From the NCBI RefSeq assembly GCF_030687835.1, contig NZ_CP117449.1, positions 4,526,001 to 4,590,000 on the forward strand: a stretch of DNA of 64,000 nt, written 5' to 3'. Below are positions 1-64,000 of the stretch, in pieces. This stretch comes from Pseudomonas hefeiensis. Its GTDB lineage: Bacteria > Pseudomonadota > Gammaproteobacteria > Pseudomonadales > Pseudomonadaceae. The notes under the pieces were generated by a model, which saw nothing but the letters and a program-made list of their open reading frames with translations, did no database searches and was not told the DNA's origin. The position numbers and the translations under genes were made by a program. The first letter of the stretch is position 1. Each line of letters begins with the position of its first letter.

Positions 1-9
1 GGGTAGGAC

Positions 10-106
10 TCTTCGCGAGCAAGCCCGCTCCCACACTGGACTTGCGGTGAGCAGTAGATTTCATAAACACCACAAATCCCTGTGGGAGCGGGCTTGCTCG
101 CGAAGG
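10..106. repeat. Inverted REP pair (BIME)
   Basis: Two inverted copies of the Pseudomonas REP core (GTGGGAGCGGGCTTGCTC and its complement) face each other at about 11-36 and 81-104, separated by some 45 bp. This is a standard extragenic palindrome unit of fluorescent pseudomonads, upstream of the ethanolamine permease gene. The same core recurs at 46380-46475, 49540-49641 and 55889-57625. Confidence 0.9.
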
Positions 107-277
107 CGGCATCACTGCCAACGATGCCCCTAACTGGCGCGCAACAGGGGCACATCAAGCACGGAACATCCCCGATACGACACAATTTCACCCTTTACGA
201 CCACAGCCACCACACTGGCACGCCCACTGCACTGCGCCTCCACAGCGCTTTTGCTATCGATCGAGGGGGAGCCACCA

Positions 278-1642
278 ATGAACACACAACTCAAACCCAC
301 TCTGGGCACCCTGCATCTATGGGGCATTGCCGTCGGGCTGGTGATCTCCGGCGAGTACTTCGGCTGGAGCTACGGCTGGGGCGTTGCCGGAACGCTGGGC
401 TTTCTGGTGACATCATTCATGGTCGCGGCCATGTACACCTGCTTCATCTTCAGTTTCACCGAACTGACCACCGCCATTCCCCACGCAGGCGGGCCGTTCG
501 CCTACAGCCGCCGGGCATTCGGCGAAAAAGGCGGGTTGATCGCCGGTCTGGCAACGCTGATCGAATTCGTCTTCGCACCACCGGCCATCGCCCTGGCCAT
601 CGGCGCCTACCTGAACGTGCAATTCCCGGCCCTGGACCCGAAACACGCGGCGGTCGGTGCCTATATCGTGTTCATGGGCCTGAACATCCTCGGGGTGAAA
701 CTGGCGGCAACCTTCGAACTGATCGTCTGTGTGCTGGCGGTGGCCGAACTGCTGGTGTTCATGGGTGTAGTCGCCCCGGCGTTCAGCTTCAGCAGCTTCG
801 CCTTGAACGGCTGGGCCGGTTCCGATGTGTTCGGCGCGCCGGCCATTGCCGGGATGTTCGCCGCAATCCCCTTCGCCATCTGGTTTTTCCTGGCCATCGA
901 AGGCGCGGCCATGGCCGCCGAAGAAGCCAAGGACCCGAAACGCACAATTCCCAAGGCCTACATCAGCGGCATCCTGACCCTGGTATTCCTGGCCATGGGC
1001 GTAATGTTCTTCGCCGGAGGTGTGGGCGACTGGCGCACCCTGTCCAACATCAACGACCCGCTGCCCCAAGCCATGAAAACCGTGGTCGGCGAAAGCTCCG
1101 GCTGGCTGCACATGCTCGTGTGGATCGGCCTATTCGGCCTGGTGGCAAGCTTCCACGGCATCATCCTCGGCTACTCGCGCCAGTTCTTCGCCCTCGCCCG
1201 CGCCGGCTACCTGCCCGCCTCACTCGCCAAACTGTCACGCTTCCGGACCCCGCACCGGGCCATCATCGCCGGCGGCCTGATCGGCATCGCGGCGATCTAC
1301 AGCGACGGCCTGATCAACCTCGGCGGCATGACCCTCACCGCAGCGATGATCACCATGGCCGTATTCGGCGCCATCGTCATGTACATCATGAGCATGCTCA
1401 GCCTGTTCAAACTGCGTAAAACCGAACCCAACCTGGAACGCACCTTCCGCGCGCCGGGCTATCCGATCATCCCGGGTATCGCCCTGGTACTGGCAGTGGT
1501 GTGCCTGGTGGCGATGGCCTGGTTCAACGCGCTGATCGGGCTGATCTTCCTCGGTTTCATGGCGGTAGGCTTCCTGTACTTCATGCTAACGGCGCAACTG
1601 CGCGCCGATGCCCCGGCCGATGCGATGCTCACCGGGCTTTGA
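278..1642 (+). CDS. eat: Ethanolamine permease (APC family)
   Basis: A 454-residue inner-membrane transporter of the amino acid-polyamine-organocation superfamily, best matched by memory to the ethanolamine permease subfamily; it would import ethanolamine by cation symport. The protein is hydrophobic throughout with about 12 membrane segments, an N-terminal segment containing GLVISGEYFGWSYGW, and a short polar C-terminus. The ATG at 278 is chosen over an upstream in-frame start at 251 because GAGGGGGA lies 7 bp before it and the family begins close to this Met. It is the first gene after the REP pair and is followed by a small DUF2897 gene. Substrate is inferred from family resemblance only; no eutBC genes are in the window. 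Confidence 0.85.
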   Translation: MNTQLKPTLGTLHLWGIAVGLVISGEYFGWSYGWGVAGTLGFLVTSFMVAAMYTCFIFSFTELTTAIPHAGGPFAYSRRAFGEKGGLIAGLATLIEFVFAPPAIALAIGAYLNVQFPALDPKHAAVGAYIVFMGLNILGVKLAATFELIVCVLAVAELLVFMGVVAPAFSFSSFALNGWAGSDVFGAPAIAGMFAAIPFAIWFFLAIEGAAMAAEEAKDPKRTIPKAYISGILTLVFLAMGVMFFAGGVGDWRTLSNINDPLPQAMKTVVGESSGWLHMLVWIGLFGLVASFHGIILGYSRQFFALARAGYLPASLAKLSRFRTPHRAIIAGGLIGIAAIYSDGLINLGGMTLTAAMITMAVFGAIVMYIMSMLSLFKLRKTEPNLERTFRAPGYPIIPGIALVLAVVCLVAMAWFNALIGLIFLGFMAVGFLYFMLTAQLRADAPADAMLTGL

Positions 1643-1761
1643 GGTGAACCCGGCAGAACGGGCGTAGTATGGAACCACTGCGAACAACCTTCGCTCATAA
1701 GTGGTAGGTGCGATGGACAGGCGAAATCTTCGTCATCCATCGCCCCCTCAAGGAGAACCCT

Positions 1762-1929
1762 ATGCCCTGGTACGCCTGGTTAATTCTGATTGTCGCAATC
1801 GGCTCGATCGTGGGTGGCTTGATGATGCTGCGCGACACCGCCAACAAGGTCGAACTGACGGATGAACAGCGCAAGCGTGTTGCCGAGCGCAATGCCGAGA
1901 TGGATGCGAAGGAGGCCAAGGATCGTTGA
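1762..1929 (+). CDS. Small membrane protein, DUF2897 family
   Basis: A 55-residue protein with one N-terminal membrane helix (about residues 4-24, beginning MPWYAWLILIVAIGSIVGG) followed by a charged, Lys/Glu-rich tail. This shape matches the DUF2897 family of pseudomonads, whose function is unknown. AAGGAGA ends 5 bp before the ATG at 1762, which decides this start over a longer in-frame reading from 1708. It follows eat by about 120 bp and may be separately transcribed. Confidence 0.75.
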   Translation: MPWYAWLILIVAIGSIVGGLMMLRDTANKVELTDEQRKRVAERNAEMDAKEAKDR

Positions 1930-1960
1930 TTGCTGACTTGCCCAACACTTTGGTGGTGAG

Positions 1961-2106
1961 TTTGTGGCGAGGGGATTTATCCCCGCTGGGCCGCGTAGCG
2001 GCCCCTTCAAAACACCATTTCCCTGACACGCGGGATTGGGTGAATTGGGGCTGCTGCGCAGCCCAGCGGGGCGGTGCGACGTTTCGCTAAATCCCCTCGC
2101 CACAAC
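1961..2106. repeat. Second-type extragenic palindromic repeat
   Basis: An imperfect long inverted repeat whose arms are TTGTGGCGAGGGGATTTA and TAAATCCCCTCGCCACAA, each with inner short palindromes (GGGCCGCGTAGCGGCCC and GGGCTGCTGCGCAGCCC). A second copy of the same family is at 53642-53778. It lies between the convergent DUF2897 and DUF1989 genes, where such repeats usually sit. Confidence 0.85.
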
Positions 2107-2134
2107 GGCCTGCACATAGACGGCCAGCGCCGCG

Positions 2135-2986
2135 CTACTTCTCCCAATCCGCCTTGGCAATCTGCAAGCCATGCAACCCCTTGTACGCCGCCCGCTCAGG
2201 CTGGCTCCAGCCTTCCAGCAATGAATCCTCCAACCGATAAATCTCCACCCCCAACGGACGACAGACACTGAGGGGATCCTGCGCATCCGGCCCCCACATC
2301 GCCAGCGACAAATCGCCGCCGGGGCAAGTGGACAAGGCACACAGCAAATCGATCTCGGCAAAAAACTCCAAATAATCGCCCTTCTTCGCCGGACAGGCCT
2401 TCATGAAGTACATGTCGTCATGATTGAGCCCAGTACATTGGAAAATATTCAGCACATCGTGCACATCGAACTCGGTCAGGCCATGGGGTAATACCGCACG
2501 GGTCAGGTTCGAGTGGCAGTGATGGTGAAAATCCTCGCCGGTCAGCATCCTGTTCACGTACGGATCACAGCGCGTGCCCAGCAGATCGTGCAACCGTCCA
2601 CCATGCTCGTCGATACCATAATCAGCCAGACTGTCATCGGTAATGGTCACCAACGGCCGCAAAAACGGCAGGTTCGACCACAACCGGTCATGAGTGCTGA
2701 CGTGGGCGCCCTGGAGCTGACGCGTACGCGCCGCCCACAGGCGCTCCCGCGGATCGTGGGCATTCCAGACGTTGAAGTCCCCTACCTGCGGGCCTACCGG
2801 AGTTGTAACGCGAAACACATGACCGGCGGGTACGTTCCAAGCGCGACCGGTGCGGATGGGGACCTCGAACTGTTCGATCAGGGTGCGCTTGTCCTGCTGG
2901 GTGCGGATGCGGTCGTAGAAGGGTTTGTCCACCTGCAGGGCTGAGCCTTTGCTGACTTGGTAGGCTGCTGGGTAGTTTTTGTGCAT
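2135..2986 (-). CDS. DUF1989 / urea carboxylase-associated family protein
   Basis: A 283-residue soluble protein of the DUF1989 family, often named urea carboxylase-associated although members also occur away from urea genes. Family-typical stretches are visible: a middle region rich in His (GEDFHHHCHSNLTRA), NIFQCTGLNHD, and a late CPGGD followed by an aliphatic stretch. Cys and His residues suggest metal binding, but the reaction is unproven. AAGGA lies 8 bp before the ATG. The upstream GntR gene ends 15 bp away on the same strand, so the two are probably co-transcribed, and eat lies nearby, which hints at a nitrogen-compound catabolic role (inference). Confidence 0.75.
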   Translation of the reverse strand: MHKNYPAAYQVSKGSALQVDKPFYDRIRTQQDKRTLIEQFEVPIRTGRAWNVPAGHVFRVTTPVGPQVGDFNVWNAHDPRERLWAARTRQLQGAHVSTHDRLWSNLPFLRPLVTITDDSLADYGIDEHGGRLHDLLGTRCDPYVNRMLTGEDFHHHCHSNLTRAVLPHGLTEFDVHDVLNIFQCTGLNHDDMYFMKACPAKKGDYLEFFAEIDLLCALSTCPGGDLSLAMWGPDAQDPLSVCRPLGVEIYRLEDSLLEGWSQPERAAYKGLHGLQIAKADWEK

Positions 2987-3001
2987 GGGGTGGGTCCTTG
3001 A

Positions 3002-3655
3002 TCAGGGGTGATGGGTGGGAGTCAGCAGCTGCAAAAGCAGTTGCTCGGAATCGTCAAGGTAACGACTTATCGCTTCGTGGGCCGCAAGCTTGTCGCCTTC
3101 AGCCAGCGAATCATGGATGTGCCGGTCACGGGCCAGCAACGGTGCCTGGAAACGCGCCTCATTGGGTGCGGAGCTAAACACCAGGCGCAGCTGTGCGACC
3201 ACATTAGTGAAGAACTCATCCAGCAACGGACTGCGCATCAAACCAACGATGTGCTGATGGAACGCCAGGCCATGGGTACCGACCGAACGCCAATCCTCAC
3301 GCTCCCGAGCCAAATCCGCCGCCTCGAGGGCTTCGAGCATCCGGTCGGATTGATACTCACGTAATGGTTGGCTGCCCAGGATGGCTTGAAGCTCCAAGGC
3401 GCGACGGACCTTGAACAGATCTCGCACGTCATCGACACCTAACCTGCGGACCATTACTCCTTTGTTACGTAGGTAACGGGTCAGGCCTTCCTGGCCCAGG
3501 CGATGTAACGCTTCGCGAATGGTGTTGCGCGAAGCGTTGTAGGCAGAGACCAGGTTGTTCTCTATTAGCGCCATGCCTGGGAACAGGCGACCACCGATGA
3601 TGTCGGCGCGTAGCTCCAGGGTGATCTGGTCGGCGAGGGAGAGTGTTTTGGTCAT
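3002..3655 (-). CDS. GntR-family (FadR/FCD subgroup) transcriptional regulator
   Basis: A 217-residue DNA-binding regulator. Residues about 5-70 form the winged helix-turn-helix (LADQITLELRADIIGGRL, then ASRNTIREALHRLGQEGL), and the rest is an all-helical FCD-type ligand domain. The ATG at 3655 is preferred because MTKTLSLADQ is a normal GntR beginning; a longer reading to 3790 would add an unusual Cys/His-rich leader. The ribosome site is weak (AAAGG upstream). It is followed at 15 bp by the DUF1989 gene, which it may control along with eat; the effector is unknown. Confidence 0.82.
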   Translation of the reverse strand: MTKTLSLADQITLELRADIIGGRLFPGMALIENNLVSAYNASRNTIREALHRLGQEGLTRYLRNKGVMVRRLGVDDVRDLFKVRRALELQAILGSQPLREYQSDRMLEALEAADLAREREDWRSVGTHGLAFHQHIVGLMRSPLLDEFFTNVVAQLRLVFSSAPNEARFQAPLLARDRHIHDSLAEGDKLAAHEAISRYLDDSEQLLLQLLTPTHHP

Positions 3656-3798
3656 GGGAGGGAGGCCTTTGATTGTTGAACAATCGGTTGGCTGTAGGTA
3701 ATCATTATTTGTGCCAACGACGGAGAAGACTCCGGAATTTGCATGCACCAGATGGCAAAAATGCCGGTCGATTCGACCGGCCTCCTTCAATCACATAC

Positions 3799-4134
3799 TC
3801 AATTCACTTCCAGCTTTTCACGGTTCCTGTCGAGAATCGCCTTGCCGATCCCCTTGACCTCCAGCAGCTCCTCCACCGAAGAGAACGGCCCATTATCCTC
3901 ACGATACGCAACAATCGCCTCGGCCTTGCCTTTGCCTATTCCCGATAGCTCGCGCTGCAACGTCGTGGCATCCGCCCCGTTCAAATCGACCTTCGCGCCC
4001 TGGGTTTTGGCTGGCTGCCCCACTGCTTGCGGCGCAGCGACCGACTCATGCTTGGCCGCTGGGGCGGCGATAGCAGCAATCGAGGCGCTGGTCAGAAGGG
4101 CAAAAATCAAAGAGTAGAAGTAGCCTGTACGCAT
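3799..4134 (-). CDS. ComEA-like helix-hairpin-helix DNA-binding protein
   Basis: A 111-residue exported protein. Residues 1-24 form a signal peptide ending in an Ala-rich cleavage region. After an Ala/Pro/Gln linker, residues about 48-111 contain two helix-hairpin-helix motifs (ELSGIGKGKAEAIVAYRE and ELLEVKGIGKAILDRNRE), as in ComEA-type competence proteins that bind double-stranded DNA in the periplasm. Small ComEA-like genes sit next to wbpM in other Pseudomonas genomes as far as I recall. Here 12 kb of accessory DNA lies between it and wbpM. Confidence 0.85.
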   Translation of the reverse strand: MRTGYFYSLIFALLTSASIAAIAAPAAKHESVAAPQAVGQPAKTQGAKVDLNGADATTLQRELSGIGKGKAEAIVAYREDNGPFSSVEELLEVKGIGKAILDRNREKLEVN

Positions 4135-4161
4135 AAATGACGCTCCATGAAATCGTTAAGA

Positions 4162-4190
4162 GAGAAGCAGCTTTTCCGAAGCTGCTTCTC
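4162..4190 (-). terminator. Perfect 12-bp hairpin upstream of comEA-like gene
   Basis: GAGAAGCAGCTT and AAGCTGCTTCTC form a perfect 12-bp stem with a 5-nt loop. On the minus strand it is followed by a weak T-rich stretch (TCTTAACG), so it could end transcription arriving from the wbpM side. No long T-run exists on either strand, so terminator activity is only probable. Confidence 0.5.
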
Positions 4191-4354
4191 AAACTTAGGT
4201 GATGGAGGTGGGTTGTCAAAGCTCTGAATGTTACAGAACGCGTAATAGAAAGCAGGAATTCATCGTGAGTCCACATAAAGCGGCGCTTCGAGGTCTTCAA
4301 TCGAAGCAGCCTACGGCAAGCGCTATAGTACGTCACGCAGTAAAAAACAGCCGT

Positions 4355-4550
4355 AATGTACCGCTCCAGCCGCCTCCGGTTAGTGGCCAAATCACGCGCG
4401 GCCTCGCCCAAGGCACATTGTGATGTGACCTGCGGATAAGTTTTCTCCAGCCAATTCTTCAGATGCAAACAGAGGCCAGCTCTTTTCTTGACGCCCGACC
4501 GCACGCCAATCGTCCAAGACGTCTTTGCGTTCACCCTCGATGCCTTACAG
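4355..4550 (-). pseudogene. IS66-family transposase (TnpC) fragment
   Basis: Read on the minus strand, two frames together give an internal piece of an IS66 TnpC: one frame encodes GIEGERKDVLDDWRAVGRQ after a stop codon where a Tyr is expected, and the next frame encodes LKNWLEKTYPQV, ALGEAARDLA and RRRLERYI. The same region of the intact TnpC in this window reads LYEVERQARDMSDEDRW, then LQDWML and LTRYLED. Both ends and the catalytic residues are gone and there is at least one frameshift, so this is a dead scrap. Confidence 0.55.
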
Positions 4551-4759
4551 CATGTTAACCATGATTAGTTAGTCGATATCCGCACGGCCCGTCTTGGATG
4601 TGACGACGCTTGAACATCAGGTCAAACGTTCCATGTTTGCGCCAGTCACAAAAATGTTGATTAACCCTAGACCATGTGTCAGTACCGATGCAAAACTGAC
4701 CCACCCTACCGGTTGAAAACTGACCCACTTGGGCAAAATGCAGCTTTTGCGAGCTGCCC

Positions 4760-6564
<1,805 letters not shown>

Positions 6565-7000
6565 ACAGACTTTAAATACCGCCGGGGTGGGTCAGTTTTA
6601 CTTCGGTAGGGTGGGTCAGTTTTCAACCGGTGTTGACAACCATGGGCCGAAGCGCTCGGGCATGTCGCGCCAGGCAGCGCTAAAAAAAGCACCCCACAGG
6701 ATGCCATCGAGTACCAATCGCTCCTCTGTTCTTGGGCGCCCGCTAAGGCGAGGCTCATCGAAGATACCCGTACCAAATCAAAAACTGCATCGGGGAGTTC
6801 GTACCGTCTGGCCATCTGGGGTCTTGCCTTTGATGCGTACTTTACTGAATCTGGACGTGCGTGCATTGCAAATAGTTTCGGCTGATTGCGTACAGAACCT
6901 AACAAATAGCGGAACTCGGAGCGCATCGGGCAATAGTTTTGGACAGCATTTGCCCCAAATCAGGTAGAATCTCCGCGCTTTCAAAACCTTGGGGTGATCA

Positions 7001-8044
7001 ATGCTTGGTAAAATCAAAGGACTTGACGGGCTTCGAGCCATCTCTGTCCTATTAGTAATCATGTCCCATGCCGAGGCATGGCAGGCGCTTGGAATTACAA
7101 GCAGTGCACTACGTTCCGCTCTAAGTGCACAGACAGGGGTTAGTGTATTTTTTGTTTTATCAGGATTTTTAATTACCTACCTTCTCATAAAAGAGAAAGA
7201 AGCAACTGGCAAAATAGATATTATCGCGTTTATAAAACGCCGAGCACTACGGATTTTTCCTCTCTACTATTTGGCGATTCTCTTCCTTGCGTATATAGAC
7301 TACACAGGAAAGGCCAGAATTCCAACTTGCTCTTTTGCTTACGCACTCACATACACAATAAATTTCTATCCAAAAGAATGCGCCTACTCAGCAATGTCAC
7401 ACTTCTGGTCTTTATCTGTTGAAGAACATTTTTATCTGTTCTGGCCATTGATTTTTTGCTTGGGGAAACGAATTGCGGCATTAGTGGCACTGGCCATTGC
7501 AACAAGCTGCGTAATTTTTGGAACATCCCTGTATCCAGACAGCACATTGTATTATATGAACAGATGGACCTTCCCCGCTATGCTGCCAATTTTAGCTGGA
7601 TGCCTATTAGCTTTTATCTGCAACACCGAAACAATTAAGACAACCATGACTAAAAAGCCCACATCGAACATATTGCTTATAGCTATACTTTCTGGCGCTG
7701 CTGCACCAGCATTCATCAATTCCGACGTAATCTGGCTAACATCCATCTGCGCTTTAGTTCTGTATGTATTCTACAATCAGAATTCAACATTAGTTAAATT
7801 ATTGGAGTTTAAGCCACTGGCCAGCCTTGGCATTATTAGTTATGGGCTATATGTGTGGCAAGGTGTTTTCACTGGCAACGGCCCATATAGATCCGGAGCG
7901 CCATTTCCACCGAGTGTTGACGTCGGTGTCTGGCTGACATTTATAGTCGCACCATTAAGTTACGTATTTTTCGAAAAACCAATAATGAAGCTCAAGAAAA
8001 AATACTCGTGGCGATCAGCAACTCAACCACTTAGCGCACATTGA
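7001..8044 (+). CDS. Acyltransferase 3 (OafA/YrhL-type) membrane protein
   Basis: A 347-residue integral membrane acyltransferase, probably transferring acetyl or another acyl group onto a surface polysaccharide. Motifs visible are GLDGLRAISVLLVIMSHAE at the N-terminus (catalytic His22 region), GVSVFFVLSGFLITYLL, RRALRIFPLYYL and FWSLSVEEHFYLFWP, followed by hydrophobic segments to about ten in all. Unlike WbpC there is no C-terminal SGNH domain. GGGGTGA lies 5 bp before the ATG. The gene is visibly AT-richer than the core genes around it and sits between insertion sequences, which suggests horizontal origin. It precedes the epimerase-like gene in the same direction. Confidence 0.85.
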   Translation: MLGKIKGLDGLRAISVLLVIMSHAEAWQALGITSSALRSALSAQTGVSVFFVLSGFLITYLLIKEKEATGKIDIIAFIKRRALRIFPLYYLAILFLAYIDYTGKARIPTCSFAYALTYTINFYPKECAYSAMSHFWSLSVEEHFYLFWPLIFCLGKRIAALVALAIATSCVIFGTSLYPDSTLYYMNRWTFPAMLPILAGCLLAFICNTETIKTTMTKKPTSNILLIAILSGAAAPAFINSDVIWLTSICALVLYVFYNQNSTLVKLLEFKPLASLGIISYGLYVWQGVFTGNGPYRSGAPFPPSVDVGVWLTFIVAPLSYVFFEKPIMKLKKKYSWRSATQPLSAH

Positions 8045-8163
8045 CACTTTAGCCAACAGGGCCTCAAAATTATCTTTACGGACCAGCTTGCCAAATATTT
8101 TCGGTCTGAATTCGGCTTGTGGGATACCATGCTCGCCGCTAAAAAAAATGGATGGAATACCTA
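8018..8163 (-). pseudogene. Possible fragment of a response-regulator receiver domain
   Basis: Between the acyltransferase and the epimerase-like gene the minus strand encodes GIPSIFFSGEHGIP, then KIFGKLVRKDNFEALLAKV, ending at a stop at 8018. This looks like the last two strands of a receiver domain, with the conserved Lys in the FGKL position. It has no start and overlaps the end of the plus-strand gene by 27 bp. If real, it is a recombination scar; similarity is judged by eye only. Confidence 0.25.
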
Positions 8164-8166
8164 ACT

Positions 8167-9810
8167 ATGAAAACGCCTGTTTTTTTGATCACCCTCCTAG
8201 CACTTTCAAGCCCGTTACATGCTTCAGAGAACGTGCAGAAAAGGTTGGCGGCTGGCTCGGACGTTGAACTAGCCCCTTTTCAATGGTCATGGATGGATCC
8301 TGTTACATTCAACGAGGAAGGCCTTCAGAAAACTGCTTCCAAGAAAGATCCTCTGCGCCCCTTCTTCCTAGCGTTCCGATTGTTGACGATTTACGAAAAA
8401 ACCGGCGATCCAGATGCATTGAAAAGCGCAAAGAGAGCCCTGAACTTCATGCTTGACGAATATCAGCCAGCAACTCGTGAAAGCGAAGGCACGCGTTGGT
8501 TTTATGGCTTCGACTACGACCGAGGCATCAAAGCCCCTTGGTGGTCTGGCATGGATGGGTTCTTCGGTCCGATGACATTGTTCGCCGGTTGGCAGGCTAC
8601 GGGTGACGAACGCTATCGCGATGCTGCACTCAAGAGTGCGAAACTGATGCTTCGCCCGCCAACTGAAGGCGGCGTTCTATGGCGCGACGGTGAGAACTGC
8701 TGGATTTCCGAATATTCATGGAAGGGAATAACTCGTGACAAGGAATACCATGTATTAAATGGCCATCTTTGGGGGCTTCAAGCATTGTTCATGCTGGCCG
8801 ACGCCTCTGGCGATAAAGATCTGAAAGAGGCATACAAATGCGCAAGACAAGGTACTATCAACCGACTTCCTGAGTATTACAACGCTACAGGCAGCTGGAC
8901 GTGGTATCAACTAGTACCGCGTGTTATCAATCCTACGCACTACAACATCATTGAAACGGCTCAATTCAGAGCAATGACAGCACTAACGGGTGACGCTGTC
9001 TACAAAGAGCCAGAACAACGCCGCATTGCCATTTTCAAAAATGCCTATCCACTTTACTTGGTAAAAACAACAAAAGGCCTGCAAGTTCAATTCTCAATGA
9101 TGGGCGCTCCGAATGCATATTGGACGGATACCTATCCCGTAACGGTGTCCTGCAAGGTTGGAAACCAAACGGTGTCTCAAACCAATCGAGATGTCTATAG
9201 TAAAAAGCCACTTCCAGAACGTATGGTTCTTCGTTTGCCAGTAAAAACTACCCCTGACCATTGTGCTGTCTCCATCCACAGCAACGTGGAAGTCAGCATG
9301 TATAAGCAAGATAAATTCAAGATTATAAAAAATCCAAATGAAGATAAAATCGACTTGATTCCCGTTGTCACAATGCAGGGCATGCTTACGCCAGATCAAA
9401 AAATCAGTATCACCCCAGCGAAGGGGGAAGCTGCAACTACTGGAGAGGCAAGGATTACAATGGATATAAATCGTGACGTGTCTGCGTCTGAAAAGATAGC
9501 CCTCGTCATCCATTCAACTGAAGACTCACAACTTGGTATTGTTCTTGATGGCGCGAATGGGAAACGCGCATCAAGCTATTATCCGATTTTAAAAGCTGGC
9601 AAAGACAACATTGTTGTACTTAACAAGCTTGGCTTTGACAAAGGCGCAGAGCTTGAAGAACGCATTTCAAAAATAATGCTGCGCATCTACACCAAACCCA
9701 ACAGCAAGGACTTTGAGATCAAAATAAAAGAAGCTTCAGTGATCCGAAACACAGCTAATCTGGAGTTATTTCTTAAGCGCAATGAAGCGGCATATTTTCC
9801 TCAACAGTGA
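8167..9810 (+). CDS. Secreted D-glucuronyl C5-epimerase-like protein
   Basis: A 547-residue protein with a signal peptide (residues 1 to about 19, KTPVFLITLLALSSPLHA). Residues about 55-270 resemble the C-terminal all-helical catalytic domain of D-glucuronyl C5-epimerases: FYGFDYDRGIKAPWWSGMDG, GVLWRDGENCWISEYSW, EYHVLNGHLWGLQALFML and WTWYQLVPR. Such enzymes invert C5 of glucuronate units in heparosan-like polymers. The remaining 260 residues look like beta-rich domains of unknown role. An in-frame ATG at 8152 also exists; the ATG at 8167 gives the clean signal peptide. It follows the acyltransferase by 122 bp. An IS3 element has landed 3 bp after its stop. Activity on a given polymer is not established. 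Confidence 0.65.
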   Translation: MKTPVFLITLLALSSPLHASENVQKRLAAGSDVELAPFQWSWMDPVTFNEEGLQKTASKKDPLRPFFLAFRLLTIYEKTGDPDALKSAKRALNFMLDEYQPATRESEGTRWFYGFDYDRGIKAPWWSGMDGFFGPMTLFAGWQATGDERYRDAALKSAKLMLRPPTEGGVLWRDGENCWISEYSWKGITRDKEYHVLNGHLWGLQALFMLADASGDKDLKEAYKCARQGTINRLPEYYNATGSWTWYQLVPRVINPTHYNIIETAQFRAMTALTGDAVYKEPEQRRIAIFKNAYPLYLVKTTKGLQVQFSMMGAPNAYWTDTYPVTVSCKVGNQTVSQTNRDVYSKKPLPERMVLRLPVKTTPDHCAVSIHSNVEVSMYKQDKFKIIKNPNEDKIDLIPVVTMQGMLTPDQKISITPAKGEAATTGEARITMDINRDVSASEKIALVIHSTEDSQLGIVLDGANGKRASSYYPILKAGKDNIVVLNKLGFDKGAELEERISKIMLRIYTKPNSKDFEIKIKEASVIRNTANLELFLKRNEAAYFPQQ

Positions 9811-9844
9811 AACTGTCTAGTCCTGAAATAGGTTTACACCTATT

Positions 9845-10641
9845 TCACCCCAACGCCCGATGCATCGCATCGGGCGTTTTGTATTTCAGAGACAGGTGTG
9901 GACGCTCGCGGTTGTAGATCGATACCGACTCACTGACCATCTTCTTCGCCTGCGTTAAATCCTGTGGCCGCTGGAGCAAAAGCTCTGTCTTCAATATCCC
10001 GTTGACCCGCTCTGCCAAGGCGTTTTGGTAGCAGTCATAGCCATCAGTCATCGAGCACCTGATGCCGTGCTTCGCATGCAACTCCTGATATATTCCCGAG
10101 CAATACTGCCTCTATCTGAGTGATGCACCAGCGGCTGCTCCGTTCGACGGTATTTCACCGCTCGGCGCAGCGCCTGCGCGACCGACTTGGTGTGTAGGCT
10201 TTCATGGACGTGATAGCCCACGATCTTTCGTGAAAAAGCATCCGTCACAAGGCTCAAGTAGGCCACACCTTCCTGAGTGGGCAGATAGGTGATGTCAGCC
10301 ACCCAGACTTGTTCCGGGCCGCTGGGAATAACTTGATTAGGGCCGGGTTTGAGCAGGTTTGGATGACGCCGAAAGCGGTGATGGCTGTCGGTTGTCTTGT
10401 GATACGCCCGCTTGCGGGCTACCAATAAACGCCGTTCACGCAGAATCGAAAACAGGCGATCTCGACCCACTTGCAGCTCAAGCTGAGGTTGGCACTGCAG
10501 CAAGTAATGCAGCTTTCGGGCGCCCAAACGTGGTTGCCGCTGATGTTTTTGCTGAACGAAATCGGCAACTTTCTGATCCAGAGCGAGACGCGCCGCATCG
10601 GCGCGATTGCGTTTGTAGTAAGCCTGGCGGCTTATCCCCAT
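9845..10641 (-). pseudogene. IS3-family transposase OrfB, frameshifted
   Basis: The first part (10641-10100) starts MGISRQAYYKRNR and carries the first Asp (VWVADITYLPT) and the second (HHSDRG). Right after HHSDRG the frame is lost: QYCSGIYQELHAKHGIRCS continues in the next frame, and the rest, with the catalytic Glu in NALAERVNGILKTE, ends at 9845. About four bases seem to be missing in the DRG-to-QYCS stretch near 10105. All three catalytic residues exist but in two frames. Confidence 0.88.
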
Positions 10642-10664
10642 GAACTGGCAAGCCCTGCTGATGC

Positions 10665-11066
10665 TCAGGTTTTGGATTCGTTTTTGGGCGAGGACTTGCC
10701 GGGACGCTTTTTTACGACAGAGAGACCGTAGTCATTTTTCAAGACATCCACGACCGCCTCGAAAAACTGCGCTTTCTGATTGGACAGCGCCAACTGCTCT
10801 TCAAGCTCTTTGATGCGTTGCTCTGGCGTTAATGGTCGGTTTTTGTCGGGCATAGACCCCATCCTCGGCGAGCCAATGTATGCGCCTGGGCTCCAATCCT
10901 GCCGACCGTGCTTGCGTAACCACGTCAGAACGGTCGTTTTGCCTTGAATCCCGTAGCGCTCCTGAGCCTCTTTATAACTCAGCTCGCCTTTTTCGACCTG
11001 ATCGACGACCGACAATTTAAAGGTCAGCGTGTAGTCTCGCTGACTACGCCTTTTTACTTATTCCAT
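10665..11066 (-). pseudogene. IS3-family OrfA, start region damaged
   Basis: Encodes the helix-turn-helix protein of the element: KGELSYKEAQERYGIQGKTT, then TVLTWLRKHGRQDW and a Leu-rich coiled coil (PEQRIKELEEQLALSNQKAQ). The conserved beginning KRRSQRDYTLTFKL is encoded upstream in the same frame, but the only ATG there (11066) is followed by GAA TAA. Translation could begin at a TTG at 11015 and would lack the usual N-terminus. GGAGG stands before the stranded ATG. Confidence 0.75.
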
Positions 11067-11132
11067 TACGTCCTCCTGAAAAGCAGATCAGAAGGTGTAA
11101 ACCTTATTCAGGACGGGACAAACACTTAAATA

Positions 11133-11169
11133 AAAGCAGCTAGCGTCGCAGGGCTGCTTTTTTTTTTTG
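11133..11169 (+). terminator. Rho-independent terminator
   Basis: AAAGCAGC pairs with GCTGCTTT around a 12-nt loop and is followed by a run of about eleven Ts. It faces the plus strand and most likely ended the acyltransferase/epimerase-like transcript before the IS3 element was inserted between the gene and the terminator. Confidence 0.8.
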
Positions 11170-11277
11170 CCAGCGCTGCATGTACGTAAGCGTCTGGGCA
11201 ACACACCTTCCTAACCCCGACGCCAAAGGCGATGGTGTCCACCTAATTTGATCTGACCCCGAAATGTTGGACGCCTT

Positions 11278-12114
11278 CTATGCCCGCCGTGCTTGAGTCC
11301 TGTATTCCACAGGGCTCAGGCCACTTAGCTTCAGCCTGATTCGCGAATGATTGTAGTAGTGTATGTAGTCCTCTATACCTGCTTCAAGCTCATCGAGACT
11401 GTTGAATTTGTTCAGGTAAAAGAACTCGGATTTCAACGTGCCAAAAAAGCTTTCCATAGCCGCATTGTCATAGCAATTTCCTTTGCGGGACATGCTTGGT
11501 TTTACCGCACGCTCGTTCAGCACGCGGCGGTAGATAGGCATCCGGTACTGCCATCCCTGGTCGGAATGCAAGATTGGTTTATCGCGTGGCCGCAGCCTCT
11601 CAAAAGCTTGCCGTAGCATCGCACCAACCATGTCGAACAGCGGGCGCCTCGCGGTCTTGAAGGCGATTATTTCGCCGTTATAGAGGTCAAGGATCGGCGA
11701 GAGATAAAGCTTCTGCCCCCCGACCCGAAACTCCGTCACATCGGTTACCCATTTCTGGTTCGGTCGTTTGGCATCGAACTTCCGTTTCAGCAGGTTCGGC
11801 GCTACCTGACCCTCTTCGCCTCTGTAGGCCCGGTATTTTTTTATGCGCACACGGCTTTTCAACTGAAGCTCGCCCATGAGGCGCTGAACAGTCTTGTGGT
11901 TCACGAGGTGGCCAGCTCGCCGAACGGCAGCAGTGATACGGCGATAGCCATATCGGCCCTTGTGCTCGTCGAAAATTGAGCAAATTCTGGACTTCAGCTC
12001 CGCGTATTTATCAACGGATTGCTGCACCTTTTGTTGATAGTAAAAAGTGCTACGGGCCAGGCCAGCCAATTTCAGAAGGCCTTCCAGAGGGTGCTCCTGC
12101 CTCAGTTCAATCAC
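11278..12114 (-). CDS. IS3-family transposase OrfB (IS150-like)
   Basis: A 278-residue integrase-core transposase. The catalytic triad is visible as WVTDVTEF, LHSDQGWQY and NAAMESFFGTLKSE, with the usual D-D-35-E spacing. The N-terminal STFYYQQ and GYRRITAAVRRAG segments are typical of the family. It overlaps orfA by four bases and is normally made as an OrfAB fusion through -1 frameshifting. The reading frame is intact. Confidence 0.9.
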   Translation of the reverse strand: MIELRQEHPLEGLLKLAGLARSTFYYQQKVQQSVDKYAELKSRICSIFDEHKGRYGYRRITAAVRRAGHLVNHKTVQRLMGELQLKSRVRIKKYRAYRGEEGQVAPNLLKRKFDAKRPNQKWVTDVTEFRVGGQKLYLSPILDLYNGEIIAFKTARRPLFDMVGAMLRQAFERLRPRDKPILHSDQGWQYRMPIYRRVLNERAVKPSMSRKGNCYDNAAMESFFGTLKSEFFYLNKFNSLDELEAGIEDYIHYYNHSRIRLKLSGLSPVEYRTQARRA

Positions 12115-12647
12115 GATTTGCGCTTTTTCCGCTGCGCTGCTCGTTCCTTCGCTTGAACCAAGGCATCGAGCTTTTTTAAATAAGCAATTTCCATCCGCAA
12201 CTGGCTCAATTCGGCCAGCAAATCATCACGCGTACGAGCTTCATCGTCCGAAGATTCAAGCTGAATGGACGGGATGGGGTTTGTCATTTTTTTGTGAAGT
12301 CCGCTTCCTGGCTGCCGGGACAAGGCCTCCAAACCGCCTTCATCATACCTGCGCTCCCATTCGCCAATGATGTCGGATTTCCGGATATCAAACAGGGCAG
12401 CGACTTGGCGATAGGACAGCTCTTCCTCTCGCATGCGCCGCAATACATTCAGCTTGAACTCAGGGCTGTAGTTCTTCTTTCTCTTACTTTTGAGGCCTGC
12501 GGCACCAAGCGCCTGATATGCCGCAATCCACTTTCGAAGCGAAGAGGCATTGACCCCGTGACGATGCGCGACCTCTCTGTGACCTGCGCTCCCCGAACAG
12601 TAATCTTCAACAACCGACAATTACGCCTGCTCTGTGTACTTTTTCAT
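12111..12647 (-). pseudogene. IS3-family OrfA with an in-frame stop at codon 9
   Basis: From the natural ATG at 12647 the frame reads MKKYTEQA, a TAA, then LSVVEDYCSGSAGHREVAHRHG, where a Lys codon is expected in place of the stop. The rest is a normal two-helix-turn-helix OrfA (KRKKNYSPEFKLNVLRRM, then LSYRQVAALFDIRKSDI) with a C-terminal coiled coil. A TTG directly after the stop (12620) could restart translation, giving 169 residues. The element may thus still be weakly active. Confidence 0.75.
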
Positions 12648-12733
12648 GACACCCCTGGATGTTGATGTCCAACAATTCGGGGTCAGATCAATTTAAGTGG
12701 ACACCATTTCTAGCCTTTTTAGCGGGTCTTTCC

Positions 12734-13066
12734 ATGCAGCCACAACGCCGTTCCTATTCCAAATCCTTCAAGGCCCAGGTTGTCCAAGAGTGCGCCCAGC
12801 CCGGCGCTTCGATTGCTAGCGTCGCGCAGCACCACAACCTCAACGCGAACCTCGTCCATAAATGGATTCGAGTGCAAACGAACAAAGCCATGGCGCTGCA
12901 ACCTGCTTTCATTCCGCTGCCCTTGCAGCTAGCCGGAGGGCATTCGCAAGCGGCGTCATCGAGCATCTGCGTTGAAATCCAGCACCCGCGTGGCACCGTC
13001 AAAGTGAACTGGCCGGCTGAAAGCGCTGCCGCCTGTGCCACCTTTCTGCGAGACCTGTTGCGATGA
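12734..13066 (+). CDS. tnpA: IS66-family accessory protein TnpA
   Basis: A 110-residue protein with an N-terminal helix-turn-helix (RRSYSKSFKAQVVQECAQPG, then SIASVAQHHNLNANLVHKWI). The ATG at 12734 is the family start; the frame stays open upstream into the IS3 end only by chance. It overlaps tnpB by ATGA (13063-13066). The IS3 element upstream has separated it from the natural left end and promoter of IS66. Confidence 0.88.
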   Translation: MQPQRRSYSKSFKAQVVQECAQPGASIASVAQHHNLNANLVHKWIRVQTNKAMALQPAFIPLPLQLAGGHSQAASSSICVEIQHPRGTVKVNWPAESAAACATFLRDLLR

Positions 13067-13398
13067 TTCGCATCGACGCCATCTGGCTTGCCACTGAACC
13101 GATGGACATGCGTGCCGGTACCGAGACCGCGTTAGCCCGGGTCATTGCTGTGTTCGGTGCGGCGAAGCCGCACTGTGCTTATCTCTTTGCCAATCGCCGT
13201 GCCAATCGGATGAAAGTTCTGGTGCATGACGGCGTGGGTATCTGGCTTGCGGCGCGAAGGCTGAATCAGGGCAAGTTTCACTGGCCAGGTACTCGGTACG
13301 GCTCGGAAGTCGAACTCGACAGCGAGCAACTTCAGGCCTTGGTGTTAGGGGTGCCTTGGCAACGAGTTGGCGCGGGCGGCGCGATCACAGTGCTTTAG
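13063..13398 (+). CDS. tnpB: IS66-family accessory protein TnpB
   Basis: A 111-residue protein of the IS66 Orf2 family, required for transposition but of unknown chemistry. The signature is clear: IWLATEPMDMRAGTETALAR, YLFANRRANRMKVLVHDG, IWLAARRLNQGKFHWP. It starts within the tnpA stop and is followed by tnpC after 61 bp. Confidence 0.92.
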   Translation: MIRIDAIWLATEPMDMRAGTETALARVIAVFGAAKPHCAYLFANRRANRMKVLVHDGVGIWLAARRLNQGKFHWPGTRYGSEVELDSEQLQALVLGVPWQRVGAGGAITVL

Positions 13399-13459
13399 CA
13401 CCTGCCATTAGCCCATCGGTTTATCGCCGCTGATCGCCTGCTCTGGCACAATCAGCGGC

Positions 13460-14995
13460 ATGAATTCCTCGCCCAACCTCGACCAGATGACACCGGAACA
13501 GCTTCGCGCCTTAGCTGAACAAGCTATGCAGTTACTGTCCCAGGTCGACGCAATGGGCCAGAGGATCCAACGCCTTGAAACGGTCAACGAGCAACTTGCT
13601 CACGAGATCGCCATCCTTAAGCGACACAAGTTCGCCAAGCGCAGCGAGCAACTGAGCCCCGACCAAGGCAGTCTGCTCGACGATCTGCTCGATACCGATA
13701 TCGCAGCTATCGAAGCCGAGCTGAAGGCAGCCAATCCGCCGGCCGCACCGGCCGAGCCACGTCAGAAGCCCAAGCGTGCACCACTGCCACCGCAGTTCCC
13801 ACGTACAGTGATCCGTCACGAGCCAGAAAACACCCAGTGCGTCTGCGGCTGCCAACTTCAGCGCATTGGCGAAGACGTCAGCGAGAAGCTCGATTACACA
13901 CCCGGCGTGTTCACCGTCGAGCAGCATGTGCGTGGAAAATGGGCCTGCCGCCAGTGCGAAACACTGATCCAGGCGCCTGTACCGGCCCAAGTGATCGACA
14001 AGGGCATCCCGACCGCAGGCCTGTTGGCCCATGTGATGGTGGCGAAGTTCGCCGACCATTTACCGCTGTACCGGCAGGAGAAGATCTTCGGTCGTGCCGG
14101 TCTGGCTATCCCGCGTTCGACACTGGCGCAGTGGGTGGGCCAAACTGGCGTGCAGCTTCAGCCCCTGGTCGATGCGCTGCGTGAACAAGTGTTGGCCCAG
14201 GGCGTGATCCACGCCGATGAGACTCCGGTTCAGATGCTTGCGCCAGGCGAGAAGAAAACTCACCGCGCTTACGTCTGGGCCTACTGCACCACGCCGTTTT
14301 CGGCTCTCAAAGCTGTGGTTTATGACTTCAGTCCCAGCCGTGCAGGCGAGCATGCGCGCAACTTCCTTGGGCAGTGGAACGGCAAGCTGGTATGCGACGA
14401 TTTCGCTGGCTACAAAGCCGGTTTCGAGAAAGGCATCACCGAAATTGGCTGCATGGCCCACGCCCGCCGCAAGTTCTTCGATCTGCACGTGGCGAACAAA
14501 AGCCAACTGGCTGAACAAGTGCTGTGCTCGATTGGCGGCTTGTACGAAGTCGAACGTCAAGCTCGGGACATGAGCGATGAGGATCGCTGGCGAATACGCC
14601 AGGACAAGGCAGCTCCAATCATCAAAACGCTGCAGGACTGGATGCTGACCCAGCGCGATCTTGTGCCCAATGGCTCAGCAACGGCCAAGGCCCTGGATTA
14701 CAGCCTTAAACGCTGGGCAGCGCTCACGCGCTACCTCGAAGATGGGGCCGTGCCCATCGACAACAATCAGGTGGAGAACCAGATCCGACCATGGGCGCTT
14801 GGACGCTCAAACTGGTTGTTTGCCGGCTCGCTTCGCAGTGGAAAACGGGCGGCGGCGATCATGAGTTTGATCCAGTCTGCGCGCATGAATGGGCATGATC
14901 CGTATGCCTACCTGAAGGACGTCCTCACTCGCCTTCCGACGCAGCGGTCGAGTGAAATTGGTCGATTGTTACCCGATCACTGGCGACAGACGTAG
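13460..14995 (+). CDS. tnpC: IS66-family transposase TnpC
   Basis: A 511-residue DDE transposase. An N-terminal coiled coil (about 15-55) is followed by a zinc-binding stretch (CVCGC at 127-131 and CRQC at 163-166) and the catalytic core: D253 (HADETPVQ), D313/D314 (CDDFAGYK), GCMAHARRKF, and E439 (DNNQVENQIRPWALGRSNWL). The frame is intact over the normal family length, so it may still be active if expressed. Confidence 0.93.
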   Translation: MNSSPNLDQMTPEQLRALAEQAMQLLSQVDAMGQRIQRLETVNEQLAHEIAILKRHKFAKRSEQLSPDQGSLLDDLLDTDIAAIEAELKAANPPAAPAEPRQKPKRAPLPPQFPRTVIRHEPENTQCVCGCQLQRIGEDVSEKLDYTPGVFTVEQHVRGKWACRQCETLIQAPVPAQVIDKGIPTAGLLAHVMVAKFADHLPLYRQEKIFGRAGLAIPRSTLAQWVGQTGVQLQPLVDALREQVLAQGVIHADETPVQMLAPGEKKTHRAYVWAYCTTPFSALKAVVYDFSPSRAGEHARNFLGQWNGKLVCDDFAGYKAGFEKGITEIGCMAHARRKFFDLHVANKSQLAEQVLCSIGGLYEVERQARDMSDEDRWRIRQDKAAPIIKTLQDWMLTQRDLVPNGSATAKALDYSLKRWAALTRYLEDGAVPIDNNQVENQIRPWALGRSNWLFAGSLRSGKRAAAIMSLIQSARMNGHDPYAYLKDVLTRLPTQRSSEIGRLLPDHWRQT

Positions 14996-15165
14996 TGGCC
15001 AAAAGGTGTGTCACTACAGGTGGGGAATTGCACTCCTCTTGACCAAGCATTTGCGTTGCACTTGCCCATCTCTTCGCATCTTCAACGAAATCGGCCAATA
15101 GCGGTCGGTCGACTGATTGGACTGGGACGGTTACGCTGGCGCTTCTCACCTGCACGGAACAGCCT

Positions 15166-15567
15166 ATGACACAGGTATACCAAGGAAGCTGCTTATGCGC
15201 TGCCGTCAGTTACGAGCTACTCGTCTCACCAAAAGCAGTGAGTCATTGTCATTGCAGCCAGTGTCGCAAAGGTCACGGGGCAGCATTCGCTTCGTACGGC
15301 AGCATTCCGCGTAGCGCGCTTCGAATACTTCGCGGTTCCACCAGCATCAAAACCTATGCTTCGTCAGAGACGGTATTACGCGAGTTCTGCATGGACTGCG
15401 GTTCGACTCTGTTCTGGTCACGATCTGAAGGTAAGTTTGCCGACTGGGTCTCGATAGCGTTGGGCACGCTTGATACGCCCTTCCTGCCTCAAAAGCAGAA
15501 GCATGTTCATGTCGACTCCGCAGTCCTCTGGTTCAAATCATCTAACCTATGCCCTCAGGTCGACTGA
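15166..15567 (+). CDS. GFA (CENP-V/glutathione-dependent formaldehyde-activating) family protein
   Basis: A 133-residue zinc-binding protein of the GFA fold. Conserved cysteines appear in CLCAAVSYE, SHCHCSQCRKGHGAAFAS and EFCMDCGSTLFW, the pattern that binds two zinc ions. Many members have no proven activity with glutathione-formaldehyde adducts, so only the fold is claimed. It starts 32 bp after the proposed right end of IS66 and is followed by a GNAT gene in the same direction. Confidence 0.85.
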   Translation: MTQVYQGSCLCAAVSYELLVSPKAVSHCHCSQCRKGHGAAFASYGSIPRSALRILRGSTSIKTYASSETVLREFCMDCGSTLFWSRSEGKFADWVSIALGTLDTPFLPQKQKHVHVDSAVLWFKSSNLCPQVD

Positions 15568-15690
15568 CGGCTTTGGGTCGCTTTCTGCCGGTCTAAGTCA
15601 CCAAGTGTGCTGGTTAAGTCCGATGCAAACGACAGGGCAAGTCGAATACAAATGGTGGGCAAGCCTGTGCAATACCCAGTTGAGAACAAT

Positions 15691-16128
15691 ATGAAAGTTC
15701 GAAAAGCCTTACTAACCGATGCAGAATCGGTGTCCAAACTCCTGGGCCAGTTAGGCTACCAAGCCTCGCCAAAGCTAATCCGAGATAAGCTTGAGGCGTT
15801 AGAATTTAGCGCTCGCGATACCGTGCTGCTGGCACAAGACGGTAAAAACATTATCGGTGTCATAAGTTTACACGTACTTGAACTGTTTCATCAGCCGGGT
15901 AGGCTCGGACGCATTACCTCCCTTGTCATTGATGATGACTTCCGAGGACAAGGAGTAGGGGCAATGCTAGTTTCCGCTGCTGACGCGTTTTTTACAGAGC
16001 AACTTTGCGTCCGGGCTGAGGTGACTAGCAGTGACCACCGAATACAGGCTCACACTTTTTATCAGCAGCAAGGTTACGCGGTCGACGAGCGTCGGTTTGT
16101 CAAACGGTATGATTCTTCAGGGGCATAG
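15691..16128 (+). CDS. GNAT-family N-acetyltransferase
   Basis: A 145-residue acetyl-CoA-dependent acetyltransferase. The fold markers are the N-terminal MKVRKALLTDAESVSKLLGQ, the beta-4 strand ITSLVIDDDFRGQGVGAMLV with the acetyl-CoA-binding RGQGVG (about residues 93-98), and AHTFYQQQGYAVDERRFVK near the end. The ATG at 15691 fits the usual start of the family; the open frame upstream (to 15607) looks non-coding. Substrate unknown. Possibly cargo of the accessory region together with the GFA gene. Confidence 0.85.
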   Translation: MKVRKALLTDAESVSKLLGQLGYQASPKLIRDKLEALEFSARDTVLLAQDGKNIIGVISLHVLELFHQPGRLGRITSLVIDDDFRGQGVGAMLVSAADAFFTEQLCVRAEVTSSDHRIQAHTFYQQQGYAVDERRFVKRYDSSGA

Positions 16129-16515
16129 TAAGTTTAAATTCGGCGAGCACGTCACCTTGATCAAAATATAAAACTGGTGAGCAGCGTGTATTGCCCGAAC
16201 GCTTACGCATGTACCCAAGTTTCCGCTCCACGAACTGCATCCATGGTCGCGGTAGGGACGGTAGTTACTTATCGCATCATGGCAGACGGGATTTGGAAAT
16301 AAATTGAGAGCAAAGCTTCCCAGATCACTTGGTAGCTTTTAATGAATAGTTCATGCGGGCGGGGGGAGAAGTAACAATGAGTTCCCTGTTCTTGCTTGCC
16401 TTTATTTCGAAACCAGGCTTTATGAACATAAAACGGAGCAATTAGAATCTGTTACAACTTAATCAAACCCGAACCTAAATCAGGCCGGGCATGCACACTT
16501 AATTTAACTCCAATG
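16129..16515. other. Intergenic region between GNAT gene and wbpM
   Basis: No convincing gene, repeat or clear terminator was found in these 387 bp. The stretch is moderately AT-rich and lies between two convergent genes, the plus-strand GNAT gene and the minus-strand wbpM. It marks the border between accessory DNA and the O-antigen cluster. Confidence 0.6.
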
Positions 16516-18510
16516 TCAAGGCTCAAGACGACGTTGCTGGTAGATCCAGTCGACAATCTCCCCGTCAGGGGCGTACCCACTGACAGTGTCACGCAGCAAC
16601 TGACGAACTCTCGCGTAGTCATCATGCTCGATGGCCGCCAGCAGTTCAGCCAACTTAGCCTTAAGCACATCCCACGGCAGATGATCCTCGTTGGCACTCA
16701 TGATCATCGGATGGGGGGTTGCGACGACGTTATCGCCAATCAGCAACTCTTCGTAAAGTTTCTCGCCAGGGCGCAGGCCTGTGAATTCGATTGAGATATC
16801 ACCGTGAGGATTCTTCTCCGAACGAACGCTCAAGCCGGACAAGTGAATCATTTTTTCCGCCAGCTCGACAATTTTCACCGGCTCGCCCATGTCCAAAACA
16901 AACACATCCCCACCCAGCCCCATAGAGCCCGCCTGAATGACAAGCTGAGCGGCCTCTGGGATAGTCATGAAGTAACGTGTGATCTTGGGATGGGTGACGG
17001 TTAGCGGTCCACCTGATTTGATCTGCTTATGGAACAGTGGGATAACCGAACCGGACGATCCCAATACATTGCCGAAACGGACCATCGTAAAACGGGTCTT
17101 ATTGACGCGAGATACATTAGCCTTATCGCCGAACAGCACAGGCGCCAGTTCACGGCTAAGCGCTTGCAGGGTCAGCTCAGCAAGGCGCTTGGTGCTGCCC
17201 ATCACATTGGTTGGACGCACAGCCTTGTCCGTCGAAATCAGTACAAAATTCGATACACCTGCCTGAAGCGCCGCCTGCGCAGTGTTCAGCGTCCCGACCA
17301 CATTATTTAGAACGCCTTCAGCAATATTATGCTCCACCATCGGCACATGCTTATAAGCGGCGGCGTGATAGACCGTGTCGACATTCCATGTCTTCATCAC
17401 GTCCAGCAATTTCTCCTGATCCCGCACCGACCCGAGGATAGGTAATAATCGAACCGACAGCGACTCACGAGCGATTCGAGGCTCAAGTTCGGACAAAATG
17501 CTATAGAGATTGAATTCGCTATGTTCGAATAACAGCAACGTAGTTGGCTTGAGCGCGAGGATCTGCCTGCAAAGTTCGGAGCCGATCGAACCTCCCGCCC
17601 CTGTCACTAAAACCGACTGCCCCGAGACACAATGCTCAAGCAAATCAGCCTGTGCAGGGACCGGATCACGCCCAAGGAGATCGGCGATATCGACTTCCTG
17701 GATGTCGTCGACCTTTACCCGACCACTGGCCAAGTCCATGAATCCGGGGACACTACGTACATGCAGCGGAAAACCTTCGAGCAGCGTCAATATCTCCCGA
17801 CGGCGTCCTCGAGACGAGGACGGAACGGCAAGCAAAATCTCTTGCGCGCCGGTTGTATCGATCATTTTTTGAATGTGTTTAGGTTGATAGACCTGCAGCC
17901 CGGCAATGACTCTATCGGCGATGCTCCTGTCATCGTCGATGAACGCGACCGGCCGCATCACTCGCCCCATGCGCAATGCCGCAACAAGTTGGTTACCTGC
18001 GGCTCCGGCACCATAAATAGCGACCTTGGGCAGGCCATCATCACGACTGGTAAACGGTACATGTTGGGCTGCGGTAAACCAGTCCCCCAGAAAATACTGC
18101 CGCATCACCAGGCGCAACCCGCCAATCATAATCAGGCTCAGCCACCAGTAGTTAAAAATGATAGAGCGAGGCACTACGGTCTTATGATTGCTGTACCAAT
18201 ACACCACAAGAGCCAGCAGCAAGGCTGAAAGGCTGACAGCCTTGCAGATGGTAATCAGCGCATCGTTGCCGAAATAACGCATGACCGCGCGATACATGCC
18301 AAAGCGGATGAAAATCGGGATGGCAATCAGCGGAGCGGAGGCAAAGAGCCAAAGATGCGTTTCGATCGGACTGGCCAAAGCTTCGACGCCCAACCGTACG
18401 ACGAACGCCAGCCATAAGGCCGCCCAAACCAAAACTACATCCGTAGCTACTTGGAGAGCACGCTTGTGGCGTCTTGGCAACCCCAGCAGAGCTACTCTTA
18501 ATTTATCCAT
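16516..18510 (-). CDS. wbpM: UDP-GlcNAc 4,6-dehydratase WbpM (membrane-bound)
   Basis: A 664-residue inner-membrane enzyme that converts UDP-GlcNAc to the 4-keto-6-deoxy intermediate, the first step to FucNAc/QuiNAc-type sugars needed for B-band O-antigen. Four membrane helices (about 20-135) precede a first Rossmann domain (GAGAAG 167-172) and the catalytic one (TGAGGSIG 303-310). The dehydratase residues TDK at 427-429 and M437-x3-K441 are visible; the Met replaces the usual Tyr of the family, as in known WbpM. The ATG at 18510 has GAAGGG upstream, and length matches the 665-residue PAO1 protein. It is the last gene of the cluster. Confidence 0.95.
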   Translation of the reverse strand: MDKLRVALLGLPRRHKRALQVATDVVLVWAALWLAFVVRLGVEALASPIETHLWLFASAPLIAIPIFIRFGMYRAVMRYFGNDALITICKAVSLSALLLALVVYWYSNHKTVVPRSIIFNYWWLSLIMIGGLRLVMRQYFLGDWFTAAQHVPFTSRDDGLPKVAIYGAGAAGNQLVAALRMGRVMRPVAFIDDDRSIADRVIAGLQVYQPKHIQKMIDTTGAQEILLAVPSSSRGRRREILTLLEGFPLHVRSVPGFMDLASGRVKVDDIQEVDIADLLGRDPVPAQADLLEHCVSGQSVLVTGAGGSIGSELCRQILALKPTTLLLFEHSEFNLYSILSELEPRIARESLSVRLLPILGSVRDQEKLLDVMKTWNVDTVYHAAAYKHVPMVEHNIAEGVLNNVVGTLNTAQAALQAGVSNFVLISTDKAVRPTNVMGSTKRLAELTLQALSRELAPVLFGDKANVSRVNKTRFTMVRFGNVLGSSGSVIPLFHKQIKSGGPLTVTHPKITRYFMTIPEAAQLVIQAGSMGLGGDVFVLDMGEPVKIVELAEKMIHLSGLSVRSEKNPHGDISIEFTGLRPGEKLYEELLIGDNVVATPHPMIMSANEDHLPWDVLKAKLAELLAAIEHDDYARVRQLLRDTVSGYAPDGEIVDWIYQQRRLEP

Positions 18511-18614
18511 AAACCCTTCACGCACCTTGGCCTGCTCCAAAAGCTAATCCATCCCGACTGTACGGAGATCTAGTATTTAACAATCGACAATAAAAACTCG
18601 AATTGTAGTCTGAA

Positions 18615-19637
18615 TCACGTCCTTTCGAGTTCACCGGCATGAAACCTGACCGCCAGCAGCACCAGCGGTACGTAAGCCACTATCAGAGCTAACGCCCCGT
18701 CAACATCCCATAACACAACACACGCTGCCAGAGGCAGAAGCCAAAATAGGTTTATAGCCATCACCACTAAGGTCACCGGCAGATGACTTCCGTAGTGGCG
18801 CGAAGCGAATTGATAAGCATGGCTGCGATGAGCCTCATACACCTTGTCACCTCGCAATAGACGCCGTATCAGCGTAACGGTGGCATCGACGATAAAAACG
18901 CCTAGAAGGATCAGCCACACCCAAAGCAGCTTAGGGGCAAACCACGCGGCCTGCAGCGAAAGCACTCCCAAAACGATCCCAAGAAAACCACTTCCTGCGT
19001 CCCCCATGAATATTCGAGCCGGAGGGAAATTCCAATACAAGAACCCCATTACTGACATCGCCAGCGTGAAGGGAACGATAATCAAGCTGTGGAAGCCCGC
19101 CAGCCAATACAACAGGCAAGCCCCAAGACAAGCACAAACAGCCTCCACGCTTGCAATACCGTCAATACCGTCCATGAAATTGTAAAGATTCAGCATCCAA
19201 ATGAGATAAAAAACGGCGAGGATGTGCCCCAAAAATCCTAAATTAATATCCACATTGAATAAAACTAATGGCGGCATACCACCCAAAAAGTACAGCGCCC
19301 ATATCGCGGCAAAAAAATGCCCCAACAACCGCCAACGTGCCGGGATATGACCATGATCATCAAGAAAGCCCAAGAGCGCGATGCCAGTGCCTGAACCAAG
19401 TAATACAAAAGTGAAAGGCCAACTAATCCAGCTATTGGTACCTAAAAACACTACAGTTAATAAGAAGCTTATGACAATCGCTACTCCACCACCACGTGGA
19501 GTAGGTACCGAATGCGAGCTACGCGCGTTGGGGATATCGATCAAGCTTCGCGATAACGCGTAACGACGTAAAATACCGGTAAACAGAAGTGAGACGACAA
19601 AAACGAAAAAATAAAATAATAGCCATGAATTTATCAT
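18615..19637 (-). CDS. wbpL: Undecaprenyl-phosphate HexNAc-1-phosphate transferase WbpL
   Basis: A 340-residue polytopic membrane enzyme of the WecA/MraY (glycosyltransferase 4) superfamily that loads the first sugar phosphate on undecaprenyl phosphate, starting O-antigen synthesis. Eleven or so hydrophobic segments are present. Family motifs are SSHSVPTPRGGGVAI, GFLDDHGHIPARWRLLGH, LYNFMDGIDGIA (catalytic Asp residues) and ARIFMGDAGSGFLG, plus the late HRSHAYQ His-rich loop. In P. aeruginosa WbpL starts both A-band and B-band chains. It lies 104 bp upstream of wbpM and 12 bp downstream of wbpK. Confidence 0.95.
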   Translation of the reverse strand: MINSWLLFYFFVFVVSLLFTGILRRYALSRSLIDIPNARSSHSVPTPRGGGVAIVISFLLTVVFLGTNSWISWPFTFVLLGSGTGIALLGFLDDHGHIPARWRLLGHFFAAIWALYFLGGMPPLVLFNVDINLGFLGHILAVFYLIWMLNLYNFMDGIDGIASVEAVCACLGACLLYWLAGFHSLIIVPFTLAMSVMGFLYWNFPPARIFMGDAGSGFLGIVLGVLSLQAAWFAPKLLWVWLILLGVFIVDATVTLIRRLLRGDKVYEAHRSHAYQFASRHYGSHLPVTLVVMAINLFWLLPLAACVVLWDVDGALALIVAYVPLVLLAVRFHAGELERT

Positions 19638-19649
19638 TGATAACTCACA

Positions 19650-20636
19650 TTAAGCCTTTGAATTTCTGTCGGCGTATAACCGACCGACTTCTTCTAACTC
19701 TGAACAGGTTTTCGCTGTCGGTCGCCATCCAAGGGTACGCTGGGCTTTGGAAGAATCAATCTGCAGAGAACCAAAAAGCTGGGTGTACATTCCCGTTTTC
19801 CCAACGATTGCAGCTCCAACTTCAAGAAGTCTGCTCGGTAGAAAGAAAAAGAAATTCTTTTTTCCCATGCCGCAAGCGAGAGATCTGACGATCTGTGTCG
19901 TAGAGACATCGTCGCCGTTAGATAGCAGGAAAAGTTCTCCGGCAGCCGATGGATGGTGAATCGCAAGCTCTATAAAAGAAACAACGTCTTGAACAGAGAC
20001 GAGACTGCGCAAATTATTTATATTCGACAACGGCAACGGCAAATTGGAAGCAACAACTTTTAGCAATCGTCCAAAGTTACCAGGGGCGTCAACACCGAAA
20101 ATTAACGGTGGCCGAACAATAACCAGCTCCATGCTGGTAGTAGCCGCTAACTCTATGAGGCGCTGTTCCGCTTCAAATTTCGAAACAGCATAATACGCTT
20201 CCGGATTGGGCTGAGAAGATTCATCAAAAGGTCTTTCCTCAGTTTTATTTCCATTGACACCAATGGAGCTGATAAAAATAAACCGCCGCACACCCGACAA
20301 CGCTGCTTGCCTAGCTAAGCGCAATGTCAGTTCGGAATTAACTTGGCGGAAGGCATCCAATGGATCTACTTTTTTTTCACGAAGGACGTGTGCTCGACCA
20401 GCTAAATGTACAACACAGTCAACACCTGAGCAAAGATCCACCAATGAGCGCTCAGTAAGCAAATCACTCTCTATGTAAATGACGCCCAAAGTTTGACTAA
20501 ATTCCTTAGTTCTGTTCCGCACCACCGCACGTACGTCGTAAGACTCAGTGCCCAATTTTCTACATAGCATGCTGCCGACGAAGCCGCCAGCACCAGTAAT
20601 CAGGACCGTTGATCTGCGCGGATCAGGATTTGGCAT
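19650..20636 (-). CDS. wbpK: NAD-dependent nucleotide-sugar epimerase/reductase WbpK
   Basis: A 328-residue short-chain dehydrogenase/reductase of the extended type. LITGAGGFVGSMLCRKL forms the NAD(P)-binding loop near residue 13, HLAGRAH follows, and YYAVSKFEAE carries the catalytic Tyr and Lys, preceded by FISSIGVNG with the Ser. In the O5 pathway WbpK is thought to reduce the WbpM product to the UDP-D-FucNAc precursor; this role is from family knowledge. It overlaps wbpJ by 14 bp and is followed by wbpL after 12 bp. Confidence 0.9.
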   Translation of the reverse strand: MPNPDPRRSTVLITGAGGFVGSMLCRKLGTESYDVRAVVRNRTKEFSQTLGVIYIESDLLTERSLVDLCSGVDCVVHLAGRAHVLREKKVDPLDAFRQVNSELTLRLARQAALSGVRRFIFISSIGVNGNKTEERPFDESSQPNPEAYYAVSKFEAEQRLIELAATTSMELVIVRPPLIFGVDAPGNFGRLLKVVASNLPLPLSNINNLRSLVSVQDVVSFIELAIHHPSAAGELFLLSNGDDVSTTQIVRSLACGMGKKNFFFFLPSRLLEVGAAIVGKTGMYTQLFGSLQIDSSKAQRTLGWRPTAKTCSELEEVGRLYADRNSKA

Positions 20637-21867
20637 GTGGACCCGCCTCTAGTGCCTTCGTGACAGTCAAAGAAAGCTTTTCATAGGCATAAAAAGACAT
20701 AACGGCCTCATGGCCTCGACGCCCCATCAAAACCCTTTCAGCTTCGGAAGTCTCATAGAGTTTCGAAATAGTCCTTGCGATATCCTCTGCGTCTTCAGGG
20801 TCAGCGCTAAAACCACAACTATAATCCTCGACCGGGTCATTTCCGGCTTTACATGCAAAAATAATAGGCAAACCGGAGAGCATATAATCCCATAACTTAT
20901 TCGGGCTTATCCCAAACCTAAATATCGGTTGTCCTTTTAAAGAAATATAGCCAGCCGTCGCAATACTCAGAGCAGACAGGACCACTTCTTTGGGCTGCTG
21001 TTCAAAAAACTCCACCGAATTCAAAGCATTCAACACAACGAAATTCTTCAGCTCTTCTTTTCGTTCTCCCTTCCCAATCAGGAGAATTTTTATTTTAAGT
21101 TTTTTTGCTTCAAGAATTTTAGCGGCACGAACAAGCCCCTCTAAGGCATTAGGCTCACCGTGCGCCCCTGCATAAACAAGAATAAAATAACCTTCTTCCT
21201 TATAGCGCCGTGCATCCCGTAGCAACTGCCCACCTTCCGGAGTCTTCAGGTTAACTTCCTCTATATCGACACCATTAGGCACCCAAAGAAATTTTTGCGG
21301 ATCCAACCCCCTTTCCATCATATGTTTATCGGCACAAGGTAATAAACTGATGACCTTATCTGCTTGTTTATATGCAAATTTTTCAATCCAACCCGTTATC
21401 CGCACTAGTAGACTATCGGGTCGCAAACCACCAAGCTCCACTAAACTGAGCGGCCAAATATCTCTCACTTCAAAGACAAACTTGGCACGAAAAATTTTTG
21501 CTGCCAACCAAGCACTCGGCACACCGAAAGGGTGAGGCGAAGAGTATATAATAACGTCAGGCTTTCCTGTTCTGTAGGCCTGCAGAAAGCAGAACGGAAA
21601 CAACAAACACGAAAAAACCAGCATCGAAAGAGTTCGTTTAAAACCGTTCTTTCGATATCTAGTCGTTGGTACATACACATACTTAGCACCGTCTCTCTCA
21701 AGGGGGGCATGCCGATATTCATCGGGCTCTAAAAGATGGTGATAAGCGGCTGAGATAACTAAAGACTGACAACCAGCTCTATTCCAATATTTGGAGAAAT
21801 AGTATGGCCGCCAGTACCGTCCAACTCCCGGACCACCCGCGTATGGATGTATATACCAAATTTTCAT
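20623..21867 (-). CDS. wbpJ: Glycosyltransferase family 4, WbpJ
   Basis: A 414-residue GT-B glycosyltransferase expected to add a sugar to the lipid-linked O-unit on the cytoplasmic face. The N-terminal domain has PYAGGPGVGRYWRPYYFSKY; the middle contains FEVRDIWPLSLVELGG; the donor-binding half has ILVYAGAHGEPNALEGL and KLWDYMLSGLPIIFAC. Two adjacent ATGs exist; the second (21867) has AAGGA at better spacing. Length equals PAO1 WbpJ (about 413). By comparison with WbuB-like enzymes a HexNAc or ManNAc3-type acid transferase is likely; which one is not decidable by eye. Confidence 0.9.
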   Translation of the reverse strand: MKIWYIHPYAGGPGVGRYWRPYYFSKYWNRAGCQSLVISAAYHHLLEPDEYRHAPLERDGAKYVYVPTTRYRKNGFKRTLSMLVFSCLLFPFCFLQAYRTGKPDVIIYSSPHPFGVPSAWLAAKIFRAKFVFEVRDIWPLSLVELGGLRPDSLLVRITGWIEKFAYKQADKVISLLPCADKHMMERGLDPQKFLWVPNGVDIEEVNLKTPEGGQLLRDARRYKEEGYFILVYAGAHGEPNALEGLVRAAKILEAKKLKIKILLIGKGERKEELKNFVVLNALNSVEFFEQQPKEVVLSALSIATAGYISLKGQPIFRFGISPNKLWDYMLSGLPIIFACKAGNDPVEDYSCGFSADPEDAEDIARTISKLYETSEAERVLMGRRGHEAVMSFYAYEKLSLTVTKALEAGPHAKS

Positions 21868-21898
21868 CATAATCCTTTAAAAACACGTTAAATAATAT

Positions 21899-22963
21899 TT
21901 AGCTCCTCAAAAGATGGTCAGCTATACGGACGGCAGCCTGTCCTCCCCCATACAACTGGTCACTGTCGTTAACAGCTCTGTTAAGGTTATTAGTCACAGC
22001 GTTAACTATCGATCGACTCTGGGCACCCACCAGCACGTTGGCGCCCAAGGTGACTAGCTCAACCCACTCGGTTTGATCACGGACTGTTACGCAGGCTTTG
22101 TTGAAGAAAAACGCTTCTTTTTGCACTCCACCGCTATCGGTTAACACCAAGCCAGCTCTTTGAAGAAGCCAAATCATCTCTAAATATCCGACTGGCTCAA
22201 TGACATTGACATCTAGTTTCAACCCCGCGCTGGCAAGCGCACTACGTGTGCGGGGATGCAGCGGCATAACCACAGGAGCTATTGATTGATGTATTTCATT
22301 CAACGCATTGACGATCGCCCCCAATCGCTGGAGGTCGTCAGTATTTTCTGCTCGATGCAACGTAGCAAGAACAAAACCTTGGGCTTGATCGAGACCTTTT
22401 GGAGCGACCGCCCTTTTGGCGAAAAATAATGCGCTATCCTGCATTACGTCGCCAACGTTTAATATTTCTACAGGCTTTTGGGAGAACCCCTCGCGCTGCA
22501 AATTATCCACCGCTGTCTGGGTTGGACAAAAAAGAATATCACTCACCTGATCAGTAACAATCCGATTTATCTCTTCGGGCATCCGCATATTATAACTACG
22601 CAAACCTGCCTCGATATGCGCTACAGGAACATGTAACTTCGCTGCAACTAAAGCGCCAGCCAAGGTTGAATTTGTATCCCCATAAACCAATACGCGATCA
22701 GGCTTCTCTCTGAGCATAACTTGTTCGATTTCTATCATCATACGACCCGTCATTTCTCCGTGCGAACCGCCATGTATATCTAACTGGTGATCAGGCCTAG
22801 GTATCCCGAGTTGATCAAAAAAAATATCAGACATATTGGAATCAAAGTGCTGACCCGTATGTATGATGGTTTCCGTCAGACCCTTCTTTTGAGCGATGGC
22901 CATAGAGACAACGCTGGCTTTGATGAACTGCGGGCGAGCGCCAATTATAGTGAAAATTTTCAT
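21899..22963 (-). CDS. wbpI: UDP-GlcNAc3NAcA 2-epimerase WbpI
   Basis: A 354-residue non-hydrolysing 2-epimerase. It closely matches PAO1 WbpI as remembered: TIIGARPQFIKASVVS at the start, HTGQHFDSNMSDIFFDQLG, LVYGDTNSTLAGAL, HIEAGLRSYNMRMPEEINR and TDSGGVQKEAFF. WbpI epimerises UDP-2,3-diacetamido-dideoxy-glucuronate to the manno form, the last step before transfer. The ATG overlaps the wbpH stop by ATGA, so translation is coupled. Confidence 0.93.
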   Translation of the reverse strand: MKIFTIIGARPQFIKASVVSMAIAQKKGLTETIIHTGQHFDSNMSDIFFDQLGIPRPDHQLDIHGGSHGEMTGRMMIEIEQVMLREKPDRVLVYGDTNSTLAGALVAAKLHVPVAHIEAGLRSYNMRMPEEINRIVTDQVSDILFCPTQTAVDNLQREGFSQKPVEILNVGDVMQDSALFFAKRAVAPKGLDQAQGFVLATLHRAENTDDLQRLGAIVNALNEIHQSIAPVVMPLHPRTRSALASAGLKLDVNVIEPVGYLEMIWLLQRAGLVLTDSGGVQKEAFFFNKACVTVRDQTEWVELVTLGANVLVGAQSRSIVNAVTNNLNRAVNDSDQLYGGGQAAVRIADHLLRS

Positions 22964-24078
22964 ACCAGCCCCTTCGATTTCTTTAAATCAGAGTAGTAGT
23001 TAAGCAGCTTACGGCCTTCGACATCCCAGTTGTAATGTGCAAACACCGCCTTTTGACCATTTAAGCCCATTTGCTTGGCACGATCAGGGTTGCCCAGTAA
23101 GTAATCTATGCACTCAGCAATAGCTTTAGAATCTAAAGGATCAACGCAAATACCACAGTCGTTTCCTTCTATAATCTCGCGCCACAGAGGAAAATTTGAT
23201 GCAATCACCGGAATGCCCGAGGACATATATTCAAACATTTTGTTTGGCTGTGCATCTACGTGATTTGGCAATGGATGAAAGGTTACTAAGCCTGCGATCG
23301 ACCTTCCCAAAACCTCCCGAACCTCCGCACGCCCTAGCTGACCACATTGATTAACAAATGACCAACCTTCCAACTGCTTGCTCTCAGCCTCCAGACCAGG
23401 TTCCGAAAATCCACCAACCAAATTCAGACGAACATCACTCTTAACATACTTCAAGGCGGTCACGACCTCTCGGATTCCGCGAATGGAGGTGATGCCGCCG
23501 ACATAACAGATTTCATTCTTCTTTTGGTCCCAAGGTACGTCTGCATCCAGTTCGCCAATCATGGGAAAGTTGTTGATATCCAGCGTATTGGGATTAATAG
23601 CAAAAAACTTGTCACGAATAAATGGCGTTGCAGTAAGAATCCCGTCTAATTTGGGACATGCGAAACGTTCAAAAAAAGAAAAAGCAACAGAAACCAAACG
23701 ACGAATGGTCGGTGAAAGATAAGGTTTGCTCAGCAGTTGCTTAGGAACGTCTTCATGTGAGTCAAATATGACGACCTTACCTTGTTTCTTCAATTTCAAT
23801 CCTATTGGCAACAACTCCGGATCATGCAGATGATAAATATCAGCATTTAGCTCCTTTGACCGCCGCAACACATTCCTTGTTGTGCGAAATATACGGTTGA
23901 GTCGGCCACGAAGCAGCCCGGCGTCTATAATTTTGACCCCGTCACTAATTTCATCACCTTTTCCATCTGCTACAACTAAAAATACATCATATCCATTTGC
24001 TGCCAACGTTCTGCATTCTTTTCTAAAAATGCGTATGTCGTATCTAGAGTGAACTGAAGTCACGTGTGCTACTTTCAA
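22960..24078 (-). CDS. wbpH: Glycosyltransferase family 4, WbpH
   Basis: A 372-residue GT-B glycosyltransferase for O-unit assembly. The start motif KVAHVTSVHSRYDIRIFRKE is typical of this group; DIYHLHDPELLPIGL, FDSHEDVPKQ, ICYVGGITSIRGI and PNKMFEYMSSGIPVIASN mark acceptor and donor domains. No ATG exists near the N-terminus: a TTG at 24078 follows GGAGG with a 5-base gap and gives the family start, so TTG initiation is inferred. The sugar it adds is not decidable from sequence alone. Confidence 0.88.
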   Translation of the reverse strand: MKVAHVTSVHSRYDIRIFRKECRTLAANGYDVFLVVADGKGDEISDGVKIIDAGLLRGRLNRIFRTTRNVLRRSKELNADIYHLHDPELLPIGLKLKKQGKVVIFDSHEDVPKQLLSKPYLSPTIRRLVSVAFSFFERFACPKLDGILTATPFIRDKFFAINPNTLDINNFPMIGELDADVPWDQKKNEICYVGGITSIRGIREVVTALKYVKSDVRLNLVGGFSEPGLEAESKQLEGWSFVNQCGQLGRAEVREVLGRSIAGLVTFHPLPNHVDAQPNKMFEYMSSGIPVIASNFPLWREIIEGNDCGICVDPLDSKAIAECIDYLLGNPDRAKQMGLNGQKAVFAHYNWDVEGRKLLNYYSDLKKSKGLV

Positions 24079-24102
24079 CAAAACCTCCAAACCGTCAAAT
24101 TA

Positions 24103-25236
24103 TTAGGAATAAACGCTGACACGTCGCCCAAGAATTCTCTGCAGCAGCATCTGAGATTTTTTAGCGAGTGACTGCAATTTATCCCAATTCTTAAAATCTG
24201 AATAATCATGGATTGGCATATTCATCAACTCATCGAATTGTTGACGGTTGATTCGTACCTTTTTGCAGAAGTAGTCGATATCGACTTCGAGTTCTTGTGG
24301 ATCATAAAGCGGCTCAGCAAGTTTAGACAAAGCCTCTTCACGAGACAGCTGTCCGGAAAGGATCATGCTTGAGTAATGCAGCTTGCGCTTATCATAACCA
24401 AATTTCGTAGGGAGATAATAATTCTGGAACAACTTGGTAAAAATAGACTCGCCATGCTTACGTGCATAGGATCGATACCCTACAGTTTCCTGAAGATATG
24501 CCTCAGCCTTCTTTTTATCGTAATCCATAAAATTCAATGGGCGCACCGTGCGCATACCCTTAACAAATGGGTACCAAAAATAGTAGTCAATAAAACTAAT
24601 AGTCTTATAATCTCTAAGAGGCTTAGATCCGTATCGATGATGAATATCCCTCAGGTTAATAGCGTCCATCGCACTGCCATGCCAATTATCAGGAAAAACA
24701 GATTCCGTCGCTAAATTTCCGCCACTGAGGATATATTTAATATTATTCTTTACAGCAAAATGATACATACTTGAAAAGAAAGCATGATCTTGAGGTACAT
24801 CCTGATTCGCAACCGCAGCCTTCATGTAAGAAAGCTGCAGATCCCGCATTTCTTCCCAATTCATAACATGAGTATGAAGATCATAACCGCAATACTTAAT
24901 AATTTTCTCGATATTACTAACAGCCAGCTCACTATTCCAACCTGCATCTACATGGACAACTAATGGGCGCAACCCTAAATCTTTAATCTTTACCGCCAAG
25001 TAAGAACTATCTACCCCCCCACTCAACCCGATGATGCAATCGTAATCTTTACCTAATCCGTCTTCTTTTATTTTTTTCACAAGGTTCTGCAAGCGAACCT
25101 CGCCTTCATTCCCGGTGAATAACTGATGAGACTGTACATCGTCAAATTTATGACAGTGGCTGCAGACGCCATTTTCATCAAACTTAATATTGGTATCAGT
25201 TTCATCCATTACACAACGAGCACATACTCTATACAC
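24103..25236 (-). CDS. wbpG: N-acetyl sugar amidotransferase WbpG
   Basis: A 377-residue PP-loop ATP pyrophosphatase-type amidotransferase. The motif SGGVDSS is at 72-78, and two CxxC pairs at C5/C8 and C25/C28 suggest a zinc ribbon. In P. aeruginosa O5, WbpG acts with HisH2 and HisF2 to turn the 3-acetamido group of ManNAc3NAcA into 3-acetamidino, using ammonia from glutamine. A GTG at 25236 with AGAGGG upstream gives a start and length like PAO1 WbpG (376). The next gene upstream is hisF2, 85 bp away. Confidence 0.93.
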   Translation of the reverse strand: MYRVCARCVMDETDTNIKFDENGVCSHCHKFDDVQSHQLFTGNEGEVRLQNLVKKIKEDGLGKDYDCIIGLSGGVDSSYLAVKIKDLGLRPLVVHVDAGWNSELAVSNIEKIIKYCGYDLHTHVMNWEEMRDLQLSYMKAAVANQDVPQDHAFFSSMYHFAVKNNIKYILSGGNLATESVFPDNWHGSAMDAINLRDIHHRYGSKPLRDYKTISFIDYYFWYPFVKGMRTVRPLNFMDYDKKKAEAYLQETVGYRSYARKHGESIFTKLFQNYYLPTKFGYDKRKLHYSSMILSGQLSREEALSKLAEPLYDPQELEVDIDYFCKKVRINRQQFDELMNMPIHDYSDFKNWDKLQSLAKKSQMLLQRILGRRVSVYS

Positions 25237-25321
25237 AACTATCCCTCTCAAATTCAGAAATAACAGCGCAGTCTACAAGTTACATTTTATAGACGGCATC
25301 TAATTACAAATTCTTAACCCG

Positions 25322-26080
25322 TTAATCTCTCGAAAAGTTCTGATTAAGATCAGGATAGCTGATTAAAACAGCTTTATGCTTCCCGTGAAAAACGAAGAAA
25401 CTTCCTGCAGCAACCGCAGACACCCCTGCCTTTTCGAACGGCTCGTTCAGATCAGCTATCGACCCCGCACCGCCACACGCTATGACAGGAATATCCACAG
25501 CAGCGACGACTGATTTTATTAAAGATATATCATACCCCTGCATCATTCCGTCACGATCAATGGAATTAAGGAATATTTCACCAGCCCCTGCCGCCTCAGC
25601 TTTCCTAGCCCATTCAATTGGCGAAATTTTGGTATCTTTCATGCCTGCTTGGGAATAAACCGAATATCTCCCGAGCAAGCTTTTTTTGCAATCTATTGAG
25701 CAAACCACACTTTGAGAGCCAAACTGATCTGCAATCTTTCTCAACAACTCAATATCGGCCAAGGCGGCGGAATTCAACGCGATTTTCTCAATACCTAACG
25801 AAAAAATTTTCTGCGCATGCTCAAGAGTACAAATGCCCCCGCCATAGCAAATGGGCATAAAACACTCCCCAGCAACTTCTGCGATTAACTCATAGTCTGG
25901 TTCGCGCCCTGATAATGACGCCTCAATATCTAACAGTACCAGTTCATCAACTTCTTTTTCATTAAAAATTCGGATGGCGTTTACTGGATCGCCAATATAT
26001 TTAGGCGATTTGAATTTTACCGTTTTGACGAGTCCTCTATCCTTTAGTAGAAGACAGGGTATTACACGTTTTCTTTGCAT
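25322..26080 (-). CDS. hisF2: HisF-like ammonia-channel subunit of WbpG amidotransferase
   Basis: A 252-residue (beta/alpha)8 barrel of the HisF family. Motifs are RVIPCLLLKDRGLVKTVKF at the start, MPICYGGGICTLEHA, VVCSIDCKKS, GAGEIFLNSIDRDGM and IPVIACGGAGSI. In the O-antigen setting HisF2 and HisH2 are not for histidine synthesis but deliver ammonia to WbpG. It overlaps hisH2 by one base (TGATG), so translation is coupled. True hisF is expected elsewhere in the genome. Confidence 0.92.
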   Translation of the reverse strand: MQRKRVIPCLLLKDRGLVKTVKFKSPKYIGDPVNAIRIFNEKEVDELVLLDIEASLSGREPDYELIAEVAGECFMPICYGGGICTLEHAQKIFSLGIEKIALNSAALADIELLRKIADQFGSQSVVCSIDCKKSLLGRYSVYSQAGMKDTKISPIEWARKAEAAGAGEIFLNSIDRDGMMQGYDISLIKSVVAAVDIPVIACGGAGSIADLNEPFEKAGVSAVAAGSFFVFHGKHKAVLISYPDLNQNFSRD

Positions 26081-26688
26081 CAGGCTAGCTCTACAAAATT
26101 TTTGAATAGCTGCATTCCAAACCGGTGACTTTTCTCCGGATGGAACTGAAATCCAAAAATGTTATTTTTAGCGACCGCCGCAGTAAACTTCTGCCCATAA
26201 TCAGCAGTCAAAAGTGTGTCCTGATCGTTATCAGGCGACATGTAATACCCATGAACGAAATAAAAACGACTTTCATCAGTCAGCCCTTGCACCAAGGGAT
26301 GTTCGTAATTTCGCGAAACATGGCTCCAGCCCATGTGCGGCACCTTCCTTTCGGCACGCTTTTCAAACCGCTTGATATCCATGTCGATCCACCCGAGCCC
26401 TGGTTCGTCTCCTTCTTCAGAGCCACGCCCCAACATTTGCGCCCCTAGGCACACCCCCATAACAGGTTTTCGAAAAACAACCGCCTGCTGATTGAGAACA
26501 TCGATGAGTCCGCTTTGACGCAGCGTTCTCATTCCGGCGTCAAAGGCCCCCACGCCAGGCAGAATAAGCTTTTCTGCGCTCTCAATATCCTCAGCCAACC
26601 TGGAAGCCTTGGCTTTGGCACCAACCCGCTTAAGCATGTTCAATACTGAAGCAATGTTTCCTACCCCGTAGTCGACGACGACAATCAT
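26080..26688 (-). CDS. hisH2: HisH-like glutaminase subunit of WbpG amidotransferase
   Basis: A 202-residue class I glutamine amidotransferase. The triad is C80 (GVCLGAQML), H183 and E185 (QFHPEKSHRFG), and the oxyanion strand is LPGVGAFDAGM. It would release ammonia from glutamine for WbpG through HisF2. The ATG at 26688, with AGGGAGT before it, overlaps the wzx stop by ATGA; a longer upstream reading to 26769 lies inside wzx and is rejected. Confidence 0.93.
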   Translation of the reverse strand: MIVVVDYGVGNIASVLNMLKRVGAKAKASRLAEDIESAEKLILPGVGAFDAGMRTLRQSGLIDVLNQQAVVFRKPVMGVCLGAQMLGRGSEEGDEPGLGWIDMDIKRFEKRAERKVPHMGWSHVSRNYEHPLVQGLTDESRFYFVHGYYMSPDNDQDTLLTADYGQKFTAAVAKNNIFGFQFHPEKSHRFGMQLFKNFVELA

Positions 26689-27920
26689 GAGGGGACTCCC
26701 TGAGCACAGCGATACGACACCGCGAAATAAATGGCATACATTATCGCATAGCTCAGGGAGTACCACCACAGGGCTTCCAGCACGTCACCTGCAAGCAAAA
26801 AGCATCCGCATGTAATGAATCGCAATGCAGCCTGCCACATCAAGTCCATTTGTTGTTTTTGCGCAATATATATCGTATAGCTTAATGGACTTATAACAAA
26901 GCGCATGTAAAACATAGGAATTAGCAACACTGCGTACTTACCAGACTCGTTCCATCCCACACCAAAAAAGAACGTGAAGATCCATTCTCCCAACCACCAA
27001 AAAAGTAGGAATGGAGGAATGGCAAGTAGCGCGAGAGCTACGAAAGTTTTAAGAAAAACGGACGTGCAGTTACCTGTATTCCTATAATCTCTAGCAGCCT
27101 GCTCTTTAAAGACATCCAAAACTGATGTAGCCAACAATGTGACCGGAGCCCCCATAATTTTCATGGTAAGCGCAAACAATCCCGCGGGCTCAGCGCCAAA
27201 TCGAGCAGCAATTAATATAATAGGCATCTGACTGGCAATTGTATTTATTAAGTCTGCTGGTAATGAAAGCTGGGGGAATTTTCTGTACTTATGCGCTGTA
27301 TTTCTTACCGTACCAAAGCTCACGCTCCAGCAACTTTTTAGCCAAGCTCGCTCGAACCACAAACAAACAAAAATTGTTGCTAACAGCACACCTGCTACTT
27401 GCCCATAAATTAATCCTGAAACGCCTAGAGCAAAGTACCCCGCAATTACCTGAGCCAAAGCAATCGCTATTGCCAGGAGAATTCTTGCGACGCCCAACTT
27501 ATTAAACTCTTGCTGTAGCGCCAACACTGAGAGAGCGGCTTTATTGATCCCCATTCCAAAAATCACAAACGCCAGACCCACAGAATAAGATCTAACAACC
27601 GAAGGGATTTGCTCTATAAGCACACCAAACAAAACAAGACATAGAGTAGAAACAACGGAAAGAACGATAGCGATCAACAAAATTAACTTTACAATCGCCC
27701 TGGAATCATCATTTTTTTCACCGCTAAAAAGAGACAATTCATAACGAGCCGTAACAAGAACGGCCATAATGGTAGCAAATGAAAGCCAAACGTTAAATAA
27801 ACCTAACTCATCGGGCGTATAAAGACGCACCAGCAACAACATTACACTCAAGGATACCAATTGAGCGCCCAATGTACCGACAAGCACCTTCCTGACACGA
27901 GAAAAGAACACACTATTCAA
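26685..27920 (-). CDS. wzx: O-antigen flippase Wzx
   Basis: A 411-residue polysaccharide-exporter superfamily protein with about 12 membrane helices and few polar loops. It would flip undecaprenyl-linked O-units across the inner membrane. FSRVRKVLVGTLGAQLVSLS at the N-terminus and LYTPDELGLFNVWLSFATI are typical of Wzx/RfbX proteins. Length equals PAO1 Wzx (411). It overlaps wzy upstream and hisH2 downstream, each by ATGA, and occupies the same place as wzx in PAO1. Confidence 0.92.
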   Translation of the reverse strand: MNSVFFSRVRKVLVGTLGAQLVSLSVMLLLVRLYTPDELGLFNVWLSFATIMAVLVTARYELSLFSGEKNDDSRAIVKLILLIAIVLSVVSTLCLVLFGVLIEQIPSVVRSYSVGLAFVIFGMGINKAALSVLALQQEFNKLGVARILLAIAIALAQVIAGYFALGVSGLIYGQVAGVLLATIFVCLWFERAWLKSCWSVSFGTVRNTAHKYRKFPQLSLPADLINTIASQMPIILIAARFGAEPAGLFALTMKIMGAPVTLLATSVLDVFKEQAARDYRNTGNCTSVFLKTFVALALLAIPPFLLFWWLGEWIFTFFFGVGWNESGKYAVLLIPMFYMRFVISPLSYTIYIAQKQQMDLMWQAALRFITCGCFLLAGDVLEALWWYSLSYAIMYAIYFAVSYRCAQGVPS

Positions 27921-29233
27921 AATGCACTCCTGTCTCGCATCGCACTTCGCTTCGACAATGCCATCAACATTATTAGAAGCAGCATAAAGAAAACGCCTGA
28001 CCCCAGGAGAACTGTCGGCAAAGACTGCTCAATTATTTTCGTCGCAAAAAGCAAAGCGATGGGCATCGCTGTAAAAGTAGACCGTGTTGAATATAAAAAA
28101 TTGAGCAGAAACACAATTGCACTGACAATTAAAGCTTCGACGACTACCGCTAAATATCCGAGTCGAAGATAGGCTACGGCCAGGAAATTAATATTTGCAT
28201 TATTATCTGGATTATTGTACATCCAGCGACCTATCTGAAAGGTGACCGGCTCACTTTTTGAGCCTCCAAAAATCGCCCCAAAAATCGTATCACCGTAATT
28301 ATTTTCCCCCATCACCTGTACAAAAGTCTCTGCTCCACCTAATAAAGTTGATGGCACAGTAAATGCGCGCCTTATGAAGTAATCATTAATATAAGAATAC
28401 CCTAAAGCCTCGTATTCAAGAACACCGACTAATAACAAACCTATTACAGCCAGCAAGAGCCAAGAAACATTAACGTGCCCCGCTCGCCTAAAGTACGCCA
28501 TTAAAAAGTATATCAACACAATAACAAAAAACGGATATTTCTGTCCGAAGGCTCCCCAAAGCACAAAAACGTTAACAACGCCCAACCAAAGGAAAAACTT
28601 ATCTTTCTTATAAACACCCCATGCAAATAAAACAGGAAATAACGCCTGCGTCCCTATCGAGGCGATATACCCTTCTAGGGATCCAGCAGAGAAAACATCT
28701 CGCGCAATAGCGCGTCGAAGATACTGCTCTGAAAAATCGAAAGAAAAGTATGAAGAACTTTTCAATATTATAAACACCAGAACAAAGGAGTTTATCAATG
28801 ACACGCATAGCAAGTACTGTCGTCCACCCCCCCTTTCCTCATTACCAGAACGGAACTTGATCTTATTAAAAAGCGAGATCACGACACTTCCTAGCAAAAT
28901 AGAAAAACAAACTCCGGAAAAGGGACTGGCGCCAGGATAAAACATGTTTGCGCCATTCAACACCAACGCGTGCGGCACAACAATCATGATCAAAAAAACT
29001 ACAACAATATCTCCCGGCTTGCTTATCCTTGGGCCACATAAAAACGAACTAAGCAGCGCGAGTAAAAACAGATAGGCCAGCAACACCCCATCTAATGGCT
29101 TGGAGGCAGCCCCCATATATTCATATAACATGTAAACATAATTATTATTTACCCACACCAACAAGAAAAAATATAAAAAAAAGTAAAGGGCGTTAACGAA
29201 AATCGCCCTGTCAACCTTCAAAGAGATGTACAT
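27917..29233 (-). CDS. wzy: O-antigen polymerase Wzy
   Basis: A 438-residue membrane protein with about 11-13 hydrophobic segments and one large periplasmic loop in the second half (around RRAFTVPSTLLGGAETFVQV to IGRWMYNNPDNNANINF). These are features of Wzy polymerases, which join O-units on the periplasmic side. Sequence conservation in this family is low, so the call rests on topology, on length equal to PAO1 Wzy (438) and on its place between wbpE and wzx. It is AT-rich, as wzy genes often are. Confidence 0.88.
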   Translation of the reverse strand: MYISLKVDRAIFVNALYFFLYFFLLVWVNNNYVYMLYEYMGAASKPLDGVLLAYLFLLALLSSFLCGPRISKPGDIVVVFLIMIVVPHALVLNGANMFYPGASPFSGVCFSILLGSVVISLFNKIKFRSGNEERGGGRQYLLCVSLINSFVLVFIILKSSSYFSFDFSEQYLRRAIARDVFSAGSLEGYIASIGTQALFPVLFAWGVYKKDKFFLWLGVVNVFVLWGAFGQKYPFFVIVLIYFLMAYFRRAGHVNVSWLLLAVIGLLLVGVLEYEALGYSYINDYFIRRAFTVPSTLLGGAETFVQVMGENNYGDTIFGAIFGGSKSEPVTFQIGRWMYNNPDNNANINFLAVAYLRLGYLAVVVEALIVSAIVFLLNFLYSTRSTFTAMPIALLFATKIIEQSLPTVLLGSGVFFMLLLIMLMALSKRSAMRDRSAF

Positions 29234-29236
29234 AAC

Positions 29237-30319
29237 TTAGCCAACTACCGCAGCACAAATATTTGCAACAGTCTCGTCATCCAGATAAGGATGCATTGGC
29301 AAACTCATGACCTGCTCTGCGACGCGGTCTCCCGTAGGTAACTGGGCGCTTGCATCGGCTACAGCAGGCTGTTTGTTCAACGGGATCGGGTAATGAACAG
29401 CCGTAGGAATTCCCTGCTTCTTTAACGTCTCTTGTAACTGATCACGTTCGTCAACGAGAATAGTATATTGAGCGTAGGCACTGGTGTTCCACTCTTCCAC
29501 ATAAGGAACTGTGTTTACACCTAGGGCCCTGAGTGACTCATCATACAATTTTGCAACACGCTGACGTTGCTCAAGCTCCTTTTCAAAAATTTCAAGTTTG
29601 GGCAGGAGAATTGCCGCTTGCAGCGTATCCAGGCGACTATTAACTCCCACGCGCACATGGTGATAGCGGCGGTCCTGCCCGTGTCTGGCAATTTGGCGCA
29701 GTACTTTGGCCAGTTCGTCATCATTGGTAAAAATCGCACCACCGTCCCCATAGCATCCCAGCGGTTTGCTTGGAAAGAAGCTAGTGCACGCTATTGTGGT
29801 GAGGTTACAGGAGCGTTTCCCTTTGTAGGTAGCGCCAAAGCTTTGTGCCGCGTCTTCTATTACGGGGATTGAATATTTAGCGGCTATCGCATTGATCGCA
29901 TCATAGTCCGCACATTGCCCGTATAGAGAAACAGGAATAATAGCTTTCGTACGCGGGGTAATAGCTGCTTCCAGCTTCTGTGGGTCAAGATTATATGTGC
30001 GCGGATCAATATCCACATATACCGGTTTTGCACCGAGTAAGGCAACTGTCTCGGCGGTTGCAATATAGGTGAAACCTGGTGTTATAACCTCGTCACTTGG
30101 CCCAATTCCCAGCGCCATTTGAGCGATTTGCAAGGCGTCTGTGCCATTGGCGCAGGTTATGCAGTGTTTGGCGCCAACAAACTGAGCAAGTTTTTCCTCG
30201 AGTTCCGCTACCTCTGGGCCGAGAATGTACTGGCCGTGGCTCAAGACACGCTGGATGCCGGCATCAATCTTGTCCTTGATACGTGCTTGCTGGCTTTTCA
30301 GGTCAATGAATTCAATCAT
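29237..30319 (-). CDS. wbpE: UDP-3-keto-GlcNAcA 3-aminotransferase WbpE
   Basis: A 360-residue PLP enzyme of the DegT/DnrJ/EryC1 family. The PLP lysine is K185 in TSFFPSKPLGCYGDGG, the same number as in PAO1 WbpE. Further marks are CANGTDALQIAQMALGIG, TPGFTYIATAE and VIEDAAQSFGA. It transfers an amino group from glutamate to the 3-keto sugar made by WbpB. It lies 2 bp after wbpD and 3 bp before wzy, within the operon. Confidence 0.95.
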   Translation of the reverse strand: MIEFIDLKSQQARIKDKIDAGIQRVLSHGQYILGPEVAELEEKLAQFVGAKHCITCANGTDALQIAQMALGIGPSDEVITPGFTYIATAETVALLGAKPVYVDIDPRTYNLDPQKLEAAITPRTKAIIPVSLYGQCADYDAINAIAAKYSIPVIEDAAQSFGATYKGKRSCNLTTIACTSFFPSKPLGCYGDGGAIFTNDDELAKVLRQIARHGQDRRYHHVRVGVNSRLDTLQAAILLPKLEIFEKELEQRQRVAKLYDESLRALGVNTVPYVEEWNTSAYAQYTILVDERDQLQETLKKQGIPTAVHYPIPLNKQPAVADASAQLPTGDRVAEQVMSLPMHPYLDDETVANICAAVVG

Positions 30320-30321
30320 GC

Positions 30322-30897
30322 TCAGGCATCCGTCTTGTTCAAAAATTTTCCGTTCAGCACGTAGCGCGCCCCCGTGTGCGAACAGAAGGCCTCGCCCTGC
30401 TCGTTCAACTGCAATTGCTCGCCAAATTCGCTCATCCAGCCAATCTGCCGCGCGGGCACACCCACCATCAATGCATAGGCCGGTACATCCTTGTTGATGA
30501 CCGCGCCGGCACCGACGAAGGCATATTCACCAATGGTAACGCCGCAGACGATGGTGCAATTGGCGCCAAGGGTCGCGCCCTTTTTTACCAGCGTATCGAG
30601 GTACTGGTCCTTGCGCTCGATCAGCGAACGCGGGTTATAGACATTGGTGAAGACCATGCTGGGGCCACAGAACACGCCCTCTTCCAGCATGACATTGTCG
30701 TAGACCGACACATTGTTCTGGACCTTGCAGCGGTCGCCGATCACGACCTTGTTGCCCACAAACACATTCTGACCGAGCGAAACGCCCACACCGATGCGGG
30801 CGCCCCCGCAAACATGGACAAAGTGCCAGACCCGGGAGTTTTCACCGATCTGCGCGCCCTCATCGACGATCGCGCTTGGGTGCTGATAGTAATTCAT
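30322..30897 (-). CDS. wbpD: UDP-GlcNAc(3NH2)A N-acetyltransferase WbpD
   Basis: A 191-residue left-handed beta-helix (hexapeptide repeat) acetyltransferase. Hexapeptide repeats are visible throughout ([56 protein letters not shown]). The length is the same as PAO1 WbpD (191). It N-acetylates the 3-amino group formed by WbpE to give UDP-GlcNAc3NAcA. Its ATG overlaps the wbpC stop by ATGA. Confidence 0.95.
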
Positions 30898-32741
30898 GGC
30901 TTCAGACTCACATTGGACTGAGGTTGATCGAAAGCACGCTGCAGTTGCTCGGCAGCATAGTGCCCATAACGACTTGCACCTACCTCGTTGAGGTGGTGGC
31001 TGTCACGGTAGATGAGCAAGCCTTGCTGATAAGGCGCAGCGGCAAAGAAGTTGCTATTGGAAAAGTCCAGGAAACGCACGCCCGGCGTGCGGTCGACAAT
31101 GGCCTGAACTTGCTGGTTGACACCCTGCCACTCGCGATTGAATGTCAATGGCGCCGGCAGGCCAAGCTCGGTAAAGCGCCTTACCCGCTGCACGTCTGTT
31201 TCAAACATTGGCACCTGAGCAAGCACCACGATGTGCTTATGGGCTCCCGCAGTATCGCCGAGAAATTCAGAAAACGCCTTGGCGAATGCTTGACTCTGCA
31301 TCTGGTACTGCCACATGCCTGCGACGATCACCCGCTCCACCTTCGGCAACTCACGAGCCACGGCCTCGATCTGCGCACGGCAAGGTCTTTGCGCCCAGGC
31401 TGGCAGGCGTTCAAAGTCGAAGCCAGGGATAGGCACGCAACTGCTGGCAGTGAGCACACGGTAAGCGACGCCCTGCTCTTCGCCCACCTTGTCGAAGAAG
31501 TAGTTCAATTGGGCAGCATGGCTATCGCCAATTACCAGGACGGACACTTCGGCATCCGCCTTGCCTCGCTTGCACGCGCCCACTTGTGTGCCATGGCAGA
31601 TAAGCTCTGGAGCAGCATAACGGGTGAGCTCCACAGGCAACGGAGCGACCAGCGAGGCGTTGACACGTTGCCCCCCCCATACCACCAGCACGACCACAGC
31701 ACCGGCTACAGCCCACTTGGGCACCTGGCGCATGCCGGAAGCTTTTCTGGCGGGTGTTTCGACCAAGCGATAGGAAATCCATGCCAGCATTACAGAGCTG
31801 GCCACGAAAATCGGCAACCATGCAGCCGTCAGCTCGTACTGCCCCGTGTAATAGCGAATGAACGCCAGCACCGGCCAATGCCACAGGTACAACGAATAGG
31901 AAATGCCACCGATCCAGACCATCGGCCGAGTGGCCAGCAACGCGCTGACCGGACCACGCCGGGCGACGATGAGCAGCCCTGCTGCGACACAAGGCAGGAT
32001 GGACCAGAAGCCTGGGAAGTGTTGCTTATCGATAGCCAGCACAGCCCACGCCAGCAGCATTGCGCCCAGCCCACCGAACACGCTTGCAAGTAACAGGGGC
32101 AGCTCGCGCTGGCGCATCAGCAAGGCAACGATGGCACCGACCATGAACTCGGGAATCCGTGCCGACAGGGCAAAGTACATCCCATCTTGCGATTCGCCCA
32201 GTCCACGGTAGCCGCTCCAGGCAAACAGACTGGCGGCTAGCAAGGCAAACGCCATGAGACGCCATTGCTTTGGCAAGCAAATGACCAGCACAGGGAAGAA
32301 CAGATAGAACTGCATCTCGATGGCCAAGGACCAGGTATGCAGAAGCGGCAACTCATAGGCCCGCGGCGCGAAATAACTGCCAAAGCCAGAGAAGTACTGG
32401 TTGCTGGTAAACAGCGCCGAGGACTTCAGGCTGTCGAGAAAAAATGCAAAATCCTCAGGCAGAAACAGAAGCGCGGACAGCGCGCACACCACCACCAGCA
32501 TGACGAAATACGCCGGCAGAATACGCTTGATGCGGCTGGCATAGAATGAAACAAGATCGACCTTGTCGCTTCGCTCGGTCAACAATGCCGTTATGATGAA
32601 GCCTGAGATAACAAAAAAGATGTCGACGCCAACATAGCCGGCTTTCAGCCAGCCACTATTGGCGTGATAAAGCATGACCGCCAGCACCGCGATTGCACGC
32701 AAGCCCTGAATATCGAGACGAATACTGCGCGCGTGGCGCAT
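30894..32741 (-). CDS. wbpC: O-acyltransferase WbpC (acyltransferase 3 plus SGNH domain)
   Basis: A 615-residue membrane protein. The N-terminal acyltransferase-3 domain (about 1-335) has ten or more helices with [19 protein letters not shown] (His26), [20 protein letters not shown] and [16 protein letters not shown]. The C-terminal periplasmic SGNH domain shows [11 protein letters not shown] (about 402-411) and YRDSHHLN near the end. This architecture is that of O-antigen O-acetylases such as OafB. In PAO1 wbpC occupies the same position and is not required for O-antigen as far as I recall. The start is uncertain: ATG 32741 is used; GTG codons at 32783 or 32834 would lengthen it. Confidence 0.88.
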
Positions 32742-32851
32742 CGCACCCGCTTCGTTTGGCTTGTTGAAATTATCGTTCGACACGCTGGCTTGCGATCCTG
32801 CTTGGGAAACTTGAAACGGGTAGCGCAAGGCCACCCGTGTTGTCTCGCCGA

Positions 32852-35133
<2,282 letters not shown>

Positions 35134-35303
35134 CCAACTCTCCATTCAACTTGTCAAAATCATGTAATTCATTAGAATCATGAACCAGGCCTGAATCCCA
35201 CCTGACCCGACCTTCACATCTAGTAAAACCCCATCCCGGTCTGCGGCAGCGCCGGACGCGTTCTCTTCAGCCTTTATCGCTACAGGAGGCAGCCATCTGA
35301 GAG

Positions 35304-35328
35304 ACGCTACGCCTCCAAGCGAGCACTG
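35304..35328 (-). promoter_or_regulatory. JUMPstart/ops-like motif in the wbpA leader
   Basis: On the minus strand, about 170 bp before wbpA, the sequence contains CAGTGCTC, seven bases, then GGCGTAGCGT. The enterobacterial JUMPstart begins CAGTGCTC and ends with the ops core GGCGGTAGCGT, at which RfaH is recruited. Here one G of the ops core is absent and the spacer is shorter, so the match is partial. It lies where such an element would be expected, in the untranslated leader of an O-antigen operon. Function is inference. Confidence 0.35.
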
Positions 35329-35697
35329 CCAGCATCTCCAGACAGTAAAAACCTCATCAACCAAGACCCAACGCTAATATCAACGCAGCAACAGGTCGCT
35401 AGCGACCCGCGAGCTCTTCCCAAACCACCATTATGCCCGTTGTGTAACAAAATGGCTTCCACGGATTGCACGACCTTGGGCGCATAGCTTGTCTTGGCGG
35501 CGCTTGCCACGTTAGCTAGCTGAATTTCATGCCCCCTCTGCGAAATCAGCCCAAACTGCTGCGCCATCTTATTATCACAACAGATAGGACCTCGGGGCGC
35601 TTCCCTTCGCATACCAAATCCTATCACCTTGTTTTCAAAAACCTACTTCACACGAGCGTTCTATTTCTACCGACAGAACTCTTTATTCCCATTAACG

Positions 35698-35737
35698 AAA
35701 AACCTGTCTATACGAAGATAATCTTCATACAGACAGG
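35698..35737 (-). terminator. Terminator of wzz
   Basis: A 17-bp stem with a one-base loop (CCTGTCTGTATGAAGAT against ATCTTCGTATAGACAGG on the minus strand), followed by TTTTTCG. Two positions are G:U pairs on the minus-strand RNA but A:C mismatches on the plus strand, so the structure is suited to minus-strand transcription. It ends the wzz transcript about 65 bp after its stop and separates it from wbpA. Confidence 0.85.
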
Positions 35738-35801
35738 CTAAAAACACTATAACTTACAGCAAACCCCCAGAACTCAATACTGATCACTTTAGCCGTGCCA
35801 C

Positions 35802-36845
35802 TTACCGCTCTCTATTTCGAACAACGGCAAATCTAACCAAGGCTATCAAGCTACCTAACACACCCCCAACAACGACACCCAACAACAAAATCAAAGCTTT
35901 TCTTGGTTTTATCGGACTCTCCGGTACTTCCACACTACCATCCGGCCGATAAACCGAAATACTTTCAGCGTCGATGTTCAATTTACGATAGAAGCTGTAT
36001 CTCATTTGCAACGATCGCAAATCTTTAATAAAGGCATCGTCGGAAGACCTGGACTCCAGGGCTTCAATCTCCGCCGCCAACGCTTTACTGCCTCGTTGGT
36101 AGTCCATTTTATTTCCCGTTTCCACGGTGATATCTACTGCGGCGGTGGAGTTGATAGCAGGTGATGTCAGACCAATGGACTCAGCAATCTTCAACGCTTC
36201 GCGCAGCTGTTGAATCCGATCCTCGCGTACGCGCTGCGCATTCTCGCGCAAGCTGACAATCCTCTGCTCCAAATTTCGAGCCCTGACCGACGCTTCGGCT
36301 GTGACGTTCTTGATCAACTCCGACTCAGCAGCCTCACTGGCACGTTGGACATAGCTCCTTGCCCATTCAGTGGCTTTAACAGGATCTACACCTTGAACAG
36401 TAATCGAAAAGCGATCAGGCGTACCCTTACCAGGCCCCCTTATCGCCAGCTCTCGGGAAAAACGCTCGTATAAACGATCAAGCGCACCCTTTCGCTCATC
36501 CTCACTAAGAGACGGAAGGTAGACCTCATTAAAAAATTTCTGGCGAAGAGACTCACCCTGAAGATTTCGAGCAAACACATCATAAACATACTTAATGGAA
36601 TAAATATTCAGCTCTGTACTTTTCCCACGGCCATAATTCAACTCAGCAATATCATTCTGAGTAGGTGGCATGATAAAAAGCTTGGCTTCATAGACAGGCT
36701 TGCTAAGGAAGGCGTAAAGGCCAGCCCCAACAGTAACCAGAAGAGTAACACCCAGAATCAACCATTTCTGAGCCCAAAGCCCCCGAACAAGCTCGATCAG
36801 ATCAATCTCGTCTGCGTCACGCGCATCAACACGATCATTTTGCAT
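35802..36845 (-). CDS. wzz: O-antigen chain-length determinant Wzz
   Basis: A 347-residue polysaccharide co-polymerase. Two membrane helices flank a long coiled-coil periplasmic domain: helix 1 at about 29-49 (KWLILGVTLLVTVGAGLYAF) and helix 2 at about 318-339, just after the Pro-rich PESPIKPRKALILLLG. The cytoplasmic N-terminus has DEIDLIELVRGLW. Wzz sets the modal O-chain length together with Wzy. Its length equals PAO1 Wzz1 (348). It has its own terminator and lies downstream of lapA and ihfB. Confidence 0.93.
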   Translation of the reverse strand: MQNDRVDARDADEIDLIELVRGLWAQKWLILGVTLLVTVGAGLYAFLSKPVYEAKLFIMPPTQNDIAELNYGRGKSTELNIYSIKYVYDVFARNLQGESLRQKFFNEVYLPSLSEDERKGALDRLYERFSRELAIRGPGKGTPDRFSITVQGVDPVKATEWARSYVQRASEAAESELIKNVTAEASVRARNLEQRIVSLRENAQRVREDRIQQLREALKIAESIGLTSPAINSTAAVDITVETGNKMDYQRGSKALAAEIEALESRSSDDAFIKDLRSLQMRYSFYRKLNIDAESISVYRPDGSVEVPESPIKPRKALILLLGVVVGGVLGSLIALVRFAVVRNRER

Positions 36846-37034
36846 GGAAAGCCTCGCTTGGCATCACGTTCGTGTACACACCAAACGCATCAAAAGGCAA
36901 GACGGGCAAGACGGGCAAGGCCGCGTCGGACTGAGCGGCAAACTGAGTTAGATTAAATACGAACAAAACGCACCCAAAGTCAGAAAAAATTGTAGACAGT
37001 GATCCTTACCAAGACTGCTGGGCCACACATCCAT

Positions 37035-37259
37035 TTATTTCAATCGCCTACGCGCCCCCATGAACCACGCGAGCAACGGGCCAACCATCATACCAGCGAG
37101 AAGTGACACTAGCACGTAAACTGAAACAGGAAGTTGCGGTGCCGTCCAGCCCAGGAACAACAGCGCGACAGGCTGGGTATTTTCAAGCACGAACAGCACG
37201 ATGGCTGCGGCCACTAGCAACGAGAGCACGACAAGAGAAAAACGTTTAAAGCTGCGCAT
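37035..37259 (-). CDS. LapA-domain (DUF1049) membrane protein
   Basis: A 74-residue protein with two membrane helices (about 7-27 and 43-66) joined by a loop containing ENTQPVALLFLGW, the signature of the lipopolysaccharide assembly protein A domain. It lies 26 bp after ihfB on the same strand, a pairing also seen in enterobacteria, where LapA works with LapB in control of LPS synthesis. No lapB is adjacent here. Confidence 0.85.
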   Translation of the reverse strand: MRSFKRFSLVVLSLLVAAAIVLFVLENTQPVALLFLGWTAPQLPVSVYVLVSLLAGMMVGPLLAWFMGARRRLK

Positions 37260-37285
37260 GAATTCCCCCTTGCATAGACGCCTCC

Positions 37286-37582
37286 TTACAGCTCATCCCC
37301 CTCCTCCTCATTGACACGATCCCTGAGTTCCTTACCCGGCTTGAAATGAGGCACGAACTTGCCGTCAAGGCTCACGGACTGACCGGTTTTAGGATTGCGG
37401 CCTACCCGCGGGGCGCGGTAGTGCAGGGAGAAACTGCCAAACCCACGGATCTCAATTCGATCACCCGTGGCAAGGCACTGGGACATTTGCTCAAGCATGG
37501 TCTTGATGGCCAGCTCCACATCCTTGGATGAGAGCAGCCCTTGATGGGTGACAATTCGTTCGATCAACTCCGACTTCGTCAT
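37286..37582 (-). CDS. ihfB: Integration host factor beta subunit
   Basis: A 98-residue HU/IHF-family DNA-bending protein that pairs with IhfA. The start [20 protein letters not shown] and the DNA-contacting arm ([21 protein letters not shown], in parts about 46-66) are typical; Pro at the arm tip intercalates between bases. In Pseudomonas ihfB (himD) marks the left edge of the O-antigen locus, exactly as here. Confidence 0.97.
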
Positions 37583-37727
37583 ATTTTTCCCTTCTTTTTC
37601 AAGCAGCTAGGAAAATCGCTTCAAAGGTTTTAGCATGACCGGAGGAATTTGAACAGCCCAAGTCTTGACATATCTTCACCCTGTCGTATTTGCCCCGCTT
37701 CTGCACAGGCCTTGCACTTAAGCGCAT

Positions 37728-38006
37728 TCAGCGACAAATGACCAACATCGTGCGGGTCAGGTAACCCGCTGGATTGAAGCCGAAAGGGTATTGATCTTCA
37801 TCCTTGGCATCATCGGAGCGGGTGATGACTTTGTACCCTGCACCCTTGCACTCCTTCGCCGCGCGCTTGTGGCATTTTTCCCAGCCTGACCCCAGACCGG
37901 AACAGTCGACCTCGATGCCACTGACGCCACGCATAGCATGGGTCTTGGCGCTTGTAGTGCAACCTGCCAAGGCCAATACCGCAAATATCAGGATGAGCCT
38001 GTTCAT
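37728..38006 (-). CDS. Small hypothetical lipoprotein
   Basis: A 92-residue exported protein. LALAGC at residues 11-16 is a good lipobox, so the mature protein would be anchored by Cys16. The mature part has conserved-looking cysteines (VDCSGLGSGWEKCHKRAAKEC), GAGYKVITRSDD and a final MLVICR. Similar proteins of unknown function occur in pseudomonads and relatives. It lies between rpsA and ihfB on the same strand. Confidence 0.75.
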   Translation of the reverse strand: MNRLILIFAVLALAGCTTSAKTHAMRGVSGIEVDCSGLGSGWEKCHKRAAKECKGAGYKVITRSDDAKDEDQYPFGFNPAGYLTRTMLVICR

Positions 38007-38052
38007 TAATCTCCTTGAACATTCAGCACCCGACTGGGTGATGTCTGACCTG

Positions 38053-38086
38053 GCGCTATCGCGAGCTGGCTCGCTCCCACACTGAC
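38053..38086. repeat. Single REP element
   Basis: One REP copy (GCGAGCTGGCTCGCTCCCAC) stands between the lipoprotein gene and the rpsA terminator. It has no inverted partner nearby. Confidence 0.75.
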
Positions 38087-38236
38087 CCGGGGAGACTAGG
38101 GCAACCGCAGTCTAGCCCTGAATAGGTGATTGATCTGCTTAAAGAAAGAGACAGTTTGGTTGCAGGATTGGTTTCACTGCCGAGTCAGACAGAGGAGCCA
38201 ACTTACAAACAGACCAGTTTTTGCCAAATCGCGCCC

Positions 38237-38266
38237 ACAAAAAAGGGCGACCGAAGTCGCCCTTTT
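38237..38266 (-). terminator. Terminator of rpsA
   Basis: AGGGCGAC pairs with GTCGCCCT around a short TTCG-like loop; on the minus strand a run of six Ts follows (TTTTTTGTGGG). It begins about 20 bp after the rpsA stop. A T-run on the other strand would also allow it to work in the opposite direction. Confidence 0.9.
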
Positions 38267-38284
38267 TCTATGGTCTGACAGAAC

Positions 38285-39979
38285 TCAGTTCTGCTTTTCC
38301 ATCTGTGCACGCAGCAGGTCGCCCAGAGTGGTAGGACCAGCAGCAATGTCAGAGGTAGCTGGCTTGTCGCGCAGGCTCTGGATTGCTTCTTTCTCTTCAG
38401 CGTCGTCTTTCGACTTGATGGAGAGCTGGATTACGCGGCTCTTGCGGTCAACGCTGATGATCTTGGCTTCTACTTCTTCGCCTTCTTTCAGAACGTTGCG
38501 CGCGTCTTCAACGCGGTCACGGCTGATTTCGGAGGCTTTCAGAGTCGCTTCGATATCGTCGGCCAAGGTGATGATGGCGCCTTTAGCGTCAACTTCTTTC
38601 ACGATGCCCTTAACGATTGCGCCTTTGTCGTTCTCTTGAACGTACTCGGAGAACGGATCGCTTTCCAGTTGCTTGATGCCCAGGGAGATGCGCTCGCGCT
38701 CTGGGTCAACCGACAGGATAACGGTGTCCAGCTCGTCGCCCTTCTTGAAGCGGCGTACGGCTTCTTCGCCCACTTCGTTCCAGGAGATGTCGGACAGGTG
38801 AACCAGACCGTCGATGCCGCCGTCCAGACCAATGAAGATACCGAAATCGGTGATCGACTTGATGGTGCCGGAGATTTTATCGCCCTTGTTGAACTGGCCA
38901 GAGAAATCTTCCCATGGGTTAGATTTGCACTGCTTGATGCCCAGGGAGATACGACGACGCTCTTCGTCGATGTCCAGAACCATAACTTCCACTTCGTCGC
39001 CGACTTGTACGACTTTCGAAGGGTGGATGTTCTTGTTGGTCCAGTCCATTTCGGAAACGTGTACCAGACCTTCAACGCCTTCTTCCAGCTCAGCGAAGCA
39101 GCCGTAGTCGGTGAGGTTGGTAACACGAGCGGTGACGCGGGTGCTTTCTGGGTAACGGGCTTTGATAGCAACCCATGGATCTTCACCCAGTTGCTTGAGG
39201 CCCAGGGAAACACGATTGCGCTCGCGATCGTACTTCAGAACCTTGACATCGATCTCGTCGCCAACGTTGACGATTTCCGAAGGATGCTTGATACGCTTCC
39301 AGGCCATGTCGGTGATGTGCAGCAGGCCATCGACGCCACCCAGATCGACGAATGCGCCGTAATCGGTGAGGTTCTTGACGATACCCTTGACCTGTTGGCC
39401 TTCCTGCAGCGATTCCAGCAGAGCTTCACGCTCGGCGGAGTTCTCGGCTTCCAGGACACTGCGACGGGAAACGACAACGTTGTTGCGCTTCTGGTCCAGC
39501 TTGATGACCTTGAATTCCAGCTCTTTGCCTTCCAGGTGCGTGGTGTCGCGCACTGGACGGACGTCAACCAGGGAACCTGGCAGGAACGCACGGATGCCGT
39601 TAACGTCGACAGTGAAGCCGCCTTTAACCTTACCGTTGATAACGCCCTTGACCACTTCCTCAGCTGCGAAAGCCGCTTCCAGAACGATCCAGCATTCAGC
39701 GCGCTTGGCTTTTTCACGGGACAGCTTGGTTTCACCGAAGCCATCTTCAACCGAGTCCAGCGCAACGTGAACTTCGTCACCGACGTTGATGTTCAGTTCG
39801 CCAGCGTCGTTGTAGAACTGCTCAAGCGGGATGAGTGCTTCAGACTTCAGACCAGCGTGAACGGTTACCCAGCGAGCTTGGTAATCGATATCAACGATAA
39901 CACCGGTGATGATGGAGCCTGCCTGAAGGTTCAGGGTTTTCAGGCTTTCTTCAAAGAGTTCCGCAAAGCTTTCGCTCAT
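38285..39979 (-). CDS. rpsA: 30S ribosomal protein S1
   Basis: A 564-residue protein with six S1 RNA-binding domains in tandem; repeats such as [40 protein letters not shown] and [20 protein letters not shown] are visible. It binds mRNA on the small subunit to allow initiation on structured leaders. The start [19 protein letters not shown] is typical. It follows cmk after about 120 bp with a terminator between, and has its own terminator. Confidence 0.98.
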
Positions 39980-40051
39980 TTTAATTCCTGTTGATTAGGG
40001 CGAAGAATACGCCCGCCTCCACACCCCAGACGGTGTGGGTTAGTTTCATAT

Positions 40052-40095
40052 AAAAGAAGCACCGCAGGACTATGACTGGTCCCCTGCGGAGCTTC
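40052..40095 (-). terminator. Terminator between cmk and rpsA
   Basis: On the minus strand GAAGCTCCGCAGG pairs with CCTGCGGTGCTTC (one mismatch) over a 14-nt loop, followed by TTTTAT. It stands directly after the cmk stop (40100) and should end or attenuate the gyrA-serC-cmk side before rpsA, which then needs its own promoter. Confidence 0.8.
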
Positions 40096-40099
40096 CTGG

Positions 40100-40789
40100 T
40101 CACCCGGCGATATCGCGAATGGCGATCTCGCTCATGATGCGTTGCAACACCTGATCGATGGACAACTCCGTGGAATCCAGCTGTATCGCGTCAGCCGCCG
40201 GCTTGAGCGGGGCTACTGCGCGCTGGGTATCACGCTCGTCGCGTGCACGGATCTCATCTAGCAGACTCGACAGACTAACATCCTCACCTTTGCCCTTCAA
40301 CTGCAAATATCGCCGGCGAGCCCTCTCCTCGGCGCTGGCGGTGAGAAAAATCTTCAGCGGGGCATCGGGAAACACCACGGTACCCATGTCGCGCCCATCG
40401 GCGACCAATCCTGGCGGCTCCTGAAAGGCGCGCTGGCGCTGCAGCAACGCCTCGCGCACCGCCGGCAGCGCGGCGACCTGGGAAGCCCCGGCACCCACGC
40501 TTTCGGTACGAATGACATTGCTGACTTCGTCACCCTCCAGAATGATGCGCTGCAGCTGACCGTCGGTCGCCGCGATGAACTGCACGTCCAGATGCGCAGC
40601 CAGAGCCTTGAGCAACTCTTCGTTGGTCAGATCGACGCCATGATTGGCGGCGGCGAACGCCAACAGGCGATATAAGGCACCCGAATCGAGCAGGTTCCAG
40701 CCCAATTGCTTGGCCAGTATTCCGGCGATGGTGCCCTTGCCTGAACCGCTTGGGCCATCGATGGTGATGACCGGTGCCTTGATGTTCAC
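40100..40789 (-). CDS. cmk: Cytidylate kinase
   Basis: A 229-residue nucleoside-monophosphate kinase that phosphorylates CMP and dCMP. The P-loop GPSGSGKGT is at 12-20, followed by [34 protein letters not shown] and the Arg-rich lid [13 protein letters not shown] are family marks. The GTG at 40789 overlaps the aroA stop by GTGA and gives [12 protein letters not shown], the usual start and length; an upstream reading would lie inside aroA. Confidence 0.96.
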
Positions 40790-42993
40790 GACTGTGCCTC
40801 TTGTGCTACTCGAATACCGACCTGGGCACACAGCGCCAGGAAGTTCGGGAACGACGTCGCGACGTTGGCGCAATCATGGATGCGGATCGGCGCACTGGCG
40901 CGCAAAGACGCAACACTGAAGGCCATGGCGATACGGTGATCACCGTGACCATGGACTTCGCCGCCGCCGATCTGGCCGCCGTCGATGATGATGCCGTCCG
41001 GCGTCGGCTGGCATTTCACGCCCAACGCGATCAGGCCGTCAGCCATCACCTGGATACGATCCGATTCCTTGACCCGAAGCTCTTCGGCGCCGGTCAGCAC
41101 GGTGCGCCCTTCAGCACAGGCCGCCGCCACGAACAGCACCGGGAATTCGTCGATGGCCAGCGGCACCAGCGCTTCGGGAATCTCGATACCCTTGAGTTTA
41201 GCTGCTCGTACGCGCAGGTCTGCAACTGGCTCGCCGCCCACTTCACGCTGGTTTTCCAGGGTGATGTCAGCGCCCATCAGCCGCAGGATGTCGATCACGC
41301 CGGTACGGGTCGGGTTGATGCCCACATGCTCGAGCACCAGATCAGAGCCTTCGGCAATCGACGCGGCCACCAGGAAAAACGCCGAGGACGAGATATCGCC
41401 CGGCACTTCAATGTGGGTCGCAGTCAATTTGCTGCCGGACTCTACCGAGGCTGTGGCACCGTTGACCGTGACCGGGTAGCCGAAGCCGCGCAGCATGCGC
41501 TCGGTGTGGTCGCGGGTCGGGGCCGGCTCGGTGACAGTGGTCTTGCCTTCGGCATAGAGCCCAGCCAACAGCAGGCAGGATTTCACCTGGGCGCTGGCCA
41601 TCGGCATGGTGTAGGTCAGGCCCTTGAGCTTGTTGCCACCGCGAATGGTCATTGGCGGACGACCTTCGGCCGCCGTCTCGATCACCGCGCCCATTTCCCG
41701 CAGGGGATTGGCCACGCGATTCATCGGCCGCTTGGACAGCGAAGCGTCACCGGTCAGGGTGCTGTCGAAGTCCTGAGCGGCCAGCAGGCCGGACAGCAGG
41801 CGCATCGATGTACCGGAATTGCCCAGATAGATCGGGCCCGGGGCCGGCTTGAGGCCGTGCAGGCCAACACCATGGATGGTCACGCGACCGTGGTGCGGGC
41901 CTTCGATGACCACACCCATGTCGCGGAACGCTTGCAGCGTCGCCAGGGCGTCTTCACCTTCGAGAAAGCCTTCTACTTCGGTCACGCCTTCGGCCAGGGA
42001 GCCGAGCATGATCGAACGGTGGGAAATCGATTTATCGCCCGGTACACGAATACGCCCACTCAGGGAGCCACCAGGTTGTGCCAGGAAAATCAGATCATTG
42101 GAGTTCATAGCGTCCACATAGGCCCGACGGGCCAGGATTTTACTGAAATGCTCGCGGGCCACCCTGGCGCGCGTGAAAACGCCCAGCAATTGGTGCCCGT
42201 CCCCTGCATCGACCGCGTCGCGCAAGGCGTCGAGGTCGCTGCGAAATGTATCGAGTGTGCGCAGGACAGCTTCGCGGTTGGCGAGGAAGATGTCGTGCCA
42301 CATGACCGGGTCGCTACCAGCGATTCTCGTGAAATCGCGGAAACCGCCGGCAGCGTAACGGAAGATCTCGAGATTTTCATTGCGTTTGGCCAATGAATCC
42401 ACCAGGCCGAACGCCAGCAGGTGCGGCAAATGGCTGGTGGCAGCCAATACTTCATCGTGACGCTCGACCTGCATGTGCTCGACGTCCGCCCCCAGCTCGC
42501 GCCACAGGCGATCCACCACCGCCAGCGCAGCCGGATCGGTCTGGTCCAATGGCGTCAGTATTACTTTGTGGCGACGAAACAGCTCTGCGTTGGAGGCTTC
42601 CACCCCGCTCTGCTCGGAACCGGCAATCGGATGACCGGGCACAAAGCGCGCCGGCATCCCGCCGAAAGCGTCGGTGGCCGCCCGCACGACATTGCCCTTG
42701 GCACTGCCGACATCCGTGAGAATCGCTTGCCCCAGGTCCATGCTCGCCAGGCGCGCCAGCAGTTTCTCCATGGCCAGGATCGGCACGGCCAACTGGATAA
42801 CGTCCGCGCCCTGGCAAGCGATCGCCAGGTCGTCCTCGCAGCGATCGACCACCCCCAGCTCCACCGCCAGCTTGCGCGACTGCGGATCCAGGTCGACACC
42901 CACCACTTCACGACACAGACCGCTTTCGCGCAGGCCTTTGGCGAACGAGCCGCCGATCAACCCCAGACCGACCACCACCAGGCGACCGATCAT
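40786..42993 (-). CDS. tyrA-aroA: Fused prephenate dehydrogenase / EPSP synthase
   Basis: A 735-residue bifunctional enzyme. Residues 1 to about 295 are cyclohexadienyl/prephenate dehydrogenase, with the NAD loop [15 protein letters not shown] and [13 protein letters not shown]. Residues about 305-735 are 3-phosphoshikimate 1-carboxyvinyltransferase, with [20 protein letters not shown] and [17 protein letters not shown] plus the late LRVKESDRI. The fusion is characteristic of pseudomonads and relatives and joins a tyrosine step to the shared shikimate pathway. The ATG at 42993 ([11 protein letters not shown]) is used; a GTG at 43029 overlapping hisC would add 12 residues. Confidence 0.95.
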
Positions 42994-43021
42994 AGGTGCA
43001 GCAGGTTGCAGTGAAGTGACA

Positions 43022-44134
43022 TCAACCACGAGCCAGAACCTTGCTCAACGCCTCAAGGAAGCGGCTGTTTTCCGCTGGCAGGCCAATGGTGACGCGCAAA
43101 TGGTTCGGCATGCCGTAGTTGGCCACCGGACGCACGATCACACCCTCACGCAACAGGCCCTGGAACACCGGAGCTGCGACACGGCCGAGGTCGACGCAGA
43201 TGAAGTTGCCTTTCGATGGAATCCAGCGCAGGCCCAGCTCACGGAACCCGGCTTCCAACTGCTGCATGCCCGCCTCGTTCAGACGGCGGCTTTCGGCCAG
43301 GTAGGCGTCGTCCCCGAGCGCAGCGCAGGCTGCGGCCAGGGCAAAGCTGTTGACGTTGAACGGCTGACGCACGCGGTTGAGCACATCGGCCACCACCGCG
43401 GTGGACAGGCCGTAGCCAACCCGCAACGACGCCAGGCCATAGGCCTTGGAGAACGTGCGCGAGACCAGCAGGTTCGGGTAGGCCGCGAGAAAATCCAGGC
43501 CATCGGGCAAATCGCTGCCTTCGGCGTATTCGATGTAGGCCTCATCCAGCACCACCAGCACATGCTCGGGCACGTCTTGCAGGAAGTCGTCCAACGCCTG
43601 GGCGTCGAACCAGGTGCCGGTCGGATTGTTTGGATTGGCAATAAAGACTACGCGGGTGTTGGCGTCGATGGCCGCCAGCATGGCGGGCAGGTCGTGCCCC
43701 CAATCCTTGGCCGGCACCACACGGGCGTCGGCGCCGACGGCCTGGGTGGCGATCGGGTAGACCGCAAACGCATGTTCGCTGAACACGGCATTGAGGCCCG
43801 GCGCCAGGTAGGCACGCGCCACCAGTTCGAGAATGTCATTGGACCCGTTACCCAGGGTCACCTGGTTCAGCTCGACGCCACAGCGCTCGGCCAGCAGGCT
43901 TTTGAGGGCGAAACCGTTGCCGTCGGGATAACGGGTCAGCTCGGCCAGCTCGTCACGGATCGCCTCCAGCGCCTTGGGGCTCGCCCCCAAAGGGTTTTCG
44001 TTGCTTGCCAGCTTGACGATGCTGGCCGGGTCCAGATCCAGCTCACGGGCCAATTCGTCCACCGGCTTGCCTGGAACGTAAGGCGAGAGTTGTTGCACGC
44101 CTGGCTGAGCCAGAGCGAGGAAGTTGCCACTCAT
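43022..44134 (-). CDS. hisC: Histidinol-phosphate aminotransferase
   Basis: A 370-residue class I/II aminotransferase. The PLP lysine is K230 in VSRTFSKAYGLASLR; LGNGSNDILELVARAYL, IANPNNPTGTWF and VVLDEAYIEYAE are family motifs. In this supraoperon position, between pheA and tyrA-aroA, the pseudomonad enzyme (often called hisC2 or hisHb) also serves aromatic amino acid transamination; that is from literature on the genus. It starts 13 bp after the pheA stop. Confidence 0.94.
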   Translation of the reverse strand: MSGNFLALAQPGVQQLSPYVPGKPVDELARELDLDPASIVKLASNENPLGASPKALEAIRDELAELTRYPDGNGFALKSLLAERCGVELNQVTLGNGSNDILELVARAYLAPGLNAVFSEHAFAVYPIATQAVGADARVVPAKDWGHDLPAMLAAIDANTRVVFIANPNNPTGTWFDAQALDDFLQDVPEHVLVVLDEAYIEYAEGSDLPDGLDFLAAYPNLLVSRTFSKAYGLASLRVGYGLSTAVVADVLNRVRQPFNVNSFALAAACAALGDDAYLAESRRLNEAGMQQLEAGFRELGLRWIPSKGNFICVDLGRVAAPVFQGLLREGVIVRPVANYGMPNHLRVTIGLPAENSRFLEALSKVLARG

Positions 44135-44147
44135 TAGCTATCCGCCC

Positions 44148-45242
44148 TTAAAGAACTGCTTTGGGGTAGGAACCCAGCACCTTGAGTGCCACTGCTTCCT
44201 GACTGATTTTTTCCAGCACACCTTTTACCAGTGGATCGCGGTGGTGGCCGACAAAATCGATGAAAAACACGTAGGTCCATTTACCGCTGCGCGACGGACG
44301 GGTCTCGATCCGTGTCAGATCGATGCCATTGTCATGGAACGGCACCAGCAGCTCATGGAGCGCGCCGGGTTTGTTGCTCATGGAGACGATGATCGACGTC
44401 TTGTCGTCGCCGGTCGGCGGCACTTCCTGGCTGCCAATCATCAGGAATCGCGTGGAGTTGTCCGGGCGATCCTCGATTTTTTCCGCCAGGCGGGTCAGGC
44501 CGTAGAGGCCGGCCGCCATATCGCCAGCAATCGCCGCCGAGTTCCATTCACCCTTGACCCGCTTGGCCGCCTCGGCGTTGCTGGACACCGCCACGCGCTC
44601 GACATTCGGATAATGGGCATCCAGCCACTTGCGGCACTGGGCCAGGGACTGGGCGTGGGAGTAGATCCGGCTGATGCTGTCGGTCTTGGTGTTCTCCCCC
44701 ACCAACAGGTGATGGTGGATGCGCAGCTCGACTTCGCCGCAGATCACCATGTCGTGCTCAAGGAAACTGTCCAGCGTATGGTTGACCGCGCCTTCGGTGG
44801 AGTTTTCCACCGGCACCACGCCGAAGTTCACCGCGCCCGCCGCCACTTCACGGAAGACTTCGTCGATGGCCGCCATCGGCTTGCTGATCACCGCGTGGCC
44901 GAAATGCTTCATGGCCGCAGCCTGGGTGAAGGTGCCTTCAGGGCCCAGGTAGGCGACTTTCAAAGGCTGCTCAAGGGCCAGGCACGAAGACATGATCTCG
45001 CGGAACAACCGCGCCATTTCTTCGTTGCCCAGGGGGCCCTTGTTGCGCTCCATGACGCGCTTGAGTACCTGCGCCTCACGTTCCGGGCGATAGAACACCG
45101 GTACTTCGCCTTCGGCCAGCGAGGCCATTTTCACCCGTGCCACTTCCTGGGCACAGCGTGCGCGCTCGCTGATCAGCTCCAGGACCTTTTCGTCCAGGGC
45201 ATCGATGCGCAGGCGCAGCGCCTTGAGTTCTTGCTCAGACAT
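44148..45242 (-). CDS. pheA: Bifunctional chorismate mutase / prephenate dehydratase (P-protein)
   Basis: A 364-residue protein for phenylalanine synthesis. Residues about 1-90 are the AroQ chorismate mutase (LKALRLRIDALDEKVLELIS), about 95-270 the dehydratase (VAYLGPEGTFTQAA, PVENSTEGAVNHTLD, DNSTRFLMIG with the T-R-F motif), and about 280-360 an ACT domain that binds Phe for feedback (GALHELLVPF, LTRIETRPSR). The ATG at 45242 overlaps the serC stop by one base (TGATG); longer readings lie within serC. Confidence 0.96.
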   Translation of the reverse strand: MSEQELKALRLRIDALDEKVLELISERARCAQEVARVKMASLAEGEVPVFYRPEREAQVLKRVMERNKGPLGNEEMARLFREIMSSCLALEQPLKVAYLGPEGTFTQAAAMKHFGHAVISKPMAAIDEVFREVAAGAVNFGVVPVENSTEGAVNHTLDSFLEHDMVICGEVELRIHHHLLVGENTKTDSISRIYSHAQSLAQCRKWLDAHYPNVERVAVSSNAEAAKRVKGEWNSAAIAGDMAAGLYGLTRLAEKIEDRPDNSTRFLMIGSQEVPPTGDDKTSIIVSMSNKPGALHELLVPFHDNGIDLTRIETRPSRSGKWTYVFFIDFVGHHRDPLVKGVLEKISQEAVALKVLGSYPKAVL

Positions 45243-46327
45243 CAACCATGTTCCTTCTCGAACTCTGCCATGTAGGAAATCAACGCATTGACCGCATTGA
45301 TATCGACGGCGTTGTAGATGGAAGCGCGCATGCCGCCGACCGAACGGTGGCCCTTGAGATTCAGCAGCCCGCGCTCGTCGGCACCGGCCAGGAACGGCTT
45401 GTCGAGACGATCGTCGGCCAGGCGGAACGGTACATTCATCCACGAGCGATCAGTCTTGTTGATCGGGTTGCTGTAGAGACCGCTGGCATCAATGAAGTCA
45501 TAGAGCGTGCGCTGCTTCACTTCGTTGAGCTTGCCGATGGCCTCGACACCGCCCTGCTCTTTCAGCCACTCGAATACCAGGCCGGACAGGTACCAGGCCA
45601 GGGTCGGCGGGGTGTTGTACATCGAGCCGTTGTCGGCCGCGACCTTGTAGTTGAGCATGGTCGGGCACAAGGAACGGGCGCGTCCCAGCAGATCTTCGCG
45701 AATGATGCTGACCAGGATGCCGCTGGGACCGATGTTCTTCTGGGCGCCGGCGTAGATCATGCCGAAACGGGAAATATCCACAGGGCGCGACAGGATGTCC
45801 GAAGACATGTCAGCCACCAATGGCACGTCGCCAGTTTCCGGAATCCAGTTGAATTCCAGGCCGCCGATGGTTTCGTTCGGCGCGTAATGAACGTAGGCAG
45901 CGTCCTTGGACAGGTTCCACTCGTTCTGGCCGGGGATGGCGAAATAGTCGTAGGGCTTGGCGCTGGCCGCGACATTGACGTGGCCGTAGCGCGAGGCTTC
46001 TTCGATGGCTTTCTGCGACCAGATCCCGGTGTCGATGTAGTCGGCCTTGCCGCTTTCGGGCAGCAGGTTCAGCGGAATCTGCGCAAACTGCTGGCTGGCG
46101 CCGCCCTGCAGGAACAGCACTTTGTAGTTGGAGGGGATGTTCAGCAGATCACGCAAGTCCTGCTCGGCCTTGGTGGCAATGGACACGAACTCATCGCTGC
46201 GATGGCTCATTTCCATGACGGACAGGCCCTTGCCATGCCAGTCGAGAAGTTCACCTTGGGCACGCTTCAGGACCGCTTCAGGAAGCGCCGCCGGGCCGGC
46301 ACAGAAGTTATAGGCTCTCTTGCTCAC
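45242..46327 (-). CDS. serC: Phosphoserine aminotransferase
   Basis: A 361-residue PLP enzyme for serine and pyridoxine synthesis. NFCAGPAALPEAVL opens the protein, the PLP lysine is K197 in MIYAGAQKNIGPSG, and GGASQQFAQIPLNLL binds the cofactor phosphate. A GTG at 46327 gives MSKRAYNFCAGPA as in other pseudomonads; an ATG two codons upstream (46333) is equally possible. It heads the serC-pheA-hisC-tyrA/aroA-cmk series and lies 225 bp downstream of gyrA. Confidence 0.96.
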   Translation of the reverse strand: MSKRAYNFCAGPAALPEAVLKRAQGELLDWHGKGLSVMEMSHRSDEFVSIATKAEQDLRDLLNIPSNYKVLFLQGGASQQFAQIPLNLLPESGKADYIDTGIWSQKAIEEASRYGHVNVAASAKPYDYFAIPGQNEWNLSKDAAYVHYAPNETIGGLEFNWIPETGDVPLVADMSSDILSRPVDISRFGMIYAGAQKNIGPSGILVSIIREDLLGRARSLCPTMLNYKVAADNGSMYNTPPTLAWYLSGLVFEWLKEQGGVEAIGKLNEVKQRTLYDFIDASGLYSNPINKTDRSWMNVPFRLADDRLDKPFLAGADERGLLNLKGHRSVGGMRASIYNAVDINAVNALISYMAEFEKEHG

Positions 46328-46379
46328 ATCCAATCTCGCTCTGATCTGGTGGTCACATCAATCTTCAATCAACACACCC

Positions 46380-46475
46380 CCTGTGGGAGCGGGCTTGCTC
46401 GCGAATGCAGTGTGCCAGTCGACATCCAATTGACTGATACACCGCATTCGCGAGCAAGCCCGCTCCCACAAGGGG
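46380..46475. repeat. Long near-perfect inverted REP pair
   Basis: Two REP cores face each other (TGTGGGAGCGGGCTTGCTCG and its complement) with about 45 bp between, and the homology extends inward (GCGAATGCAGTGTG against its near complement). It lies between gyrA and serC, genes on the same strand. Confidence 0.92.
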
Positions 46476-46515
46476 GATATGCAGTGTCGCAAATTTTCAA
46501 ACGGGACAAACAACA

Positions 46516-46541
46516 AGGGGGCGAATCTTCATCCGCCCCCT
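46516..46541 (-). terminator. Probable gyrA terminator
   Basis: On the minus strand AGGGGGCG pairs with CGCCCCCT over a 10-nt loop, followed by TGTTGTTTG. It starts 11 bp after the gyrA stop. The T-run is broken, so strength is uncertain. Confidence 0.65.
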
Positions 46542-46551
46542 GCATGTCCGC

Positions 46552-49215
<2,664 letters not shown>

Positions 49216-49539
49216 GAGAAGCCTGATTCCTTTTTCTGGTGAAACCTCGTCACATCCAGATGGGACGAACGAAGCTCGCCGCTGCAGAACAAGTGCCATG
49301 CAGCGACTTACGACAAATCAACGAGTTATGCCATGGATCTGCGCAGTAAAGGCTACCTCGCGAGGCAGCCCTGGAAACCGCCGGATGTTATCACAAGAGC
49401 CGCCACGCACCTATCCCCCTGATGCGCATGGAGCATAGTTAGTTGACCGGTGACAGGCTGATATGGGACGAGAGGGGCTTAGAGGCGAGGCGAATGAAGA
49501 TTTGAAGGGTAAATGCAAGGCATTTGTTGACTATTGGGG
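49216..49539. promoter_or_regulatory. gyrA upstream region
   Basis: This 324-bp stretch between gyrA and a REP pair holds no recognisable gene. It must contain the gyrA promoter, but no clear -35/-10 pair was picked out by eye. Confidence 0.5.
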
Positions 49540-49641
49540 CCTCTTCGCGAGCAAGCCCGCTCCCACACTGGACCTGTGTCGTGCATCAATCATGCGAACG
49601 ACGCGGTCACAATGTGGGAGCGGGCTTGCTCGCGAAGGCGA
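49540..49641. repeat. Inverted REP pair
   Basis: Two REP cores in opposite orientation (about 49543-49568 and 49613-49639) separated by some 45 bp, between mtnA and gyrA. Confidence 0.9.
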
Positions 49642-49662
49642 TGGACCAGGCAACACCAATCG

Positions 49663-50739
49663 TCAATGCAACCGCTTGCGACACATCAACTGCGCCATCT
49701 TCGCCATGTCCGGGCGCTCGACGATGCCTTTTTCGGTGACAATGGCGTCGATCAGGTCCGCCGGGGTGACGTCGAACACCGGGTTGAAGGCATCCACATC
49801 CGCCCCGACCCGCTTGCCGCCAACCTCCAGCAGCTCGCGCCCGTCACGCTCCTCAATCGGAATGTCTTCGCCGCTGGCCAGGTTCATGTCGATGGTCGAA
49901 CTCGGCGCCACCACCATGAAGCGCACGCCGTGGTGCATGGCGCAGACCGCCAGTTGATAGGTACCGATCTTGTTCGCCACGTCGCCATTGGCCGTGATGC
50001 GGTCGGCGCCAACGATCACCCAGGTCACGCCCTTGGTCTTCATGATGTGGGCGGCGGCGGAATCGGCATTGAGGGTCACCGGGATGCCTTCATTGGCCAG
50101 TTCCCACGCGGTGAGGCGCGAGCCTTGCAGCCACGGACGGGTTTCGTCGGCGTAGACGCGCTCGACCATACCCTCGAGGAACGCCCCCCGGATCACGCCA
50201 AGGGCCGTGCCAAAGCCGCCGGTGGCCAGGGCCCCGGTATTACAATGGGTCAGGATGGCCTGGGCGTTGCCCTGATGCTTGCGGATCAGGTCGACACCCA
50301 ACTGAGCCATGGTCAGGTTGGCTTCGCGGTCGCTTTCATGGATTGCGACAGCTTCGGCCTCAAGGGCCGCCAGCGGTTCGGCATGCTCTTTCAAGCGCCC
50401 CAGCCGGTCACGCATCCGGTCCAGTGCCCAGAACAGGTTCACCGCCGTCGGCCGGGAGTCGGCCAGCAGGGCAAAATCGGCTTCCAGCGCCGCCTGCCAG
50501 TCCCCGCCCTCGGCCACCCGCGCCCGCGCTGCCAGCACCACGCCATAGGCCGCGCTGATGCCGATAGCCGGCGCGCCGCGCACCACCATCGAGCGAATGG
50601 CCTCAGCCACACCGGCCGCCGTGGTGTAGGCGATCCAGGTTTCCTCGAACGGCAAAATACGCTGATCCAACAGATAGAGGGCGCCATCACGCCAATCGAT
50701 GGCCTTCACCTTCTCCGCAGCCAACAGTCGATCGCGCAT
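49663..50739 (-). CDS. mtnA: S-methyl-5-thioribose-1-phosphate isomerase
   Basis: A 358-residue enzyme of methionine salvage that isomerises 5-methylthioribose-1-phosphate to the ribulose form; it belongs to the eIF2B-like family. [15 protein letters not shown] binds the phosphate, the catalytic Cys is in [20 protein letters not shown], and the Asp in [19 protein letters not shown]. The ATG at 50739 ([16 protein letters not shown]) gives the family length; earlier Met codons up to 50817 are less likely. The divergent neighbour mtaD acts just upstream in the same pathway in Pseudomonas. Confidence 0.95.
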
Positions 50740-50845
50740 CCCACACCCCGCACTCATGAACAAAAGCCGCCGATTATAGCGATCCCTCCGCGAAGACGCT
50801 CGGGTATACTTCGCCATCCTTTATACGCCATGGAACCGTTCCACG

Positions 50846-52178
50846 ATGCCCAAGCCAGCCGTTGCGCTCGACTTATTATTGCTGCCGACCTGGTTGGTGC
50901 CTGTCGAACCCGCCGGTGTCGTGCTCAAGGACCATGGCCTGGGCATCCGCGACGGCTGCATCGTGTTCATCGGCCCTCGGGCAGAAGCCCTGAGGTGTGA
51001 CGCCGCCGAGGTCCGTGAACTGCCGGGCATGCTCCTCAGCCCTGGGTTGATCAACGCCCACGGCCATGCGGCGATGACCCTGTTCCGCGGCTTGGCCGAC
51101 GATCTGCCCTTGATGACCTGGCTCGAACAACACATCTGGCCGGCCGAGGGCAAATGGGTCGATGAAGAGTTTGTCCGCGACGGCACCGACCTGGCGATCG
51201 CCGAACAGCTCAAGGGCGGCATCACGTGCTTCTCGGACATGTATTTTTACCCCAAGGTTGCCAGCGAGCGAGTGCATAACAGCGGTATCCGCGCACAAAT
51301 CGCCATTCCGATCCTCGATTTTCCGATCCCCGGGTGCCGCCAGCGCCGATGATGCCATTCGTCAGGGTATCGAATTGTTTGGCGACCTCAAGCACCATCC
51401 ACGGATCAAAGTGGCATTCGGTCCCCATGCGCCCTACACCGTCGGTGACGAAAACCTGGAGAAAATCCGGGTGATCGCCGAAGAACTGGACGCGGCCATT
51501 CATATGCATGTTCACGAAACCGCCTTCGAAGTGCAGCAGGCTGTGGATAACACCGGTGAGCGGCCCATGGCCCGGCTGGGACGACTGGGCCTGCTGGGGC
51601 CGCGCTTTCAGGCAGTGCACATGACTCAGGTCAGCGATGAAGACCAGGCTTTGCTGGTAGAAAGCAACTGCAGCGTGATCCATTGCCCGGAATCGAATAT
51701 GAAGCTGGCCAGTGGTTTCTGCCCGGTGGAGCGCCTGTGGCAGGCCGGGGTCAATGTCGCGGTCGGCACTGACGGCGCGGCGAGCAACAACGATCTGGAC
51801 CTGCTGGGTGAAACTCGCACCGCCGCATTGCTGGCCAAGGCCGTCGCCGGTTCAGCCACGGCCCTGGACGCCCACAGGGCGTTGCGCATGGCCACGCTTA
51901 ATGGCGCCCGGGCACTGGGCATCGAAGCGACGGTCGGCTCGCTGGAAGTCGGCAAGGCCGCTGACCTGGTGGCCTTTGATTTGTCGGGACTGGCCCAGCA
52001 GCCGGTCTATGACCCGGTGTCGCAACTGATCTACGCCACCGGTCGCGACTGCGTGAAACATCTGTGGGTGGCCGGCAAGCCCTTGCTTGAGGACGGCCGC
52101 CTGACCTGCCTGGACGAATCGCAGCTCAGTGCCACGGCACAGGCATGGGGTCGTCGCATCAGCGGCCACAACGAATAA
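50846..52178 (+). pseudogene. mtaD: 5'-methylthioadenosine/SAH deaminase, single-base frameshift
   Basis: The first frame (50846-51352) encodes the start of an amidohydrolase with the metal-binding [18 protein letters not shown] and runs to FPIPG, then shifts. From about 51335 the next frame continues [19 protein letters not shown] through [14 protein letters not shown] and the metal-binding [16 protein letters not shown] to the stop at 52178. Dropping one G from GGG at 51332-51334 restores [12 protein letters not shown] and a full protein of about 443 residues. MtaD deaminates methylthioadenosine to methylthioinosine. Either the gene is freshly inactivated or this is a base-call error; the rest is perfectly preserved. 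Confidence 0.9.
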
Positions 52179-52239
52179 CCAGGTCCCTTGAGCCACGGCT
52201 CGGGGCCTACGATTTTTCAAGTTTTTCGAGGATCTGCAC

Positions 52240-52938
52240 ATGAGCAACGTCGACCACGCCGAAATCGCCAAATTCGAAGCCCTGGCCCATCGCTGGTGGG
52301 ACCGTGAAAGCGAATTCAAACCGCTGCACGACATCAACCCGCTGCGGGTCAACTGGATTGACGAGCGGGTCAACCTGGCTGGCAAGAAAGTGCTCGATGT
52401 CGGCTGCGGCGGCGGCATCCTCAGCGAAGCCATGGCCCAGCGCGGAGCGACGGTGATGGGCATCGACATGGGCGAAGCACCGCTGGCGGTTGCGCAACTG
52501 CATCAACTGGAATCCGGCGTCAGCGTGGAATACCGGCAGACCACCGCCGAAGCCCTGGCCGAGGAAATGCCCGAACAGTTCGATGTAGTCACCTGCCTGG
52601 AAATGCTCGAACACGTGCCGGATCCGTCATCGGTCATTCGCGCGTGCTTTCGCATGGTCAAGCCCGGTGGCCAGGTGTTCTTCTCCACCATCAACCGCAA
52701 TCCGAAGGCCTACCTGTTCGCCATCATCGGCGCCGAATACATCATGAAGCTGTTGCCACGTGGCACTCACGACTTCAAGAAATTCATCCGGCCTTCGGAG
52801 TTGGGCGCCTGGAGCCGCATGGCCGGGCTGACCGTAAAAGACATCATCGGCCTGACGTACAACCCGCTGACCAAGCACTACAAGCTGGCCGCCGACGTTG
52901 ACGTCAACTACATGATCCAGACCTTGCGCGAGGAGTAA
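52240..52938 (+). CDS. ubiG: Ubiquinone biosynthesis O-methyltransferase
   Basis: A 232-residue SAM-dependent methyltransferase that performs both O-methylations of ubiquinone synthesis. The SAM loop is [16 protein letters not shown] (about 51-66), followed by GIDMGEAPL and [16 protein letters not shown]. The late [17 protein letters not shown] is a UbiG mark. It follows mtaD by 61 bp and precedes mupP by 4 bp, likely one transcript. Confidence 0.97.
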
Positions 52939-52942
52939 GTCG

Positions 52943-53614
52943 ATGCGTCTCAAAGCAGTTCTCTTCGACATGGACGGCACGCTGCTCGACACCGCGCCGG
53001 ACTTCATCGCCATCTGCCAGGCCATGCGTGCCGACCGTGGTCTGCCACCGATCAACACGCAGCATATTCGCGACGAGATTTCCGGCGGCGCCCGGGCGAT
53101 GGTCGCGGTGACCTTTTCCATGGACCCGGAATCGCCGGGTTTCGAGGAACTGCGCCAGGAATTCCTCGACCGCTACCTCAAAGGTTGCGCGGTCCACAGC
53201 CATCTGTTTGACGGCATGGCCCAGGTGCTGGCCGACATTGAAGCGGCCAACCTGATCTGGGGGGTGGTCACCAACAAACCGGTGCGCTTCGCTGAGCCGA
53301 TCATGCAGCAACTGGGCCTGGCCGAACGCTCGAAAGTGCTGATCTGCCCGGACCATGTAAAAAACAGCAAGCCGGACCCGGAGCCTCTGACCCTGGCGTG
53401 CAAGATGCTCGACCTGGACCCGGCCAGCGTATTGTTCGTGGGCGACGACCTGCGGGACATCGAGTCTGGCCGCAGCGCCGGCACCAGGACTTGCGCGGTG
53501 ACCTACGGCTACATTCATCCAGACGACAACCCGAAACATTGGGGCGCGGATGTCGTGATCGACCACCCCTCGGCGCTGCGTGAAGTGCTGGATAACGCGT
53601 TGTGCAGTTGCTGA
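52943..53614 (+). CDS. mupP: N-acetylmuramic acid 6-phosphate phosphatase MupP (HAD family)
   Basis: A 223-residue HAD-superfamily phosphatase. The catalytic [12 protein letters not shown] is at 9-20, the Thr motif is VVTNKP, the Lys is in KNSKPDPEP, and the acidic pair is in [11 protein letters not shown]. In Pseudomonas the gene next to ubiG encodes MupP of the cell-wall recycling route that bypasses de novo UDP-MurNAc synthesis; a phosphoglycolate phosphatase label is the usual older name. Assignment as MupP rests on this synteny and family. Confidence 0.88.
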
Positions 53615-53641
53615 GCTGACCGTACTCACTGTTGTCGCTGC

Positions 53642-53778
53642 TTTGTGGCGAGGGGATTTATCCCCGCTGAGGCGCGAAGCGCCTCTCCTACAGCATCAGG
53701 CCAACCTGCAAAAATTTGGGGCTGCTTCGCAGCCCAGCGGGGATAAATCCCCTCGCCACAGATAAATCCCTTCGCCAC
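53642..53778. repeat. Second-type extragenic palindromic repeat
   Basis: A copy of the repeat family at 1961-2106: arms TTTGTGGCGAGGGGATTTAT and its complement, with inner palindromes GAGGCGCGAAGCGCCTC and GGGCTGCTTCGCAGCCC. A truncated extra piece (GATAAATCCCTTCGCCACA) follows the right arm. Confidence 0.88.
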
Positions 53779-53822
53779 ACGTGCGCATCGCCACGCATTT
53801 GTTCTGTTTCGTGAGGTTTTTT

Positions 53823-54563
53823 ATGTTTGATTATTCCGCCCGCCCCGACCTGCTCAATGGCCGGGTCATTCTGGTCACCGGCGCCGGTCGTGGCATTGGC
53901 GCCGCGGCCGCCAAAGCCTATGCCGCCCACGGTGCTACCGTCTTGCTGCTGGGCAAGACCGAAGCCAACCTGACCCAGGTCTACGATGAAATCGAAGCGG
54001 CCGGGCATCCACAGCCAGCGGTGATTCCGTTCAACCTCGAAACGGCCCTGCCCCATCAGTACGATGAACTGGCGGCCATGATCGAAACCGAGTTCGGCCA
54101 TCTGGACGGCTTGCTGCACAACGCCTCGATCATCGGCCCGCGTACGCCGCTGGAGCAGTTGTCCGGCGAGAACTTCATGCGGGTGATGCAGGTGAACGTC
54201 AACGCCATGTTCATGCTTACCAGCACCTTGTTGCCGCTGCTCAAGCTGTCCAAGGACGCGTCCGTGGTGTTCACCTCCAGCAGCGTCGGGCGCAAGGGAC
54301 GGGCTTACTGGGGCGCTTATGGCGTCTCCAAGTTTGCCACCGAGGGGCTGATGCAAACCCTGGCCGACGAAGTCGAGACCGTCGCACCGGTGCGCGCCAA
54401 CAGCATCAACCCCGGCGCCACCCGCACCAGCATGCGCGCCCAGGCCTACCCGGGGGAAAACCCGCTCAACAACCCTACGCCTGAAGAAATCATGCCGATC
54501 TACCTATACCTCATGGGGCCGGATAGCACAGGCGTCAACGGTCAGGCTTTCAACGCCCAGTAA
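53823..54563 (+). CDS. YciK-family short-chain dehydrogenase/reductase
   Basis: A 246-residue SDR oxidoreductase. The NAD(P) loop is VTGAGRGIGAAAAKAYAAHG; LHNASIIGPRTPLEQL and the catalytic SSSVGRKGRAYWGAYGVSK (Ser, Tyr, Lys) follow. The ATG at 53823 has GAGG six bases upstream; an ATG at 53781 in the repeat-flanking DNA is less likely. YciK-like enzymes are widespread and of unknown substrate. It follows mupP in the same direction across a repeat element. Confidence 0.9.
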   Translation: MFDYSARPDLLNGRVILVTGAGRGIGAAAAKAYAAHGATVLLLGKTEANLTQVYDEIEAAGHPQPAVIPFNLETALPHQYDELAAMIETEFGHLDGLLHNASIIGPRTPLEQLSGENFMRVMQVNVNAMFMLTSTLLPLLKLSKDASVVFTSSSVGRKGRAYWGAYGVSKFATEGLMQTLADEVETVAPVRANSINPGATRTSMRAQAYPGENPLNNPTPEEIMPIYLYLMGPDSTGVNGQAFNAQ

Positions 54564-54924
54564 CTGCCCACCTTGGCGTCGCGCCGGTTTACCGTCGCGA
54601 CACCACTGCCCCCGATGCGTAGCCAGGCGAACCGCCAAGCCTATGTCGCCCAATGCCGACGGGCCCCTCACCGCTTGAGGTCAATTCATTGATTTGCAAT
54701 CGGTTTTTTATTCTAATGAACCGAATGGCACGACTTTCGCTCTAAAGACCCTCAAACACGCCATGTTCGGCGGGTAATGGACGTTGAGATGAGACTTAGG
54801 TCTGCCCAGGTAAAGCGGACTAAACTCAAATCAGATGTCTTACGGGACTGAAGGAGTACGACGCGCCGGCCAAAGCTGCCTCACCCAACCTGTCAGGACA
54901 GATTTGCTTAGGGGCTCACGCCAT
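54564..54924. other. Intergenic region before GGDEF gene
   Basis: This 361-bp stretch holds no convincing gene. It presumably contains the promoter of the GGDEF gene; a short AT-rich stretch (TTTTTTATTCTAATGAA near 54705) is the only notable feature. The upstream in-frame ATG at 54835 is judged too weak to be the start. Confidence 0.5.
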
Positions 54925-55851
54925 ATGAAAACGCCAACCCAGATCAACGCGATTGATTTCGACAGCGCCAAACTGCAGCGCCTGGGATTTGGCCAGCCAT
55001 CACCACTGGTGGCACGCTCCGTCAATCTTTCGCAATTGCGCCAGCAACTGGGCCAGCAATTGCAAACCAGCCTGGAGCCGCAACGGATCCTGGGTCTGTT
55101 TTTCCGCGAGGTTCAGCGGCTGGTGCCTCTGGACGCGCTGATCTACCGGCACAGCCCCAGCGATCTGCGCCTGGAGCTGGGTCAACGCGGGCATCACACC
55201 CTCACCTATAACCTCAGCCATGAAGGCGAATACTTGGGCGAACTGGTGTTTCGCCGCAACCAGCGCTTCACCGAGACCGAACAAGCCGATCTTGAGTCAG
55301 TGTTGTCGACGCTGCTGTTTCCGTTGCGCAATGCCCTGCTCTATCGCGCCGCGACCCAAAGCGCCCTGCGTGACCCGCTGACCGGCACGGGCAACCGCAT
55401 CGCCATGGACCAGACGCTGATCCGAGAAGTTGATATGGCCAAGCGTCATTTGCAACCGCTGTCACTGTTGATGCTGGACATCGATCATTTCAAGCGTGTC
55501 AACGACAGCCATGGCCACGGTATCGGCGATGAGGTATTGAAGGGTGTTGCCGAGGCCATCAAGAATCAGCTGCGCAATGTGGACATGGTGTTCAGATTCG
55601 GTGGCGAAGAATTCCTGATTCTGCTCTCGAACACCAGCCGGGACGCCGCGGCCTTGGTCGGAGAACGGCTGCGTCATGCCGCCCAAGCGCAGGATTATTT
55701 TGCCGCTGGCACGCGGATCGAACTGACCGTCAGCCTGGGTTGCGCGACGCTGCTGCCGGGCGAGTCAGTCGAAAGCCTGCTGCGCAGGGCCGACAACGCG
55801 CTGTACGTGGCCAAGCGCGAGGGCCGTAACCGGCTGGCGATGGCGGGTTGA
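54925..55851 (+). CDS. Diguanylate cyclase (GAF-like + GGDEF)
   Basis: A 308-residue cytoplasmic protein without membrane helices. Residues about 40-140 resemble a GAF-type sensor; about 145-305 is a GGDEF domain with DPLTGTGNR, LDIDHFKRVND and the active-site GGEEF at 226-230. The inhibitory RxxD site is present (RNVD, 217-220), five residues before GGEEF as required for c-di-GMP feedback. It should synthesise c-di-GMP. The ATG at 54925 follows AGGGG. Confidence 0.92.
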   Translation: MKTPTQINAIDFDSAKLQRLGFGQPSPLVARSVNLSQLRQQLGQQLQTSLEPQRILGLFFREVQRLVPLDALIYRHSPSDLRLELGQRGHHTLTYNLSHEGEYLGELVFRRNQRFTETEQADLESVLSTLLFPLRNALLYRAATQSALRDPLTGTGNRIAMDQTLIREVDMAKRHLQPLSLLMLDIDHFKRVNDSHGHGIGDEVLKGVAEAIKNQLRNVDMVFRFGGEEFLILLSNTSRDAAALVGERLRHAAQAQDYFAAGTRIELTVSLGCATLLPGESVESLLRRADNALYVAKREGRNRLAMAG

Positions 55852-55888
55852 AACCAGCCATTACCGATTCTGTGAACACCGTCGAAAA

Positions 55889-57625
55889 ATGCGGGAGCGA
55901 GCCTGCTCGCGATAGCGGCAGTTCAGCTTGCATCCATCCTGAATGTGCCGCCGTCATCGCGGGCAAGCCTTGCTCCCACATTGGTTTTTCAGGGTTAACC
56001 GATTCGGCATCCACCGCAAATACCCTTGTGGGAGCGGGCTTGCTCGCGAAAGCGCTGGGTCAGCTTGCATCCATGCTGAATGTGCCACCGCCATCGCGGG
56101 CAAGCCTTGCTCCCACATTGGTTTTTCAGGGTTAACCGATTCGGTGTTCACCGCCAATCCCCTGTGGGAGCGGGCTTGCTCGCGAAAGCGGCAGGTCAGC
56201 CTGCATCCATGCTGAATGTGCCGCCGCCATCGCGGGCAAGCCTTGCTCCCACGGGGGTTTTTCAGGGTTAACCGATTCGGTATCCACCGCAAATACCCTT
56301 GTGGGAGCGAGCCTGCTCGCGAAAGCGCTGGGTCAGCTTGCATCCATGCTGAATGTGCCACCACCATCGCGGGCAAGCCTTGCTCCCACACTGGTTTTTT
56401 CAGGGTTAACCGATTCGGTGTTCACCCCAAGTCCCTTGTGGGAGCGGGCTTGCTCGCGAAAGCGGCAGGTCAGCTTGCATCCATCCTGAATGTGCCGCCG
56501 TCATCTCGGGCAAGCCTTGCTCCCACATTGGTTTTTCAGGGTTAACCGATTCGGCATCCACCGCAAATCCCTTGTGGGAGCGGGCTTGCTCGCGAAAGCG
56601 CTGGGTCAGCTTGCATCAGCGCTGAATGTGCCGCCGTCATCGCGGGCAGGCCTTGCTCCCACATTGGTTTTTCAGGGTTAACCGATTCGGTATCCACCGC
56701 AAATCCCTTGTGGGAGCGGGCTTGCTCGCGAAAGCGCTGGGTCAGCTTGCATCCATCCTGAATGTGCCGCCGTCATCGCGGGCAAGCCTTGCTCCCACAT
56801 TGGTTTTTCAGGGTTAACCGATTCGGCATCCACCGCAAATCCCTTGTGGGAGCGGGCTTGCTCGCGAAAGCGCTGGGTCAGCTTGCATCCATGCTGAATG
56901 TGCCACCACCATCGCGGGCAAGCCTTGCTCCCACATTGGTTTTTCAGGGTTAACCGATTCGGCATCCACCGCAAATACCCTTGTGGGAGCGGGCTTGCTC
57001 GCGAAAGCGGCAGGTCAGCTTGCATCCATGCTGAATGTGCCACCACCATCGCGGGCAAGCCTTGCTCCCACATTGGTTTTTCAGGGTTAACCGATTCGGC
57101 ATCCACCGCAAATCCCTTGTGGGAGCGGGCTTGCTCGCGAAAGCGCTGGGTCAGCTTGCATCCATCCTGAATGTGCCGCCGTCATCGCGGGCAAGCCTTG
57201 CTCCCACATTGGTTTTTCAGGGTTAACCGATTCGGTATCCACCGCAAATCCCTTGTGGGAGCGGGCTTGCTCGCCAAAGCGCTGGGTCAGCTTGCATCCA
57301 TGCTGAATGTGCCGCCGTCATCGCGGGCAAGCCTTGCTCCCACACTGGTTTTTTCAGGGTTAACCGCTTCGGTGTTCACCCCAAGTCCCTTGTGGGAGCG
57401 GGCTTGCTCGCGAAAGCGGCAGGTCAGCTTGCATCCATGCTGAATGTGCCACCACCATCGCGGGCAAGCCTTGCTCCCACACTGGTTTTTTCAGGGTTAA
57501 CCGCTTCGGTGTTCACCCCAAGTCCCTTGTGGGAGCGAGCCTGCTCGCGATGGCGATCGGGCAGTCAACCTCCCCGTTGACTGTCCTGCCCCCTTCGCGA
57601 GCATGCTGGCTCCCACATGGGTTGG
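55889..57625. repeat. Tandem REP (BIME) array, 12 units of about 136 bp
   Basis: A block of 12 head-to-tail units with period 136-137 bp; TGTGCCRCC landmarks fall at 55944, 56081, 56217, 56354, 56491, 56627, 56763, 56899, 57036, 57172, 57308 and 57445. Each unit has two inverted REP cores (GCGGGCAAGCCTTGCTCCCA and TGTGGGAGCGGGCTTGCTCG) joined by GTTTTTCAGGGTTAACCG and a CTTGCATCCATGCTGAA linker. Two spacer variants alternate irregularly (GCGCTGGGTCAG and GCGGCAGGTCAG), as do two inner variants (CATCCACCGCAAAT and GTTCACCCCAAGTCC). A divergent REP pair ends the block. It lies between convergent genes. Confidence 0.97.
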
Positions 57626-57635
57626 CTATCGGCTA

Positions 57636-58439
57636 TCAGCTCTCGGCCAGCGCCAGGCGCTCACGGGTCGATGAGGTTTTCCCCACGGATTCCGATTGCT
57701 CCAGTTGCATGCAGCGCTCCAGGAAGAGGTACATGTAGTCATAGCTCTTGCAGACGGCCTGACGTAGCTCGGTTTGCAGGGCCGTGCTCGGGTTCATGCC
57801 CGCCAGGGTGCAGATGATTTCCAGGGCTTCCCAAGGGTGGGCATCATCATACTGAGCGTGCATCTTCAGCCATTTCATGGCTCGCTTGCGGTCTTCCTCG
57901 GCAAAAGCCGCCGCATAGATGCCATTGGAACACACCAATGCCGACCACTCCCCGGTTGCCCCTTCGATGGCATAGTTGGTCGCGGCGATGGCCACGATCA
58001 GTGCGTCCGAAGAACTGGTATGCCAGCACCAGTGGCTCAGCGCATGGAGTTCGGGTGGCACCCGTTGGGCTTGTAAATCTTCCAGAGTCACGCCATGGGC
58101 GGCGCTCCAGTTGACCCAGTAATCGGCATGGTTGAGTTCGACACGAATGTTGCGCATCAGCCAGCGGCGCGCCATGTCCTCGCCGGGATGGCGGGCAAAG
58201 CGCGTCTTGGTGAGGTTCTGTGCCATGTATAAGGCGAACTGTTCAACGACCGGCCAACCACCAATAAGGTAGTGGCGCATGGTCTTGGCACTGAGCTTGT
58301 TATCGCGCATGCGCTGATACAGCTCGTGTTCGACAACCCGGCGTTTGCTCTCGCTGCAATCGGTAATGAGCTGTTGTGCCCATTTCGGATAGCTTGTGGC
58401 GTCCATGAGCGGGCCTGTTCGGTTGAATGTGTCGATCAC
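57636..58439 (-). CDS. Haem-oxygenase-like diiron / TenA-PqqC-type protein
   Basis: A 267-residue all-helical protein of the TenA/PqqC/CADD fold. Candidate metal ligands are in the right order: E66 (VVEQF), E101 and H104 (RVELNHADYW), E159 (NYAIEG), and H194-x3-D198-x2-H201 (HAQYDDAHPW), the pattern of haem-oxygenase-like diiron oxidases. Annotation as a TenA-type regulator is common but unlikely to be its true role. Start is a GTG at 58439 with AAGGAG seven bases upstream. It is 45 bp from the GGDEF-EAL gene on the same strand. Substrate unknown. Confidence 0.75.
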   Translation of the reverse strand: MIDTFNRTGPLMDATSYPKWAQQLITDCSESKRRVVEHELYQRMRDNKLSAKTMRHYLIGGWPVVEQFALYMAQNLTKTRFARHPGEDMARRWLMRNIRVELNHADYWVNWSAAHGVTLEDLQAQRVPPELHALSHWCWHTSSSDALIVAIAATNYAIEGATGEWSALVCSNGIYAAAFAEEDRKRAMKWLKMHAQYDDAHPWEALEIICTLAGMNPSTALQTELRQAVCKSYDYMYLFLERCMQLEQSESVGKTSSTRERLALAES

Positions 58440-58484
58440 TGTCGGGCTCCTTTTGATTGTGATTTTTCCAGATCAACAAGAGGT

Positions 58485-60944
58485 TCAGCGGAACGTGCCG
58501 GGGGCCTTGAATAACAGCGGCTGGGGTCGGGCCGGCCTGCTTTGCAACGTATCACAGGTAAACAATTGCGGGCGTTCGATCACATACCCTTGAGCGTAAT
58601 CCACCCCGATCTCCAGCAATGCCTGCTCGATCTGGGTGGTTTCAACAAACTCGGCAATCGTGCGCTTACCCATGACGTGGCCGATGTGATTGATCACCTC
58701 GACCATTGCACGGTTAATCGGGTCGTCCAGCATATCCTTTACGAAACTCCCGTCGATCTTCAGGAAGTCTACAGGTAAATGTTTCAAGTAAGCGAATGAA
58801 GACATTCCGGCACAAAAGTCATCCAGCGAAAAATAACAACCCAAGCTCTTGAGTTCATTGATAAAGCGAATGGCACTGCCTAAATTTGAAATAGCGCTGG
58901 TCTCGGTTATTTCAAAACAAATCATTTCTGGTGGAATCGAGTAGGCCACGAACTGTTTACGCAGGAAATCAAGGAATGCCTGATCTCCGATAGTTGTGCC
59001 TGACAGATTAATCGCACACATGGCCATCGGTCCCTGTCGCGAATCGTTCAGGCATTGGCGGATGATTTTGAAGACGTTCTCCACCACCCAGCGATCCAGG
59101 GAAGTCATCAAACCATAACGTTCTGCCGCGGGAATGAAACTGTCCGGCAGGATCATCCTTCCGGCTTCGTCATGCAGGCGCAGCAGGATCTCGATATGTC
59201 CGCCGCCATGGTCACCCGGCCCCAGCGCGGCGATTTCCTGGGCATAAAGACAGAAGCGATTCTCCTCCAGGGCCATGTGCAAGCGCTGGACCCAAGCCAT
59301 CTCGCCAAAGCGCAGGGACAGTTCAGAATCATCGGCGTGATAGACCTGGACGCGGTTGCGACCCTTTTCCTTGGCCATGTAACAGGCCATATCGGCGGCG
59401 CGCAGGGACGACTCCAGCGTCGTCGGGCTCTGCGCGATATGCACCAGGCCGATGCTCACGGTGGTCACGAACGGACGACCCTTCCAGACAAAGTGCAGGT
59501 TCTGTACGGTCTGGCGCAGCCCTTCGGCGATCTTTTCCGCGGCGTCCGGGGAGCAGTTCTCCAGCAAGATACCGAACTCATCGCCCCCCAATCGGGCCAG
59601 GGTGTCGTTTTCTCGCAACCCCGATTGCAGCAACGCGCAGATATGACGCAACAACTCGTCACCCGCTGCATGGCCGCAGGTGTCGTTGACCAGCTTGAAC
59701 TGGTCCAGATCGAGGAACATCAACGCATGACGCCCGATCTGGCGTGTCAGATTGTGCAAGGCTTGCTCAAGGCGATATTCAAATTCCCGGCGGTTGGCCA
59801 GGCCGGTCAGGGCATCGTGGGTGGCCTGCCACGACAGGTTGGCGATGTATTGGCGTTCCTGGGTCATGTCATGCAACACCAGGACCGCTCCGCTGACCTT
59901 GCCGGCATGGCGGATCGGCGCGCCCACCAGGGTGACTGACACGGTGCTGCCATCCAGGCGCTGGATCAGCTTGGAATGCTCGCTGCCGCCACCGAGCCGA
60001 CCGCTGAGAATGTGTTCGATCAGGGTCAAGCCTTCACTCTGGGCGTTGTCATCGAGCAAATTGAACAGTGCGGCCAAGGGCAGACCCGTGGCGTGTTCAG
60101 CCTTCCAGTGAGTCATCGCTTCGGCAGCGGGATTCATGTAAGCGATCGCCCCTTCCACATCGGTGGTGATCACCCCGTCACCAATGGATTGCAACGTGAT
60201 CTGCGCCCGCTCTTTTTCCAGTTGCAGGGCGTTGGCGAAAACCTGTCGCTGGGCCAACAGTTTATGAGTGCGCAACAGCGCCAGCACGATCAACCCCAGG
60301 GCGGTGGCGAAGTTGGTCACCAGCAACAGGCGCAGGATGACGCGCGACCCCTCCCCCAGCGCATCGCTGAACGCCTTGGCCGCCGGGGTGACAGAATCGT
60401 TGATGGCAAAGATTTTTGCTTTCCAGCCGCGGATCTCGGCCTCCGAAACCTCACCCGCGGCGATGCGGCTGTGCATCTGGCGGGCGACGTTATCCAGTTC
60501 AATCAGGTATCCGTCGCCCACGGTCCAGAGATCGATGGCCTCTTCCAGGTAACTGAAGTGCCGAAAATTCAGGTAGAGCCAGATCACACTGGACACATCG
60601 TCCGGGTGGTTGCCGCCCTTGAGGATCCCCGCCCGTGCCGCCTGCAGATCCGGCGGCTGACGGTCCAGGGCCACCCGCAATTCATGACCACCCTCAGGTA
60701 CGGCAATGGCCCGCTGGTATTTCTGAAAGATTGCGTCGTCGCGGCTGTCGGCATAAAGGTTGAGGTAGTAAATGGCGTCTTTCTGGCCCTTGGACCAAAG
60801 GCTTTCTCCTGCCACATAGCCGCGAACCGCGGACAATACATAAAGGCTGACGCCACCCAGCAATGCCTGAAACAGGACAACGGCGATAAAAGGCCAGACG
60901 ATGCCCAACAACCGGGGGGTTCCGAGAGTCCGCGCTTGAGTCAT
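58485..60944 (-). CDS. Membrane PAS-GGDEF-EAL c-di-GMP enzyme
   Basis: An 819-residue protein. Helices at about 14-38 and 202-224 bracket a periplasmic sensor; a PAS domain follows (about 240-365, GVITTDVEGAIAYMNPAAEA), then GGDEF (RLGGDEFGILL, 453-457, with an RxxD site REND at 444-447) and EAL (about 555-800). EAL residues: E585 in EILLR, N646 (NLSG), E678 (CFEITET), D708/D709 (DDFCAG), K729 (LKIDGSF), E766 (FVET). EIL replaces EAL and DDFCAG the usual DDFGTG, but the catalytic acids are kept. The ATG at 60944 has AAGGGA upstream. Confidence 0.92.
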   Translation of the reverse strand: MTQARTLGTPRLLGIVWPFIAVVLFQALLGGVSLYVLSAVRGYVAGESLWSKGQKDAIYYLNLYADSRDDAIFQKYQRAIAVPEGGHELRVALDRQPPDLQAARAGILKGGNHPDDVSSVIWLYLNFRHFSYLEEAIDLWTVGDGYLIELDNVARQMHSRIAAGEVSEAEIRGWKAKIFAINDSVTPAAKAFSDALGEGSRVILRLLLVTNFATALGLIVLALLRTHKLLAQRQVFANALQLEKERAQITLQSIGDGVITTDVEGAIAYMNPAAEAMTHWKAEHATGLPLAALFNLLDDNAQSEGLTLIEHILSGRLGGGSEHSKLIQRLDGSTVSVTLVGAPIRHAGKVSGAVLVLHDMTQERQYIANLSWQATHDALTGLANRREFEYRLEQALHNLTRQIGRHALMFLDLDQFKLVNDTCGHAAGDELLRHICALLQSGLRENDTLARLGGDEFGILLENCSPDAAEKIAEGLRQTVQNLHFVWKGRPFVTTVSIGLVHIAQSPTTLESSLRAADMACYMAKEKGRNRVQVYHADDSELSLRFGEMAWVQRLHMALEENRFCLYAQEIAALGPGDHGGGHIEILLRLHDEAGRMILPDSFIPAAERYGLMTSLDRWVVENVFKIIRQCLNDSRQGPMAMCAINLSGTTIGDQAFLDFLRKQFVAYSIPPEMICFEITETSAISNLGSAIRFINELKSLGCYFSLDDFCAGMSSFAYLKHLPVDFLKIDGSFVKDMLDDPINRAMVEVINHIGHVMGKRTIAEFVETTQIEQALLEIGVDYAQGYVIERPQLFTCDTLQSRPARPQPLLFKAPGTFR

Positions 60945-61244
60945 GAGGTCCCTTGCATAGGCGTAGGCGATCAGCATTCAGACCGCTCATTCCCGCAAGA
61001 CTAGGAGGCGTAGCAGCTCCCCGCAAGAGGCCGGGCACTATTTGACGCCGCATGCCCCTGGATGCCCGAGACAACACGGGCGATAAGCCCTGGCAAATGG
61101 CAAATACAGTTACAACTTTCCTGGGCGCCATACCTATCTACCACCCCCTGATTTTCCTGGACTGTTTTGATACGGGACCTTCTCTGCCTTGCGCCTTATC
61201 GAGGCATGTAGAGAAACGTTCGTTAATCACCAGGGAACCTTCAT
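60945..61244. promoter_or_regulatory. Divergent promoter region
   Basis: 300 bp between two divergent genes. No gene, repeat or clear -35/-10 pair was recognised. It should contain promoters for both neighbours. Confidence 0.5.
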
Positions 61245-64000
61245 ATGCAACCTACAGCCGCCCCAGGCCTTACAGATAACCTGAGCCCGACACCCTCTTA
61301 TGCCGAACAACATCAGGGATTACTGGGCGATTACGAGGCAATGTTATCGCTTGTCCGAAACAATCAGACGCCGTCGCAGACGTTGACCGATAGTCTGGTC
61401 AAGCCCAGGCTTTGTTCACCCATGGCGCTGGAAAACGAAACCGGTCAGCGTGCGCTGCAAACACTCATCCAGGATAAAAGCTATCAGGCCTTGTGCAAAA
61501 TAGTGCGTGCCCCTCATTACCACTTGATCGTCACCTTAAAAGACGGCGAAGCCATCTACGAAACACTGTCAAGGAACAGGGAAACAACCATCCCGGTTCT
61601 ACTGAACAAGAAACCCGCCTGGAACGAGCTGCGTGGAAAAATTGAAAAAGCTGCTCGACTATTGGGTGGGCAAATTCGTTTCGACGGCCACGTAACACTT
61701 GCCCGGATGGCCTGGTTTTACGGTATTACCCCATGGAATCCGCAAAACACCGAACAACGCAACGACACGGTGAGTGCGCTGGAAGAAAAGCGTGCTCAGC
61801 ACACACTGGGACTGGGAAACGGAGTAAACATCGACGCACTGAGCACGAATGCTGAAAGCCTGCTCATTGAAACGGTGCGTCAATTCCTGCCTACGCCGCA
61901 AACTCCTTTGCTGGCCTACCTCAGCGCTTTGGATATCGACACATTGACGACGACGCAAATCCGGGCGAAGCCTTCGGCGTATCTGGAAGATATCCTGCTA
62001 TCGATGAACGCCCGGAAACTGGCAACCCAGCTATTGCAAGCGCTGGGCTGGTTTGGCGGCAGGCCCGGTGAGGATACGGCTTCGGGGATATGCACCAAGT
62101 TGCTTGCCAAAGCCATTCGTCTTTGGCTCGCGGATGGGCAAAACGAGAGCCCGGACAGTATCGCCGGTTACCCGTGGCAAAGTTCGTCCAACTGGGGGAA
62201 AAGCTATAGGCAGATTCGCGCCGAGTTCGAGGCGCATCTGCTTTCTTCAAAACGCGCCGCGTCAGTGAACGAATCAATTCTGCTCGCGTGTCTCTATCAA
62301 CCGCTGTTCCCGCCGCAATTCCAGATTCGCGATATACCGGCGCAACTGCCTTATCGAAGCTCTACCGTCTGGGTAAATTTTGCCCATGGCGTCTATCTTG
62401 CTGACGCGATTGATCCGACATTGCTGCAAAGACTGAGTTTCCAGCAACTGGTCGATTTCCCTGGCAGGTACGCCAGTGAAGCCACGGCTGATGATCTGAA
62501 ACTGGTCACTCTGACAAGATTGAAACCCATGCTGGAATGGGCCGTGACAAACGGCCTGGTGGTCCATAAGGCCGACGGGCACTACACGACGCAGGACATA
62601 CAGAGCGCTGTACAAAAGCTCGATTTCAGCATCGACAGCTTGACCCGGGCGGTCAACTGGCTTGATAGCCGTCCCCCCGAGAGGCTGAACATTGCCAGAC
62701 TTAAAATAGCGAAGCTCTTCGCAGACGGCCGGTTCGTCACGGATGGCAGAAAGCTGGTCAAGGAATCCAGCGCTTATACCGCGCCAGCGACTCGGCTCAG
62801 CGGCCCCATCGGGAGACTCGCACCCCAGGCCTACACATTCGCGGATGTGTATGCATCCGGACAACTCACTGAGCATAAATGGTTCATCACCAGGCCCGAT
62901 GGAAAAGTCGTCACCGATATCTGGTTCAAGATCGATGACGATACGACCCTACAGACTAACTTTGCCGGGCCTGGCTTTACCGCGATTCCCCAGCAGGACA
63001 GAACGCTCCCCGATATCGAGCAGACGTTCAAAACCCATTTTGCCATCTACCTCAGCTTCATCAGAAGGTCCTATCGCACGTTAATCATCCATCTGCTCGC
63101 CTCCCAGCCCCTGGCTGATCGCCAAGCCTTGGAGTACGGCGTGATGAAGGTCTACACCCTCAGAAAAGAAACCACGGGCATTGAAGCAAACAATGAATCC
63201 GAAGATAAGACACTGCCCTTGCGAGCGCGCAACGGCTTCATTCTGGAAGTGACGGCCAACAACAAAACCTCATACTACGAACTCCTCCCACGCGCTGGTG
63301 TGATCCGCCCACGCCCGGATATTCAGCCACACCATATCGGCGCGGAGCGGAAAATCGAGAAGTGGAGAGTCAGCCGTGGCTCAGCCGTGAGTGTGGATGT
63401 TCTTCGCCATAAAACCCTTCCGTTCGATTGGGATGCCCATGTAAAAGGCACCATCCCCGGCGCTCACGAAGAGTGCCAAGCCATTCTGGACCCGCTTGGC
63501 GGCACGTTTGGTGAATCGAATAAAAGCGCCGCCGACCACAGCTTACCGCGGACATTGGAATCGAAAATCGCCCTGGACGTGGCCCGGTACATTTGCGAAA
63601 AGCTGCTGTTCGTTGACGAAAAACAACTCTACGACAGTTGTTATGGCGAAACCGAATTCGACCGTCAAAAGGCCAAGCGTGAAAAAACCCTGGACATCAT
63701 AAAAACGTTTGTGCCCTTCTGGGGCAGTATCGAAGACCTGGTTTCGGGAGACCGTGATCGTCTGGTGAGTGGGGCCTTTGGCCTGTTCACTGACTTTGTT
63801 GCATTCGCCCGGCCCATGGGCAAGTTTGCGTCAGGTTCGCTGAAGTTGGTCAGCACGGCGGGTAAGTTAAGCCTCGACAAAACGCTGCCGGCCTTTGCGG
63901 CGCTAACAGGTAGTTTGCTCAACGCCACCCTGAACCCGCTCGACGGCATTGCGTCGTTGCTACGAGCAGGCAGCCAGAGTGTGTACAGGCTCAGTAAAAG
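61245..64000 (+). CDS. Large toxin-like protein, incomplete at window end
   Basis: An open frame of at least 918 codons from the ATG at 61245 (AGGGAACC upstream) to the last base, with no stop. It starts MQPTAAPGLTDNLSPTPSY and has no signal peptide. The first 790 residues are mostly soluble with short Leu-rich helices; from about residue 815 a stretch of alternating Gly/Ala-rich hydrophobic helices begins (FVPFWGSIEDLVSG, VSGAFGLFTDFVAFARPM, LPAFAALTGSLLNATLNPL). This layout resembles the very large DUF6543/dermonecrotic-toxin-like proteins of fluorescent pseudomonads, with a central membrane-inserting region; the family call is by eye. The effector part, if any, lies beyond the window. Confidence 0.6.
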   Translation, partial: MQPTAAPGLTDNLSPTPSYAEQHQGLLGDYEAMLSLVRNNQTPSQTLTDSLVKPRLCSPMALENETGQRALQTLIQDKSYQALCKIVRAPHYHLIVTLKDGEAIYETLSRNRETTIPVLLNKKPAWNELRGKIEKAARLLGGQIRFDGHVTLARMAWFYGITPWNPQNTEQRNDTVSALEEKRAQHTLGLGNGVNIDALSTNAESLLIETVRQFLPTPQTPLLAYLSALDIDTLTTTQIRAKPSAYLEDILLSMNARKLATQLLQALGWFGGRPGEDTASGICTKLLAKAIRLWLADGQNESPDSIAGYPWQSSSNWGKSYRQIRAEFEAHLLSSKRAASVNESILLACLYQPLFPPQFQIRDIPAQLPYRSSTVWVNFAHGVYLADAIDPTLLQRLSFQQLVDFPGRYASEATADDLKLVTLTRLKPMLEWAVTNGLVVHKADGHYTTQDIQSAVQKLDFSIDSLTRAVNWLDSRPPERLNIARLKIAKLFADGRFVTDGRKLVKESSAYTAPATRLSGPIGRLAPQAYTFADVYASGQLTEHKWFITRPDGKVVTDIWFKIDDDTTLQTNFAGPGFTAIPQQDRTLPDIEQTFKTHFAIYLSFIRRSYRTLIIHLLASQPLADRQALEYGVMKVYTLRKETTGIEANNESEDKTLPLRARNGFILEVTANNKTSYYELLPRAGVIRPRPDIQPHHIGAERKIEKWRVSRGSAVSVDVLRHKTLPFDWDAHVKGTIPGAHEECQAILDPLGGTFGESNKSAADHSLPRTLESKIALDVARYICEKLLFVDEKQLYDSCYGETEFDRQKAKREKTLDIIKTFVPFWGSIEDLVSGDRDRLVSGAFGLFTDFVAFARPMGKFASGSLKLVSTAGKLSLDKTLPAFAALTGSLLNATLNPLDGIASLLRAGSQSVYRLSK

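What the first reader, a model, noticed from the sequence alone, without database searches (positions are those of the whole stretch)
16516..36845. Complete PAO1 (O5)-type O-antigen cluster in a non-aeruginosa Pseudomonas
Seventeen genes from wzz to wbpM stand in the order known for P. aeruginosa O5, with nearly identical lengths (WbpD 191, WbpB 316, Wzy 438, Wzx 411, Wzz 347 residues) and between the same marker ihfB and the same end gene wbpM. The rest of the window looks like the P. fluorescens group. A shared, whole cluster including wzy and wzx implies either exchange between species or an old shared serotype.
Basis: partly seen in the sequence, partly recalled or inferred. Interest (0 to 1): 0.75.

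Follow-up and report, generated by a model that had tools for sequence, protein, structure and literature searches.

The report
O5-like sugar-coat genes, phage-type modifiers
A soil-type Pseudomonas carries a full set of genes for a surface sugar chain like that of P. aeruginosa serotype O5, already reported in another strain, and next to it sits a pair of genes, related to ones carried by bacterial viruses, that may alter that sugar chain.

Summary
In detail: 17 genes, wzz to wbpM, in O5 order between ihfB and wbpM. WbpB and WbpE are 92% and 81% identical to P. aeruginosa chains; the 8 residues found important in PAO1 Wzx sit at the same numbers. Letters of PAO1 Wzy, Wzx, WbpH, WbpJ and WbpK were not reached, so serotype identity is untested. 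A PAO1-like cluster in a non-aeruginosa Pseudomonas is already published (PMC8319346, passages). It is not a recent whole-cluster transfer: the ends largely follow the species, the middle (wzy-wbpL) is divergent or swapped even between near relatives.

The newer point lies outside the given coordinates. A 12.2-kb IS-rich insertion behind wbpM holds an O-acetyltransferase-type gene (7001-8044) and a C5-epimerase-family gene (8152-9810). Relatives sit in Pseudomonas proviruses, often near tailspikes of the family of the O5-specific lyase LKA1gp49, in the region where phage D3 keeps its serotype-conversion genes. I propose that such enzymes turn D-ManNAc3NAcA into L-GulNAc3NAcA, a known difference between O5 and O18/O20. 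No chemistry was tested; 6 of 8 other O5-like genomes lack the family.

The parts
35802..36845 (-). wzz, O-antigen chain length regulator, 347 aa
   Evidence: NCBIfam WzzB model E 5e-31 but below its cut-off; PF02706 1.4e-19 over cut-off
33820..35145 (-). wbpA, UDP-GlcNAc 6-dehydrogenase, 441 aa
   Evidence: TIGR03026 421 bits over cut-off
32852..33802 (-). wbpB, 3-dehydrogenase, 316 aa from inner ATG
   Evidence: 290 of 316 residues identical to PDB 3oa2 WbpB
30894..32834 (-). wbpC, AT3-SGNH acyltransferase, 646 aa
   Evidence: PF01757 and PF19040
30322..30897 (-). wbpD, N-acetyltransferase, 191 aa
   Evidence: PDB 3mqg acetyltransferase E 9e-91
29237..30319 (-). wbpE, aminotransferase, 360 aa
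   Evidence: 289 of 357 residues identical to PDB 3nu7 WbpE
27917..29233 (-). wzy, O-antigen polymerase, 438 aa
   Evidence: two RX10G motifs, R173-G184 and R288-G299; no Pfam or NCBIfam hit
26685..27920 (-). wzx, flippase, 411 aa
   Evidence: 8 of 8 PAO1 functional residues at the same numbers; PF13440
26080..26688 (-). hisH2, amidotransferase subunit for the acetamidino group
   Evidence: TIGR01855 249 bits over cut-off; start inferred
25322..26080 (-). hisF2, acetamidino modification protein, 252 aa
   Evidence: NF038364 AglZ/HisF2 384 bits over cut-off
24103..25251 (-). wbpG, N-acetyl sugar amidotransferase
   Evidence: TIGR03573 WbuX 361 bits over cut-off
22960..24090 (-). wbpH, glycosyltransferase
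   Evidence: PF00534
21899..22963 (-). wbpI, UDP-sugar 2-epimerase, 354 aa
   Evidence: TIGR00236 over cut-off; PDB 8sxv 2-epimerase E 4e-118
20623..21870 (-). wbpJ, glycosyltransferase; closest held relative P. taiwanensis 60%
   Evidence: PF13579
19650..20636 (-). wbpK, SDR reductase for the FucNAc precursor (specificity inferred)
   Evidence: PF01370; 44-55% to held relatives
18615..19637 (-). wbpL, initiating sugar-phosphate transferase
   Evidence: PF00953
16516..18540 (-). wbpM, UDP-GlcNAc 4,6-dehydratase
   Evidence: PseB-type domain 177 bits, below that model's cut-off; 98% to G267
37286..37582 (-). ihfB, conserved border gene
   Evidence: 98-aa frame beginning MTKSELIER; name recalled
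4266..16514 (.). 12.2-kb insertion between a ComEA-like gene (3799-4134; name recalled) and wbpM, rich in IS elements
   Evidence: DNA match to G267 stops at 4265 and resumes at 16515; inverted ends of three IS
7001..8044 (+). AT3 acyltransferase, O-antigen acetylase family, 347 aa, GC 0.42
   Evidence: PF01757; PHROG 3333 O-acetyltransferase and 6705 O-antigen acetylase; GC
8152..9810 (+). C5-epimerase family protein, 552 aa, signal-peptide-like start (by eye), GC 0.46
   Evidence: PF06662 E 1e-32 over cut-off; the only PF06662 match in the genome
4677..6638 (.). IS21-type element with 52-nt inverted ends
   Evidence: frames, ends; family name recalled
9814..15000 (.). two IS3-type elements and an IS66 element
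   Evidence: IS66 transposase NF033517 479 bits; inverted ends; IS3 name recalled

Best explanation
The 17 genes are a probably working Wzx/Wzy O-antigen operon of the P. aeruginosa serogroup O2 (O5) kind. WbpA, B, E, D and I make UDP-D-ManNAc3NAcA; HisH2, HisF2 and WbpG turn one such residue into the acetamidino form; WbpM and WbpK make the FucNAc-type first sugar; WbpL starts the unit; WbpH and WbpJ extend it; Wzx flips it; Wzy polymerises it; Wzz sets the length. In this lineage the operon is a mosaic: the border genes are largely inherited with the species, the middle (wzy to wbpL) is exchanged or diverges fast. Behind wbpM an IS-rich insertion holds a pair of genes of a kind found in phages. 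The AT3 enzyme would O-acetylate the O-antigen. The apparently secreted C5-epimerase-family enzyme would invert C5 of a ManNAc3NAcA-type residue in the periplasm, giving L-GulNAc3NAcA, as AlgG does for alginate (recalled). In phages such genes would change the surface of the lysogen so that phages with an O5-type tailspike bind it less. Shown: genes, order, motifs, family hits, neighbourhoods. Inferred: every enzyme activity, the sugar structure, the epimerase substrate.
For: Cluster: gene content and order; WbpB 290/316 and WbpE 289/357 identical to P. aeruginosa chains; Wzx 8 of 8 functional residues (with PMC3412221); two RX10G motifs in Wzy (motif in PMC4815439). Mosaic: against G267 (RpsA 100%, GyrA 98%) wbpA-E 95-99% and wbpM 98%, but wzz 82%, wzy 68%, wzx 73%, wbpJ 41%, wbpK 48%. 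P. mediterranea and P. sp. 10-1B share wbpG 93%, wbpI 93% and wbpJ 89% against wbpM 82% and wzz 46%. Modifiers: AT3 (79%) and C5-epimerase (71%) side by side in a P. taiwanensis provirus (phage genes around it), and AT3 (72-79%) followed by another PF06662-type protein in 6 further viral contigs (L105-L110; Pfam tested in L105 and L109). PF06662-type genes lie within about 8 kb of a PMG1/D3-type tailspike in L111, L112, L113, L107, L122, L123 and L125, directly next to it in L111, L107 and L125; in P. aeruginosa phage CF57a the gene follows such a tailspike, where phage D3 has iap, O-acetylase and wzy-beta. 21 of 23 tailspike loci (57% or more to the PMG1/D3 tailspike) carry at least one of wzy-beta, acetylase or PF06662 (12 weaker of the 35 loci left out; some loci are near-identical copies). 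PF06662 genes lie inside wbp-type O-antigen clusters of G060 and P. sp. 10-1B. O5 and O18/O20 have an identical Wzy and differ by D-mannose/L-gulose configuration (PMC12004945, passages); PMC4815439 (passages) says of O5 and O16 that clusters are identical and differing genes must lie elsewhere.
Against: PAO1 Wzy, WbpH, WbpJ, WbpK and WbpL were not compared, and one PAO1 Wzy residue (R385) is out of register. In the window the pair has no phage genes around it, and the genome has no match to the LKA1-type tailspike family (a search that rang in no control). 6 of 8 other O5-like genomes (G267, G273, G218, G072, G650, G702) have no PF06662 match; 2 (G342, G674) have one. PF06662-type hits were 5 of 378 genus genomes and 5 of 398 family genomes, own in both; of the 8 others, 3 (G342, G060, G674) have a wbp-type cluster and 5 (G024, G054, G673, G476, G519) show none of these genes at E 1e-20 in the 3.4-12 kb held (three of them have a weak wbpH-like match of 23-25%). 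6 of 18 viral contigs with the gene (L078-L083) show neither such a tailspike nor an acetylase in the DNA held. In L112 and L113 the gene is about 7.7 kb from the tailspike and only its N-terminal half. Similarity to a solved C5-epimerase is weak (E 3e-4). No structure could be predicted. The Pfam family is named for glucuronic acid enzymes.
Confidence: 0.6

Rival explanations
1. The whole cluster moved recently between P. aeruginosa and this lineage.
For: Same gene order and location as PAO1; wzy to wbpL have GC 0.40-0.50 against 0.60 in the right part of the window.
Against: WbpE is 81% and WbpB 92% identical to the P. aeruginosa chains, no closer than clusters of other species (WbpE of P. 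taiwanensis 87%, WbpB of P. shirazensis 94%); wbpC and wbpM follow the species group. No wzy relative in plasmids or viral contigs.
Confidence: 0.03
2. The cluster is an old serotype kept by vertical descent since before P. aeruginosa and the P. fluorescens group split.
For: Ends largely follow the species; the same order occurs in distant species.
Against: Patchy: O5-like Wzy (55% or more) in 6 of 398 genus genomes and 3 of 398 family genomes, own included in both; near relatives have wzy 56-68% and other WbpJ types; the middle is shared across groups (P. mediterranea with 10-1B).
Confidence: 0.2
3. Same frame, different polymer: WbpJ and WbpK are of other specificity, so the O-antigen is not O5.
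For: WbpJ 33-60% and WbpK 44-55% to all held relatives; by identity the window pairs with P. taiwanensis, and G267 and P. agronomica with P. shirazensis.
Against: Wzx functional residues and pathway genes for all three sugars are kept.
Confidence: 0.3
4. The AT3 and C5-epimerase genes are passengers among IS elements, or act on another polysaccharide such as alginate or an exopolysaccharide.
For: They sit between IS elements; the Pfam family is named for glucuronic acid enzymes; five genomes have PF06662-type hits without a wbp cluster in the DNA held; 6 of 8 other O5-like genomes have none.
Against: Both frames are intact; relatives recur with O-antigen lyase-type tailspikes, wzy-beta and acetylases, and inside two wbp-type clusters.
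Confidence: 0.35

Closest known systems
P. aeruginosa PAO1 serotype O5 OSA (B-band) cluster
   Same: 17 genes, order, border genes, Wzx functional residues, WbpB 92% and WbpE 81%
   Different: species; central genes of unknown identity to PAO1; IS-rich insertion with two modifier-type genes behind wbpM
OSA cluster of strain Pse05 (locus tags AO356; Carim et al. 2021, PMC8319346, passages)
   Same: a non-aeruginosa Pseudomonas with a PAO1-homologous cluster and PAO1's tailocin sensitivity pattern
   Different: its sequence was not read here; no modifier pair is mentioned in the passages seen
Phage D3 serotype-conversion unit (iap, O-acetylase, wzy-beta)
   Same: O-antigen modifying genes behind the tailspike gene; acetylase with an AT3 domain
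   Different: no PF06662 gene in the D3 stretch read; the window pair is chromosomal without phage genes
D-glucuronyl C5-epimerase family (PF06662; PDB 4pw2)
   Same: profile match over cut-off
   Different: match to the solved enzyme is weak; proposed substrate is a diacetamido-mannuronic acid, not glucuronic acid
AlgG, periplasmic alginate C5-epimerase (recalled)
   Same: proposed logic: D-manno to L-gulo on a polymer in the periplasm
   Different: other protein family (recalled); not compared here

Membership tests
P. aeruginosa serogroup O2 (O5) OSA cluster | 17 genes wzz to wbpM in O5 order between ihfB and wbpM | tested here: met
   the O5 order itself is recalled, its 17 genes and borders are in PMC6804347 and PMC8319346
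P. aeruginosa serogroup O2 (O5) OSA cluster | Orthologous sugar-pathway enzymes | tested here: met
   WbpB 290/316, WbpE 289/357; NCBIfam HisF2, WbpG, WbpI over cut-off
P. aeruginosa serogroup O2 (O5) OSA cluster | Wzx of PAO1 type: R59 Y60 E61 F139 R146 D269 K272 D359 | tested here: met
   8 of 8 at the same numbers (PMC3412221)
P. aeruginosa serogroup O2 (O5) OSA cluster | Wzy with two RX10G motifs | tested here: met
P. aeruginosa serogroup O2 (O5) OSA cluster | Wzy N380 and R385 (length control in PAO1) | tested here: inconclusive
   N at 378, R at 384 instead of the expected 383
P. aeruginosa serogroup O2 (O5) OSA cluster | Wzy, WbpH, WbpJ, WbpK closely related to PAO1 | not testable with these tools
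   no PAO1 sequence of these in any collection reached
P. aeruginosa serogroup O2 (O5) OSA cluster | FucNAc, ManNAc3NAcA, ManNAc3NAmA repeat unit; O5 antiserum | not testable with these tools
   needs NMR or serology
PF06662 C5-epimerase family | profile match over the curated cut-off | tested here: met
   113.5 bits, cut-off 23.3
D3-type phage serotype-conversion unit | lies in a phage behind the tailspike gene | tested here: not met
   window pair is among IS elements; met only by relatives
D3-type phage serotype-conversion unit | O-antigen acetylase | tested here: met
   AT3 gene: PHROG 6705 E 1e-33; activity untested

The most novel reading that the evidence does not exclude
The PF06662 genes of Pseudomonas phages are O-antigen C5-epimerases that convert D-ManNAc3NAcA to L-GulNAc3NAcA. 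They would be the missing genes that separate P. aeruginosa serotypes O18/O20 (and O2; which of O2 and O16 is the L-gulo form is recalled) from O5 and O16; a provirus with both wzy-beta and the epimerase (L122, L123) would turn O5 into an O2-like antigen. The window strain has captured such a gene beside its own O5-type cluster.
Probability: 0.35. Interest if true: 0.72.

Novelty: new variant of a known kind. Interest (0 to 1): 0.52.

Why it matters
The cluster alone is a further case of a published pattern, useful for tailocin, phage and biocontrol work because O-antigen type bears on sensitivity (PMC8319346). The modifier pair matters more. In P. aeruginosa serogroup O2, O5 and O18/O20 share Wzy yet differ in the configuration of one sugar (PMC12004945, passages); no paper that my searches listed points to the gene (listings only, an open-licence library). 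If phage-borne C5-epimerases do this, a third kind of serotype conversion would stand beside acetylation and polymerase replacement, it would be clear why typing from cluster genes alone falls short, and the question becomes testable by genome comparison and one deletion.

Tried and rejected
Searching for PAO1 Wzy or Wzx letters: genome contigs gave 7 non-aeruginosa loci, viral contigs and plasmids none; the PDB gave close chains only for WbpB and WbpE, and none that could be PAO1's for Wzz, WbpD, WbpI and WbpA. GyrA gave no PDB chain close enough to be that of P. aeruginosa, so no P. aeruginosa backbone gene was compared. Recent whole-cluster transfer was rejected. A first identity script read the wrong record and gave nothing (repeated). 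Some cells of the matrix are artefacts of cutting at stops (P. mediterranea wbpB and wbpC, P. agronomica and P. inefficax wbpG, hisH2); one search is the corrected one, for window pairs and one further pair only. The epimerase was absent from plasmids and its close form from phage records (one weak Bradyrhizobium hit); a more distant form, from L122, has 15 P. aeruginosa phage records, the 339-aa form none of Pseudomonas, and the AT3 gene only matches under 60% identity in 64 phage records. Paper searches: one search held 357 papers, 20 shown; one search held 31, 20 shown, none of the 20 with the word C5-epimerase; one search held 18, all shown. I saw the listings, not the papers, so this is a thin check of novelty.
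Full report
Observation. The window is 4526001-4590000 of a one-contig genome of 6,451,026 bases. Seventeen genes, wzz to wbpM, fill 16516-36845 on the minus strand in the O5 order. WbpA, HisH2, HisF2, WbpG and WbpI pass NCBIfam cut-offs. Wzy has no family hit. ihfB is at 37286-37582, rpsA at 38285-39979.

Is it O5? Only two P. aeruginosa proteins of the cluster could be reached as letters. WbpB is identical at 290 of 316 positions to PDB 3oa2 and WbpE at 289 of 357 to PDB 3nu7 (that these chains are of PAO1 is recalled). For Wzx, PMC3412221 (outline, Results, first part of the Discussion read) names eight residues important in PAO1; all eight stand at the same numbers in the 411-residue window protein. 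Window Wzy has two RX10G motifs, as described for PAO1 Wzy (PMC4815439, passages). Of two PAO1 Wzy length-control residues, the asparagine is kept (offset 2) and the arginine is one position out. So membership by order, pathway and Wzx is met; identity of the serotype is not shown.

Species and spread. RpsA is 98-100% and GyrA 97-98% identical to G267, P. agronomica, P. mediterranea and P. citri; NCBI puts P. mediterranea in the P. fluorescens group. A Wzy match occurs in 11 of 398 genus genomes, 6 of them (own included) at 55% or more, and in 6 of 398 family genomes, 3 of them (own included) at 56% or more. Seven named records were fetched, none of P. aeruginosa; the held P. aeruginosa representative seems not to be of O5 type (inference). 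Names of the G-handles G072, G218, G273, G342, G650 and G674 follow from equal contig lengths or coordinates.

Mosaic. Against G267: wzz 82, wbpA 97, wbpB 99, wbpC 95, wbpD 97, wbpE 96, wzy 68, wzx 73, hisH2 88, hisF2 89, wbpG 86, wbpH 72, wbpI 75, wbpJ 41, wbpK 48, wbpL 80, wbpM 98 (per cent). Against P. mediterranea: wzz 82, wbpA-D 92-98, wbpE 82, wzy 56, wbpM 95. Outside the group (10-1B, P. inefficax, P. shirazensis, P. taiwanensis): wzz 44-47, wbpA 85-86, wbpC 67-79, wbpE 82-84, wzy 55-58, wbpM 79-82, while wbpB (94-96) and wbpD (88-96) are high everywhere. So wzz, wbpA, wbpC and wbpM track the group, wbpE only in the nearest two, and the middle does not. P. mediterranea and P. sp. 10-1B (GyrA 98% and 92% to the window) share wbpG 93, wbpI 93 and wbpJ 89 but wbpM 82 and wzz 46: the middle is exchanged between species. 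By identity the window pairs with P. taiwanensis for WbpJ (60) and WbpK (55), and G267 and P. agronomica with P. shirazensis for WbpJ (56-57). In P. mediterranea, P. citri, 10-1B and P. inefficax the wbpK-wbpL part is replaced; in P. mediterranea by a Bac_transf, a PglD_N and a DegT aminotransferase protein, which suggests a bacillosamine-type first sugar (inference). P. mediterranea O-antigen does contain ManNAc3NAcA (PMC10622841, abstract and passages), which fits its wbpA, B, D, E and I genes.

Prior work. Carim et al. 2021 (PMC8319346, passages) report that strain Pse05 has an OSA cluster homologous to PAO1, that the two are 79.95% ANI apart and have the same tailocin sensitivity, and list wbpA, B, D, E, G, I, L and M among the genes whose disruption favours tailocin resistance in their strains. 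PMC6804347 (passages) reports several syntenic PAO1 OSA orthologues in P. brassicacearum NFM421. So the given finding is known in kind.

The insertion behind wbpM. DNA similarity to G267 runs to 4265 and resumes at 16515. Between lie an IS21-type element, an AT3 acyltransferase gene (7001-8044), a C5-epimerase-family gene (8152-9810), two IS3-type elements and an IS66 element, then GFA-type and GNAT genes. In P. mediterranea the two flanks are contiguous. G267 has an AT3 gene (68% over 336 residues) at this spot without the epimerase. P. taiwanensis has a 3' part of an epimerase gene with an inner stop just beyond the end of wbpM, close to a contig end, and an intact copy with AT3 in a provirus.

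Phage relatives. Epimerase relatives at 71-87% are in 9 viral contigs, two of them only the N-terminal half (L085, L086); L084 is the P. taiwanensis provirus. AT3 relatives at 72-79% are in 7 viral contigs: the P. taiwanensis contig again (L104) and L105-L110, where a PF06662-type protein follows (cut short in L107; Pfam tested in L105 and L109). Tailspike relatives gave 35 loci; 23 (L111-L133) match the PMG1/D3 tailspike at 57% or more. Of the 23, 19 have wzy-beta (two only in part), 7 an acetylase, 6 a PF06662-type gene, and 21 at least one of these; L124 and L131 have none in the DNA held. L133 is D3 itself, and some loci are near-identical copies, so these are not independent events. The 12 weaker loci (L134-L145) were left out; two have a wzy-beta relative at 36%, none an epimerase. 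In all, 18 viral contigs hold a PF06662-type gene (8 tested in Pfam, 8 positive); 12 of 18 have an acetyltransferase or such a tailspike within about 8 kb, 6 (L078-L083) have neither in the DNA held. L122 and L123 carry tailspike, wzy-beta (91% to PMG1/D3) and the epimerase-type gene together. Flanks of L079, L109 and L122 match P. aeruginosa phages. Fifteen P. aeruginosa phage records carry a relative of the L122 gene; the ten listed are 44.8% identical and annotated as hypothetical. In CF57a, the one read, it follows a PF22442 tailspike and is a PF06662 protein, where D3 has iap, O-acetylase and wzy-beta. PF22442 is named for Gp49; LKA1gp49 is an O5-specific O-antigen lyase (PMC5701251, passages), and the P. 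taiwanensis provirus tailspike matches the structures 4ru5 (phi297) and 4ru4 (LKA1).

Cluster relatives and counter-evidence. PF06662 genes also lie inside two O-antigen clusters with wbp genes: in G060 between wbpH and wbpI and in P. sp. 10-1B between hisF2 and wbpG. Against this, five other genomes with PF06662-type hits show no wbp gene at E 1e-20 in the stretches held, and 6 of 8 other O5-like genomes have no PF06662 match. Presence is thus not general among O5-like clusters, as expected for a variable modifier but also for a passenger.

Mechanism proposed. P. aeruginosa O5 and O18/O20 have the same Wzy and differ in D-mannose against L-gulose configuration, with a similar case for O2 and O16 (PMC12004945, passages); for O5 and O16, PMC4815439 (passages) says the clusters are identical and the differing genes lie elsewhere. 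D-manno to L-gulo is a C5 inversion. A secreted C5-epimerase carried by phages that bind O5-type chains would do this and hinder later phages. The step from PF06662 to this substrate is inference.

Verdict. The given finding is a new member of a known kind. The captured phage-type modifier pair makes the locus a new variant, with a testable claim on an open point of P. aeruginosa serogroup O2.

Noticed in passing
L025:18621-21090 (P. mediterranea); similar gap in P. citri, P. sp. 10-1B, P. inefficax clusters: wbpK-wbpL replaced by Bac_transf, PglD_N and DegT aminotransferase genes within an otherwise wbp-type cluster (Pfam tested in P. mediterranea only): a swap of the first-sugar module.
   Followed up: partly
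L122 and L123, 8001-13499: Proviruses with PMG1/D3-type tailspike, wzy-beta and a PF06662 gene together.
   Followed up: partly
MK511002 (L149), 30693-32375 of the record: P. aeruginosa phage CF57a carries a PF06662 gene annotated as hypothetical; 14 further P. aeruginosa phage records match too, nine of them listed.
   Followed up: partly
G267:C1:742413-743420: AT3 acyltransferase gene at the end of wbpM, without IS or epimerase: the same spot as in the window.
   Followed up: partly
window 35146-35801: 656-bp gap between wzz and wbpA with a 106-aa frame without family hit.
   Followed up: no
G000:C1:4254005-4257806: A second Wzz-family match (532-aa frame) near a Wzy_C-family match (477-aa frame): probably another polysaccharide locus.
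   Followed up: no
L078-L083: Six proviruses (L079 flanks P. aeruginosa-type) carry close epimerase relatives, in the one annotated (L096, contig of L083) between endolysin and tail genes, without acetylase or D3-type tailspike in the DNA held.
   Followed up: partly
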